A stretch of 64,000 nt of DNA from Primulina eburnea. Its lineage: Eukaryota; Streptophyta; Magnoliopsida; Lamiales; Gesneriaceae. The translations under genes were made by a program, and so were the position numbers. Below are positions 1-64,000 of this stretch, one piece after another. The notes under the pieces are model-generated. The model was not told the DNA's origin. It worked only from the letters and a program-made list of their open reading frames with translations, and did not search any database. The stretch lies in contig NC_133104.1 in the NCBI RefSeq assembly GCF_022965805.1, forward strand, positions 26,098,069 to 26,162,068, given 5' to 3'. How positions within the stretch are numbered: position 1 is the first letter of the stretch; each line of letters opens with the position of its first letter.

Positions 1-507
1 ATATTATATAGTTAATTGCATACCAATTAGGCTTAGGCCCATTAAACATATAATTAGGCCCATTAGTAGTTAATTAGTATTTAATTAAACTATTAAAATG
101 ATTTTGGTAAAACTAGTTTGTAAATTAAATAGCCGGGTTGCCAAAAAGCTCGTATTTTAGTTGAAAAACCAACACCGATAAAATTTATGTCCCGGCGTAT
201 AAAATCACTTCAAAACCCCTTATTTTAAAAATAGGAAAAAACATCCCCCTTAACTTAAATAATTAAAAACAATTATTTATTAAAAACATTTTCTTTTTTT
301 CAGCCATCGGTCTCCGTTCCTCGATCGCAACTCGAATAACCTTTAAAAATATATTTTAATGCAACAATGTAGAAAAATATATTTTAAATATGCAATTGTG
401 CACAACATAATTAATTAATGCAATTAAAACATTAAATTAAAATACAAAGAATTTAATAATTGCATGCACGTGGTTTGCGTGGACTTTAAAATTTTCGGGG
501 CGTTACA
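1..507 (-). mobile_element. LTR fragment of Ty3/gypsy-type family E
   Basis: AT-rich non-coding sequence ending in GGGGCGTTACA at 507, the reverse complement of an LTR start TGTAACGCCCC. It matches by eye the block 10442-10906 (shared phrases such as CAACACCGATAAAATTTA and TCCGTTCCTCGATCGCAACT). It lies directly against the pol reading frame that begins at 508, so it marks an E-type element inserted into an older pol gene. The rest lies left of the window. Confidence 0.75.
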
Positions 508-763
508 CATGATGTTTTTTCATATATCGTTATTAAGGAAATACCTTCCTGATGCTTCACATGCTATTCAACCAGACGAGGCCGAACTAGATGAGACGTT
601 GAGTTATGTTGAAAAACGGATTCAGATTAATGATCGTAAAGAAAAAAAGCTCAGAACGAAAACTATTCCACTTGTAAAAGTTCAATGGACACGTCATGGC
701 ACTGAAGAAGCAACCTGGGAAACTGAATCAGATATGAGACAAGAATTCCCAGAGTTATTTTGA
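508..763 (+). pseudogene. Ty3/gypsy pol C-terminal end (integrase tail), family A
   Basis: This frame encodes the end of a chromovirus polyprotein: the HISLLRKYLPDASH motif that follows the integrase core, a linker ending in QINDRKEKKLRTKTIPLVKV, and a chromodomain-like tail containing VQWTRHGTEEATWE, with a stop after FPELF. The upstream part of pol is missing because the family E LTR ends at 507, so the apparent ATG at 464 lies in LTR sequence and is not a real start. A purine tract and LTR A follow about 90 bp after the stop, as expected for the 3' end of one element. The truncated protein cannot act as an integrase. Confidence 0.85.
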
Positions 764-850
764 TAATGTAAATTTATTTATACAGTATCTGTATATAATC
801 CTTGTTGATATGATAGATTGCCTGGGATTTCGGGGACGAAATCGTATCTT

Positions 851-863
851 AGAGGGGGAGAAA
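851..863 (+). other. Polypurine tract of family A element
   Basis: AGAGGGGGAGAAA directly precedes the TG of the LTR at 864. This is the expected place for the plus-strand primer of reverse transcription, and it shows that 864-2613 is a 3' LTR. Confidence 0.8.
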
Positions 864-2613
864 TGTAATGCCCTAGATTTCATATCATGTTAAGCGAAGA
901 TTATTGAATTTGAACTAATGTGATTATAGCCGGGCCATTACGAGACTAAATTGGGCCAAGCATATGAATTACACAACTTGTGGACAGAGAGTCTGGCGCC
1001 CGAGCGGTAGTTTTTGACCGCCCGAGCGCCAGTGTTCATCAAATATATGTTGCGGGCAGAAGAGGTAGCGCCCGGGCGCTAGGTTGTGACCGCTCGAGCG
1101 CCAAGGTGCAATCCGGAAATGCTTGGACAGAGAATGCCGCGCCGAGCGCCGACCCAAGTTCATCGAATTACACTTCTTCGTTTAGCACCGCTCGAGCGCC
1201 GACCCAAGTTCAAGAAAAATAAGCCACATTGTTTTACATTCAAACTGGATATATATATTTGTCATCCTTTAGAATTCACATCAAAAAATGAAGAAGGGAA
1301 ATTGAAAATCTTTCAGAAAAATCCTTACGCCTTTATTTTTTTATCCGTCCGTCCGATTGTGAATCTGACTTCGGTACTGTTTTCCTATCGACACAGGCTT
1401 CAACTGGACGTAAGTTTTGTTAAGTTTTGATATGTCTTGAAATTACGATATTGTCAGAATTGAATGAGATTCATATATGATGTTCTTGACATGTTAAACA
1501 TCATAGAATCGAAGTCAGATTAAGAAACAAATATCATATGAAATTGTTATGATTTTCAGAATGGAATTGATTAAGATTAATGTCAGATTTGTACTGTGGT
1601 TGATTATAAGTTATTAGAATTGGTATATACTGATACGGTATTACCGGTATCGCAAGATTGTACTGTTGTACCGTCAGAATTTGATAAGACAAAGATGTAT
1701 TGATTTGAATAGAATATTGATACAGTATATTGATATTGTCATTGCCAGATTGAACATTGACAGACTTTGAGTTTGAGACTTCGATTGTATCAGAGCGACA
1801 AAACGAAAGGTATAAATTAATGTTGAGTTGGGATTGCACAAATCGAGTGAGGTTTGGCTCGAGTTTCCCTACATCACATACTTTATTTCACTGCATTGAT
1901 ATTGCAAATTATCAGATTGATATGTTTAGTCTATTGAATTATAGCAGAGCAAGAATTAGAGTCTAGGGCTGATCAGCCTAGTTAGGACAGAACCGCCGAG
2001 TCTTTGACAGAACCGCTAAGACTCTAGACTTACGGCGTATCGATGAGCTTAGATGTAGATCGACGTCTATTGTAGACATTCGATATAGCATACCAAAGTC
2101 TAAATTAGAACGGGATCCCTAGATTAGAAATGAGTTGAGATAAGATAACAAGTTATTGCTTTAAATACAGATTCGTATCATGTAGTCAGATTGATATATG
2201 TTTTAATGATTGTTTATGCTTTTATATATGTTTTATATGATTGCATTGATACATTGTTTATACTGGGATTTCTTTCTCACCGGAGTTATCCGACTGTTGT
2301 CGTGTTTGTATGTGTGCATGGCAACAGATGGGACAGGTTCAGGGTCACAGAGGTGAAGAAAGATCGAGATTAGAGTGGTGATTCCGGACCTGGATATAGA
2401 TATGTTTTATTACTTGATTGTAGTAGTTGAACCTTAGTTTTGAACTACATGGATGTTGTACAGGATTGTATCATTATACTGGTTTGTATAATAGAATGAT
2501 TCTAATACCTTCCGCATTTAAAAAAAAATAAAAATTTTAGACCCTGTTTATTCTAATTGATTAAATTATTCCCATTGATGATTAAGAAGATGATTAGCGT
2601 CCGGGTCCCCACA
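864..2613 (+). mobile_element. 3' LTR, family A (1750 bp)
   Basis: Starts TGTAATGCCC and ends GGGTCCCCACA, the same ends as five other plus- or minus-strand copies in the window. It holds a GC-rich palindromic array (994-1205), an AT-rich TATA-like stretch near 1249-1260 and the conserved 3' part with CACCGGAGTTATCC. Sequence after 2613 (TCGTATGTGAC) matches element G's other LTR near 4698, so this copy inserted into the 3' LTR of G. Confidence 0.9.
994..1205. repeat. GC-rich inverted-repeat array, motif GCGCCCGAGCGGT
   Basis: Pairs of arms such as GGCGCCCGAGCGGT and ACCGCCCGAGCGCC face each other across 6-9 bp and recur at about 994, 1065, 1140 and 1187. The array is far richer in GC than the surrounding LTR. 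A TATA-like run follows about 45 bp downstream. Confidence 0.85.
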
Positions 2614-3588
2614 TCGTATGTGACGTTCCAGAAGGGGGTCCGTGTAGGCATGGTATTTCTCGTTCTCGAATGTAAGGGACACGGACCCCGTGTATAGGTC
2701 CGTGAACACGTCCGTGTAGCCTCGGTCATCCTCTACTTGATTCTGATGCAACCCGAACCCTTCGAGCCTTGTTTCCAAGCTTTCATTGGTTGGATGAAGA
2801 GCAACATTCAACATCTTCAAGCGGACTATCGGGATTGGTTTTTTGAACGCATAGTGGCTGGCTAGATTCATAACATACTCCCTTTCTTTAAAAAGATTTG
2901 TCCTCAAATCTTGTCTTTCTTGATAACTTTGAAGATCAATACATTTCATGCCTTTTCCACAATCCTGCAAGTAGAGTTTAACAATGCTCGGGATCGACCC
3001 GGCTATTTCAATAAAATAAAATAAACCAACCTTGCACAGATATACATGAAGTGGTTTATTCAAAATAAAGAATCGCTCATCCTCACTCTTTTGGGCCACA
3101 AATATAACTTCTTTTTTTGTTTGTTTGGCCTCTTTTTCACACAACTCTTTATTTTCATCGATGGCCATTTCACTCTTTTTATCACTCATTTTTTCGACCA
3201 TCTCATTTTCTTTTTCTCTCAAATCATAACAAATTGATTCATCAATACAAATTAAATTCGTAGACAGTTGAGCAAAAGAAACAACTTGCACATCATCTAA
3301 CAACTCACACTCCACAGCACAACACTCAATACTCTTATGAGACGCAATTGGAGTATCAACATTCAAATCATCCACAAGTTTGGCAAGATTGGAAGTGGAA
3401 TCCACTACCTTCACATCCTCATTCGGGCAATGATGAAAATCATGTCCTACCTCTAGACACCACAAACATCGAATATCAGAAATATAATTATGTGAGAATT
3501 GCAATGTACCTTGATATCCACGTTTTGAACTCCTCGCTGGTGTCGCCGTGCTTCTCTCCTCTTTACTCATCCTTCCACTCTCATCCAC
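2566..3588 (-). CDS. Gag-like protein of non-autonomous element G
   Basis: A 340-codon open frame on the minus strand. Near residues 40-53 it has a CCHC zinc knuckle of the form C-x2-C-x4-H-x4-C (CLWCLEVGHDFHHC), typical of retrotransposon Gag nucleocapsid. The middle resembles the gypsy segment before RT (ILNKPLHVYLCK, DLRTNLFKERE). No protease, RT or integrase motif is present between the two LTRs, so G looks like a gag-only (TR-GAG-like) element moved by others. From the MNLASHYAF segment onward the protein is encoded by the 3' LTR itself. The last 16 codons and the stop lie in the inserted family A LTR, so the original C terminus is lost. Start chosen as the first ATG upstream of the zinc knuckle. 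Confidence 0.65.
   Translation of the reverse strand: MDESGRMSKEERSTATPARSSKRGYQGTLQFSHNYISDIRCLWCLEVGHDFHHCPNEDVKVVDSTSNLAKLVDDLNVDTPIASHKSIECCAVECELLDDVQVVSFAQLSTNLICIDESICYDLREKENEMVEKMSDKKSEMAIDENKELCEKEAKQTKKEVIFVAQKSEDERFFILNKPLHVYLCKVGLFYFIEIAGSIPSIVKLYLQDCGKGMKCIDLQSYQERQDLRTNLFKEREYVMNLASHYAFKKPIPIVRLKMLNVALHPTNESLETRLEGFGLHQNQVEDDRGYTDVFTDLYTGSVSLTFENEKYHAYTDPLLERHIRCGDPDANHLLNHQWE
2614..2870 (-). mobile_element. 3' LTR (partial), element G
   Basis: Near-identical by eye to 4713-4969. The LTR start (TGAATCTAGCC on the minus strand) is at 2870. The LTR is cut at 2613 by the family A insertion. It contains the CACGGACCCCGTGT type of palindrome. Confidence 0.8.
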
Positions 3589-3714
3589 TCGCCCATACTG
3601 TTAACGCAAATGTTTAAATTCTTCCTCCATTCTTTTCCCAAATTCTACCAACAATGACTAAAATTGACTATCAAGCATATTGCCCAATTTTTATTTATTT
3701 ATTTTTTTCAGTTG

Positions 3715-4155
3715 AACAGTACGTGAAGAGTAACTCCAGCGAATGAACAGTAAATCCGCGTGAACAGTAACTTCGGCGAATGAACAGTAACTCAGAGTGA
3801 ACAGTACTCCGGCTAATGAACAGTAAATCCGGCGTCGTGAACCGTAATTCTAGCTAATGATCAGTAAATCCGGCACTGTGAACAGTAATTCCGACGCTTA
3901 TAATAGTAAATCCCGACGCGATAAACAGTAATTCCGGCAATGAACAGTAATCGTGGCTATGAACAGTAATTCCGGCTCCGTGAACAGTATTTCCGACGTG
4001 ATGAATAGTAAATCCCGACGCGATGAACAGTAATTCCGGCGATGAACAATAATCGCGGCAATGAATAGTAATTCCGGCTCCGTGAAAAGTATTTCCGACG
4101 CGATGAATAGTAATTCCAGCAATGAACAGTATTTCCGGCGATGAACAGTAATCGA
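3715..4155. repeat. Degenerate minisatellite, unit like GAACAGTAATTCCGGC
   Basis: More than twenty imperfect copies of a 16-22 bp unit (TGAACAGTAATTCCGGCG and variants with AAATCC, CGACG or CGTGG) fill the region between the gag start of G and its primer-binding site. It is therefore the untranslated leader of element G. Short ORFs across it are repeat translations, not genes. Confidence 0.85.
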
Positions 4156-4267
4156 GATTTTTTTTTTGTAGATTCAAAAAATACGTAGAAATCGCTACAC
4201 GAAAATCGATAATGAAAATCCTACGAGGAATTGAACGGATACGCTTACTTGAATCAAAAACCAAAAA

Positions 4268-4278
4268 CTCTGATACCA
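4268..4278 (-). other. Primer-binding site of element G (tRNA-Met type)
   Basis: Minus-strand TGGTATCAGAG, the usual plant initiator tRNA-Met primer site, lies two bases inside the LTR end at 4281. Confidence 0.8.
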
Positions 4279-4280
4279 CT

Positions 4281-4969
4281 TGATGCGATCCCGCCCACGT
4301 GATATTTGATTTGTCCCGATCTTTGAAACAAGTAATTGATAGGTGTGATAATCGCCTCTAGATCACGCGGTCTAGCAACAATTAATCAACGGTAGAAACA
4401 ATCGCGTTCAAGAAAACCTCCAAAGAACCCGTCCTTGGCAACCCTCGTGAAAATCGATAGACGAACTACAAAAGAATCCACCCTTGAAAGTTCGATTTTG
4501 AAAACACCGAAGTGTGTTTGAGAGAAAATCTCACAATTTGATATCAAATCAATAATGAACAAAAGTTAAAAGTTTACATGTAGTCTAGCTTATATATAGG
4601 TAACAAACCCTAACTATAGAAAATTGCATATTTAAAGATATCAAATCTACTTGCCAAAATAATTAAAACTCTAAAGAAGGAAAAATCTGCGCGAAATCGT
4701 ATGTGACACGGACCCCGTGTAGAGGTCCGGAAGAGGGTCCGTGTAGGCACGGTATTTCTCGTTCTCGAATGTAAGGGACACGGACCCCGTGTACAGGTCT
4801 GTGTACACGTCCGTGTAACCTCGGTCATCCTCTACTTGATTGTGATGCAACCCAAATCCTTCGAGCCTTGTTTCCAAGCTTTCATTGGTTGGATGAAGAG
4901 CAACATTCAACATCTTCAAGCGGACTATCGGGATTGGTTTTTGGAACGCATAGTGGCTGGCTAGATTCA
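4281..4969 (-). mobile_element. 5' LTR, element G (689 bp)
   Basis: On the minus strand it starts TGAATCTAGCC and ends GGGATCGCATCA next to the PBS, with TG/CA ends. It has a palindrome array at 4697-4830 and a TATA-like CTATATATAAG on the minus strand near 4587-4605. The element sits in the gag of a minus-strand family A element, which resumes at 4970. Confidence 0.8.
4697..4830. repeat. Palindrome array, motif CACGGACCCCGTGT (LTR G)
   Basis: Repeated arms ACACGGACCCCGTGTA and GGTCCGTGTA. The same motif is found in the partial G LTR at 2635-2740 and, unexpectedly, in the Athila LTR at 22696-22952. Confidence 0.8.
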
Positions 4970-5577
4970 TATCAGTTGTTGTATCAAACTTGCCTCAGCT
5001 CTCTTTACCATGTTCAAGGCGTCAGCAAAATAATGGGGTCGTTCCACATTCATCCATGTAGATATTTTTTAGGATTTAGTCCGCTGATGAACTGATCAAC
5101 TATAGCTTTATCATTCCCAGCTACCTGAGGAGCAAAACGTAGTAGAGTAGAGAATTTCGCTACATATGCCTCGATATTCAACTAGCCCTGTGTCAAATTG
5201 GAAAATTCTGTACGCTAATCTTGTCGGTACGATACTGGGACAAATCTTTTATGAAACTCAACTTTAAAGATTTTACACGTAATCACGGTGTCCTGCTGTT
5301 CCAAGGCTTCCTTGGTTGCGTTCCACCAACTCTTTGCGACTTCGTATAACTGATGCCCAATCAATCTGACTCTGCGTTCATCTGAGTAACCAAGTGAATC
5401 ACACAGCACTTCAATATCATTCAGCCAACTCTCACAATCATCAGATGTCTCAGTACCCCTCAAAATCGGCGGTTGAAATGACTGAAACCTCTTCAACATT
5501 GTTTCCATCGGAATTTCTGACACATCCATATGATAAACCGAAGTATCACTTGATTTTGGAATTTTTCGAGGAGGTAT
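4970..5577 (-). pseudogene. Gag, family A element (fragment)
   Basis: The minus-strand frame contains ETMLKRFQSFQPPILRGTET, ESWLNDIEVL and the WW motif of a gypsy capsid (YEVAKSWWNATKEAL), parallel to the plus-strand gag at 52594. The homologous start codon has become ATA at 5577-5575 (it reads ATA-CCT-CCT where the other copy has ATG-CCT-CCT), a G-to-A change. A frameshift follows near 5060 and the gene is cut at 4970 by element G. It is about 270 bp upstream of its PBS and 5' LTR. Confidence 0.8.
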
Positions 5578-5822
5578 ATCTGATTACCAAAAGAATTAGT
5601 AACCAAATACAACAAACCTGTTTCAATCCTCCTCTGATCATCTTACTGGTGATCAAGACTCGGTTCTGATTCATTCTAAATAATACATGTGATTAATCAA
5701 ATCAGATAATCAAGTAAACATGCATTTCAAAACAGTAAATCATAATTCCATGCTAGCATGTAAAAGCAGGAATGAAAATTCAATCTACCCCGCTTACTCT
5801 ATTCTATCTCAATCTAAAAGAT

Positions 5823-5842
5823 CTATCGCTTTGATACTACCT
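5823..5842 (-). other. Degenerate primer-binding site, family A
   Basis: Minus-strand AGGTAGTATCAAAGCGATAG lies two bases from the LTR end and corresponds to the TGGTATCAGAGCCATAG site of the copy at 52334, with several substitutions. Confidence 0.65.
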
Positions 5843-5844
5843 AT

Positions 5845-7638
5845 TGTGGAGACCCGGACGCTAATCATCTTCTTAATCATTATTGGGACAATTTAATTAA
5901 TTATAATATACAAGGTCTATTTTTTTTTAAAATACAGTATTAAATGTGGAACGTAATGGAATTTAATATAATATACTCAGTATAAAAGTACAAGTCGTGT
6001 ACAACATACATCAAACTTAAACTAAGGTTCAACAACTAATGTCAAGTGCTGAATCTTATCTACAGCAACGTCAAAGTCCGTGATCTCCATTCTAATCATG
6101 ATCTCTCCTCATCTCCTCGACCCTGATCCTGTCCCACCTGTTTTCATGCACACATACAAACACGACAACAGCCGGATAACTCCGGTGAGAAATATATCCC
6201 ATTATAAATCAATGAAACATGCAATCATATAAACAATGTAAAAGCATGTAACAGATATCAGTAACATGTATCAAAATCTGAAATATAATTAATATAAAAT
6301 AATTAATCAAACTCGTGACTCCAGGTCTCAGACTAAACTCAATCCTAGTCTAGGGATCCCGATTTCCAGATGTTGGCATTCCAATATCGAATTCAGTAAT
6401 AGAAGAAACTCCAATTCTATTCAATCAATATAACCAAACATCTGGTGTCTTGACCTATCCGTCACAGACTGTGGCACTATCGCCAATTCACTATCTTGTG
6501 ACAATGTGCAATGTTCCAGTGACGATTCCATCACTATCGGCACTTATGTCACAAGATCACTCGTCTAATACTCATCTAATACATGCTTCCTATAAATCAA
6601 TAGAACTTCAAATCAATGAACATAATAGCAATAAGTATGTGATTTAGGGAAACTCAAGTATATCATACGCGAGTCGATCTCCCGGTACCACATTGACTTA
6701 TACCTTTCTCTTCTCGGTCTGACGAAGTCCAAGTCTCGAAGTCAAATCTGTCTATATAAAATCTGAAATGACAATATCGAATAGACTGTGTTAATATACA
6801 ACTCAATTCAAGACTTGTTCTGATCAATACTCAAATCAAGACATAATCTGCTTAATGTCAACGATATTACGACACAATCTCAATCAATACTGAATCTGAT
6901 CAATATCAATCTACTGAAACGATATTACGACACAATCTCAATCAATACAAAATCTGATCAATATCAATCTACCGATGTTTCAACGGCATAATAATACAGT
7001 CTCAGTAACCCCGTCAATCTCAATATCATAGATATAATAACATGGCTAATAATCAATATCAGTACAACCCATAATCTTAAAAATACCAGATCATAATCCC
7101 AAATCTGTACAATCTCGCAATACAGGTAATACAATATCAGTATATACGAATCAATAACTCATCTGATCAAATTCTGAATAATATCAATATACTCAGCAAT
7201 ACAATATCAATCAAATATCAATCCCAATATCTCATAATCGATAACAACATAATTCTGATATCAAATCGGTCTAATCATAACCGAATCAAATCTGAAAATT
7301 CATAACAATTTCATATGGTATCTGTTCTTCGATCCGATTTCGATTATACGATATCTGATATTGCAAGAACAACATATGCGCGCACACAAGTCGTGCATAT
7401 GTGCGAGACCTTCTGGTCGCGCACCATTCTTTCCACACAACTCGCGCATTTGCGCGAGGTGTTCTGCCCATCTCGCGCATATGCGCGCATCTATGTCGCG
7501 CATATGCGCGAGGTGTACTATCCTCGCATATACTCTGTGTTTTATTCCGTCTTTTCGGTCTAATCCTTTACGTCTATAATCACCTCAATTATCATCAAAT
7601 CATTTTAGATTACGGTAATCAACTTCTCGGGCCTTACA
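5845..7638 (-). mobile_element. 5' LTR, family A (1794 bp)
   Basis: Begins TGTGGAGACCCGG and ends CGGGCCTTACA, the reverse complement of the family A ends. It is followed on the left by PBS and gag, so it is the 5' LTR of a minus-strand element that landed in the E LTR at 7639. The palindrome array (7376-7521) is of the CGCGCATATGCGCG type. Confidence 0.9.
7376..7521. repeat. Palindrome array, motif CGCGCATATGCGCG
   Basis: About six partly decayed copies of a palindrome centred on CATATG (for example CTCGCGCATATGCGCG at about 7472-7490). Neighbouring sequence is AT-rich. Confidence 0.85.
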
Positions 7639-8513
7639 CTAGCCCCAAAACCGAACTCACAAATCCATAGCATGATATGGCCGAGAACTCCACTTCCCCT
7701 AGGACTCTTCAAACTTTCTAGGACTCTAACCGACCGAGCCAGCCCTTGACCTTGGCCCTTGTGCACCCTCTTAGGACCCTAATGACGCTGAGCCTACCAA
7801 CCCTCGCACAGCAGCAGCTTGAAGCATCTCGGGCTGAAGTCCTAGCTCGCTAGGAATCTTTCCCATCCCTGATGCTCGAGTCCTAGCGTGGCTAGGATTC
7901 TACCCCTGACCCCGACATGACCCTAGCCCAGCCATGGTCGAGCCCAAGCCAAGCCATGCATGGTTAGCCCTCAAATTCAAACCATGACACAACACATTCA
8001 ATTTCGGTTCCAACTTGCTCCATTCTTGCGTGCAGCCTGTTCTTTTGTGTTCTAGGAACTTATAACTTGTGTAAAACAATCTCCTTTCAACTCCTAGTCA
8101 TGGGAAACCCTTATGTACATGTAAATCATTTTTTTGGATCAAAACCAAGCTTTAAAAACTCATGTTGATGCACAAAAAACGAAAATAATAAAAGTGCATC
8201 TTGTTTTTCATGCAATACATAATTAAATACACATTATGGTGTGATGGATGAGTAAAGGAAAGAATATGACGTGCCTTTGCATTTTTAACGCATGGTTATA
8301 CGTTGATGAATCGAAGAACGACGACGAGGACGATGGCTGAATTTTCCTTGAAGAACTTTCGAAGCTTTTCCCTTCAACTTTGTGTGTGCCGTGTATTTGG
8401 AGGAAGAAGGAGTCTTGTTAATTATTGGGGGGGGAAGGCGTGAGTTTGTAGGTTTAATGGGGGTGATTAGCACTTTAAATAATAATAATAATAATAATAA
8501 TGGTAGCTTAGGC
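7639..8513 (-). mobile_element. LTR family E, distal part
   Basis: Non-coding. The minus strand matches 47380-48040 and 49650-49900 by eye, for example GCAAAGGCACG(T/C)CATATTCTTTCC and the repeated TAGGACTC/GAGTCCTA phrases. It ends in an (AAT)n run at 8480-8500 and continues at 10442 after a solo LTR. No gene seen. Confidence 0.7.
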
Positions 8514-8617
8514 TGTAATGCCCGGAAATTTAATCCAAGTAATCTGTAATTATTGATTTATAAACTGATATGATTATGAAAGGATTAACCGAGACACGAT
8601 TTGAGACAACGTGTGAA

Positions 8618-8872
8618 GATATATGTGCGAGGACAGTACCATCGGCGCACATGCGCGACATGAGACGCGCACATGCGTGAATTGGACAGAAGGTCTCGCG
8701 CATCTGCGCGAGCTGTGCGATGGGGCAAGGAGAATTCCAGTAGGTCTCGCGCATATGCACGAGGTAAGTCGCGCATATGCGCGAGCTGCCGAGGAGAACA
8801 ATGCGCAGACCAGTAGGTCTCGCGCATATGCGCCGCATGATGTCGCGCATATGCGCGAGACGTGCAGTAGGC
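8618..8872. repeat. Palindrome array, motif CTCGCGCATATGCGCGAG
   Basis: At least eight palindromic boxes, perfect or near-perfect, spaced 15-40 bp apart, inside the solo LTR. A (TA)22 microsatellite starts 37 bp downstream. Confidence 0.9.
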
Positions 8873-8904
8873 ACATCAAGCCACTTGGCCTAATGCATGT
8901 GTGA

Positions 8905-8908
<4 letters not shown>

Positions 8909-8952
<44 letters not shown>
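8909..8952. repeat. (TA)22 microsatellite
   Basis: Uninterrupted TA dinucleotides. It occupies the position where other A LTRs carry a short TATA-like stretch (1249-1260, 29638-29652, 59849-59871). Confidence 0.95.
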
Positions 8953-8955
<3 letters not shown>

Positions 8956-10441
8956 GCATTCAATTCTCCGGGGAAGAAAACAGAAATCCGGGGAAAAATT
9001 TGATCCTTGATTCTAAAATTCGAGTTAGGATCAATCCGTCCGTCTGATTTTGAATCCGACTTCGGTATCGAGTTCCTATCGACGTAGGCTACAACTTGAC
9101 GTAAGTTTTGCTACGTTTTGACATGCTTTGAAATTATGCTATTGTCAGAATTGAATGGAATTCATATATGATGTTCTTGACATGTTAGACATCGTAGAAT
9201 CGAAGTCAGATTAAGAAACAGACTGATTATAGAATTGTTATGAATTTTTAAGGTATATTGATTTATACCAGACAGATTTGAATTGTGATTGGATTACGGA
9301 TTGTATTGGATATGGGTTATGGATTGTAGCTGTGATCTGAGGATATTGTATTGACGGGGATACTGAGATTGTACCGTTATGCCGTTGATTTTGAATTAAA
9401 TCAAGATTGATCAGATTGTTATTGATTTGAAATGTATATTGATATGAGATTATTGATATTGTTATTGCCAGACAGACTGTGAATTCAGTACTTCGACTGA
9501 GCCAGAAACCGACGAAAGAAAGGTATAAGTCAATGTGGTATTGGGAGATCGACTTGAGTCGGATTAGACTTGAGTTTCCCTAAATCACATACTTTACTTT
9601 ATTGCATTGATATTTGCATTGATTTGACTGATGTACTTGTTTTCTTGAATTATAGATAGCAGGTATCAGATGAGTAATCTTGTGACAGAAGTTCCTGATA
9701 GTGGTGGAATCGCCACGGGAACATTGCACGATGTCTCAAGATAATGATATTCGCGATAGAGCTACAGTCCATGACGGATAGGTCAGGACACCGGATGTTG
9801 GTTATATCGAGTAATTAGGATTGGAATTCTTCTATTACGGAATTCGATATAGGAACACCATATTTGGTTATATCGAGTAATAGGAACAGAGTTCCTTCTA
9901 TTACGGAATTCGATATAGGAACACCACGTCTGGAAACCGGGATCCCTAGACTAGGATTGAGTCTAGTCTGAGACGTGGAATCACGTATATGTTTGACAGT
10001 TTTATGATTGATTATGTTTCAGATTTTGATACATATTACTGTTACCTGATTACATGCTTTATATTGGTTTATATGATTGCATGTTTCGTTGATTTATACT
10101 GGGATTTATTCTCACCGGAGTTATCCGGCTGTTGTCTTGTCTGTATGTGTACATGACAACAGGTGGGACAGGATCAGGGTCCAGGAGATGAGGAAAGATC
10201 GTGATTAGAGTGGAGGCTCCGGACTTGGATTAGAGATAGGGTTGGACACTTGACATTAGTTGTTAAACCTTAGTTTATTTTGAATGCATGCAGTACAAGA
10301 CTTGTATTGTATTTTATACTGATATGTATATGAGTTGATTTCACTACGTTCCGCATTTTAAAAAAAATTTAGACCCTGTTTTTAATTGATTAATTAGTCC
10401 CAATTATGATTAAGAACTTGATTAGCGTCCGGGTCCCCACA

Positions 10442-10906
10442 TAGGCCCATTAACTAAGTTAATTAGGTCCAATAATCCCATTAGTGAATGTTTAAATATT
10501 TTAAGTAGAAAAGTTTGTGAACTTATTAGCCGAGTTGTCGAAATGTTCGTACTTTTGTTGAAATCCAACACCGATAAAATTTACGTCCCAGCGTATAACA
10601 TCACATCAAAACTCCTTATTTTCAAAAATAAGAAAAATCATCAACCATGTTTTAAATAATTAAAAAAATTATTTAATAAAAACATTTTCTGTTTTTCGTC
10701 ATCAGTCTCCGTTCCTCGATCGCAACTCGAATAATCTTTTAAAAATATATTTTTATGCAACCATATAGAAAAGTATACTTTAAACATGTCCACATGCACA
10801 ACATAATTAATTTATGCAATTAAAAAAATTAAGTGAAATACACAAGAAATTTAATAACTTGCATGCATGTGGTTCACGTGGACCTTCAAATTTTCGGGGC
10901 GTTACA
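10442..10906 (-). mobile_element. LTR family E, proximal part
   Basis: Continuation of 7639-8513 after the solo LTR. The LTR start TGTAACGCCCCGAAAATTTG is at 10906 on the minus strand. It parallels 1-507 and the plus-strand copy near 46900-47300. Confidence 0.8.
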
Positions 10907-11921
10907 ATCTTCCTCCCTTAATCCACGCTTTCGTTGTGCTACTCTGATAAAATAAGTTTAAGGATTTCCTTACGTCTCCTTGATCCCAATTAAAATTACC
11001 TTCGGAATCATCGTTTGTGAATCGCAACTTAAAACGACCCATGCTGACTTAGTGATATGTTATTATAACCTCGAATTTCAACTTTTGTTACAATTCCCAA
11101 TATAAAAAGATGGATGATCATACTTATCGTATATTACTTTACTTATTTTATACCCAAAATGTTCATGAACCTATGAAATTTCAACAATAAAATCTCAAAC
11201 GTATCCACGAACGCTTAGATTTTAAAGCCTAATATTGTTTCATCCTACAAAACCCTTGATTACCAATCCTTATAACATTATAACCTAGATAGTTTAAGGC
11301 TCTAATTATCCCTGCAGGCTTAAATTATCGCAAATTCCTATCATTTAAACCATTCAATTCTCACTTCTTGCTAAACAGGTCCCAAAATTCCTTAGTAATC
11401 ACAAAATTAATTCCTAATTTCCTCAAAAATTACCCAATTGATCCTTAAGTTCTAAAATTCTACAATTAACCCATACTTTCTTGACATTCTTAATTCCCTT
11501 TCTATGGGTTTCCCATGACATAATTTTCAATAATTTTATGCTTATTAACTCAAAATCAATTCTCATAACCGATAATACATTTCCATCGAAACCTAACATC
11601 CCAAATTATACATTTTCTTACTTCTAATGATTATCGCAGTCTTTGAATCATTAATCTTTACCTGTAATTCTCAAAAATTAATTCAACTAGTAACAATGAA
11701 TCATCAGTATATTCTTAGAAACCTACATGTCCCATAAACCATTCATAATATTCACGATTGACTTATGACCCAAAAGGTAGAACATCAATACTAAAGCCCA
11801 AAAATCAATATAGTCCAATCATTTCAACCTTTCCTAAGGTCCATTAACCGAATTCTTAAACATGTCCAATTCCGCCACAAGGCCAACATACATGGAAATC
11901 ATATAGTTTCTTATTTCATAT
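10907..11921 (-). mobile_element. 3' internal region of element E, with polypurine tract
   Basis: On the minus strand TAAGGGAGGAAGAT immediately precedes the LTR start, a good polypurine tract, so the E LTR is a 3' LTR. The remaining kilobase is AT-rich with no open frame over 60 codons. I see no pol motif in it. It ends where the Tat LTR begins. Confidence 0.6.
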
Positions 11922-12720
11922 CTGATGATACCAACTTCTTCCTGGGTCCGGTCTGGTGAGCTTGAACTTCAGATCAACATTTGGACCGGAGCAGATGGAG
12001 AACCACCGGTTTGGTACAGACTAAGGGGTAGTGGAAAGTGTCGAGAATTTTCCGGACACGACCACTTCGATCTCTTGATCGGATTTAGGAACGGAGAAAA
12101 AAATGAGAAGATTCGATAGGTAATAGTGGATATCTCTCTCACCACCCTGAAACATATGTGGGTATTTATAATGGTTGAGAGGATTTCTTCCCATAGCGTG
12201 TCGAAGTCTGCTTTAGGTAAATTTCCTTATTAAATTCTTCTCCCCTTACTGCCAGTCCTGGCCGGATTCCTCGTCACCTCTAACCATGTGGCGAGATTCT
12301 AGCACATTTAAAGATTATTCACGCAATTCTTCTCCAATCACTGCAAGTCCGGGTCGGACTCCTCGTTACATCTAATCATACGGCGATATTCCAGCCCATT
12401 TAAGGATTATTCACGCAATTCTTCTCCAATCACGGCCAGTCCGGGTCGGACTCCTCGTTACATCTAATCATACGGCGAGATTCTAGCCCATTTAAGGATT
12501 ATTCACGCTTTCGACATGTGACAGTTCTTAGGATAGAAACAAACTCGGGCTTGGGATTCCTGTCACGAGCATCTATGCTTGACATAACCCTACTCCGATC
12601 GCTAATTGGGGTCGAACACATGTGATTCGACTATCCGGACTCAGCCGAGCACCTGGGCTTGGCCACAGGGGCTCGGCCACTAGGGCTCGGCCACTAGTGC
12701 TCGGCCATAAGGGCTTGGCC
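11922..12720 (-). mobile_element. Tat-lineage LTR, inverted and truncated
   Basis: Reverse complement of 16340-17058 at very high identity by eye, including a 64-codon chance ORF found in both arms. On the minus strand a TATA (ATTATAAATACCC) lies near 12158-12172. Three diverged copies of a block ending in ATTCACGCAATTCTTCTCC lie between 12290 and 12500. It is cut at its 5' side within the GGCCGAGCACTAG palindromes and runs straight into plus-strand pol. Confidence 0.8.
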
Positions 12721-12722
12721 GA

Positions 12723-12863
12723 GGAAAATTAGACCCGAAATATGAGGGACCCTACAAAGTTATCGGGAAAGCAGGAATTGCAGCTTACTATTTAGAAGAT
12801 GCTGAGGGAAAGAAAACCAAGCGCTCGTGGAACGTCCAACACTTGAAGAAATATTATGCTTAG
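12723..12863 (+). pseudogene. Integrase C-terminal end, Tat lineage
   Basis: An open 46-codon segment ending in TAG contains GKLDPKYEGPYKVIGKAG, YYLEDAEGKK and RSWNVQHLKKYY. This is the characteristic tail of Tat/Athila (OTA) integrases. All upstream pol is missing because the inverted LTR abuts at about 12720. It fixes the orientation of the Tat element as plus strand. Confidence 0.8.
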
Positions 12864-12990
12864 TCATAAGTCTCGACCCATCATGTTAGTTTTGTCTTTA
12901 TGTTATGAAATTATGTCTTTATTTTCGAAAACATGAATAAGACTGGACGTTGATATATCATCTTTCTTAAATCGAAATAAACATATAAAA

Positions 12991-13303
12991 GTCCGACCTC
13001 GCGCTCGGCAATAAAAAGAACGTCCGACCTCGCGTTCGGCACGATTAAAAAAGTCCGACCTCGCGCTCGGCAATAGAAAGAACGTCCGACCTCGCGTTCT
13101 GCACGATTATAAAAGTCCGACCTCGCGCTCGGCAATAAAAAGAACGTCCGACCTCGCTCTCGGCACGATTAAAAAAGTCCGACCTCGCGCTCGGCAAGAA
13201 ATAGAACGTCCGACCTCGCGTTCGGCACGATTAAAAAAAAAAAAGTCCGACCTCGCGTTCGGCACGATAAAAGTCCGACCTAGCATTCGGTACGGTTCAA
13301 AGC
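12991..13303 (+). repeat. Tandem array, 31-bp unit, 10 copies
   Basis: GTCCGACCTCG starts at 12991, 13022, 13053, 13084, 13115, 13146, 13177, 13208, 13245 and 13273, an exact 31-bp period for the first eight. Two alternating unit types give a 62-bp higher-order repeat: one with GCTCGGCAATAAAAAGAAC, one with GTTCGGCACGATTAAAAAA. It lies between the pol stop and the 3' LTR, a place where plant Tat elements are known to carry variable tandem repeats. Minus-strand ORFs here are repeat translations. Confidence 0.95.
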
Positions 13304-13523
13304 TCGGTTCCGGGCTCGAAAACAAGAGAAAAATTCGATACCGCATTCAACGACGAGATACAATGGAAAGCGAAACACTTAATCCCTTAAAATTAAGACA
13401 TAGTTTCAAACATGGGGAAGTTTGACGGAAAAGACATAGAACAAGAATAATACAAATATATTGCGCAAGTAGAACTTGAAAGGTTCGGCGAGCCCCCTCA
13501 CTTCCTCCCGGATGTCTAAGTCT

Positions 13524-15316
13524 TCATTCTCTGTTGCCCATTCCTTCCTCCTCGGGCAGGTCTTCCAAGGCCTTAAACACATCAAGGAAGGAAAAAGGGT
13601 GTTCGGCTTCGGAATACCCGTTGGCCCGAATTTGAGCAATGCCTCCATTAAACCCATGCTCGAAGTAAGAAGTAGCTTTGTCCGAACACAACGACTCAAA
13701 TTCCGAAGAGTGGATGAACTCTTCCTTCTTCTGAAGCCACATCGCCTCGGCGTCATGGTTTTTCTTTCGCAGTTGCTCCTCGAAATGAAGTGCCTTTTGC
13801 TCAGCCCAAGCGGCTAGGAAAGCCACCTTCTCTGCCTCACTTTTCGTATGGAGATCTTCCATCCGCCTCATAAGTTCCTCATGTCGACTGAGGACGTCAT
13901 TCATTGATTTTTGGGAAGAGCTAGCCCTCTCCATAGCTCCACATATCCGACCAGTGACTTCGCCTCCCCAAACCAGAGCCTGCATAGCGAAGACGTATGT
14001 TCAAAAAAAAAAAAAACTAGTGATGCAAAAGAAACAAAACTAATTAATTACCTGCATAAAGTTAAGGGACATAGCCTCTATGGCTTGAAGGTCAATGGCA
14101 GCCTTCAAGATGGTAAGATCTTCAGAAGACACCAAGTGTCGAACAAAATTTAAGGCTTCCGGTCCGGAGGGATGGGCTACGAAGGAAGTCCCATGGTCGA
14201 GGGGTGCCTCCAGCTCAACCTCTTCGGAATCATGGTGCTCATGAAGGGGGGAAGGAGTATGTATCCTCTTTCCGGAGCTTTTGGGGGTCGGGAACGGAGC
14301 GGTGGTCTTGAGAGTCTTCTTCATTGGCTGCACATCAGTCTCCATGGGCACTTTCTTTTGTTTTCCTTTGGCCTCGGCGGTGGAAGATTTGGAAGAAGCT
14401 CCTATCTCAGCTTTCCTCCTCTTCATGTTCTGGAGCATTGCTGACTTCATGATCCTTTCGTCTGTAAAAAAAAAAAAGAAGAGAAGGGAGAACGAGAAAA
14501 TGAAGATGTTGGGGAAAAGGAGACATAAAAAGCAAAATAAACATGGAGTCAACATAATATCGGTTTTCAATGGGAAAATGGAAAGGCTGAGGAAAATATA
14601 CCTATGTCCCCCTCCACTTCGACTCCTTTTTTGCAGAACCTAAACTCACAGAGAAGATCATCCTGGACCAAGATCTTGATGTCAAAACACTTTTCCGAGA
14701 TACTAGCGAGGAACCGGGTCAGGTTGATGGTGCGCTTAGGCGTGGGAGGATCTCTCAGGGTTAACTGCTCGGCCCAAGCCATATCGCAGTACCAAGTAAA
14801 AGGCTCAGACTCTACGTAAAAGTATCTGTTCATCCAACCCTCTTGAGATGAAGGGTTCCCGCCCAAAAATTCACACCCGGGCTGGGGTGATAGGTAAAAT
14901 CGACCAATTTCTTTTCTTTTGATTTTCACAAAGCGATGTAAGAGGGCTACAGAGAGGGTTAGGTTGGAATACCTAAGCAATATTCCTAAAGCCAGAAGCG
15001 TGCTAAAGGAATTGGGAGCTAATTGACTAGGGCATATCAGGTAGTGATCACATAGGCACTGGACTATCCTAGGGATAGGAAACCGAAGACCCATCTCCAG
15101 TTGGTCCAAGTAAAATGTGCAGTATCCGTCGGGGGGGAGATGAGCTCTATCTGTAATCTCGGGGATCTGAATATCAATATCCGAAGATAGTCCCGACAAC
15201 TCTCTAATCCTAGGGACATCATCATATCCTAGGACCGAAGCCTTAATTTCGTACCAGGGAAGTTCTACCGAAGTCTTCGAAGGGGAGGGGGAGGGAGTGC
15301 CCATAGATTCATCCAT
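13524..15316 (-). CDS. Antisense extra gene of the Tat element, three exons, 526 aa
   Basis: Three minus-strand exons join without a stop: 15316-14602, 14461-14052 and 13979-13524 (715+410+456 nt = 527 codons with stop). Both introns are GT-AG: donors G|GTATATTT and CAG|GTAATTAA, acceptors TTTTACAG|A and TATGCAG|G, the first after a T run. Residues 1-238 resemble the plant family annotated as 'putative gypsy type transposon' (Transposase_28), with YCTFYLDQLEMGLRFPIPR, an FSTLLALGILLRY segment and EGWMNRYFYVE. Exon 2 is basic (MKRRKAE, KGKQKKV), then acidic. Exon 3 looks like a coiled coil (HEELMRRMEDLHTKSEAEKV) with an acidic end. A TATA box lies about 196 bp upstream. Tat elements are known to carry extra ORFs between pol and the 3' LTR, some antisense. 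Its function is unknown. Confidence 0.75.
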
Positions 15317-15511
15317 GCCTTAACCAAAGTATTGCAATTAACACAGGAAGAATAACTAACCAAAGTGATGAAGAAGAATAGGGTTGGGAGCGAGAGGTTA
15401 CCGAACTCAAGACAGTCGGCCGAACTGAGAACGTCGAAAGTGCGGGAGACGCTTCGTAATTGGGGAGAGAAATTGAGAGAATTGTGAGAGTTTGGAATGA
15501 AGGGATGGCCA

Positions 15512-15519
15512 TATTTATA
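15512..15519 (-). promoter_or_regulatory. TATA box for the antisense gene
   Basis: Minus-strand TTCTTATAAATATGG, a canonical TATA, about 196 nt before the ATG at 15316. Transcription would then start near 15480, so the 67-codon ORF with ATG at 15512 would not be in the transcript. Confidence 0.55.
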
Positions 15520-15762
15520 AGAAGGTCAGACGAATGAGAGCCGTCTGATTAAATCAAGAATAGATGGCTAGGATCGTGCCTGTTCAAAGGCCTTGGGATC
15601 CGCACCACCGTCTGATCCTAGCCCACCAAAATATTGCAAGTGACTTGAACGGTTTAGATTTTCTCGCAACCAATGTTGAACTCAAGGGCTTCAAAATCCA
15701 TCATAGCAATTCACTGGTCTAAAATTCAATACTTCTTTTAGACCACAAGGTAGGGTTAATAC

Positions 15763-16178
15763 TGATGCCCCCAAAATATTCCACCGTGCATGAGTTTCCT
15801 TCCCGAGGACCTTAAATGTAACCCATCGGGCATGACTCGTCCAAATTCGATACCATCTATAAACGACAGTCGAACACCAAGCCCAGCCGCACCCCTGATG
15901 ACCGAGCCCTGGTGCCCGGTCGAGCTCTGTCACCAGGGTAGCGATCGGCCGAGCACGAGTGCTCGGCCACTGATGCCCCCAAAATATTCCACCGCGCATG
16001 AGTTTCCTTCCCGAGGACCTTAAACTTAACCCATCGGGCATGACTCGTCCAAATTCGATACCATCTATAAACGACGGTCGAACACCAAGCCCAGCCGCAC
16101 CCCTGATGACCGAGCCCTGGTGCCCGGTCGAGCTCTGTCACCAGGGCAGCGATCGGCCGTTCGGCCGAGCACCTGTGG
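15763..16178 (+). repeat. 208-bp tandem duplication in the Tat LTR
   Basis: TGATGCCCCCAAAATATTCC begins at both 15763 and 15971. The two 208-bp units differ at only a few positions (for example CCACCGTGCAT against CCACCGCGCAT). Each unit ends in the GATCGGCCG palindrome zone. Confidence 0.9.
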
Positions 16179-16340
16179 CCGAGCACTAGTGCTTGGCCAA
16201 GCTCTTATGGCCGAGCACTAGTGGCCGAGCCCTAGTGCTCGGCCGAGCACCTTTGACCGAGCACTAGTGCTCGGCCAAGCCCTTATGGCCGAGCACTAGT
16301 GGCCGAGCCCTAGTGCTCGGCCGAGCCCCTGTGGCCGAGC
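16163..16340. repeat. Palindrome array centred on ACTAGT, arms GGCCGAGC
   Basis: Several copies of a palindrome up to 22 bp long (arms GGCCGAGC, centre ACTAGT), alternating with GGCCAAGC(T/C)CTTATGGCC. A shorter version is in the inverted arm at 12645-12720, exactly where that arm breaks off. Confidence 0.9.
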
Positions 16341-17058
16341 CTGTCCGGATAGTCGAATCACATGTGTTCGACTCCAATCAGCGATCGGAGTAGGGTTATG
16401 TCAAGCACAGATGCTCTTGACAGGAATCCCAATCCCGAGTTTGTTTCTATCCTAAGAACTGTCACATGTCAAAAGCGTGAATAATCCTTAAATGGGCTAG
16501 AATCTCGCCGTATGATTAGATGTAACGAGGAGTCCGACCCGGAATGGCCATGATTGGAGAAGAATTGCGTGAATAATCCTTAAATGGGCTGGAATATTGC
16601 CGTATGATTAGATGTAACGAGGAGTCCGACCCGGACTGGCAGTGATTGGAGAAGAATTGCGTGAATAATCTTTAAATGTGCTAGAATCTCGCCACATGGT
16701 TAGAGGTGACGAGGAATCCGGCCCGGACTGGCAGTAAGGGGAGAAGAATTTAATAAGGAAATTTACCTAAAGTAGACATCGACACGCTATGGGAAGAAAT
16801 CCTCTCAACCATTATAAATACCCACATATGTTTCAGGGTGGGGAGAGAGATATCCACTATTACCTATCGAATCTTCTCATTTTTTTCTCCGTTCCTAAAT
16901 CCGATCAAGAGATCGAAGTGATCGTGTCCGGAAAATTCTCGACACTTTCCACTACCCCTTAGTCTGTACCAAACCGGTGGTTCTCCATCCGCTCCGGTCC
17001 AAATGTTGATCTGAAGTTCAAGCTCACCAGACCGGACCCAGGAAGAAGTTGGTATCAT

Positions 17059-17297
17059 CAATTACCTTGCACCACAAATAAACCATGAACTAACATTTAA
17101 AAATCCAAAGGAAAATAGTTTAAATCATAAAATCGTCAATCATATGCATATCCTCACTTAATATCATAAATCATAAACTAGTGCGGAAAACTAGCGCTTG
17201 TCCTTGGGTCATGTGCACCTTCAGTCCAGTCAGGTCAACAATCAAGACCTCCATTATCATTATTTTCATAATCACATTGCATCAATCACACCTAACA
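17059..17297. other. Unassigned spacer
   Basis: AT-rich non-coding sequence with a phrase near 17190-17240 (CTTGTCCTTGGGTCATGTGC) that looks like plant LTR sequence. It joins the Tat LTR to the broken Athila RT. I cannot assign it. Confidence 0.3.
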
Positions 17298-18485
17298 GTT
17301 AGGGTAGGAATTAGTTCATTGTTATCATTCTTTACGACAGTGATCCCACCTTTTTTCGGAACAACTTGCACATGACTTACCCACCTACTATCAGAAATTG
17401 GGTATATAATACCTGCATCCAGTAGCATTATCACATCTTTCTTGACCACCTCTTGCATAGCTGGGTTTAGACGCCTTTGAAGTTGGGTAGATGTCTTGTG
17501 GTCGACCTCCATCAGAATTTTGTGCATGCACATGGAGGAACTGATCCCCTTGGTATCTGCAATACTCCACCCTATGGCTTTGATATTTTTCCTAAGAACT
17601 CGCAACAGCTTTTCTTCTTCCGTCACTGTCAAAGTAGAGGAAACTATCACTGGCAATATATCGTTATCAAGTAAAAATAGATATTTCAAGTGAGAAGGAA
17701 GAGGTTTCATCTCTAGGATTTGGGCTTCTTCAATGGATGACTTTAAAGGTCTTGGGACATGCCCAAGCTCCCCAATCCTAGAGTTTTCCTTTTTTGAAAT
17801 CGGTCTGCCTGCTTCCAAATAGTGTACGTACTCCTCGATCTCTTTATTTTCCAAATCTCCTGGACATGTATGGGTCAAACAAACTTTCAAATAATCTTCA
17901 CATATCAATTCCTGCAAACCACACTCAATGAACTCGTCAGTAGCATCAATTCTAAAACAATCAGATGTATCATTGGGGTATTTGATGGACTGAAAAACAT
18001 TAAACACCACACTCTCATCATTCAATCTCAACACCAACTCACCCTTGTGTACATCTATACGCGCTTTTCCAGTTGCTAAAAATGGTCTACCTAAAATAAG
18101 AGGGGTCTCACGATCCTCTTCCATATCTAACACAACAAAATCAACCGGAAAAATAAACTTTTCAACTTTTAGCAACACATCCTCTACAACTCCCCTGGGA
18201 TATTTAATTGATCTATCAGCCAATTGTAGAGAAATTGTAGTTTGCTTCACTTCACCTATTTTCAGCTTCTCAAAGCATGAGTACGACATCAAGTTAATGC
18301 TTTCACCTAGGTCACACAAAGATTTACTAAAATTTGAAGTTCCTATTGTACAAGGAATAGAGAAGCTACCTGGGTCCTTAAGCTTCGGTTGTAATTTATT
18401 TTGTAAAATTGTAGAACATTCCTCCGAAAGCTTAACCGTCTCAAAGTCCACTAATTTCCTCTTGTTCGATAAAATATCTTTGTTA
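17298..18485 (-). pseudogene. Athila-lineage protease and start of reverse transcriptase
   Basis: The open frame (about 395 codons within this span) reads LSNKRKL, LKDPGSFSIPCTIG, then the protease core DLGESINLM, followed by LQLADRSIKYPRGVVEDVL, a VDFVVLDMEEDRETPLILGRPFLAT segment and the RT approach (VDHKTSTQLQRRLNPAMQEVV, VHVQVVPKKGG). Family members usually have DLGASI in the protease, so A to E is a change next to the active-site aspartate. RT is cut just after NNELIPT at about 17298, where IDYRKLN should follow. Upstream it is cut at about 18485 by the family B LTR. The matching gag lies beyond that LTR, so one Athila element was split. Confidence 0.9.
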
Positions 18486-18492
18486 AAATCAT

Positions 18493-19978
18493 TGTGGAAG
18501 GTAAGCCAAAAGAGCCCCGAAGTGTGTCGTGCGTTTCGTCGTTCCTCCAGTGACACATGTTGGGAGATTTAGCAAAACTTTTTTCTCAGACCTCCAAATG
18601 ATCTAAAATTTGGAGCGATTCAAGGAAAGACATAGGGCTACAACTTTGTAGTTTACAACCTTTTCTAATTCGGAAGGGAAGAGGCGTTTTTGAAGCGATC
18701 TTTAACGTGGCAGTGCGCAGAGTGGCGCCCGAGCGGTAATTTATGGCCGCCCACGCGCCACTACTTCTGGAATTTTGGGTTTCGGGCAGAATCATTGGTG
18801 CCCGAGCTGTAATTTTCGACCGCCCGAGCGCCGAGCACAGTACCAAAAGCGTGTTTTCGAGATTTTAATGATATAAGGCATAGATTTGTTCACTTTTCCT
18901 CATTCTTTTCTCCCCTATTCTCGATTTCTTCAGCAAAGGGAGAGCTAGGGTTCCATTCTTCTCATTTCCTATCTTTGATTCAAGCTCCTAGTTGGTTTAT
19001 TGTTGTTAGAGCAAGGTTTTCTTGGATTCAAGGAAGCTAAGGAAAGTTTTTGGGTTAGTTTATTCTTGGTTTTGGCATGAGAGATGATATTGGGTTTGAT
19101 GTGGTGTTGTTTTTATGGATTAATTGATATGGGTTATTGATTATTGAGAGGTTGATGGTGCAATACATGGTTTATTGTTGTAGGATTGCTATCAAGAGAT
19201 TAGATACAAGGTTCCAAGTGGTTGTAGGTGGAATCTCATTCTTGTGCTCACATGATAGTATATGTATTGTGTTTCAATGGTTTTAACATGTTATTCCCTT
19301 CCATTTGATCCATATTATGTATTGAATTACTTGATTGTATATTTGAGATAATTGAATGTCTCAATTGTGAAAAAGGGAATACAAGAGAAAAGAGTTTACA
19401 AAGTGTTTAATTAAATGCCCCAAAGAGAGTTTAAAATGATTTATGGATTGATAGATACATAGTCATAGATTGCATGCAATTAGTTGATCAACGACCATAG
19501 GCTTATATCCATCAGAGTTATCGATTAACATCGATGGGATATAGGTACAGAGACAGAGATACTATATAGATATCAATCCAACAGAGAAAAGAGAAATACC
19601 ATCTTATTGTTATATTATTGCTATGTTATTCATGATTCAGAGTTGATGGTATTTAATGTTTTTAAAGCCATGTTTTACAGAGTATGATATTTACATTGCT
19701 ATGTAAGAGTTCCACTTTTTATACTCATTTCAGTTATTCATGTGATGCAGATAAGAGCGACGAACTAGGACGTTGATTGAAGCCGGGGTCATATGCATAT
19801 AGAGATGGAAGGAAGTTGAAGATTATTTTGTTATACATGATCAAAATGATATTTTGTATTTTGACGCAACACTTTTTGGATCATGTATATTCTTTTGATG
19901 GTATATATATCCTTCCTCCCTTTAAAGAAAAATTTTAAATTCCGCTGTTATTTTATAAAATGGGTCAGAGGTGTCACA
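18493..19978 (+). mobile_element. LTR family B (about 1.5 kb) inside Athila
   Basis: The end, GGTCAGAGGTGTCACA at 19978, and most of 18860-19978 match the reverse complement of the complete B LTR at 44436-45966. The 5' end is approximate (TG at 18493 is my best guess). No internal sequence follows; Athila gag begins on the right. I could not find a target duplication matching TAGAC at 19979-19983. Confidence 0.7.
18717..18841. repeat. Inverted-repeat array, motif GCGCCCGAGCGGT, in LTR B
   Basis: Two arm pairs (GGCGCCCGAGCGGT with CCGCCCACGCGCC; GGTGCCCGAGCTGT with CCGCCCGAGCGCC). This is the motif of two family A LTRs (994-1205, 59625-59803), while the other B LTR carries an unrelated motif in the same place. 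Confidence 0.85.
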
Positions 19979-19983
19979 TAGAC

Positions 19984-21467
19984 ATTTGTGTCGCTAATTG
20001 CCCTTGTTGAGTCTCTACGCTTCGCATCATGCATCATGATTTTGGCATCTCATCTCATTCCCGGCTATGTACTTGGCTAGCATGTCCTCAAGATTCGGCT
20101 TTCTATCTTGTGGGTTGAAACCGGGTGGCATAGAAGGTCCAGTACCTTGCGGAGGTTTAGGTGGTTGCTGAGAAGGCTTTTGTTGTGTAGGATGTTGTGG
20201 AGGATTGAATATGGTTTCTCAACAGTATTTTCTGACTGCCTCCACCCAAAATTCGGATGATTCCTCCAGCCCGGATATATGAGAAACTGTATGGATTATA
20301 TTGTTACCAACCTTGGTTTTCCACATAATTCATTGATGGATTATATTGTCGCTGACCCTGGTTTTCCACATAATTCATTGATGGATTATATTGTCGCTGA
20401 CCCTGGTTTTCCACATAATTCATTGAGTCCCCTCCAAAATATTGTATTCCCTCACAAGACATATCTTGCATGAATTGCATATCGCTAGATGATCCACCAA
20501 CTATCTCATAATTTCCTGAATTTTATTTACTGACTTGACTGGTACTTATTTATGTGCTTGTAACTGTGTCATCTGATGTGTCAATCCATCAAGATTTTCT
20601 GTGATTGCTGTCAAAGCATCCATCTCAAAGAATTCGACTTTCTTTTCCCTTTTGTTGTCTTGCCAGCCTACATTGCTCTCTGCCATATTGGTTATGATTT
20701 CAAGCGCTACGGTTGGCGTTTTCCTATATAAGATACTATTTGCTGCTGCATCAAGCATAGATCTCACAGATGGATCCACCCCATAGTAGAACTTCTCGAC
20801 ATGCTGGCCTATCGAAAGACCATGTATCGGGCACATTCTCAACATCTTCTTAAACCTTGCCCATGCTGAATTAAATGATTCCCCATCTCTCTATCTAAAT
20901 GATGTGATTATATTTCGCAATTGTGTAATCTTAGTTGGGGGAAAATACCAGTGCATGAAGACCTCGACTAATCCATCCCATGTAGTAATAGAACCAGCCG
21001 GAGGTCTCGAAGCCACTCCATAGCTTCTCCTTGCAAGGAGAATGGAAATAGTCTGAGTCAAATGACATCAGTACTCACCGCATTGCACTTGATTGTATCG
21101 CAGATCGACAGAAAGTTCTCCAGATGTGCATTGGATCTTCAGATGGTGATCCTCCGAATTTTACTTGGAGTTGAATCATCTGGATGATGGCGGGCTAAAG
21201 TTCGAATGTACTCGCTTGAATTGTAGGGCGGACAATACTAGAACCATAACCTCCAAATGCTGGTCGATGAAGCTCCATTAAATTACGATCATCCTCTTCT
21301 CCAGCCATGTCTTCAGATTCTTGTTTAAGGTATATTTCAGATTCTTCTTCAGATTGGAATTCAAGAGCCAAGTTGTTGTTCCTTCGAGCTCTACGGATGC
21401 GGTGGAGAGTGATTTCAATCTCTAGATCAGGTGGCACTAGGTTTTCGAAGCCTTGATCACGGCTCAT
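19984..21467 (-). pseudogene. Athila-lineage gag, broken by frameshifts
   Basis: The minus strand from 21467 reads an N-terminal segment ending in SSIVRPTIQASTFEL, the usual lead-in to the Athila capsid. After frame changes at 20850-21190 a segment follows with RMCPIHGLSIGQHVEKFYYG, AANSILYRKTP and ITNMAESNVGWQ. The C-terminal part has GWRNHPNFGW and a Gln-rich tail with a 15-residue tandem repeat. Stops and shifts make it non-functional. It runs from about 170 bp after the PBS toward the protease at 18485, with LTR B between. Confidence 0.75.
20292..20426 (-). repeat. 45-bp coding tandem repeat, 3 copies, in gag
   Basis: Units start at 20292, 20337 and 20382, exactly 45 bp apart. On the minus strand each encodes 15 residues close to SMNYVENQGQRQYNP. 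The first-listed unit has diverged; the other two are identical. Confidence 0.95.
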
Positions 21468-21640
21468 ATAACACGATCTAGACTCCTGAAATCAAAATTC
21501 AAGTGCACAATTCCAGCTCCAAAAGAATGTAAAAATCTGAAACAAAATTAATTAAAATGCTAAAAATTTAAAAATAAAAATAAGAACTAAGAATAAATGC
21601 CTAGTCCCAAACAAATAATTTATCCTAATATTAAACAGAT

Positions 21641-21660
21641 TGTCCCCGGCAACGGCGCCA
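21641..21660 (-). other. Primer-binding site of the Athila element (tRNA-Asp type)
   Basis: Minus-strand TGGCGCCGTTGCCGGGGACA, the conserved Athila-type primer site complementary to a tRNA-Asp 3' end. Confidence 0.85.
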
Positions 21661-23175
21661 AAAACTTTATCGAAGATTTCAGTTGGGAATAGCTCTAGCA
21701 AGCGGACTAGGTCAAGTTATAGTAATGGACGACAAGTCCAAGTATCGATACCACATAAACTATTATTTAAGTACTAAGATTTAAATTATTCGATTTAATC
21801 TTTACAAACAATAACAAGTGATTTGATGATAATTCAAACTAGTTAAATTAAATTAAATTATGCTAAATTAATAACTAAGATCGAATTTGCATAACAGAAT
21901 GAAACTTGGGAAATTTTCAAAATTCAACAAAATGAACGGGAACGCACAATGGTCCAAACTTTGATTATTGCCACGCATTGGAATTAATTAACCACAAATT
22001 ATTGATGTCACAACGAAATTCTATAATTTAACTATAAATCTATATCTAGAATTTATACTCCTATTTCATTTAATAGTCCAATTATTTCTAAATGAATTTA
22101 ATTAAACAAAAACGCATTATTCAACGATAGAATCACGGTTGTCGCCTAAAATCGCACCTTGAAATCGAATACTATTTCTAGTCGGTTAACCGTGTGTTGA
22201 TTAATATTTTTGAAGCTAAATTCAATATATTCTCTTTCGAGTCAAGATCGAACGACAAACATGCAAATAATTGACCAAATTAAAAGCACTAAAATTACGC
22301 AAACATTAATCAATAACATGAAATTAATTCATAAATCAAATAATCCAGTGAATGAACAAGATCAAAATTTTGTCCATATCGTGGTCCCGATCACAAGAAA
22401 AATTACTCCATAAATTCTAAACTAGAAGAAAATCTAATATTCGAATTCATGAATGAAAAAAGAAAACAAGAGAGGAGAAAATCTCAGTGACGGTGCGCGA
22501 ATCTTCTGTGTGAAGTGCGATTTTTCTCTTTTCTCCCAAGTCATCGCCGTCTTCTCTGCAATTTTATCCAGTATAAAAAACTTTCCAAAAGTCCCCTTTG
22601 CACCTTGGGTTCTTCCCTTTTTCTTCTATTTTCAGCCTGATTTGCTATCTTCTCCAAATCTCTAAGAAAATCTTCGCCAAATCTGAATCTCATCTCAAGG
22701 GCACGGACCCCGTGTAAGCCTCAGGATTGGGGTCCGTGTACTTTCGCTTCAAAACTATTTCCGGGAGATCGTGGGCGCGAACCATGTGTAGAGGTCCGTC
22801 GTGGGGTCCGTGCAGTCACTGGAATTTTCTTTCTCGGATGGTAATGGACACGAACCCCGTGTACATGTCTGGAACGGGGTCCGTGTAGGCTTCGTAAAAT
22901 TCTTCCTTGGGCTACTAAGACACGGACCCTTACACGGGGTCCGTGTAGGGGTCTAGATATTCTCTTTGTGCTATTTTCCTTTTTTTCCGGGTATTTCTGA
23001 CATGGCATTGCGAAGCTTGACTTTCTTTCCCTTTCGCTGGATTTTATCATCCTTTGGTCAAACCTGCAATTAGCAATAATAAAACGAATTAAGCGCAAAA
23101 CTCGGAATAAAAATTCCAGATAAGCACGAATACGACAAAATAAAGTCCCTAAAACGCTATATAATTCGTGCTTAC
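21661..23175 (-). mobile_element. 5' LTR, Athila element (about 1.5 kb)
   Basis: Lies just upstream of the PBS on the minus strand. It has the palindrome array 22696-22952 and a Gln/His-free AT-rich 3' half with no gene. The far end is set only by the start of sequence shared with LTR C at about 23181, so it is uncertain by some 10 bp. ORFs at 22210-22665 and 22721-23209 have no recognisable motif. Confidence 0.7.
22696..22952. repeat. Palindrome array, motif CACGGACCCCGTGT, in the Athila LTR
   Basis: Four box pairs: a CACGGACCCCGTGTA-like arm followed 8-30 bp later by GGGGTCCGTGTA, at about 22700, 22790, 22850 and 22920. It is the same motif as in the unrelated LTR of element G. Confidence 0.9.
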
Positions 23176-23180
23176 CGGCT

Positions 23181-24582
23181 AGCGTGTGATCGTTATTTCC
23201 AGTATGCATGGGGCTAGGTCCGTGGATCTTGTATGTCCCTTAGGGTATGGTCTATGTCCTAGATGGCTTGGTTCATGGCTAGTGCAAGCTTGTGCGAGCC
23301 TAGGTGTGCTAGTGTTCGGGTGGTGCATTGATGGTTGGATAAGGGAAATAGATGAACTTTTACAGCAACTTTGGGGTCTGGTTTTCGTTAGTTTAGAGGT
23401 CTGGATTTTTGGGCTTTCAGGCCTTTTAGATGTGTACTAAGTATGGTAAAAATTAGGTAAAATTTGTTTAAGTTTCGAATCGATTCGGGTTAAAACCGGG
23501 ACCCGATCAAAGTTTTAAAACGAATCGGTTAAGTTGTAAAATGGGCTCGAGTTTACTCCTAGGAATGCTTATAAATATGTTTTTGGGATGTTTTAAGGAT
23601 TTTGGTAAGCTTCAGGTAAAATTTAGAGGTTTAGGGATAAAGCGGTAATTTTGGGTTTCCGAGGGCAAAATGGTCATTTTGCACCTGGGGTGAGATTTTG
23701 GTCCTGGCAGCATACTAAGCACAATTTTCATCATATTTTAAATTTTTATGCATCATGAACACGATTTTTAAGAGTTTATGAAAATGTACGTTGCATTCTT
23801 AGTTTTAAGAAAAACGTATATGTGCATGATTTTTATAAGTGATGAAAATGATGACGTTTTGAATGATGGGAATTAGTTGTGGCTATCGAAAATATGTAAA
23901 TGGTGATGATAAGGCCTAGAAACAATGGATGGGTAATCCTGTCATTGATGTCCGACAGCCGCCGGGTACCGCGGTTCTATGTATGATGTACGATAGTAAC
24001 CTTTAATGAACTGAATTAACCAAAGGAAATGATAAATGATAAACGATGAATGATGAATGGTGATTAACGATGATCTGTTTTGACACGTCATGATTTTACA
24101 CGACACGTTTATGTTACGCTTTTAAAGTTCATGAAATGTATGTTTTTTATTGTATTTTTCACTGTTGTGTGCCATGTATATGTATTTTTTATCTCTGGTA
24201 CAAGCGTGTTGAGTCTTTAGACTCACTAGGCATGTGTGATGCAGGTGAGTTAGATATTGAGGGGATTTGAGGTGCTGAACTCTGAGTAAGCAGACCTGGG
24301 GGTGACATGACCCGAGATCTTCATGTTTTCTGCACATTTATGATTTTACGATGTTGAGAGGATATGAATATTTTTATATGCTGTTTCTTTCATCGTTGGA
24401 TGTTATGATTTTTACTCGCTCATTTTCCGTGATATTTTATCAGTATTCACTTACGATTATTTTTTAATTATATTTTCAGTAGGACTGCATGCATTCAAAT
24501 TATTAAAATGTTTATTTTCAAAACGTGAGCTTTTTAAAATAGATAAATATATTTTTCGCATTTTTAAATAGTAGACGTTACA
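23181..24582 (+). mobile_element. 5' LTR of chromovirus C (3' part only)
   Basis: Collinear with 41232-42683 and ending in AGTAGACGTTACA, directly followed by a PBS. The first 1.1 kb of the LTR, seen in the 3' copy from 40131, is missing here. No gene seen. Confidence 0.85.
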
Positions 24583-24600
24583 GTTGGTATAAGAGCAAGG
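24583..24600 (+). other. Primer-binding site of chromovirus C
   Basis: GTTGGTATAAGAGCAAGG right after the LTR end, a tRNA-Met type site with one change from TTGGTATCAGAGC. Confidence 0.8.
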
Positions 24601-24799
24601 GTCCTGTATAGGGTTGTGCCACCGCCAGTTTCTGCAGTTCAATCTTAAAACTCAAGTCTGTAATCTTTATGTTTCAAATGATTTATTGTTATCACCAGCA
24701 TGTTTACATGATTTACGCTTTACGATGATCTACTCTACATGTTTAACTGCTTTTACGATTTAAGATTTATTTTTTTTAGAAAACTAGATTAATTTCATG

Positions 24800-24902
24800 A
24801 TGGGTTATGTTTATAAATTTCACTGTATTCAGATCATTCCTACCATACGGGACCCCAGCGTAGACCAACATGATAATATTCCAGGAGGTGGCAGAGGCCC
24901 TC
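24800..24902 (+). pseudogene. Chromovirus C gag, N-terminal part
   Basis: Reads DPSVDQHDNIPGGGRGP and, once element D is removed together with one CCCTC copy, continues in frame at 34967 into QPPPPPLDAATRCLEGMARL. This confirms that D interrupted gag. The exact start was not identified; 24601-24800 is leader. Confidence 0.75.
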
Positions 24903-25284
24903 TGTAATATCCCAACCTTTTATCCTTTTATTGTCAATGATGTTATCCATTGGTTTGGTGTTTTGGATATATGGTGATTGTTATGGTTCTTGTGTATAGT
25001 TGTTGGAAGGGTTGATATTTCTTATTATGACATCAATATGGTTATTGTATATTCATGGTTTATCATTGCATGGTGGTAAAGGTGGTTTATAGTTGTATTA
25101 TTATTTTATGGTTGTTTTTAAGGAGTTGTTATGGTTGTGAAGGTAATATGGTGGGATTTGGAGTGATGGTTTATTTAGATGATTTGAACATGTATTTGGA
25201 TGGATTGTTGCATTGGTATTGCATGGAATTGGAAGAGGAAGTTTACGGTTCAAGTGTATCCTAGGTGGGCTTGTGACTTATGAT

Positions 25285-25440
25285 GTGGTGCAGGAGCAGC
25301 TACGCAGCGTCGGAGGAATGGCGCTGCAGCGCTGAAGGTGCACTTGATCTGCAAGAGGTAGCGCCTAGGCACTACAGCTGCCGAGAATCGAGCGCCGCTG
25401 CGCCAAGGAGGAGGCGCTGCGGCGCCAGGTAGTGCAGAAG
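25285..25440. repeat. GC-rich palindrome array in LTR D, motif GCGCTGCAGCGC
   Basis: Boxes such as GCGCTGCAGCGC, GCGCCGCTGCGCC and GGCGCTGCGGCGCC within about 150 bp. The 3' LTR has a shorter, partly decayed version at 33497-33632. A TATA-like stretch follows about 40 bp downstream. Confidence 0.85.
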
Positions 25441-25596
25441 TGCTACTCGGGAATCATGATTTTGGCCGAAGAAAAGGCTTTTAAATATCATTTCTAGTGG
25501 CTTCTACTCATTTTCATCCTTCTTCCTTAGCATGCATCGGTTCTCGCTCCTTCCATTAAGTTTTCTCTCCTTCATCTTTCCATTTCAAGTTCAAGG

Positions 25597-26728
25597 CACT
25601 ACAAGAAAAATACAAATCAACAACACTCATAGACGATTTTTTAAAAACAGTTTTCTTTGATGTGTCTAAAAAACCGTTGTCTTTGATGTGTCAACGACAA
25701 CAGTTTTTAAAAACAGTTGTCTATGAGCGTTTTTTTTTGGGCTAAAACAACGGTTTTTAAAAACTGTTGTCTAAGAGATTTTTTTTTTGCTACAACAGCT
25801 GTTTTAACAACCGTTGTCTATTAGCGTTTTTTTAGGCTACAACAATGGTTTTTAAAAACTGTTGTCTTTCGGACAGTTTTTTGGAAAACCGTCGCAAATT
25901 TAGATTAGTGATGGTGCATAAAACCGTCGCATTGTTAAATCCGTGACGTTTTAAAAAACCGCAACTTAATTTTTAAATTAGCGACGAAATAACCGTCGCT
26001 AAGATAATTTCGCGACATATTACCGACGGTTTTACTATAGTCGGCGCTTTGTAAACCGTCGCTAATAGCGATGGTTTATACAAAAACCATCACAAATTGT
26101 CTATAAATATCCGCATCCTTGGTCCTTTTCTTCCTACACCAAAGTCTTCTCTTTTCCACGATTTTCATTTCACTTACCAAATTCTTCTCTCTTCCACGAT
26201 TTTCATTTCACTTTAATTTTAAGTGTTAAAGATTATAAATATTATTAATTTAGTAAGATTGTAAGGTTTTTTTGTTAGGTTTATTAAATTATAACCGTAA
26301 TCTTTTTTTTTTTACGAAAAAAATAGCAACGAAAATTATATGAAAAATCGTCGCTAATTAGCGACATAAACCATAATACAAACCGTCGCTAATTAGCGAC
26401 GGAAATTATATGACAACCGTTGCAAAAGTTAGTTTTACTACTATTTTTCAATGCTACGACCACGGTTTTTTACCGTCGTCTTTAGACATCTACGACCATG
26501 GTTAAAAACCGTTGTATTTGAGCGCACCCTTTAACCACAGGGCCTTTAACAACGGTTTTACAAGACCTACGACAACAGTTTTTCACCGTTGTCTTTGATG
26601 TCTACAACAACGGTTTTTCATTGTTGTCTTTCAACGCACCCTTTAACCACAGGGGCTTTAACAACGGTTTGATTTGACCTACGACAATGGTTTTTCACCA
26701 TTGTCTTTTGCCTTTTTTTTTTGTAGTG
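25597..26728. mobile_element. Non-autonomous CACTA (En/Spm-type) transposon, 1132 bp
   Basis: The left end is CACTACAAGAAAAATAC and the right end is TTTTTTTTTTGTAGTG, inverted CACTACAA termini. The 3-bp target duplication is AGG (25594-25596 and 26729-26731). The paralogous 3' LTR of element D has the uninterrupted site near 33786-33800 (CAAGTTGAAGGGTCC), an empty-site control. Many subterminal hairpins of the type ACAACGG-TTTT-CCGTTGT are present. No ORF or transposase, so it depends on an autonomous relative. Confidence 0.95.
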
Positions 26729-26973
26729 AGGGTGCTAGTAGATTTCTTAGCTCCTCCTACTTAAGTATCCAATCTCCAAGGTAAGGATTGTAGATTTTTG
26801 AATGTAGTGCTTTTGAGGAGTTGAAGGTATATGTTGGCTTGGTTGATTTCTATGATCAATGGTGATGATTAATGGTTGATTATATGTATTTTATTGTACC
26901 AATCCCTTCAAAGTCATATTAGCAACCATTTGCTTCTTGAGTTGTAAGTAGAGGCTTTCTTTCTTTGCTCACA

Positions 26974-26975
<2 letters not shown>

Positions 26976-27037
<62 letters not shown>
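26976..27037. repeat. (AT)31 microsatellite
   Basis: Pure AT dinucleotides in the 5' LTR of D. The 3' LTR has the same site with 28 units at 34044-34099. Confidence 0.95.
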
Positions 27038-27042
<5 letters not shown>

Positions 27043-27879
27043 AAAGCCATGTTTATTAATGTCTAGCTCCTTCCCTTGATATATTATTGTTATATGTGTT
27101 GTTATATATTCATTGATCAAGGAATACCATTGAATTCATTGACAAAGGAGCTAGTAAGCCATTGTTGCCTACCATATGTTTGTTAAATTATCTCAATGAA
27201 GTTCTCAAGATTAAAGTAAAGAATTGATAGTAATTATATATATGTTATTGGTCAATTTCATGATAAATGTGTTTCTCACTATTTTGATATTTATATCAAA
27301 GAGGTACATATTACATAGTCCCCGTTACAGATTTATTGAGGGTCTATGTCATGCCACAGGTCACAGGACTATCAATTTCTTTCTTTAATCCATGCCATGA
27401 AATACCATCGATTATGCTTTGCTATTTATTGTTCGTTGAAGATGGTATTATATAACTTTCATTGCCATAGCCATTTTATTCAAGCCAAGCCTATGTATAT
27501 TTATTTGTTGTACTTCGCTTCTACTTACTGAGTTATAAACTAATTCCAGTCAATATAATGTGATGCAGGTGATAAGAAAGATTGAAATGAGGTGGAAGAT
27601 TTCATATGGCAAGAGAAGGAAAAAACTTTTGGCATGTAATACTTATTTTGGTTTTGTTAAACATTGGTAGTCATGGTATCTTGAACCTTGAAAGAATGAG
27701 TAACATATATTTTGTGGTGACTTTTGATCATATTTTGATGATAGCTTTTGGGCATGGTTATGTTAAAGGTTTGGTAACGTTTTTTTTCTATACGAGTTTT
27801 ATTTTCCCTTTAAAAATGAAATTCTTCCTTACATGTTATTTCTTTAAAATTAAATGTCATGGGAGAGGGTTGTTTCAAT

Positions 27880-27893
27880 AGGTATCAGAGCAA
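27880..27893 (+). other. Primer-binding site of element D
   Basis: AGGTATCAGAGCAAG two bases after the LTR end, tRNA-Met type. Confidence 0.85.
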
Positions 27894-28052
27894 GTTTCTT
27901 CGGACCATATATGACTTCTTCTACCTAGGACTATCCGGTATGTTTATGATCCTGCATTTATTGATTTTAACATTGAGGATTGGTTCTATTTCATTGCCAT
28001 TGATATATCTTTGCTTTTAGCTATGTTGAAGTGAGCTTATGTTTAGTAAATG

Positions 28053-30045
28053 TGTGGGGACCCGGACGCTAATCAAGTTCTTAATCATCATTGGGACTAA
28101 TTAATCAATTAAAAAAGGGTCTAAATTTTTTTTTTTAAAATGCGGAACGTAGTGAAATCAAACTAATATACATATCCGTATAAAATACAATACAAGTCCT
28201 GTACTGCATGCATTCAAACCAAACTAAGGTTTAACAACTAATGTCAAGTGTTCAAACCCTATTATACATCATAATCAAAGTCCGTAGTCTCCACTCTAAT
28301 CACGATCTCTCTCTTCATCTCCTGGACCCTGATCCTGCCCCACCTGTTGTCATGTACACATACAAACAAGACAACAGCCAGATAACTCCGGTGAGAATAA
28401 ATCCCAGTATAAATCAACGAAACATGCAATCATATAAACAAATATAAAGCATGTAATCAGGTACCAGATATATGTATCAAAGTCTGAAACATAAACAACC
28501 ATAGACTGTCGACATATACGTGACCCCACGTTTCAGACTAGACTCAATCCTAGTCTAGGGATCCCGGTTTCCAAATGTGGTGTTCCTATATCGAATTCCG
28601 TAATAGAAGTAACTCTGATCCTATTACTCGATATAACCAAATATGGTGTTCCTATATCGAATTCCGTAATAGAAGAATTCCAATTCTATTTACTCGATAT
28701 AACCAAACATCCGGTGTCCTGACCTAACCGTCATGGACTGTAGCTCTACCGCTAATATCCTTATCTTGAGACATCGTGCAATGTGCCCGTGGCGATCCCA
28801 CCACTATCAGGCACTTCCGTCCCAAGATTTCTATACTATCTTGTGACATCGTGCAATGTTCCCGTGGCGATCCCACCACTATCAGGAACTTCTGTCACAA
28901 GATTACTCATTTACTACCTGTTATCTATAATTCAAGAGAACAAGTACATCAATCAAATCAATGCAAATATCAATGCAATAAAGTAAAGTATGTGATTTAG
29001 GGAAACTCAAGTCTAAACCGACTCAAGTCGATCTCCCAATACCACATTGACTTTTACATTTCTTTCGTCGGTTTTTGGCTCAGTCGAAGTCCTGAATTCA
29101 CAGTCTGTCTGGCAATGACAATATCAATAAACTCATGTCAATATACCTTTCAAATCAATAACAATCTGATCAATCTTGATTTAATTCAAAATCAACGACA
29201 TAACGGTACAATTTCAATATCCCCGTCAATACAATATCCTCAGATCACAGTTACAATCCATAAACCATATCCAATACAATTCGTAATCCAATCACAATTC
29301 AAATATGTCTGGTATAAATCAATATACCCTAAAAATTCATAACAATTCCATAATCAGTCCGTTTCTCAGTCTGACTTCTATTCTACGATGTCTAACATAT
29401 CAAGAACATCATATATGAATCCTATTCAATTCTGACAATATCATAATTTCAAAGCATGTCAAAACGTAGTAAAACTTACGTCCAGTTGTAGCCTACGCCG
29501 ATAGGAACTCAATACCGAAGTCGGATTCAAAATCAGACGGACGGATTTTTCACAAAAGGCGTAAGGATTTTCTATCACTTCACGGAGACATTTCTCGATT
29601 CTTTCTGATTTTTAAGGGATCAATTCGTTTGTTGATACATATATATATATACACATCCACGCATGTAAAGCAAATGGCTCATCCTACATGCAACACGTCT
29701 CGCGCATATGCGCGACATCTATCGGCGCATATGCGCAAGACCTACTGGTCTGCGCAATGTTCTCCTCGGCAGCTCGCGCATATGCGCGAGACCTACTGGA
29801 ATTCTCCTTGCCCCATTGCACAGCTCACGCATATGCGCGACATCTTCCGCGCATATGCGCGAGTCTTTCTGTCCCCTTCGCGCATGTGCGCCCGTCTGGT
29901 CGTGCATGTGCGCGAATGGCCTGTCCTCGCACATATCTTTTTCACACGCAATCTCATTTTCGTGTCCCGATTAATCCTCTCATAATCATATCAAATTATA
30001 GTTCAATAATTACCGATTATTAGGATTAAATTTCCGGGCGTTACA
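28053..30045 (-). mobile_element. Solo LTR, family A (1993 bp), target duplication AAATG
   Basis: Begins TGTGGGGACCCGG and ends GGGCGTTACA. AAATG occurs at 28048-28052 and 30046-30050. The target was the leader/gag junction of D, and the duplicated bases include the ATG of gag. It carries tandem duplications at 28565-28700 and 28775-28905 that other A copies lack or share only in part. No internal sequence, so a solo LTR. Confidence 0.95.
29697..29937. repeat. Palindrome array, motif CGCGCATATGCGCG
   Basis: Eight or more boxes such as CTCGCGCATATGCGCG. A TATATATATATACAC run lies about 45 bp to the left, downstream on the minus strand. Confidence 0.9.
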
Positions 30046-30047
30046 AA

Positions 30048-31120
30048 ATGCCTCCCTAAAGAAAAATCACCGAAGGGGATGATAGGATCCCTACCACTGA
30101 TAAGACTACACAAGTTGTGGATGAATTCATTAAGCTATTAAAAGAATAGGCGAAGGTCCATGGTGAACAGATTCAACAGTTATTGAGCATGCACACCCCG
30201 ACTCAGGGTCATTACCATGGAAGGGGTCAAGTCAGAACGGAAAACATTGAAGATGGTTCTTATGATCGGTTTAGGCGGATGAACCCACCTGAATTTATCG
30301 GTGGTTCTGGTCCACTAGTGGCTCTTGAGTGGGTCAAGTAATTGGAGGCAATATTTTATTATTTGATGTTCACTGATAGAGATAAAGTAAGTTGTGTTGT
30401 TTTTATGTTGGTGAAAGCGGCCCGTATTTGGTGGGAATCCAACAAGGTTACTGTTAACGTTCGTGAATTAAAGTGGAATAAGTTCAAGGATTTATTCTAT
30501 GCCAAGTATTTTTCAAGTGAAGTCAAAGCCAAAAAGGTAAAAGAATTTCTTGAGTTGAGACAAGGTTCCATGAATGTCAATGAGTATACTCTTAAATTTG
30601 AGGAAGGATGCCTCTTTGTTCCCTTTATTTCCGAAAATGATAAGGATAATGGAGAGCATTTTCTTCGTGGGTTGATGCCAGATATTAGGAGAGATGTTCA
30701 CATGTCGAAAATTGTTATATATGAAGATATTGTTGAGAGAGCATTGCTTGCCGAACATGATGAACAGAAGATCGAGAAAGAGAGATAGTTAAGAAGACAG
30801 ACTTTCCAAGTGAGAGGTCAAGGGGCAAGTGCTCATGTTCGAGGCGGCACAAGAAGAAGGGTAAGATGGAGCCGCGTAACAAAGCGCCGTTGTCTTCCTA
30901 GGATCTTGAGAGACCATTGTTTCCTAAGGGTGGCAAGCCACACAGAGGAGAATGTTTGATTGGCAGTGGCCTATGTTACAGATGCAAAGAATTGGGACAC
31001 ACGGTGCAGAAGTGCCGTCTTACTTCGGATAAAGGAAGAGTACGTGGTAGAATTTTCGCAATGTATAAAGAGGGTGCTAATTCTGATTCTTCGGTAATAT
31101 CAGATAATATTTTAATATCC
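30048..31120 (+). pseudogene. Gag of element D
   Basis: ATG at 30048 is followed after two codons by a stop (ATG-CCT-CCC-TAA), where related elements read MPPRR. An open part at 30342-30788 has the gypsy capsid pattern: ARIWWESNKV, KWNKFKDLFYAKYF, ELRQGSMNVNEYTLKFEE and HFLRGLMPDIRRDV. After a stop and a frame change, a CCHC zinc knuckle, CYRCKELGHTVQKC, is at 30972-31013. The lesions make it non-functional. It is preceded by about 150 bp of leader, then the solo LTR. Confidence 0.85.
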
Positions 31121-33090
31121 GGCACGAAGCACTTACATTAATTGACACTGGTGCGGCGCATTCTTTTATGTCTGAAGTGTTTATGCACTCTTTATCTATT
31201 GAACCTACTATCATGTCTTTACATTTCAATATTTTGTTGCCTTCTGGGATGAAATTTGGTCAACTTGTAACTTTAAGGCCTGTCCTGTACAGATGGGTAC
31301 GAGATTGTTGTTTGCTGATTCAATTGTTATTCCGATGGTTGCCTTTGATGTCATACTAGGTATGTATTGGTTGTCTGCTTATCGTGCAATGATTGACTGT
31401 GTGGGCAAGACAGTGAAGTTTTTAGCCGATGATAATAAGAGTGAAGTGTTTGTTGGTTTAGGTTCTTCGCTGAGTATTCTCATTATTTCTTGTTTGCAAG
31501 CTACTAAATTATTGCACAAGGGGTGTATTGGTTTTTTGGATTCGGTATTGGATGTGAGAAAAGAAAGTAACATGAAATTGCGGGTTATTGATGTAGTGCA
31601 GGATTATCCTGATGTGTTTGCTGAGTTTTTGCCTAGATTACCACCAGATCGAGAGGTAGAGTTTTTTAATGAATTGATTCCAGGTACAACCCCAATTTCT
31701 AAGGCTCCGTACAGAATGGCTCCGACGAGATAAAAGAATTAAATAATCAATTGCAGGAGCTATTAGATAAATGTTTTATTCGCCCTAGTTCCTCGCCATG
31801 GGGAGCTCCAATTTTATTTGTGAAAAATAAAGATGAATCTTTGAGATTATATATTGACTATCGAGAACTGAACAAGGTAATTGGTAAAAACAAATATCTT
31901 TTGCCGCGGATTGATGATCTTTTTGATCAATTTCAAGGAGTAGCATTGTTCTCGAAAATTGATCTCCGGTCGGGGTATCATCAATTGAAGGTGAAAAAGG
32001 AGGATATACCGAAGACTGCTTTTAGAATGAGGTATGGTCATTATGAATTTTTGGTGATGTCATTTGGGCTAACCAATGCTCCTTCAGTTTTCATGGATTT
32101 AATGAATCATGTCTTTAAGCCGTTTTTGGATAATTTTGTTATTGTTTTTATTGATGAAATTTTGATCTACTCTAAGACATGAGAACATCATAATGAGCAT
32201 TTGAGGATTGTGTTGCAGCTATTGAGGGATAAACAATTATATGCTAAGTTAAAGAAATGCGAATTTTGGTTGGAGCATGTGGCGTTTTTGGGCCATATCA
32301 TTTCGAAAGAGGGAATATCAGTGGATCCATAAAAAATTGAGTCCATTAAGCAGTGGTCCATTCCAAAGACAGTTTCAGAGGTTAGAAGTTTTCTTGGTTT
32401 TACAGGATATTACAGACGGTTCATAGCGGATTTTTCAAAGATAACATTGCCACTGATAAGTTTGACAAAGAAGTATATCAAGTTCGAATGGACCATATAG
32501 CGCCAACAATCATTCCAAGCACTGAAAGATAAGTTGACTTTTGCCCCTGTTTCAGTACTTCCTTGTGGTACTGAGGATTTTGTTGTGTATACAGATGCTT
32601 CAAAGCAGGGGTTAGGTTCCGTACTGATGCAGTGTGGGAAATTGATAGCTTAAGCTTCTCGTCAGTTGAAGGGCTACGAGAAAAATTATCCACTCATGAT
32701 TTGGAATTGGCGGCTGTGGTTTTTGCCTTAAAGATTTGGCGGCACTATCTTTATGGTGAGAACTTTGAAATTTTTACGGATCTCAAAAGTTTGAGTTATT
32801 TGTTTTCACAGAAAGAATTGAATATGCGGCAGCGGGATGGTTTGAACTAATGAAGGACTATGATTGCACCATTAGCTATCATCCTGGTTAAGCTAATGTG
32901 GTTGCAGATGCTTTAAGTCGCAAGTCTAGTTCTTTATTGGGTTCCATGATTCAGAAACCATTGTTGCTTGATTTGCAAAGAAATGAGATAACTCTGGTAT
33001 CTCCAGGTATAGTAGCTCAATTATCTGCATTGGTTCTTCGCTCAACATTGTTTGATAGAATTTTGAAGGAACAACAGTTTGATAATCAGT
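31121..33090 (+). pseudogene. Pol of element D: protease, RT and RNase H, no integrase
   Basis: The protease site LIDTGAAHSF is near 31138-31170, in a different frame from the downstream half of the domain (VIPMVAFDVILGMYWLS). RT motifs follow: [57 protein letters not shown]. The catalytic box reads FIDE at 32147-32158, where active enzymes have a double aspartate, so RT is predicted dead. RNase H motifs are [16 protein letters not shown] and [20 protein letters not shown]. Several stops are present. The frame runs into KANVVADALSRK and then directly into LTR sequence at 33091. Integrase is wholly missing. Confidence 0.9.
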
Positions 33091-34041
33091 TATCCCAACC
33101 TTTTATCCTTTTAATGTCAATGATGTTATCCATTGGTTTGGTGTTTTGGATATATGGTCATTGTTATGGTTCTTATGTATAGTTGTTGGAAGGGTTGATA
33201 TTTCTTATTATGACATCAATATGGTTATTGTATATTCATGGTTTATCATTGCATGGTATGGTAATGGATATTTCACATAGTAAAGGTGGTTTATAGGGGT
33301 GTTGTTATTTGTATGGTTGTTTTTATGAAGTTGTTATGGTTGTGAAGGTATAATGGTGGGATTTGGAGTGATGGTTTATTTAAATGATTTGAAAATGTAT
33401 TTGGATGGATTGTAGCATTGATATTGCATGGAATTTGAAGAGGAAGTTTACGGTTCAAGTGTATCCTAGGTGAGCTTGTGATTTATGATGTGGTGCAGGA
33501 GCAGCGTCGGAGGAGTGACGCTACAGCGCTGAAGTTGCGCTTGATCTGCAGGAGGCAGCACCTAGGCCCTGCAGCTGCCGAGAATCGAGTGCCGCTGTGC
33601 CAAGAGGAGGCGCTGCCGCGCCAGGAAGTGCAGAAGTGCTACTCGGGAATCATGATTTTGGGCGAAGGAAAGGCTTTTAAATACCATTTGTAGAGGCTTC
33701 TACTCATTTTCATCCTTCTTCCTTAGCATGCATTGGTTCTAGCTCCTTCTTCCATTAAGTTTTCTCTCCTTCATCTTTCCACTTCAAGTTGAAGGGTCCT
33801 CGTATATTTCTTAGCTCCTCCTACTTAAATACCCAAGCTCCAAGGTAAGGACTCTATATTTTTTAGTTTAGTGGGTTTGAGGAGTTGAAGGTACATGTTG
33901 GCTTGGTTGATTTCTATGATCAATGGTGATGATTAATGGTTGATTATATGTATTTTATTGTAGGAATCCCTTAAAAGTCATATTAGCAACCATTTTCTTA
34001 TTTTGTTGGAAGTAGAGGCTAAAATTTTTTCTCTGCTCACA

Positions 34042-34104
<63 letters not shown>

Positions 34105-34961
34105 AAAACCATGTTTATTGAAGTCTAGATCCTTCCCTTGATATATTATTGTTATATATGTTGTTATATATTCATTGATCAAGGAATACCATTAAATTCA
34201 TTGATAAAGCAGCTAGTATACCATTGTTGCCTACCATATGTTTTTCAAATTATCTCAATGAAATTCCCATGATTAAAGTAAAGAATTGATAGTAATTATA
34301 TATATTGTCCTGGCCAATTTCGTGATAAATGTGTATCGCTCACAGTATGATATTTATATCAAAGAGGTACATATTACATAGTCCCCGTTACATATTTGTT
34401 AAGGGTCTATGTCATGCCACAAGTCACATGTCACAAGACTATCAATTTCTTTCTTTAATCCGTGCCATAAAATACCATCGATTATGCTTTGTTATCTATT
34501 GTTCATTAAAGATGGTATTATATAACTTTCATTGCCATAATGTTATTCAAGCAAAGCCTATGTATATTTATTTGTTGTACTACGCTTTCTACTTACTGAG
34601 TTACAAACTCATTCCAGTTAATATCATGTGATGCAGGTGATAAGAAAGATTGAAATTGATTGTTAGAGGTGGAAGAAGTTATATGGCAAGAGAAGGGGAA
34701 AAAAAGCCTTTTGGCATTTAATACTTATTTTGGTTTTGTGAAACATTGGTAGTCATGGTATCTTGTACCTTGAAAGAATGAATCACATATATTTTCTGGT
34801 GACTTTTGTTCATATTTTGATGATAGTTTTTGGGCATGGTTATGTTAAAGGTTTGGTAATGTCTTTTTTTATATACGAGTTTTATTTTTTACTTTAAAAA
34901 TGAATTGCTTCCGCACATGTTATTTCTTTAAAATTAAATGTCATGAGAGAGGGGTGTTTCA
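33091..34961 (+). mobile_element. 3' LTR, element D
   Basis: Matches the 5' LTR from its sixth base (TATCCCAACC) to the end (GGTGTTTCA). The first five bases TGTAA are gone together with integrase and the PPT, so one deletion joined mid-pol to the LTR. The right end is intact, with target duplication CCCTC. It has the palindrome array 33497-33632 and (AT)28 at 34044-34099. Confidence 0.9.
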
Positions 34962-34966
34962 CCCTC

Positions 34967-35939
34967 AACCCCCACCACCGCCTTTGGATGCAGCCACCCG
35001 ATGTCTAGAGGGTATGGCTAGGCTTCTAGAGAAGGTAAAGCAGGCCTGTAGGCCTCAGGTGGACGTTTTTAGCTGTTCAGGAGACTTAACCCAAAGGAGT
35101 TCGGGGCACTACTAATCCATTCCTAGCGGAGGGATGGATTCGTTCGATGGAGCTGCATTTTGAGTACCTTCAGGTGAGAGATGGCGATCGGGCCGGGTGC
35201 GCTATTTATATGCTGAGAGATGATGCATCCCTTTGGTGGGAGGGAGCCACTTATGCGGTGGACTTGGCTACCCTCACCTAGGACAGGTTCAAGGAGTTTT
35301 TCTATGTGAAGTATTTTCAAGCTGACGTCAGGGGCCGCCTGACGAGTGGGTTTATGAGTCTCCGCCAGGGGAAATCATATGTGGCGTAGTTTATCCGTAA
35401 TTTTGACAGGGCTGCCATTTTGTGCCCATGATAGTGAGAGATGCCGCCCAGAAGCTGAGGCATTTCTTAGATGGACTGAGACCCACGCTTTGTTGGGACG
35501 TCATGCTGATGGGGCAGGCAGGTTATGATGAGGCCACCGCCTGTGATTTTCAGGCGGAGCAGTGGCTGCGAGACATAGACTTTGAGATGCAGAGGAAGCG
35601 GCATCAGACTTAGTCCAGCTCCGAGCCTTAGAAGAAACAGTTCTCAGGGCCACCAAGACAGTAGGGGCAGCAGAAGCCCCATGGTCAGTTTAGGAGCCTC
35701 AGCACCAGAGACCTCCTCAGGTGCTAGGGCGCCTAAGCTAGATGACAGGGAGCCATTCCTACAGTGCAATAAGTTCCATGTAGGCAAGTGTTTGTAGGGT
35801 ACCTACAGATGCTTCGTTTGCGGGAAGGTGGGTCACAAAGCGGCGGACTGCCCTAAGAACATGGCCCCCACTACTGGCCGAGCTTATGTGATGCATGCCA
35901 AGGAGGCCGAGATAGAGTCAAACTCGACATTTATTACTG
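34967..35939 (+). pseudogene. Chromovirus C gag, main part
   Basis: Capsid motifs: LEGMARLLEKVKQA, RSMELHFEYLQVRDGDRAG, YMLRDDASLWWEGATYAVD, FKEFFYVKYFQADVRGRL, VRDAAQKLRHFLDGLRP and EMQRKRHQT. A CCHC knuckle follows near 35805-35855 (CFVCGKVGHKAADC). Stops lie at 35279, 35611 and about 35630, most readable as C-to-T or G-to-A changes of Trp or Gln codons. The region is broken into short frames and no longer codes. It ends at ITG, where protease should begin. Confidence 0.85.
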
Positions 35940-36338
35940 GTAACCCTTGCGTTTAAGATTTTAATTTATCGCATGATTGCATAGATTTTATGAATGCATG
36001 AGAATTAAATATATGGGATTGGTAACTTAGAAAAAATTAGGATGCATGTTCTACCTAGTTGGGATTAAGAATTTAATTGTTTTAATGGAGAATTTTAGGG
36101 CTTAATTGTAATAACCGAAAAATTGAGGACTTGATGGCTAAAACTCAAGATTTTTTGTGAAATTTTTGAACGTTAAGGGGGCTAATTTTCAATTTTCGAT
36201 CTTTTGAGGAATAAATTTCAAAATTTTGAAAACGATGTTTGGGTTAATGCAGTGATTTTTCGAGGATTTTGGGTTAATTGCCAATAAAAAATTTCTTAAG
36301 TTCAAAACTATTAGATTTGATGGTATATTTTGTCGTAG
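35940..36338 (+). other. Possible spliceosomal intron at the gag-protease junction (399 bp)
   Basis: AT-rich non-coding block beginning ACTG|GTAACC and ending TTGTCGTAG|GG. Removing it joins TFITG to [20 protein letters not shown] in frame, the normal spacing before the protease site in this family. Elements D and A have no such block at the same place. It may be a GT-AG intron or an unrelated insertion that happens to fit. Confidence 0.5.
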
Positions 36339-39300
36339 GGATGATATATATTTCAGGTGTAGCCACGCATGCTCTGCTAGACTCAGGGGCTACACATTCG
36401 TTTATATCTTAATCTTTCATCAAGAAACTATTAATCATGCCAGTAGCGATGGATTCAGGGTTCAGAGTATCAATCCCATCCGAGGATCAGATGTTCGCCT
36501 CCCAGTTAGTGAAGAAATTGAAGGTTCGGTTACAGAAGTATATGGTACATGCAGATTTGATATTGCTACCATTACCGGAGTTCAAAATCATCTTGGGTAT
36601 GGACTGGCTATCTTTTCATGGAGTAGTCATAGATTTTCGGTAGAGTTCAGTGAACGTCCGACTGACCCAATAGTAGGCCATTTGGTTTTTAGGCAGCTAG
36701 ACACCAGCAGTTTCCGCACGTCATTTCCTGCATGTGTGCGAGGAAGCTTAGCAGAGAGGCTGCCAGCAATTTTTTTCCAGCATTGTATCAGTGACAGAGC
36801 CAGTCAGTTAGAGGCTAGAGATGTGGATGTAGTCAGTGAGTTCTCTAGTGTTTTCCTTGACGATGTTTCAGGTGTTCCGCCAGACAGAGAGGTGGAATTC
36901 TCTATTGAGCTCATGCCAGGGACAATGCCAATATCTAAGGCACCGTACCGTCTAGGACATGCCAAGATGAAAGAACTGAACGATCAGATACATGAGTTGC
37001 TAGATAAGGCTTTCATTCGCCCTAGTTTTTCTCCTTGGGGCGCACCAGTCCTTTTTGTCAAGAAGAAAGATGGCAGCACGTGACTGTGTATTGACTACAG
37101 AGAGCTTAATAAAGTCACAGTCAAGAATAAATATCCGCTGCCGAGGATCGAGGACTTGTTTGATCAGCTTCAATGAGCGTCTGTGTTCTCAAAGATAGAC
37201 CTTCAATCCGGTTATCATCAGCTGAAAGTGAGGGAGTCTGATGTGCATAAGACAGCCTTCCAGACGTGTTATGGGAACTATGTGTTTTTGGTGATGCCCT
37301 TCGGCCCGACGAACACGCCAGGATTTTCACTGATCTCATGAATCGCATGTTTCAAACTTACTTGGATCAGTTTGTCATAGTTTTCGTTAACAATAGCCTG
37401 AACTATTCGAAGAGCAGGGAGGAGCACAGTCAGCACTTGAGGAAAGTACTGCAGACTCTACAAGACATACGACTATATGCCAAGTTCAGCAAGTGTGAGT
37501 TTTGGCTTGACATGATGGCATTCTTGGGCCACATTGTATATCAGGATGGCATAGAGGTCGACCCCAGCTAAGTGGAGACAGTCATAGATTGGCCAGTTTC
37601 TAAGATCTGTAGTTTTATTGGATTGACGGGCTATTACAGGAAGTTCATCCAGGGCTTCTCTTCTATTGCGGTGCCTATGACCGCCTTGACAAAGAAGAAT
37701 ACCAAGTTTATCTGGGGATTTGAGTGCCAGGAGAGCTTTGACATACTGAAGCAGGCTTTGACCACTGAACCAATTCTAGCTATACCATCAGGGCAAGGAG
37801 AGTTTGTGATATTTACAGATGAATCGAAGTTAGGTTTGGGCACAGTTCTGATGCAGCAGGACAGTTTGATAGCTGAAGGTCCATGAGAAGAATTATCTGA
37901 CTCATGACCTCGAGCTAGCAGCAGTGGTTTTTGCCCTGAAGATCTGGAGACACTATCTGTATGGAGAGAAGTGCGGGATTTCTACTAACCATAAGAGCCT
38001 GAAGTAATTCTTCATATAGAAAGAGCTGAATATTCTACAGAGGAGGTGGCTTGAGCTGGTGAAGGATTATGATAGCGACATTAGCTACCATCCGGGTAAG
38101 GCTAATGTGGTTGCAGACACTTTGAGCAAGAAGCACGCAGTGATTGCTCATTTGTCAGTACAGAGTCCTCTACAGGCTGATATTTAGAGATTTGAGCTTA
38201 CAATTTATGCCAGGGGCGAGGCCCCGAATCTTGCTACTCTGAAAGTACAGCCGAATCTTAGAGACAGAGTTCGAGCAGGGCAAACTTCTGAAGAGCATTT
38301 ACTGAAGTGGAGACATAGGGACGAGGCTAAGGGCCAAAGACTGTATACAGTTGTGGACGACATAGTCAGATATAAGGATCGCCTATGGGTTGATGACAGT
38401 GGTTCCCTTCGAGAGGATATCTAGAGCGAGGCCCACATCACCATGTACTCCATCCATCCAGCGAGTACGAAGATGTATAATGATCTACATACTCTATATT
38501 GGTGGATGGCATGAAGCGACATATTCTGCGATTCGTCTCCGAGTGTTTGACTTGTGAGTAGGTCAAGCAGAGCATCAGAGACTTGCAGGGAAGCTGAGAC
38601 CACTCCCTATCCCCGAGTGGAAATGGGAGAATATCACCATGGATTTTGTGACAGGACTTCTGAGGACTATTGGAGGATTTAATGCCATTTGGGTGATTGT
38701 TGATCAGCTCACTAAATCAGCTCATTTCTTACCGATCAGGAAGAAATTTACCATAACTTAGTACGCAGAGTTGTACATCAGAGAGATGGTTAGACTGCAT
38801 GGGATTCCAATGTCCATCGTGTCAGACAGGGATCTGAGGTTCACATCTGCATTTTGGAAGATTCTCCATCAGGCGTTGGGTACGAAGTTACTATTCAGTA
38901 CCGCTTTCCATCCTCAGACAGACGGACTGTCAGAGGGAATGATTCAGATTCTGGAGGACCTACTCCGAGCTTGATTGATCGACTTCCAGGGCAGCTTGGA
39001 GCCGAAGTTACCTCTTGTGGAGTTCACATACAACAACATTTATCAGGCATCGATAGGTATGGCTCCATACGAGGCACTGTACGGGAGGAAGTGTAGGTCG
39101 CCAGTTTATTGGGATGAGGTGGGAGAGCGAGCAGAGTTGGGTCCGGATATTGTCAGACAGACAGTAGAGTTAGTGGCCAGTATTCGGGACAGGATGAAGA
39201 CTGCACAGAGCCGTCGGAAAATTTATGCAGATCAGAGGCGGTGATATCTTGAGTTCGCAGTAGGGGATCATGTTTTTGTGAAGGTCACACTGATGAAGGG

Positions 39301-39509
39301 TGTGACGAGGTTCTGGAAGAAGGGAAAGCTCAACCTTAGATTCATCGGACCCTTTGAGATCCTAGAGAGAGTGGGAACACTCGCCTAGAGAGTTGCTTTA
39401 CCGTTGAATCTGGCGGTTCATAACGTGTTCCTTATCTCCATGCTACGGAAGTACATGTCGAATCCTTCACATGTGCAGAACTATGAGCCACTTCAGCAGA
39501 CACCGCGCA
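36339..39509 (+). pseudogene. Chromovirus C pol: protease, RT, RNase H, integrase
   Basis: Order: protease [32 protein letters not shown] with [33 protein letters not shown] and [19 protein letters not shown]; catalytic box FVNN at 37383-37394 instead of FIDD; RNase [21 protein letters not shown]; integrase with MDFVTGL, VSDRDLRFTSAFW and the glutamate in LSEGMIQILED, so all three DDE residues remain; then YGRKCRSPVYWDEVGE and HNVFLISMLRKYM. There are more than a dozen stops (for example 37081, 38559, 38759, 39242), most explained by transitions. Cut at 39510 by a Cassandra LTR. Confidence 0.9.
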
Positions 39510-39908
39510 TGAAACGCCCAAGATTCTACGACTGTTCTCACTGTATTAAGAGGGGTCTTTCCAGCTTGCTTATTTCCTCACACACACGCGCCCTAGAAAA
39601 CTTCCCAGGAGGTCACCCATCCCAAAATTGCCCCAAGTCAAGCACGCTTAACTTTGGAGTTATTATGTTATGAGCTACCGAAAAGAAGATGCACCTTCTT
39701 TATATGAATAATACCAATCAAATCTTTTAAGCCCTCTTCAACAGTACAGTCCATTACATTGAACAGTCTCGGAATCCCTCTCCTTCCGGTGTAAGATTGG
39801 TTCATTCATGTTCCCTCCGCCTAGAAGCCTGCCAGGAGCCGCTCATTGTCTGTGTAACCTCATGGAACCGGCGATCACCTCCCGCCCTCATCGGCCCCGG
39901 GCCTCACA
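39510..39908 (-). mobile_element. Solo LTR of a Cassandra-type TRIM (399 bp)
   Basis: TG at 39510 and CA at 39908. Flanks GCGCA (39505-39509) and TCGCA (39909-39913) match at four of five bases. The minus strand carries a TATA-like CATATAAAG near 39700 and a 5S rRNA-like block, the hallmark of Cassandra LTRs. Pol of chromovirus C resumes at 39914, so this inserted into pol. Confidence 0.85.
39601..39661 (-). pseudogene. 5S rRNA-like domain in the Cassandra LTR
   Basis: The minus strand reads AACTCCAAAGTTAAGCGTGC at the start and ATGGGTGACCTCCTGGGAAG at the end, matching the A-box and C-box of the 5S internal Pol III promoter (39639-39653 and 39601-39620). The 5S 5' third and 3' end are lacking, so it is not a 5S gene. 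Confidence 0.85.
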
Positions 39909-39913
39909 TCGCA

Positions 39914-40094
39914 CCTCTCATTCGAAGAGATACCCACTCAGATACTGGACAGGCAGGAGAAGAGGCTCCAGAACAAGGTGATCCAAAAGGTCTAGGTCAA
40001 GTGGTTGAATCATTCTGAGGAGGAGGCCACGTGGAAGACCGATACCGAGACCAAGATGGGGAGTCGCTACCCGGAGCTCTTCGGTACATTCTAA
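39914..40094 (+). pseudogene. Chromovirus C pol C-terminal end
   Basis: Reads HLSFEEIPTQILDRQEKRLQ, NKVIQKV, a TAG, VKWLNHSEEEATWK and SRYPELFGTF then TAA. This is the chromodomain-like tail and confirms collinearity across the Cassandra insertion. About 25 bp before a purine tract. Confidence 0.85.
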
Positions 40095-40114
40095 GTTTCG
40101 AGGATGGAATTTTA

Positions 40115-40130
40115 TTTAAGGGAGGGAGAG
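40115..40130 (+). other. Polypurine tract of chromovirus C
   Basis: TTTAAGGGAGGGAGAG immediately before the 3' LTR. Confidence 0.8.
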
Positions 40131-42683
40131 TTTTAAGGTCTAGGAATTTAATTCACGTAATCTGAATGCATGCAATCTAGGATTTTATTTAAATTATGTG
40201 TTTAATTATTGTTATGCATAATTATTGTAAGATAGAATTTATTTCATGAAATTTTAAAAGTTCATGCATTAAGATTTCTAGATGATTTTCCCGTCCGAAC
40301 GAGGAACGGAGACCGGAGAATTTTCAGGAAAATTATTTTTTTACAGGATTAATTTTTATTAATTAATATAAGATATTTTAAAGGTATTTTTCAAGAAATG
40401 GGCTTTGCTGGGTATTTTTATCCGCCAGAGCATATTTTTCAGTGGTACGCAAATTTTATCGAAACAGAGGATTTTTATAATATTTCAAAAACTTACCAAA
40501 ACGAATATTTTACGGGAGTGTGTTTGGACTTGATGGGCCTAATTTTAAGCTTATTGGGCCTAAAACTCCTTTTTAAAGTTTAAACGAAAATTTAGGGCCC
40601 GTTATCTATTAATTAACTTTAATTAATACCTAAACTCCACTACACCTAAAACCATTTCCCCCATCATCCGACACCCCTTCTCTCAGCAGCGCCCTCTCGG
40701 TTTCAGCACCCACAGCTGAATAGCATCGGCCATAGCTTTATCTTGCAACAAAAATTCTCTGACGCTTCCCCGGCGCTCGCTTCTTCGACGTTCTTGCATA
40801 GAAATCATCATGGCAAGCTTTGTAACATTTTTTTGCATCATTCACGTCTATATTACTGCTGTGTATGCATTTACGCATGAAAACTCTCGATCCAGCCATG
40901 AGCATGAAATGTTTTCATTTTTATGTGTTTCTTGCATTTCATCGGTTGTTACTCACGTTTCTTCTTATGTTGTGCAAGGGGATGCAGTTTTTGGTTGTTA
41001 AGGGGCTGAAAATGGTGATAAGATATTGTTTGGAGATTAGAATCGTTGTTGGTTGCTATAGGTTGAAGGGCCGAGAAGTTGGCGCTACGTTTTTTGTGGG
41101 TTTGGGAGAGATTGCATGAACTAGATGGAGCTAGCGGTGCAAGGGCCGATCTAAGGCCTGGACCAGACCATGTGGTGCAACCCATAAGACCGATCAAAAG
41201 GGAGTTATGAGTAGTGGCCGTGGGTTGGAGTTCTTAGTGTGCTAGCATGTGATCGCGATTTACAGTATGCATAGGGCTGGGTCTATGGGTCCGGTAGGTC
41301 CCTTAGGGTCTAGTCTAGGTCCTAGATGGCTTGATTTGTGGCTGGTGCGAGCTGGGGCGAGCCTAGGGGTGCTAGTGTTCGGGTGGTGCATTGAGGGTTG
41401 GATAAGGGAAATAACTGAACTTTTACAGCAACTTTGGGGGCTGGTTATCGTAAGTTTAGGGGTTTGGACTTTTGAGTTTTCGGGGCTTTTAGAAGTGTAC
41501 TAAGTATGGTAAAAATTTGGGAAATATTTGGTTAACTTTCGAGTCGATTCAGTTTAAAACTGGGACCCGATCCAAGTTTTAAAACGAATTTGTTAAGTTG
41601 TAAAATGGGCTCGAGTTTATAACTAAGAATGCTTATAAATATTTTTTTGGGATGTTTTAAGGAGTTTGGTAAGCTTCGAGTCAAATTTTAGAGGTCCAGG
41701 GGTAAAACGGTAAATTTGGGTTTCCAGGGGCAAAATGGTCATTTTGCATCCAGGGTGAGATTTTGGTCCTGGCGGCGCCTGAACACATTTTTCATCATAT
41801 TCTAAATGTTTATGAATCATGATCACGATTTTTAAGAGTTTATGAAAATGTACGTTGCATGTTTGGTTTTAAGGAAAATTGCATATGTGTATGATTTTTA
41901 TAAGTGATGAAAATGATGATATTTTGAATGATGAGAATTAGGTGTGGCTGCTTAAGACGTATATGTAAATGATGATGATAAGGTCTAGGCATAGTGGATG
42001 GGTAATCATGTCGCTGATCTCCGACAGCCGCTGGGTACCGTGGTTCTTTGTTTGATAGATCCATCGTAAATGATGATGATGTACGATATTTACCTCTAAC
42101 GAACTGAATTCACCCAAGGAAATGATAAATGATAAATGATAAATGCTGAATGATGATTAATTATGAGATGTTTTGACACGTCATGATTTTATACGACACG
42201 TTTATGTTACGCTTTTAAAGTTCATGAAGGTATGTTTAGTATGTTATTTTTTACTTTTGTGTGCCATGTATAGGTACTTGTTATATCTAGTACACGTGTG
42301 TTGAGTCTTTAGACTCACTAGACGTGTGTGATGCAGGTGAGTTCGATAACGAGGGGATTGGAGGTGCTGAACTCTGAGTAGGCAGAATTGGTGGGCGACA
42401 CGACCCGAGGATCTCATGTTTTCACCACATTTATGATTTTACGATGTTGAGAGGATAAGAGTATTTTTATGCGCTGTATATTTCACTATTGGATGTTAGT
42501 ATTTTTACTCGCTTATTTTCCGTGATATTTTATCGGTATTTACTTACGATTATTTTTAAAAGATATTTTCAGTAGTACTGCATGCATGCAAATTATTCAA
42601 ATGCTTATTTTTAAAACGTGAGCTTTATAAATTTATATATATATATATAAATATTTCCGTATTTTGAAATAGTAGACGTTACA
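40131..42683 (+). mobile_element. 3' LTR of chromovirus C (about 2.55 kb)
   Basis: Starts near TTTTAAGGTCTAGGAATT, where the expected TG has probably mutated, and ends AGTAGACGTTACA. The half from 41232 matches the 5' LTR fragment 23181-24582. The first half has no counterpart in the window's 5' copy. Short ORFs at 40398-41197 lack recognisable motifs. No palindromic array of the kind seen in other LTRs was found here. Confidence 0.85.
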
Positions 42684-43205
42684 TTTCGGCTGGTGAATGG
42701 TGCAAAAGACATAGCTTTTTATTTTTTTTTTTATAGATTTTAATTTGCATGATAATGGACTTTGGTTTTGGGCCTCCAAGTGTAGGAGCAATTGGGCCTA
42801 CTCAACTTAGTTAAATTGAGCCCAATAACTCTTATTTATTTATAACATTAAAGTTTGTAAAAATTACTTTCCAAAAATAATATTTTTGATCTTTTAAAAA
42901 CTCCTCGTTTACCAAAAGCGGCTTCTCGGGTAAAATCGAACTCGTCTCGTAAAATAATTCGAACTATACAGTTTTTAGAAACATTTAATCATTCTTAAAC
43001 ATATTAGGAAGCCTTTAAAATATTTAGTGAAAAAATATTATTCTTGTTTTGGCCGTCCCCGGTCTCCTTTCCCCAGTCTCTTATCAAATATTCAGATAAA
43101 ATCCTTCAATTTCATGAAATCATGTCATATAAGCATTTTATAATGCAATCGTACCTTTAATCATTTAATATTCATCTAGTAAACATTTAAAACAATTGTG
43201 AAGAT
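42684..43205 (-). mobile_element. Gypsy-type LTR fragment, unassigned
   Basis: AT-rich non-coding. On the minus strand, phrases like GGAGACCGGGGACGGCC and AAAATATTTTAAAGGC follow the same order as the first 400 bp of LTR C, but similarity is low. Origin uncertain. It abuts the copia RNase H end. Confidence 0.35.
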
Positions 43206-44435
43206 TTAATTTATTTGCGCATCCGAATGTTATGTATATGCTTTCGGAATATTGTCTTAAGAAGTGACTTTGCAAAGAGATCTGATGAGTTTTTACTTGA
43301 TTGAATGCAACAAATATCAGTATCTTTATTTTTCTTAAGCTCTTGGGTGAATGCGAATAACTTATGGAGAATATGTTTAGTTCTGTCGCTTTTTATGTAT
43401 CATTCTTTCATTTGAATAACACATGCAGCATTATCTTCATATAGTATCACAGGCTTCTTGTCGAATGATGTCCGCATGAGATTTGGATATGTAAAGTCAT
43501 TGATTTTAGCCACACTCATTCACGGCTTGCTTCATGTAGTGCAATAATCTCGGCGTGATTTGATGAAGTTGCTACAAGTGTTTGTTTCTATGAATGCCAA
43601 GAAATTGCAATGCCTCCACGAGAAAATACATATCCGGTTTGAGAACATGCCTTGTGTGAATCAGATAAATACCTAGCATCAGTATAACCAATTATACTTT
43701 GATTGGTATCTTTGGAATACAAAAGTCCCAAGTCTGTCGTTCCTCGTAGATGACGGAATATATGCTTAATTCCGTTCCAGTGTCTTTTTGTTAGATATGG
43801 TCTAAATCTTGCCAATAAATTTACAGCAAGAGATATATCAGGTCTTGTGCAATTTGTAAGATACATAAGGGACCCAATATCACTTAGATATGATACTTCT
43901 GGACCAAGAATAACTTCATCATCTTTACATAGACGGAATAGATCCTTTTCTATGTTTAATGATCTAACAACCATTGGAGTACTTAAATGATTTGATTTAG
44001 CCATATTAAAACGTTTAGGGACATTTTCTGTATAATTTGACTTGTAAACAAATATCCCACATTCTTTTTGTTCAATTTGCAAACTCATGAAATACTTTGT
44101 TTTCCAAGGTCCTTTATTTAAAATTATTCTTTAAAGTACGATACAACTTATTGAATTTCCGTATTCGTTCCAATGATGTTTAAATCATCAACATATACAG
44201 CAATAACTACGCATCTGGATGTTGTTTTCTTAATGAAAACATAAGGGCATATTGAATTATTTACATTTCCCTTTTCATCAAGTGTTCACTTATCATATTA
44301 TACCACATTTGGCCGGATTGCTTTAACCAATATAATGATGATCTTTGCAATTGCACAGAACAACATTCTCTGGGTTTTGAACTCTGTGCTTCAGACTTCT
44401 TAAATCCTTCAAGGATTTTCATATATATATATATA
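43206..44435 (-). pseudogene. Ty1/copia reverse transcriptase (C-terminal half) and RNase H
   Basis: On the minus strand: SSLYWLKQSGQMWYN (RT), then AVYVDDLNIIGTN near 44170-44215 with the YVDD catalytic box intact, a frame with two stops, then RNase H with SDIGSLMYLTNCTRPDISLA, HIFRHLRGTTDLGLLYSKD and SQTGYVFSRGGIAISWHS, and finally SSNHAEIIALHEASRECVW. Several stops and a poorly conserved end at about 43210. Between the RT N-terminal part (45972-46172) and this block about twenty family-typical residues are replaced by an AT repeat, into which a solo LTR inserted. Confidence 0.9.
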
Positions 44436-45966
44436 TGTGACACCTCTGACCTCTTTAAATAAAATACACAGTGGAAATAAAATTTTCTTTAAAATATGGA
44501 AGGAGTTTCAAAATACATTTCTTTAAACATCTTTACAACAAAATAAATACATGATCATTTAAATGACATAACAAAATACAAAACATCATTCCTATGATCA
44601 TGCCAAAATCATCCTTCCAACGGTGTATGCATATGACCCCTATCCACAGTCAACGTCCAGGGCCTCCACTCTGATCTGCATCACATGAAATAACTGAAAT
44701 GAGAATAAATCTCAGCAAGTGGAACTCTTACATAACAATGAACATAAACTCTGTAAAACATAGCTTTGAAATCATAAATACCATCAACTCTGAATCATAA
44801 ACTCTGAACATGAATATCATAGCAATAGCATATAAATGAGATGGTATTTCTCTTTACTCTGGGGATTGATATCAATAGTATCTCTGCTCTGGTGCTCGTA
44901 TCCCTATCGATATAAACCGATAACTCTGAGGGATATAAGCCTATGGTCGTTGATCAACTAATTGCATGCAATCTCTGACTATGTAATTATCAATCCAATA
45001 AAACATTTAAAATCTCTCTATGGCATTAACAATCACTTTGAATACTCTTTCTTTCTCTTGTATTCCCTTTGAACAATAATGAGACATAAAATGCCTCCAA
45101 TATATATAACAATGGTATCAATACATACTATGGATCAAATGGAAGGTAATATCACAATAAAACTCTTGAAACACCATACTATATAATCATGTGAGCACAA
45201 AGGGTGAAATTCCACTTACAAACCACAATAACACCTACATCAACTCCATATCCAAGAATCCAAGACAAATAATCCATTAAACTAACAAATACATCAAACC
45301 TATAACATCTCTTCTCCAAAACCAAGAGATAACACCACCAAAAGCTTACCTTAGCTTCCTAGCACCAAGGAGAACCTCGAACTCAAGTCGAATCGTCAAC
45401 TAAAAGCTTGGATCGAAGATAGAAAATGGAAGAAATGGAAGAAAACCCTTATTTCTAGATAGAAAAACGAGATGGAGAAGGAAGAAAAGAGAAAAACTGA
45501 AGTCATCTTATCCAAAAAGGTACTTAAAATCTCGACCATACCTCAATAATGCATGACCGCGGGTGCGCTGCCACAAGCACCGCGGGTGCGCCTAGCTCAC
45601 GGCACAACACAATAATTCTGGAACACAAACACCGCGGGTGCGGTACTGCACACACCGCGGGTGCGGTCTCTGCACTGCCGCGGGTGCGGTGATGCCACGG
45701 CTCTCCAAATCTAAATTCATGAACAGTACACCGCGGGGGCACTCCTACTATGAGCGCGGGTGCACTCTGGTCACGGCCAAGAAACAAAACAATGCAACCA
45801 AAATCGATCCGAAACGCTGAAACGAACAACCAACAACAACTACACCTCAAGACAATAATAACCAACAATACTATGGCCCATAAACACAACTCTAAACATC
45901 TAATCAAATAACCCAAATAAACATACAAAACTTAAACCGTACCGTACACCGGGCTCGGCTATTACA
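44436..45966 (-). mobile_element. Solo LTR, family B (1531 bp), target duplication ATATA
   Basis: Begins TGTGACACCTCTGACC and ends CTCGGCTATTACA, with TG/CA ends. ATATA is on both sides (44431-44435 and 45967-45971), although the site is an AT run, which weakens that support. No internal sequence. Copia RT lies on both sides. Confidence 0.85.
45545..45772. repeat. GC-rich palindrome array, motif ACCGCGGGTGCG, in LTR B
   Basis: Seven or so boxes with CACCGCGGGTGCG(G/C), centred on CCGCGG. It occupies the place that holds GCGCCCGAGCGGT boxes in the other B LTR (18717-18841). Confidence 0.9.
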
Positions 45967-45971
45967 ATATA

Positions 45972-46870
45972 TATATATATATGTATATATATATTTTCTA
46001 AATTTTCAGATATCGTCAAACTAATCAAATACCGAAACGTAATTGCATCCATAACAGAAGAATACGTTTCTTCATAATCAATTCCAGACCTTTGAGAAAA
46101 ACCTTGCGCAACAAGTCGAGCTTTATATCTTACTATTTCATTTTTCTCATTTCTCTTTCGAAAAAGAATCATTTGTACCCAACAGGTTTTACATCTTCAG
46201 GTGTAAGGACTATAGGCCCAAAGACGTTACGTTTATTTAGCGAATTCAATTGAACCTGAATGTCATCTTTCCATTTTATCCACTCCTGTCGATTTTTACA
46301 TTCACCAAAAGATTTTGGTTCATGATCTTCATTATCATTTATGATGTCAAATGCCACATTGTAAGAAAATATTTCATCAATTTCTTTTATATATTTTTGG
46401 TTCCATATTTTTCCAGTATTAATATAATTGATAGATATTTCACGATTCTCATCAGTTTGTGGTTTTGACGGAACATTTTCATCAGCATGTATTTCTGCCA
46501 GAATATCATTCTCTATTTGGTGATCATCATGTTTCTCTATGCTTTCTCTTTTTAGAGGATTTTTATCCTTGGAACCGAATGATCTTCCACACTTCAAGTG
46601 TTTAATGACATCATGAGTGTCTTCAATTTTTTTCTTCGGAATTCCAATTCGAGCAGGGGCATTTACAACATGTATATATGATTTAGTAACCCCTTTTGTA
46701 TCTACAAATGCATCTGACATTTTATTTGATTTTCTTTGCAAGTTGACAATTTGTTGTACATTTTTTTCACATTATTTAGTTCTTGGATCCATATATAACA
46801 ATGATGATGTACACCATGTAATTTTATTTTCGATATATAAGGTCCAAAATTAAGACGACGTAATCTAACG
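45972..46870 (-). pseudogene. Ty1/copia linker and reverse transcriptase N-terminal part
   Basis: The minus-strand frame 46741-46169 has the acidic linker between integrase and RT, ending in ECKNRQEWIKWKDDIQVQLN and LTPEDVKPVGYKW. It continues in an overlapping frame with FRKRNEKNEIVRYKARLVAQ, GFSQRSGIDYEETYSSVMDA and ITFRYLISLTISENLE, then enters an AT microsatellite coding Ile/Tyr/His. A frameshift near 46170 separates the two frames. It belongs with 43206-44435 and 54559-56080 as one element. Confidence 0.9.
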
Positions 46871-46879
46871 GCAAGCAAA

Positions 46880-48041
46880 TCTAGAGAAAATGAATAAATA
46901 GCAAATTAAAATGTTTTAATTGCTTAAATTGATTATGTTGATATGTTTATATGATTTTACAGTATTTGTTTACTTAAATGCATTAAAATCTATTTTTTAA
47001 AGGTTATTCGAGTTTTTATTATGTTGAGACCGAGAACTGAAAAATAGAAAATATTTTTATTAAATAATTATTTTTAATTATTTAAAATAAGATTGATGTT
47101 TTTTATTATTTTTGAAAATAAGGGGTTTTGTGGCGATTTTATACGCCGATACTTAACTTTTATCGGTATACGATTTTCAACAAAAATACAAACGTTTTGA
47201 CAAATCGGCTATTAATTTCACAAACTTTACTAAATGAAATAATTTTTAGATTCACAATTGGGTTTATTGGGCCTAGTATAGCATGCTAATGGGCCCATTG
47301 TTGAAAAGTTTTACTTATCAAAATTTAAAGCCCATAAACCCTACCATATTCTGTTTAATACACGCCCCTGCTCTATTATCTTTACACAAGACTCCTTTCA
47401 CCAAACTCAAGGCACACACGAGATTTCAAGATCAAGCATTGGCAATCTCTAGTTTTCAAACAAGGTTCCTCGTTCGTCGTTGTTCTTCGCTTTGTCTACG
47501 AAATTTCGTGCGTTAAATACGCAAAGGCACGCCATATTCTTTCCTTTACTCATCATCACACTATAATATTTATTAAATATGAAATTTCATGAAAAACAAG
47601 ATACACTTTTGTTTATTTTCGTTTTTGTTCAAGGCATGAATTTTTGAAGCATGTTTTTTTATCAAAAATTTGATGTATTTGTGCATGAAGGGGCTTCCAT
47701 GTTCTAGGATTAAAAAGAGGTATGTTTTTATATGAGTTTAAGGAGTCCTAAGTCACACGAACAAGCAACACACGAGACGGAACAAGCTGGAACAAACCTT
47801 CATGGTTTTAGAGTCAAGATTCGGTTTTAAGGGGTTAAGCTTAGCATGGATCGGCTTGGGTCGTGGCTGGGTCATGGTTTGAGTCAAGGAAGGAGTCCTA
47901 GCCGCACTAGGACCCGAGCAACGGCGGCTGGGAAGAGTCCTAGCAAGATAGGTTCCTATTTGAGCCATAGCGCAGTGGCGCACATGAGCAGTAGCCTCGC
48001 ATGAAGACATGGCTCGGACAGGGGGCTTCGAGCTGGATTAG
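46880..48041 (+). mobile_element. LTR family E, plus-strand copy, part 1
   Basis: Matches the minus-strand E LTR (10442-10906 and 7639-8513) in order, for example GGGTTTATTGGGCC and CGTTAAATACGCAAAGGCACG near 47510-47530. The 5' end is lost at about 46880. Interrupted at 48042 by a reversed A LTR. No gene. Confidence 0.7.
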
Positions 48042-49648
48042 TGTGGGGACCCGGACGTTAATCACGTTCTAAATCATAATTATGACTAATTAATCAATTA
48101 GTATAAACAGGGTCTAATTTTTTTTTTTTTTTTAAAATGCAAAGCGGAAACGTAATGTAATTAAATTCAAATTACATATTAAACATAACATATAATTATT
48201 GTATGATCTACAATAATCCAACTAGGTTCAACTACAAGTCAGTGCTGAATCCTAAGTTGCTTCAAAGCCCGGATCTCCACGCTATCTAGTCCAGCCTCGT
48301 ACTCTTTTTGACCCTGATCCTAGCCCACCTGTTGCCATGCACACATACAAACAAGACAACAGCCGGATAACTCCGGTGAGATATAAATGTCCCAGTATAA
48401 ATCATGTATACATGCCATCATATAAACAATATAAAAGCATAAGACAACAAATCATATCCTATTTCAAAATCATGATATGAATCAATAACAAGAATAAGTC
48501 ATATTCTAAACATGTACCCTGATCCGGAACATAATTCAATATCAAAAATAAATCATATTCTAAGCATGTACCAATATCAGGAACGTAATTCAACATCCAT
48601 CAATATTAATCGATATAACTGTCACTCAAACTCGTGACTCTACGTTTTAGACTAGATTCAATCCTAGCCTAGGGATCCCGGTTTCCAAATGTGGTGTTCC
48701 TATATCGAATTCCGTAATAGAAGGAACTCTGTTCCTATTACTCGATATAACCAAATATGGTGTTCCTATATCGAATTCCGTAATAGAAGAATTCCAATCC
48801 TAATTACTCGATATAACCAACATCCGGAGTCCTGACCTATCCGTCATAGACTGTAGCTCTATCGCTAATATCGTTATCTTGAGACATCGTGCAATGTTCC
48901 CGTGGCGATTCCACCACTATCAGGAACTTCTGTCACAAGATTACTCATCTGATACCTGCTATCTATAATCAAGAAAACAAGTACATCAGTCAATTCAATG
49001 CAAATATCAATGCAATAATGTAAAGTATGTGATTTAGGGAAACTCGAGTCAAACCTCACTCGAGTTGTGCAATCCCAACTCAACATTAATTTATACCTTT
49101 ATCTTCTCGCTCAGAAGAAGAAGAAGAAGAATTCCCGACTCTATCTCGGTCCATTCTCAATCTGATAACGACAATTGAATAGGTATAATATCAATACACA
49201 ACTCAATTCAATACCTGTTCTGGTTAATATTCAAATCGAATTATACTCTGATCAATATTGAATCAATATGCAATCTAAATCAATACCGAATCTGATCAAT
49301 ATTAATCCCTTGATGTTTCGACGGTATAATAATATAATCTCGATAACCCCGTCAATCCGAAAATCACAGATATAATACCAGACTTTGTAAACAGTATCAG
49401 TATAACTCATAATCTCAATGATAATACAATTATGATATCGAATCTCAATCAAATCGACTCCGAAAATCATAACAATTCCATAATCAGTCTGTTTCTCAAT
49501 CTGACTTCGATTCTATGATGTCTAACATGACAAGAACATCATATACGAATCCTATTCAATTTTGACAATATCATAATTTCAAAACATGTCAGAACGTAGC
49601 AAAACTTACGTCCAGTTGTAGCCTGCGTTGATAGGAACACGATACCGT
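48042..49648 (-). mobile_element. LTR family A, truncated
   Basis: Begins TGTGGGGACCCGGACG. It runs through the usual blocks, including the doubled CGATATAACCAA region at 48690-48825, and stops at GATACCG near 49648, before the palindrome array and LTR start (about 500 bp missing). E LTR sequence follows directly. Confidence 0.85.
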
Positions 49649-50090
49649 ATCATGCTAGGTCCTTAGGGTCCTAAGAGGGTGCACAAGGGTCTGAGTCAAG
49701 GGATGGCTCAGTGGTTAGAGTCCTAGGCAAGATGCAAGAGTCCTGGTGCACGTAGGAAGCTCGGCCGCAACATGCTTCTGTTAAGGGTGGCTTCGATTTG
49801 GGCTGGGGTCAAGTCCTAGGGGTCCAAAGGGGTCGTAGGGGAGGTCTTGTCTGAAGATGGCTCGTGGTGGCTCAAGCTTGGCTCGAGGGTTTTTGGCTTA
49901 GGGTTTGGCTTTTGTGTTTTAAATGGCTAAGGGTTCAGACGTGGTTCACGGGAGTCGAATCATGGTTCACGAGGGTAAATTAAATATAAAAATCTATGTT
50001 TTAAGTTTGGGAATTTAATATTAAAGTTTGATTTAATTAGAAATTAAAACGAATTAATAAGTAATATTTGGTGTAATAAAATGTATATAC
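49649..50090 (+). mobile_element. LTR family E, plus-strand copy, part 2
   Basis: Continuation of 46880-48041, rich in repeated GAGTCCTA(G/C) phrases also seen in 7660-7920. The right boundary is a guess. Confidence 0.55.
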
Positions 50091-50607
50091 CTACCCATTT
50101 CTGACATATACCTGCAAATAGATGGTATAGAAGAAAAAAGCATCACAAACTGTAGTTAATTGTTGTGCATTGCTCTCAAGGAGATTTGAAGGCTTATGGA
50201 AAAAAGGACACGTGATTGGTGGAAAAATGCCAAGACTCAATTTGACTCTGTAACCTTATTGTGTTTGACTGGGAAGATGCCACAAATACTGCCAAAGAGA
50301 ACTTTCCCAATGCAAACATTGAATCAAATTTCTGTTCGCTGCCAAAACTTGCATGTGGCACTTTAATTGGAGAAATCAAGTTAAATTGCAATGAATGCAC
50401 AAGAGCATATCGTAACTTGACCCTTAGAGGCCAAGAAGAAGAATGTCCATTTTCTTTTTTTAGGCTTTCAATTCTCAAAATGGGAAACTCCGTTCATCTC
50501 CCAAACTTGGAAGAATCGATCCTAGATCGTGCATTCCCTCCACTTTCATCAAAAATATCTCTCAACATGAAACATCACCAAAATACTTACCGATCCAGTA
50601 AAGAAAC
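50091..50607 (+). other. Unrecognised segment with open frames on both strands
   Basis: Less AT-rich than its neighbours. A plus frame from 50261 runs open to the A insertion at 50608 (with NFCSLPKLACGTLIGEIKLN and EECPFSFFRLSILKMGN). A minus frame spans 50478-50194. Neither matches a family I know. It may be a fragment of a host gene or of the copia element. Sequence between 50091 and 50260 shows nothing recognisable. Confidence 0.3.
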
Positions 50608-52328
50608 TGTAATGCCCGAGATTTATATTCTGTTAATCTGAGATTATTGATTTATGAATTGTTGCGATTAGAAGGACCACATGGAGATGAGATTTGGAAT
50701 AGCATGAGCATTGTTATGTGCGAGGACAGAAGGTCTCGCGCGCGCGCATATGCGCGAGCATGGCAGAAGACCTCGCGCATATGCAAGAGATAGGGCGCGC
50801 ATCTGCGCGAGCATGTCAAATCCTCAAGTGCGGAGACAGTAGGTCTCGCGCATATGCGCGGGGACAGGGCGATCATATGCGCGAGAAGTTGGAATGTTGT
50901 GCGTCCAGACAGTAGGTCTCGCGCATATGCACCGATGATGGTCGCGCATATGCGCGAGACATGCAGTGCAAAGAAATGAGCCACTTGTCCTTGGCATGCA
51001 TATAACATGTAACAAATCTTCAATTCAATTCAGAATTCCAGGGAAGAAAAGAGGAAGCCATCGAAAGTTTCCAAACCATTCATATCTTAAAATTGTGATT
51101 TTTCAACATCCGTTTATCCGAATTTCAATCCGAGTTTATTTACGTGCTCCTATTGTCAACGGCTACAAAAAGATGTAAGTTTTCTTCATTTTCTTACATG
51201 ACTCAAAATTGTGATATGGGAGAAATCAGATATGGTTAATATACGGTGTTCTTGAGAATTTAGTCATCATATAATCGAAACCGGATCGAAGAACAGGTAC
51301 TGTATGAAATTGTTATGATTTTTCAGATTTGATTTGATTGAGATTACACAGATTTGGTATCAGATTTTGTGTTGTGGATTGATTATGAGTTATTGAGATG
51401 TCTTGTTTGAATGGAATAGTGATATTGTATATTTCGAATGTTATTTCCAGATTGAGTATACAGCTTCGAATTCAAGACTTCGAATTCGTCATATCGATAA
51501 AAAGAAAGGTATAAATCAATGTCGAACCGGGAGATGCGACTCGAGTTAGATTTGACTTGAGCTTCCCTAAACCACATACTTGTTTATTATTGTTTTAATA
51601 CCTTTATATTACTTGAATGTGTATGCTTATTCTATTGATTTACAGAATAGTATAGAATAGAAGATCGATATCGAGAACGAGTTATGGGCAGAGGTGCCAA
51701 ATCTGTGGCAGAGATGCCAAGAAACTGGATGTTTGTTTATATCGATGTGAATAGGAGTAGATCGACTCTTATTGCAGAGATTTGATATAATGTGCCAACG
51801 TCCGGGAACCGGGATCCCTAGACTAGAGAAGAGTCGAGTCAGAGTTTAAGAGTCAAAGAGTTTGATTTACAGTCTTATATAGATTCATGTCTTTCAGATT
51901 TGATACATGTTATTGATAACTGTTATATACTTTTATATATGTGTTTATATGAAATGCATGTATTCATTGTTTATATTGGGAATTCTATTCTCACCGGAGT
52001 TATCCGGCTGTTGTTGTGTTTATATGTGTACATGACAACATGTGCGACAAGATCAGAGTCAAGAAGAGGATGAGAGATCAAGTTTAGGGTGGAGATCCGG
52101 ACCCAGAAGTAGAATTGGTTTCAGCACCGGACATGTAGTTGTTGAACCCTAGTTTGATATGAATGTATATTGTACAAAACTTGTACCTTTAATCTTGATG
52201 TTTATATAAGATTGATTATATAAATTCCGCACTTATGTATTTTAAAAAAAAATTAGACCCAGTTTATTTAATAGATTCATTTATTCCAAAAGACGATTAA
52301 GAAATGAATTAGCGTCCGGGTCCCCACA
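50608..52328 (+). mobile_element. 5' LTR, family A (1721 bp)
   Basis: Starts TGTAATGCCCGAG and ends GGGTCCCCACA, followed by a PBS and gag. It has the palindrome array 50735-50962. The five bases before it are GAAAC. The 3' half of this element is missing after 54558. Confidence 0.9.
50735..50962. repeat. Palindrome array, motif CTCGCGCATATGCGCGAG
   Basis: Seven or more boxes, some decayed (GGGCGATCATATGCGCG), plus a CGCGCGCGC run at about 50736-50746. Confidence 0.9.
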
Positions 52329-52333
52329 GCAGG

Positions 52334-52349
52334 TGGTATCAGAGCCATA
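52334..52349 (+). other. Primer-binding site, family A
   Basis: TGGTATCAGAGCCATA five bases after the LTR end, tRNA-Met type. Confidence 0.9.
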
Positions 52350-52593
52350 GGCTCCTTAGAATGAGATAGAAGATAGTGAGCGGGGTAGATTGAGTTTTCT
52401 TCCTTGCTTTTGCATGCTAGCATTACCGCATGATTTACTGCTTTAATACATGTTTACTTGATTATCTGATTTGATTGGTAAAATGTATAATTGAGAATGA
52501 ATTAGAACCGATTCTTGATCAGAGGTAAGATGATCAGAGGAGGACTGAGACAGATTTGTCAGATTTGATTACTAACCCTTTTGATAATTAGAT

Positions 52594-53660
52594 ATGCCTC
52601 CTCGAAGAATTCCAGAACACGGTAGTACCTCGGTTAATCCGATGGATGTGACAGCGACACCGATGGAAACTATATTGAAGAGATTTCAGTCGTTTAAACC
52701 GTCGACTCTGAAAGGAACTAAGACGTCAGTTTACTGTGAGAGCTGGCTTGATGATATTCAGGTGTTGTTTGATTAATTGGATTATACAGATGAACGAAGA
52801 GTCAGATTAATTGGGCACCGGTTGCATGACGTTGCAAAGAATTGGTGGCTCACAACAAAGAGGGCTTTGGAGCATCGAGGTACAATTATTACCTGAAACA
52901 TCTTTAAGACTGAGTTTTATCAAAGATTTTTCCCAGTGTGGTACAGAAAGGATAAGGGTGCAGAGTTTGCCAACCTGAAACAGGGTAATCTGAATATTGA
53001 AGAGTATGTGGCTAAATTCTCTACTTTGCTACTTTTTGCTCCACACGTTGCTGAGAATGACGAAGCTGTTGCTGATCAGTTCATTATTCGACTGAATTCC
53101 AAGATTTTTACACTGGTAAAAATTGGGAGACCAAATAACTTTGTTGATGCTTTGAATAGAGCAAAGGGAGCTGAAGCAGGCCTGATCAGGCAGAAGGGAG
53201 CTGCGTATGTCTCCCCAGCACCGAAACAACAACCATCTTCCCCTCAATTTCACCAACCCCCTCCCAGATTTGACAGTGGTAGCAATAGCAGCGGGAAGAA
53301 AGATCAGTTGAAAGCCAGAGGGGAACAGTTTAATAAGTCATGGATTAGTTCATCTAGCTCCAGTGGTTCACGACAGAGTTATACTGGGGTCTATTGAAGA
53401 ACTTGGGGCGGAAGACATCCGAACGAGCAATGCCAAGAAGTGTTTGGTAGTTGCAACATCTGCAGACAACATAGACATTTTGCTAGAGTTTGTCCATAGC
53501 GAAGTTCTCAAAGATCCCAGGGAGCAGAGTCATCTGGATCAGTGGCACAGCCTGATAGACTATCATCTGTTGTTCATTCTTTCCAGCTAGCACCAACTTA
53601 GTCACAACCGAGGCCAGGAGGAACCCAGACTGTTAGCCAACCTCCGAGACAGCAGGCCAG
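52594..53660 (+). pseudogene. Gag, family A element
   Basis: Starts MPPRRIPEHGSTSVNPMDVT, then ETILKRFQSFKPSTLKGTKT and ESWLDDIQVLFD, and hits a stop at 52774. The frame reopens with FANLKQGNLNIEEYVAKFS and VAENDEAVADQFIIRLN. A Ser/Gln/Pro-rich stretch follows, and a remnant of the zinc-knuckle region (CNICRQHRHFARVCP in another frame near 53455-53500). It matches the minus-strand gag at 4970-5577. Several stops and frame changes. Leader of about 245 bp from the PBS. Confidence 0.85.
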
Positions 53661-54558
53661 GGTATTTTCTTTGACTGAAGAACAGGCCCAGGAAGCACCA
53701 GATGATGTTGTTGCAGGTAACTGGTCTCTTTGTGGTTACCATTCTTACGTATTGATAGATACAGGTGCATCGCATACTTTTATATCTAAGCGATTTGGAT
53801 TGATACATACATTGCCTGTTGAGTCTTTATCTGTTGTAGTATCTGTCTCTTCACCTTTTGGGAGAGGTCTTATATTAGTGAATTCTGTTAAACATTGTGT
53901 ACTGCAATATGATGATCATGAGATAGAGTTAGATTGTATTGTACTTGGGTTGTCTGATTTGACTGCATTATCGGTATTGATATGTGACCAAGTATAGAGC
54001 TACTGTAAATTGTTTCCAGAAGATGGTGAGATTCAGACCTGAAATGGCTGATGAATGGAAATTTTACGGTAAGGGTTCCAGATCGAGAATTCCTTTGATA
54101 TCTGCGTTATCTACGACTCGACTATTACAGAAAGGAGCAGAGGGTTCTTTGTATATTCAGTAGATGTACTGAAGTCGAGCCCTTCATTGGCAGATCTGCC
54201 AGTGGTATGTGAGTTTGCTGATGTCTTTCTAGATGAGATTCCGGGTTTGCCTCCAGTTCGAGAGATAGACTTCAGCATTGAATTGGTACCAAGTACAGTT
54301 CCTATTTCTAAAACTCCATACAGAATGGCACCGATTGAATTGAAAGAACTAAAGGAGCAGTTAGAAGATTTACTGGCCAAGGGTTACATTAGATCGAGTT
54401 TCTCTCCTTGGGGTGCTCCAGTATTGTTTGTTAGAAATAAGGACGGTTCAATAAGACTTTACATTGACTACCGGCAACTGAACAAGGCCACGGTAAAGAA
54501 TAAATACCCTTTGCCTTGTATCGATGATTTATTTGATCAGTTGCAGGATTCTTCTATG
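53661..54558 (+). pseudogene. Pol, family A element: protease and start of RT
   Basis: The protease site VLIDTGASHTFIS is near 53746-53785 and the end of the domain LDCIVLGLSDL near 53930. After a frameshift (about 53995-54187) RT begins with [70 protein letters not shown] and ends in [11 protein letters not shown] at 54558, where copia sequence of opposite strand starts. The RT catalytic box, RNase H and integrase are missing. Confidence 0.9.
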
Positions 54559-55545
54559 TCTCCCACTGTCTACTTCAGATAAGCAAGACATCTCCATATT
54601 CTCTCGTAAGAATATTTGGGAATTTTTCCTATCCATATCTCATATGGGTTTTTATACAGTGCCTTAGTATAAACATTATTCAACAACATTGCCGCAGTTT
54701 CAAGCGCAAAGCCCCAAAACGATGTAGGAAATTTAGTGAATCCCGTCATTGATCGAACCACGTCCAACAAGGTTCACTTACAATGTTCAGAAACACCATT
54801 CAATTGTGGTGTTGCTGGTGGAGTCCACTGTAAGAGAATCACATTCTCTTTTAGATAACCCAAAAATTCAGCACTCAAGTATTCTCTACTTCGATCAGAT
54901 CGAAATGCTTTAATACTTCTTTCTAGCTGGTTTTCTACTTCATATCTGAATTCTTTGAACCTTTCAAATGCTTCAGATTTGTGTTTTATCAAATAAACAC
55001 ACCCATACCTCGAATGGTCATCAGTAAAGGTAATGAAGTAGGATTGCCCATATTTTGTGCTAACACTTAGCGGGCCACAAACGTCTGTGTGGAACAAATC
55101 CAGTAGACCATATGCACGTTCCACGTTTCCATCGAATGGAGTCTTGGTCATTTTTCTTTTCAGACAGGACTCACGGGTAAGTAGAGAATTTATGTCTGAC
55201 AACTCAAACATGTATTCTCCCACTATCTTGTGCATCCTTCTTTGAGAAATGTGACCTAGTCTAGCGTGCCATATTTGTCGGGATTTGGATCATCTAACTT
55301 TCTTTAGTTCGTTGTTGAAATATTGTTTACTTTGGACATTCACTTATCATTCTCAAAACATTTTTGGCCCAGATACTTTCTTATGTCCATTTTTCTTGCA
55401 GTGAAACAAATGTTTTCTGACTTATCAGGCTTTGTGGACCCTTTAAGTATATTTCGGAGTTTGCCTCTTATTGGGTTTTTCTTGTGAGGGGCAGAACATT
55501 TCTTTCCCTTACATTGCGGGCCACTTTTGTTCCTGACAACAAGCC
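54559..55545 (-). pseudogene. Ty1/copia integrase
   Basis: On the minus strand: KRKMTKTPFDG, the first catalytic Asp in LFHTDVCGPLSVSTKYG, FTDDHSRYGCVYLIKHKSEA, the second Asp in AFRSDRSREYLSAEF, and the Glu in NGVSEHCK, followed in another frame by LLDVVRSMTGFTKFP and SFWGFALETAAMLLNN. So the DDE set is present, but a frameshift near 54772 and several stops upstream (55240-55545) break the frame. The pre-integrase region near 55240-55300 is decayed. The chain is cut at 54559 and resumes near 46870. Confidence 0.9.
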
Positions 55546-56080
55546 CAACTAGGAATCAACATTTTCCTATTTTATGATGACTTCATAAGTCATAAGCATG
55601 TTGAATAGCTCTTTAAGGCTATCATCAATTTTATTCAAATTGAAGTTCAACATAAACCCATCAATTGAGAAAGAGAATGACAACAAATTGATGTCATGAA
55701 GTAACTTGTTAGGAATCACCTATTCCAGGCTCACCACATTCTCATTAAACCCAATCATATGTACACCATGCTCATGGATCAAAGCCCCATCTTGCATTAG
55801 TGTAGTCATGAGCTTTTAAAAGTGGTGTGCATCACTGTACAAGTTTCATGCACCATGTAACTCTTGCATGTGTATTCTAATGTCAACAGCATTCAACATT
55901 TTCTCAAACTGTCCCTACAGTTCATTTGACATAAAAGCGAACATGTTACACTTTAGCTTGTATACTATGGTCCTACCATCTTGCATGCTTTGTCAATTCA
56001 ACATGACTGACATTAGTGTGCATGCCATTTTCTCCGAATTCAGAACAATTTTCCCAACCAGTCTTGAAAATTAGATTCGG
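55546..56080 (-). pseudogene. Ty1/copia gag (UBN2-type)
   Basis: Minus-strand reading shows LVGKIVLNSEKMACTLMSVM, MLNAVDIRIHMQELHG, LMTTLMQDGALIHEHGVHMI, VIPNKLLHDINLLSFSIDGF and LNFNLNKIDDSLKELFNMLM. These are segments of the copia gag annotated as gag-polypeptide of LTR copia-type. Several in-frame stops and shifts, so it has decayed. It follows the leader 56081-57786 and precedes integrase. Confidence 0.8.
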
Positions 56081-57786
56081 TTAGCCTGTTAATAACGAAA
56101 TTGGATTATGTGACGAAATCGAAAAATATACTGATATGGAAACAGAATAATAGTTGCTGATTATTTTAAAATAATTTTAAGATATAAAATATGGATTTTA
56201 TTTTATAAATATCCCTCCCACTATTTTGACATTTCCACCACCCTCTGATGAAAAAGGGAAATCGTATTTCCTTAGTGGGTACGTAGAGTCCAATTAGTCA
56301 ATTATAATCCCGAATAATATCAGCCAATTATAATTTCTAAAAGGTAGAGTCCAATTGCATCCCTATGCAACCTCCGCGTGTTTTGCCTCACGTTTAATAA
56401 GGACCCAATAATATGACGTCGTTTATTTTCGCGTGTCAAACCAACCCATCAATATTGAATTGTAGTAGACGGTCGCCATGAGTTCCCCCAATAATATGAG
56501 CCGAAGTCATGGGAGTTCCACTCAATTCACATCATATGTCCGGTGGAAGTCACAGCTTTCCGGCGTACAGGCCTCCCCAATAATATGAGCCAGACACTGT
56601 CCGCGGGTAGCGATCAACATGCAACCACGGTTGATGGAAGGCAAGGAAAAATTAAACTCTTTTAATTTTTAATTTTCCGGTTTGATATAAATTTTGAATC
56701 ATATTCAAAATGAGGGATTTTAATTTTAAAATGGTCTCATCATTTTAATTTAAAAATCGCGTGCCACGAGTTTGTATGTTTGCCGGATTCATGCAACTAT
56801 ATTATATAATAATATACATACATGCATACTACTATATATCACATATATCATAATATCACATTCAACAATAAATAAGGATGATAGATCGCCAACACTATTA
56901 GATCCATGTGAGCCATACATGGATCCAGGTCCAAACCTAGGTGAATGCAGGGATGCAAATGCAACTATTACAAGAGCTTCCAATATTTTACATGTCTTCG
57001 TCTTGATCATCGGGCCCACCATCTTCCAGTCTCGATCTCCCACTATTTCTAATATTACATTTAAATAGCCATGGCACATAAGGGATACATCTCATGGGGT
57101 GGGAACGGGCCATAAACCATGCCCACTTTAATAATATCAAATATTAAAAAAAACGAATAAAACAGTAAAATATCCTAACATACACCTAACACATTGGTCA
57201 AGGCTCTCGATCATCCTTCATGCATTTAATATCAAATATTAACATCAAATTAATTAAACAATTTAATTAATTGATAAATCATATATCTAATAATTTTATC
57301 ACTAACCACCACAATTATTAAAAGATTTAATAAATTAAATAAACTCCATTATTTAATTTCCAATTAAATCAATAATAATTGATTTCTTGTAAAAACTCAT
57401 TTTTACCATAAATAATTAAAATCATATTCTAATTATTTATTTCACAAGAAAATTATTAATTTTCCATAAATTAATTTCCAAAATAAAAATTGAACCAATT
57501 TTCAAAAATATCAATTTTATCCAAAAATTTGAAAAATCAGAAAATCGCACCCTAGGCCCAAACTATTCAAGCCCATTATTCAGCGCGCTTCTCGAGACGG
57601 TCCCGGTCAGCCGCCCGCCCACTGCCCGCCCGCTGCCCGAACGTTTCGGGCAGCCGCAGCGGCCCTGTGCGCGCAGAACGCGCACAGGCGCGCCGACGCC
57701 GCGCGCAGGCGTCGCGGTGCGCGCAGGCGTCCGGCGCCTGCGCAAGAGCGGGCGCCTGCGCGCACACCTCGCGCTGTCGTGCGCGG
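56081..57786 (-). mobile_element. Long 5' leader of the copia element
   Basis: About 1.7 kb without a credible gene between gag and the PBS. It contains three copies of CCAATAATATGA(G/C) at about 56406, 56489 and 56578, a conserved-looking stretch near 57000-57120 (TCATCGGGCCCACCATCTTC, GGGTGGGAACGGGCCATAAA), a very AT-rich stretch 57130-57540 and a GC island 57585-57786. Short ORFs at 56772-57079 on both strands have no motif. Confidence 0.6.
57585..57786. repeat. Strongly GC-rich island with palindromes beside the PBS
   Basis: About 200 bp, by eye near 80% GC, in a surround of about 25% GC. Repeated boxes include GGCGCCTGCGC, GCGCGCAGGCGTC, GCCCGCCC and CGCGCAGAACGCGCACAGGC. Overlapping minus-strand ORFs are GC artefacts. 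Confidence 0.85.
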
Positions 57787-57797
57787 CCCTGATACCA
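57787..57797 (-). other. Second, inner PBS-like site
   Basis: CCTGATACCAC on the plus strand (GTGGTATCAGG on the minus), like the site at 57923-57935. It is followed by TGTTTTTT and 130 bp of AT-rich sequence. Possibly a remnant of an earlier priming site or of a tandem LTR end. Confidence 0.45.
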
Positions 57798-57922
57798 CTG
57801 TTTTTTTTTATTTCGAAAATCTGGAAAAAATAAATTTTCGGGGTGCTAAATTTTCTGAAAAACTTTCTTGTGTGGTTAGAAATAAATTATTCAATATCAA
57901 ACCATACGATTTAGAAAAACCT

Positions 57923-57935
57923 GGCTCTGATACCA
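57923..57935 (-). other. Primer-binding site next to LTR F
   Basis: Minus-strand TGGTATCAGAGCC, directly against the LTR end at 57937. Confidence 0.8.
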
Positions 57936-57936
57936 C

Positions 57937-59500
57937 TGTTGGATCTCGGTTTCTACATGTCCAAACGCAGCGGAAGTTTAAAATTTTTATTTTATTTTGA
58001 AAAACAAAATAACTTTTGGACACTCGTATGGTTTTCATGAATCAAACATAGGGTGTTAGAATTATACCTTTGGTGATTAAATCACTTGACACCAACTACT
58101 CCGGTATAAGCGGATGTAGCTCTTGTTGTAAATCCCTTCGAACTTTCTTCAAATCTCCGAATTAGGTCCACGACCAAATTATTTGTTCCTCTTCTAACTT
58201 GCACTAGAAAGTATATTTGCGAAGAGATTGAACACACAAAATTTTTTGTTCAAAACCTTTTGAGAGTACAATGAATGGAAGAGCCGAAAAATATATATTC
58301 TTCTTTTTTTCTTTCGGATGCCCTTTTCATTAATGAGAATCAAATTCTCCTTTTTATTTCTAATATTTAATTTACTTAATTAATTAACTTAATTAAGTCA
58401 ATAAAATATTCTAAAATTATTGCATATTGTAAAATCTGAAAGAAAGAATATCAATTCCTTGAAACTCTCGTGAATCACAATTGGCAAAATGGAGGCTAGG
58501 TCAATCTATATATTTCTCTCACAAACAATAATCTTGACCTAAATTCAATAATATAATTAACCTTAATGAGCTTAATTAATTAATTGGGCTAGTCCAACTA
58601 GTTTAATTAATTAATCAAAGTCCATTAATAACTTTAATTATTTAATATGTTGGACTTGTACTCCTACAAGCCCATTAAATATACTCTCATTATATTTAAT
58701 TTAATAATTAATAAACTCAACTTTTGAGTTTAATAAATTAAATTAATTATAAATTCAACATTTCAATTTATTATATAAATTGTAAATTCAACTCCTTGAG
58801 TTTTATCACCTCCAAAATTTAATATTTAATAAACCCAACATTTGAGTTTAATAAATTAAATTATCAAATTTTATAAATTCAACTCTTTGAATTTATTCTC
58901 TCCAAATTTTATAAATTGATAAATTCAACCACTTGAATTTACTATCTCATAAATTCAACTCCTTGAATTTATTTTTCTCAAAATTTATTTATCATAAATT
59001 CAACTCCTTGAATTTACTATATCATAATATAAATTCAACTCCTTGAATTTATTTTCTCAACGGGAACAAACAATCCAGTACTCGTGTGACCCTCAATGGT
59101 TCAGGGATACAACTAGTCGTGGGTTCACAACTCTTTGTGATTCAGGACATAATCCTTTATTCGGGCTTACCCTAGTTAGCCCCATTCTTTCATCAACACC
59201 TTGATTAAGAATGTCAGAACTCATTTCTGATTGCACCCATCGGATCATGGTAAGAGCGTCTAGTAGCATCGCCCCATGATCCCCTAGGTATCACTGATAG
59301 TGCCTACAAGAACCAGTCGATTATGATTAACGTACAGTACGGTCCCTTCATCTCATATATCCCGATCGAATCTGCAACCATTGGTTCATCGAGGGTTGCA
59401 TATTAATTCGATAACTATGTGATAACTATAATAGTGGCATTGCGTGTACTATTGGAGAACTCCTTCTCCAACGTACATCTCATACTCTGGCCAGAGATTC
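57937..59500 (-). mobile_element. LTR F, 5' LTR of the copia element
   Basis: Begins TGTTGGATCTCGG next to the PBS and runs to at least 59500 (GGCCAGAGATTC), where a family A LTR interrupts it near its far end. A TATA-like AATATATATTTTTC lies on the minus strand near 58288-58300. AT-rich palindromes lie at 58690-59065. No gene. Confidence 0.75.
58690..59065. repeat. AT-rich palindrome array, motif AAATTCAA-TTGAATTT
   Basis: About nine copies of a hairpin with arms ATAAATTCAA and TTGAATTTAT around four to five bases (CTCC, CTCT, CCAC). Variants with AAACTCAAC and TTTGAGTTTA lie at the left end. It is on the 5' side of the LTR's TATA-like box. Confidence 0.9.
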
Positions 59501-60890
59501 TGTAATGCCCGAAATTTAATCATTATAATCAGACGTTGATTATTGACATGATTGAGGTTATAAGAACTCAAATGACGAGGCCGGGCGTCGTGGCATGGTT
59601 AGCCAAGAATTTGGACAGAACCTTCGGCGCTCGAGCGGTAGAAAAAGACCGCCCGAGCGCCAATGCATCGCAAATTGATCTTTGGACAGAACGTGTGGCG
59701 CCCGAGCGGTAGAAATTGACCGCTCGAGCGCCAGGGAATTGTAAGATAAGTAACTGGGCAGAAGGTTCGGCGCCCGGGCGGTAATTCTTGACCGCCCGAG
59801 CGCCACCTGGAAATCATGAAGTGCGCCACTTGCTTTCATGCATGTCATAGATGTATATATATATATATACACACATGCAAATCCTTCAGAATATTCAGAA
59901 GGAAATCGAGAAGTTGGGGAAAGGCTTCGTTCTTGAGTTTTGGAAATTAAGTACGAGAAATCCGTCCGTCAGATTTTGAATCTGACTTCGGTACCGTGTT
60001 TCTAGCAACGACAGCTACAACTGGACGTAAGTTTTGTTACGTTTAGACAAGATTTGAATTTATGATATTGTCAGAACTGAATATGAATCAGATATGATGT
60101 TTCTACGACCGTAGATATCGTATAATTGAAGTCAGACTGAAGAACAGATTGTTTATGTATTTGTTATGATTTTTGGAGTCGATTTGACTGAGATTTCATA
60201 TCAGAATTGTATTGTTATGCCGTCGAAACATCAGTTGATTAGATTGATCAGATTCAGTAATGATTTAGATTTCATCGTGATATCGTTGATATGAATCAGA
60301 TTGTATATTGTTCAAATATTGATCAGATTATGTACTGAGTTGAGTATTGATCAGAACAGATTGTGAATTGAGTTATTAATTGATACAGTGTATTCGATAT
60401 TGTCATTTCAGATTGGATATGGACATATTTGAATACAAGTCATCGTCTTCGTCAGACAGGGACAACAAAGGTATAATTCATGTGATATTCGGGAAGACAC
60501 AACTCAAATAAGATCTTATTTGAGTTTCCCAGCAAAAATCACATACTAGCTTTATTGTTTATATTATGCTTTGTTTACAGATTGTTATACATTGCATTTT
60601 AAGATATTTATGCTTTGTTTACAGATTGTTATACATTGCATTTGAGATAGGAAAGTTTGACAGATAGTCAGACTTCTAGACGTTCGGTGTATCGTTACAT
60701 AGGAGCAGACACCCTCCTATTGTAGATTATTCGATACAGATATGACCGAAGTCTAGGAATAAGACGTACGTCACCCCGATTGGGAGGGTAGGTGACAGAC
60801 AGTGACGTCTTATTCACCCCGGGATCCCTAGAGTTATAGTTGAGTCGAGTCTAGACATGATTTGACTAGAACTGCTGTTGCGACTTTGAT
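59501..60890 (+). mobile_element. LTR family A, 5' part
   Basis: Starts TGTAATGCCCG and contains the array 59625-59803, a TATATATATATATATAC run at 59851-59870 and the block CCGGGATCCCTAGA near 60820. It is interrupted at 60890 by LTR H. The rest lies outside the window. Confidence 0.85.
59625..59803. repeat. Inverted-repeat array, motif GCGCCCGAGCGGT
   Basis: Three arm pairs: GGCGCTCGAGCGGT with ACCGCCCGAGCGCC near 59627, a second near 59697, a third near 59769. Same motif as 994-1205 and 18717-18841. Confidence 0.9.
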
Positions 60891-61298
60891 TGTTGCACTC
60901 CCAAGAGCAGGTTGTCCTCACAAGTAGTATAATTCGGTGAGTCCGAATATCGTATCCACAGGGAAGCTAAGGTAATTACAAGTCCACTACAATGTCTTTT
61001 TGTTATTGTTTTTGTTTTTGTTTCTTTTTTAATTTTAATTGTTTGAATCTTTAATGGGTAAATTTTAATTGTTCAAATTTTAATTTAAGTAGTTGAGATT
61101 AAAGGATCCACTCTTGGTATTTTAATAAAGTTGACATTAACAAACAATATTGAAATCCACTTAATAAAATGGTTCCAATATATTAAATAATCATCTTTAT
61201 ATTATGTTATAAATTACTATCTCATAAATATATAATATATACCAAAACTTATAAATGTGGTCAAGTATTTATTGTGCTATATATATATTTATAAACAC

Positions 61299-61580
61299 TA
61301 AATCAAGGTTCCCACTTTAAATGGTTGGTAAAACCAAACTAACATTTAAATGGTACCAAGAAAATATTATTATGATATATTTATATATAGTAAATCAAGG
61401 AATCCAAATTAAATGGTTGGTAAAACCAAACTAACATTTAAATGGTTCCAAGAATTTAATATTATAATATATTTATATATAATAAATCAAGGCATCCACT
61501 TTAAATGGTTGGTAATACCAAACTAACATTTAAATGGTTCCAAGAATTTAGTGTAACATATAGCAACAATAAATCAAAAC
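61299..61580 (+). repeat. 92-bp tandem repeat, three copies
   Basis: TAAATCAAGG starts at 61299, 61391 and 61483, exactly 92 bp apart. A fourth, partial start is at 61570. Each unit contains AAATGGTTGGTAAAACCAAA, an imperfect palindrome. Confidence 0.95.
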
Positions 61581-61892
61581 TCCCACTTATTAGTAGGGTA
61601 TAAAAATGCTTAAAGTAATAAATATAACATAAACAATAAATAATGATTAAATAATATAAAACATAGATTCTTACCTTTTAATAACCTTATTATCATGCCA
61701 AGAGTTTCACCTTATCATCTCAATTTTAGGAAGTTAGCTATTCATTATTCAAAGTGTAAAACTTTGAATATGAAATTAACATGCTAATTATATTTAAATG
61801 AAGCAATAAAAGAAAAATATAGAGAGAAATATTATGAACTCAAAGGTTTGTTCATAGAATGAGGGATATCTCAATACATTACAATGCACCCC

Positions 61893-61900
61893 TATTTATA
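61893..61900 (-). promoter_or_regulatory. TATA box of LTR H
   Basis: Minus-strand GGCTATAAATAGGGGTGC, a textbook plant TATA context in the middle of the LTR. Confidence 0.7.
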
Positions 61901-62614
61901 GCCAAATTTGGGGAGACAACCACAAATAAAATACTATTTTTTACACATAAGTCTTCATTGGTGTTCCAAGAAATTAATATTATATTACACATCACTTTTG
62001 AAAATCTTCTTCTTCGAATTTGCTTCTTCACATAAAATGAAACATGTGGATAATGGATTCGTGGATATATGATGATAGATATTAGGGCCAATCTCCGTCC
62101 GGCCCGAGGAAACCTTTGCCAAGTCCTAGTAGTCCCCCTAAATGGTGGTTCGAAAGGTTGCCCTATTCGGGAATCTCCGGATCTATGCTTATTTTCAACT
62201 CCCCGAAGCAAAATTGAGTTGTCTAGTTGTGGTATTTTTTTCAGAATATTTGACCAAGTAATTTGAAAGATATCGTCAAAATACTAGATCATGCTAAAAC
62301 TGCCACTCCTTTGGTAACTTTAATTGTTGCTTAATTTGATCCCACTTGTGAGAAGATTTTTATCTCATGCTTGCCAACAATATTGTAGATCTTATAATCT
62401 TCTACAGGTCCAAGAATCATCTTAATCCCATTTGCAACGCCAAGGTTATTCTTGTTTTATCGAACCTGTAAAGTAAAAACTTATAATTACACAACAACTT
62501 ATATTTTATACAATTTATTATAAAACATATAATATTTAAACATTTAATAAAACAAAAACTATATATTTATATTATAAAATATTTAATTAATGTACAATTT
62601 TTATGTTTATCACA

Positions 62615-63851
62615 CCTCCCTACCAGCTTATTGCTAGTCCCTAGCAATTTAAGCGTTAATAGCAATACAAAACATATTGATTAATTTAAATAGAAATGTA
62701 ATCAGAACTATCTAAGTATTTAAATTAAATTTGAAAACTGTCAAAGTTATATCAAGATCATCATAATTATAATTTATGAAATAATTTGAGATGATTAATT
62801 CAAAGCTTATTTCAGGTAGTTAAATGTACACGGCCTTCAGAAATTCCTAGTAAGAGTCTCAACTCCATATCCTCACAGGTTAATAAATGTTTCAATTTAT
62901 GGCAACGATTTCTCTCATGGAGTTGGAATACAGATAAATGCTCAGAAAAATGGTTTACAGAATGCAGACAGAAAAACGAGCCAAACTAATCAAAAGATAG
63001 GAAATCCATTGATTTAAAATCCAGTTGTTCTTATTATATATATTTTTTTCCTGATTTTTTTTTTTTTACATCATGGAATCAAACTAAGTTTATGCTTCTT
63101 GACCACATATTTATTTAATTTGTACAATGTATTTCTCTCTCTCTTTCCTTTTTTTTTATTTGTATTTTTATGAGAGAAAAATGGGTCGCAGCATATAACT
63201 TAAATTACATAAATCTTCAACATCTTTCTTTCTTTTTTTTTTCTTCGCTTTTTTTTTTCAGGAAATATCAAATTTTTTTTTTCAAAATAAGAACTCAAGA
63301 TCTAAACAATTGATAGCCTCTCCGATGATCAATAAAAGCTCGCAAGCTGTTTTCTCAATCCTCTCCACTCACTCACAAAATATGTGTGAGTTCAAAAATT
63401 TTAGGCACTCTTATAAGGTATATCTTGGGCCATATACTTTAATACCTAATTTTATCACAATGGTTAATCACTCAAAAAGATTTCATAAATCATATTTTTA
63501 TATTGATCAGAATATTAAAAATGACCTTTTTTCAAATAAAAATTTAAACATTCTTAAATAGATTAATGCATGTTCTAATTTAAATCTTTCAAATATGTAA
63601 TGTATGACATTTTTGCAAAAATTACTAAGGTACAAACAATAAACATGGTTTTATTTTAAAATAATATTTAATTTTTTTTTAAAATTTGTTTTTTTTTTTT
63701 AAAAATGTGTTCTCCTCCCAATCAGAATATGACATTGTCCCTAATGTCAATATAGCTATTAATAAAGAGTACATAATGAAAGAGATATCACCTGGAATTT
63801 TATTGAAGATAACAAACTGAAACAAATGCAAGCCAATCCACGACTTTTGAA
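62615..63851 (-). mobile_element. 3' internal non-coding region of element H, with polypurine tract
   Basis: On the minus strand AAGCTGGTAGGGAGG (62615-62629) precedes the LTR start TGTGATAAAC. Further right, minus-strand TTAGGGACAATGTC near 63735-63748 resembles the conserved phrase found 3' of pol in Athila-type elements. AT-rich with several T runs; the ORF at 63310-63561 shows no motif. Confidence 0.6.
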
Positions 63852-64000
63852 TCAATGATCCAACTTCCTTTTCTTACTGCTTGATTGCGACCAATTGATC
63901 TTTGTTATCATCGGATCAGGCTTATGAACAAAAGCTTCCAAATCATCAATTAATTGATCGGCAGTCAAAGCACAAATGAGCATCCGTCGTGAATTTTCTG
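63852..64000 (-). CDS. C-terminal end of an unrecognised ORF of element H
   Basis: Open for 49 codons from the window edge to TGA at 63854-63852: MLICALTADQLIDDLEAF, HKPDPMITKINWSQ, ending in SSSKKRKLDH, a basic nuclear-localisation-like tail. About 1.2 kb upstream of the polypurine tract. It could be the end of pol or of an extra ORF. I do not recognise it, and the gene lies outside the window. Confidence 0.45.
   Translation of the reverse strand, partial: ENSRRMLICALTADQLIDDLEAFVHKPDPMITKINWSQSSSKKRKLDH

What the first reader, a model, noticed from the sequence alone, without database searches (positions are those of the whole stretch)
864..60890. Exchangeable palindrome cassettes on the 5' side of LTR promoters across unrelated retrotransposon families
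Seen in the sequence: LTR families A, B, D, G, Tat, Athila and F each hold a 120-400 bp array of short palindromes, GC-rich in all but F. Where a TATA-like box can be seen (A, D, G, Tat, F and more weakly B), the array lies on its 5' side. Copies of the same family carry unrelated arrays: A has CTCGCGCATATGCGCGAG (7376, 8618, 29697, 50735) or GCGCCCGAGCGGT (994, 59625); B has GCGCCCGAGCGGT (18717) or ACCGCGGGTGCG (45545). Unrelated families share an array: A with B, and G (4697) with Athila (22696, CACGGACCCCGTGT). Inference: the arrays are a modular cis-element gained by exchange, perhaps a methylation target, a transcription-factor platform or a small-RNA source. I know of no described system with this exact behaviour.
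Basis: partly seen in the sequence, partly recalled or inferred. Interest (0 to 1): 0.88.

Follow-up and report, generated by a model that had tools for sequence, protein, structure and literature searches.

The report
Swappable palindrome arrays in plant LTRs
In a plant genome, several families of jumping genes carry the same kind of repeated, paired, mirror-image DNA motif near their promoter, and in one family this block has been swapped for a different version many times, which looks like a plug-in control switch.

Summary
The arrays are real. CGC-N4-GCG has the highest score of 832 inverted-triplet/gap combinations in the window (52 found; 100 shuffles mean 4.8, max 9), and 49 of 52 lie inside arrays. 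The genome (apparently Primulina eburnea) has thousands of exact copies of three array motifs and none of the reversed controls.

Two corrections. The "unrelated" arrays of families A, B and E are variants of one element: CGC-N4-GCG sites paired 22-23 bp apart, repeated about every 72-75 bp, with an array-specific N4. "F" is a CACTA-type DNA transposon, and Tat does not fit.

Exchange is strongly supported in family A: on a 48-LTR tree that leaves the arrays out, array type needs 12 changes (9 forced by well-supported branches; a 46-LTR rerun gives 11, AU p 5e-5), with a sharp 5' border, and no CAT/CCGAG mixture in 69 arrays. One array type occurs in four LTR families, and family B carries three types. 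Linkers show little recent transfer between families.

Most likely this is a modular upstream enhancer: paired sites for a dimeric host DNA-binding protein, swapped as a block by template switching. Function is inferred; no expression, methylation or binding data were available.

The parts
864..2613 (+). Family A LTR copy A1; CCGAG-type array about 994-1200 (CGC-N4-GCG centres 1002, 1024, 1074, 1096, 1194), TATA-like run about 1249-1259 (by eye)
5842..7637 (-). Family A LTR copy A2; CAT-type array about 7373-7512
8514..10441 (+). Family A LTR copy A3; CAT-type array about 8645-8862 (spacings 22,31,51,22,51,23), TA run about 8908-8953 (by eye)
28053..30045 (-). Family A LTR copy A4; CAT-type array about 29697-29908
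48042..49647 (-). Family A LTR copy A5, truncated at its 5' side, array absent
50608..52328 (+). Family A LTR copy A6; CAT-type array about 50735-50958; followed by gag and protease pieces (52936-53397, 53671-53997)
59501..60886 (+). Family A LTR copy A7 (3' truncated); CCGAG-type array about 59626-59804 (spacings 22,49,22,50,22); TA run about 59853-59870 (by eye)
18690..19980 (+). Family B LTR copy B1 (5' border not fixed); CCGAG-type array 18724-18833
44437..45965 (-). Family B LTR copy B2; CCGCGG-type array 45555-45767 (CGC-GGGT-GCG on the + strand, spacings 23,52,23,23)
24908..27877 (+). Family E copy E1, split by a CACTA-type insertion at 25597-26728; CTGCAG-type array 25318-25427
33091..34961 (+). 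Family E copy E2 (uninterrupted); decayed CTGCAG-type array 33515-33622
4704..4830 (+). Family G array G2, CACGGACCCCGTGT type (spacings 24,48); sister G1 at about 2630-2700
22700..22946 (.).
25597..26728 (.).
15900..16340 (.).

Best explanation
The arrays are a modular upstream promoter element of LTR retrotransposons. In its commonest form the unit is CAG(A/T)A, then a CGC-N4-GCG palindrome centred 17 bp after the start of that box, then a second CGC-N4-GCG 22-23 bp later; units repeat at about 72-75 bp (also about 53 and 65). Sites of one array mostly share one N4 class; different arrays use different N4. In family A the array sits upstream of an ABRE-like word, an RY word (CATGCA) and a TATA box. 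Shown: the sites, the spacing, the CAG box in most units of A and C, the position in A, repeated switching of array type in family A, one array type in several families and three types in family B. Inferred: a dimeric host DNA-binding protein (or a few related ones) binds CGC/GCG half-sites in pairs and drives transcription; the block is swapped when two RNAs are copied together, with one jump in or near the R region past the start site and a second in the conserved first 88 bp of the LTR, or by gene conversion. Choice of array type would tune when or where the element is transcribed.
For: CGC-N4-GCG has the top z of 832 inverted-triplet/gap combinations (52 observed, 6.6 local expectation; 100 shuffles mean 4.8 max 9), 49 of 52 inside arrays. 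Spacing classes: CAT 179 of 193 and CCGAG 211 of 228 adjacent distances fall in 21-24, 30-32, 41-45 or 48-53. CAGA at -10 from the dyad start in 59 of 67 A and 17 of 19 C dyads, 8 of 17 H, 4 of 15 B; CAGA/CAGT at -8 from the 18-mer in 57 of 94 CAT pairs; both equal -17 from the first centre. Sites conserved while linkers diverge between families. Switching. Borders: in 7 of 10 switched pairs that had the anchor, mean identity is 0.86, 0.86, 0.81 over the first 88 bp, 0.61 over 88-110 (same-type pairs 0.84), and 0.85-0.88 from about 105 bp past TATA. Array versus backbone similarity Spearman -0.11 and +0.07, the 5' end versus backbone 0.28 and 0.31. No CAT/CCGAG mixture in 69 arrays. ABRE-like word 21 of 47, RY word 31 of 47 in 60 bp after the array (shuffle means 0.1, 0.4). 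In ONSEN most hybrid-LTR recombination fits the first template switch in R (PMC5668417, passages).
Against: No protein, transcript or binding datum. Linkers show little recent cross-family transfer apart from A-C. Helical phasing is suggestive for CAT only (6 of 500 class-level nulls) and absent for CCGAG (220 of 500). Just 5' of the 3' anchor, switched pairs keep 0.68-0.75 identity and same-type pairs 0.76-0.86, so the 3' border is soft. Array type is somewhat clustered on the tree (10 of 500 shuffles as low). The CACGGACCCCGTGT type, in B as L085, is not CGC-N4-GCG. 17 of 69 arrays hold at least one N4 outside the CAT and CCGAG classes, among them WB2 (all five sites) and five B copies with TAGG. 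The CAG box is displaced or missing in many B and H dyads. RY and ABRE words were not found in the B, C, H, K copies looked at. Loci were picked by array motif; the array-independent sample of family A did not complete. Relatedness inflates the motif counts in family A.
Confidence: 0.6

Rival explanations
1. Selfish minisatellite: the arrays expand and contract by slippage and are homogenised by unequal exchange or gene conversion; spread between copies is a by-product and they do nothing for the element.
For: Tandem period about 72-75 bp, variable site number, mostly one N4 class per array.
Against: Linkers diverge between families while sites, inter-site length and (in A, C, partly H) the CAG box stay; the same grammar with different N4 in several families; constant place upstream of TATA in A; 49 of 52 sites of the window restricted to arrays.
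Confidence: 0.17
2. RNA hairpin element: the paired palindromes fold in the 3' U3 of the genomic RNA and serve export, stability or packaging.
For: Inverted arms; a 14-15-bp stem can be drawn in the CCGAG dyad; U3 is transcribed at the 3' end (recalled).
Against: In the CCGAG dyad the core CCGAG is mostly kept on the same strand in both arms, so the hairpin carries C-A mismatches (83 and 75 of 114 usable dyads at the two positions), with no covariation between arms (678 and 2000 of 2000 shuffles as high; within arm 1 alone 46 of 2000); CAT arms do not covary; no Rfam match in the window.
Confidence: 0.1
3. Convergence or old inheritance instead of exchange between families: each family evolved or inherited the same binding sites under selection, and only copies inside one family swap arrays. 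Not exclusive with the best explanation.
For: Cross-family linker identity is near background for A-B, A-H, B-C, B-H, C-H; mainly sites and CAG box are shared.
Against: A-C arrays align at 80% over 193 bp with raised linker identity; a few single linkers exceed every shuffled pair (A-C 8 of 688, A-B 4 of 344, A-H 2 of 602, B-C 1 of 128); B carries three types.
Confidence: 0.35
4. Silencing-related arrays: CpG-rich sites that attract or escape DNA methylation, or a shared small-RNA source.
For: Arrays are GC-rich (0.58-0.59) and CpG-rich.
Against: CpG observed/expected is 1.3-1.5 in arrays, not depleted, but it is also 1.05-1.47 in the flanks, so this says little; the idea does not explain the fixed 22-bp pairs or the CAG box.
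Confidence: 0.08

Closest known systems
Modular U3 evolution of Tnt1/Retrolyc1/Retrosol (Solanaceae copia elements; PMC1838419, passages)
   Same: Variation concentrated in U3; U3 and RNAseH described as modules with different histories; propagation with diversified U3
   Different: There the variants are divergent U3s inside one superfamily; here a geometrically constrained array is replaced between LTR 5' end and R, with the same array type in several LTR families
crapaud LTR subfamilies of Podospora (PMC10787394, passages)
   Same: Variation mostly limited to U3 upstream of TATA; recombination between subfamilies proposed, template switch discussed
   Different: 'palindrom' and 'exchange' occur 0 times in the main text; no sharing between families in the passages seen
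Intra-family recombination of ONSEN during bursts (PMC5668417, passages)
   Same: Most recombination in LTRs fits the first template switch, using homology in R, near the 3' border seen here
   Different: Experimentally seen inside one family; no enhancer array swap in the passages seen
Tandem repeats in retroviral and Tnt1 U3 (mentioned in PMC3601003, passages; the 72-75-bp enhancer repeats of SV40 and murine leukaemia virus are recalled)
   Same: Tandem regulatory repeats in U3, similar period
   Different: Sites here are paired palindromes with variable centre, shared by several plant LTR families
G-quadruplex motifs near promoters in plant LTRs (PMC5838962, abstract)
   Same: Recurrent motif near LTR promoters of plants
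   Different: Not quadruplex motifs; palindromic sites with fixed spacing and N4 types

Membership tests
Modular U3 evolution in an LTR retrotransposon family (family A) | Variable block confined to U3, flanked by conserved LTR sequence on both sides | tested here: met
   5' border sharp, 3' border soft; in L063 against WA4 the 5' flank is replaced too
Modular U3 evolution in an LTR retrotransposon family (family A) | U3 type incongruent with the phylogeny of the rest of the element | tested here: met
   12 changes in 48 LTRs, 11 in 46, AU p 4.7e-5; tree from sequence 3' of the array, not from coding regions
Modular U3 evolution in an LTR retrotransposon family (family A) | Module alters transcription | not testable with these tools
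   no expression data
Exchange of one module between different LTR families | Same array type in families with unrelated flanks | tested here: met
   CCGAG in A, B, C, H (29, 7, 7, 5 of 50 sampled loci, 2 unassigned; loci overlap or pair up in part); CAT in A and K (23 and 1 of 24)
Exchange of one module between different LTR families | Recent identity across linkers as well as sites | tested here: inconclusive
   raised for A-C, near background for the other five family pairs
Structured RNA element | Covariation of stem arms | tested here: not met
   Rfam none in the window
Helically phased protein-binding array | Spacing in multiples of about 10.5 bp | tested here: inconclusive
   CAT 6 of 500 nulls as high, CCGAG 220 of 500
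   no transposase looked for
Ty3/gypsy LTR retrotransposon (family A) | gag, protease and reverse transcriptase domains next to the LTR | tested here: inconclusive
   Retrotrans_gag 1.7e-5 and RVP_2 1.1e-18 found; the third piece (54187-54579) matched no Pfam family at 0.001

The most novel reading that the evidence does not exclude
A dedicated recognition system: one family of host dimeric DNA-binding proteins reads CGC-N4-GCG pairs, with the four central bases as a specificity code, and unrelated LTR retrotransposon families of Gesneriaceae tap it by trading whole, nearly homogeneous arrays, switching code repeatedly as activators change or silencing catches up.
Probability: 0.25. Interest if true: 0.87.

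Novelty: new variant of a known kind. Interest (0 to 1): 0.72.

Why it matters
LTR promoters are known to diversify, but how unrelated plant retrotransposon families obtain the same regulation is open. A short, countable cis-grammar shared by several families, with a code that switches as a block on a tree, makes it directly testable which host factor drives bursts, whether elements compete for it, and whether arrays move between families. It also offers thousands of natural variants of one promoter element in one genome.

Tried and rejected
RNA hairpin: covariation tests in 114 usable of 118 CCGAG dyads and 219 CAT sites negative between arms; Rfam none. CpG decay as a sign of methylation: no depletion in arrays or flanks. 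Helical phasing as proof of protein binding: not upheld for CCGAG. Arrays as GC-rich low complexity: reversed controls 0. L090 was first counted as family B with a CACGGACCCCGTGT array; its B part lies at a junction away from the usual array place, so only L085 is counted. L055 (A-like 5' end by eye only) and L073 (no array recognised) were left unassigned; L004 (family K) and L020 (one site) were not in the tree; overlapping loci and second LTRs (L031, L040, L041, L042, L045, L047, L048, L049, L054) were left out of it. WA2 was left out of the promoter-word count (47 of 48). L030 (long branch) and L052 (truncated) were dropped in a rerun, which gave 11 changes. The motifs and CGCNNNNGCG were searched in the paper library: two chance hits each, none on retrotransposons. 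Searches for LTR palindromes, modules and shared arrays gave no description of this system among the listed papers; 'Primulina eburnea' with genome and LTR gave 0 papers. An array-independent sample of family A, the ACCGCACCCGCGGT search and a genome-wide two-site spacing search did not complete. The script printed its result and was then ended by the time limit.
Full report
What the sequence is. The window lies in an 812-Mb genome on contig C4. A gag piece of family A matches Gesneriaceae proteins (Primulina, Dorcoceras, Henckelia; 98 hits, one of them without a name), and one hit sits on a 65,783,404-base contig named Primulina eburnea, exactly the length of contig C1 of the window's genome. 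The window is a nest of retrotransposons. Family A has gag and protease pieces next to an LTR; a third piece matched no Pfam family.

Arrays are real and numerous. GC-rich near-palindromes number 38 against 2-9 in 20 local dinucleotide shuffles. Exact array motifs occur at 2649 places (CTCGCGCATATGCGCGAG, its own reverse complement) and 3832/3869 (GGCGCCCGAGCGGT) and 3603/3334 (CACGGACCCCGTGT) times forward/reverse; the same letters read backwards occur 0 times. That rules out plain GC-rich low complexity.

One element behind several arrays. Among 832 combinations of an inverted trinucleotide and a gap of 0-12, CGC-N4-GCG has the highest score in the window (52 found, local expectation 6.6, z 17); the rest of the printed top list is TA microsatellite patterns and CGC-N6-GCG. 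One hundred shuffles give 4.8 on average, 9 at most. Forty-nine of the 52 lie in arrays: six of family A, two of B, two of E and one GC-rich block of a copia-like element. The central four bases are array-specific: ATAT, ACAT and near variants (CAT type); CCGA, TCGA, CCGG (CCGAG type; TCGG is CCGA on the other strand); GGGT (B2; ACCC on the LTR strand); TGCA, TGCG, CGCT and others (E). In 69 arrays none mixes CAT with CCGAG sites; 17 of the 69 hold one or more other N4, among them B2 and five B copies with one TAGG site. The CACGGACCCCGTGT type does not fit this formula.

Geometry. Adjacent centre distances: CAT (27 arrays) 95 of 193 at 21-24, 25 at 30-32, 12 at 41-45, 47 at 48-53, 14 elsewhere; CCGAG (45 arrays; overlapping loci dropped, second LTRs of an element kept) 127 of 228 at 21-24, 1 at 30-32, 10 at 41-45, 73 at 48-53, 17 elsewhere; B2 23,52,23,23 over its five intact sites; the CACGGACCCCGTGT type (20 loci, 93 distances) 24 (24), 49-50 (22), 72-75 (24), 12 (14), others 9 (raw). 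So pairs of 22-24 bp repeated at 72-75 bp recur with different palindromes. The 10.5-bp periodicity is above a class-level null for CAT (6 of 500) and not for CCGAG (220 of 500); I treat phasing as unproven.

A companion box. In CCGAG dyads CAGA starts 10 bp before the dyad in 59 of 67 (A), 17 of 19 (C), 8 of 17 (H, 3 more at -9) and 4 of 15 (B, 6 more at -6); second LTRs of C and H elements count separately. In CAT pairs CAGA or CAGT starts 8 bp before the 18-mer in 57 of 94. Both places are 17 bp before the first palindrome centre, counted on the LTR strand. In the CACGGACCCCGTGT family M it is seen at -15 or -39 in part of the units; in B2 it is not at -17 by eye.

Switching in family A. 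A maximum-likelihood tree of 48 family A LTRs, built only from sequence 3' of the array (857 columns), needs 12 changes of array type (26 CAT, 22 CCGAG), 9 forced by starred branches; shuffled labels need 16.1 on average, and 10 of 500 shuffles are as low, so the type is partly inherited. Without the long-branch row and a truncated row: 11 changes, 9 forced, one-clade hypothesis rejected, AU p 4.7e-5. Well-supported groups with opposite arrays include L002/L053, L008/L074 and L015 with L029 and L052. Borders: L015 against L029 and L052, and L003 against L032, are close over the first 86-88 bp, unrelated through the array, and close again at or somewhat before the TCCGTCCGTC word. Over 7 of 10 opposite-type pairs that I chose from the tree (3 lacked the anchor; some copies are used twice) mean identity is 0.86, 0.86, 0.81 in the first 88 bp, 0.61 in 88-110, 0.68-0.75 in the 70 bp before the anchor, and 0.85-0.88 from the anchor about 105 bp past TATA; 6 of 10 same-type pairs give 0.94, 0.87, 0.91, 0.84, then 0.76-0.86 and 0.92-0.94. 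The 5' border is therefore clear, the 3' border soft. L063 against WA4 differs: the 5' flank is replaced too (0.64 against 0.89 downstream). Array similarity does not rise with backbone similarity (Spearman -0.11, p 0.05, over 300 CAT pairs; +0.07, p 0.31, over 231 CCGAG pairs) while the 5' end does (0.28, 0.31) (values of 1.00 with L030 are short-overlap artefacts). Loci were found by array motif, so frequencies are not genome frequencies, but the motif does not choose the backbone.

Between families. Of 50 loci fetched with the CCGAG motif, 29 are family A, 7 B, 7 C (LTR start TGTAAGGACCGTG), 5 H (LTR start TGATAGGTGGTG), 2 unassigned; of 24 fetched with the CAT motif, 23 are A and 1 is K (LTR start TGATAAGTGCATT) (several loci are two LTRs or overlapping views of one element). 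Family B carries CCGAG (8 copies with the window's), CCGCGG (B2) and CACGGACCCCGTGT (L085, flank 78-80% identical to B copies, ending about 60 bp before the array). A-C arrays align at 80% over 193 bp, starting 17 bp before the first centre. Linkers without the CAG box (81 linkers), mean identity against shuffled: A-C 0.542/0.480, A-B 0.452/0.434, A-H 0.513/0.491, B-C 0.452/0.430, B-H 0.376/0.399, C-H 0.467/0.461; pairs above every shuffled pair: 8 of 688, 4 of 344, 2 of 602, 1 of 128, 0 of 112, 0 of 224. So the sites are shared widely, the linkers hardly. Recent transfer is plausible for A and C and perhaps single B copies such as L036; elsewhere old sharing or convergence is as good.

Promoter context. 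In family A TATAWAW follows the last palindrome centre at 48-64 bp in 42 of the 43 LTRs (of 48) that have it within 200 bp. Between array and TATA stand G[AC]CACGT (ABRE-like) in 21 of 47 and CATGCA (RY) in 31 of 47; shuffle means 0.1 and 0.4; the stretch 300 bp downstream 0; G[AC]CAC[GT]T and CATGCA start 14-16 bp apart in 19 of 24 copies with both. ABRE and RY are names recalled from seed promoters; they suggest, and do not show, embryo or ABA-linked expression. Copies are related, so the counts overstate independence. The B, C, H and K copies looked at lack these words.

How it works, most likely. A dimeric protein contacts CGC and GCG half-sites across four free bases; two such sites about two turns apart plus the CAG box make a unit; several units make an enhancer 5' of the core promoter. 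Half-sites are kept while N4 is nearly uniform within an array, as expected if arrays re-expand from one unit or if N4 is read. Exchange inside a family fits co-copying of two RNAs: in ONSEN most recombination in LTRs fits the first template switch in R (PMC5668417, passages), near the 3' border here. The 5' border needs a second switch or gene conversion. Seven presumed LTR pairs of single elements (same strand, 5-10 kb apart) have arrays alike at 252 of 255, 250 of 255, 187 of 190, 185 of 190, 184 of 185, 316 of 324 and 111 of 116 positions, with the same site spacing in 5 of 7, so array-bearing elements moved fairly recently.

Against other readings. The hairpin reading fails on covariation; in the CCGAG dyad both arms mostly keep CCGAG on the same strand (the arm-1 count is partly biased by the search motif). 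Within arm 1 a weak association exists (46 of 2000 shuffles). Rfam gives nothing. CpG is not depleted in arrays or flanks. No expression, methylation or small-RNA data were available.

Novelty. U3-module evolution is known (Tnt1, crapaud, ONSEN; passages). I found no description of a common paired-palindrome grammar shared by several LTR families, or of its code switching as a block, in the library searched (listings and abstracts only, apart from the papers named). I file it as a new variant of a known kind.

Noticed in passing
25597-26728: CACTA-type DNA transposon with ends CACTACAA and a 3-bp duplication AGG inside the E1 copy; E2 (33091-34961) is the uninterrupted counterpart. Rich in AACCGTTGTCGTAG-like palindromic repeats.
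   Followed up: yes
   Followed up: partly
57580-57790: GC-rich block next to copia-like GATACCACTG primer-site words (by eye), with five CGC-N4-GCG at 21, 18, 21 and 12 bp; outside an LTR by eye.
   Followed up: partly
3723-4154: Tandem run of a unit of about 20 bp, GTGAACAGTAATTCCGGC, next to the G arrays; it contains the AACAGTA word.
   Followed up: no
whole window: The genome appears to be Primulina eburnea: a protein hit lies on a contig of exactly the length of contig C1.
   Followed up: yes
first 60 bp 3' of family A arrays (e.g. 8862-8925, 59805-59865): ABRE-like and RY (CATGCA) words at near-fixed distance from each other before TATA in family A only.
   Followed up: partly
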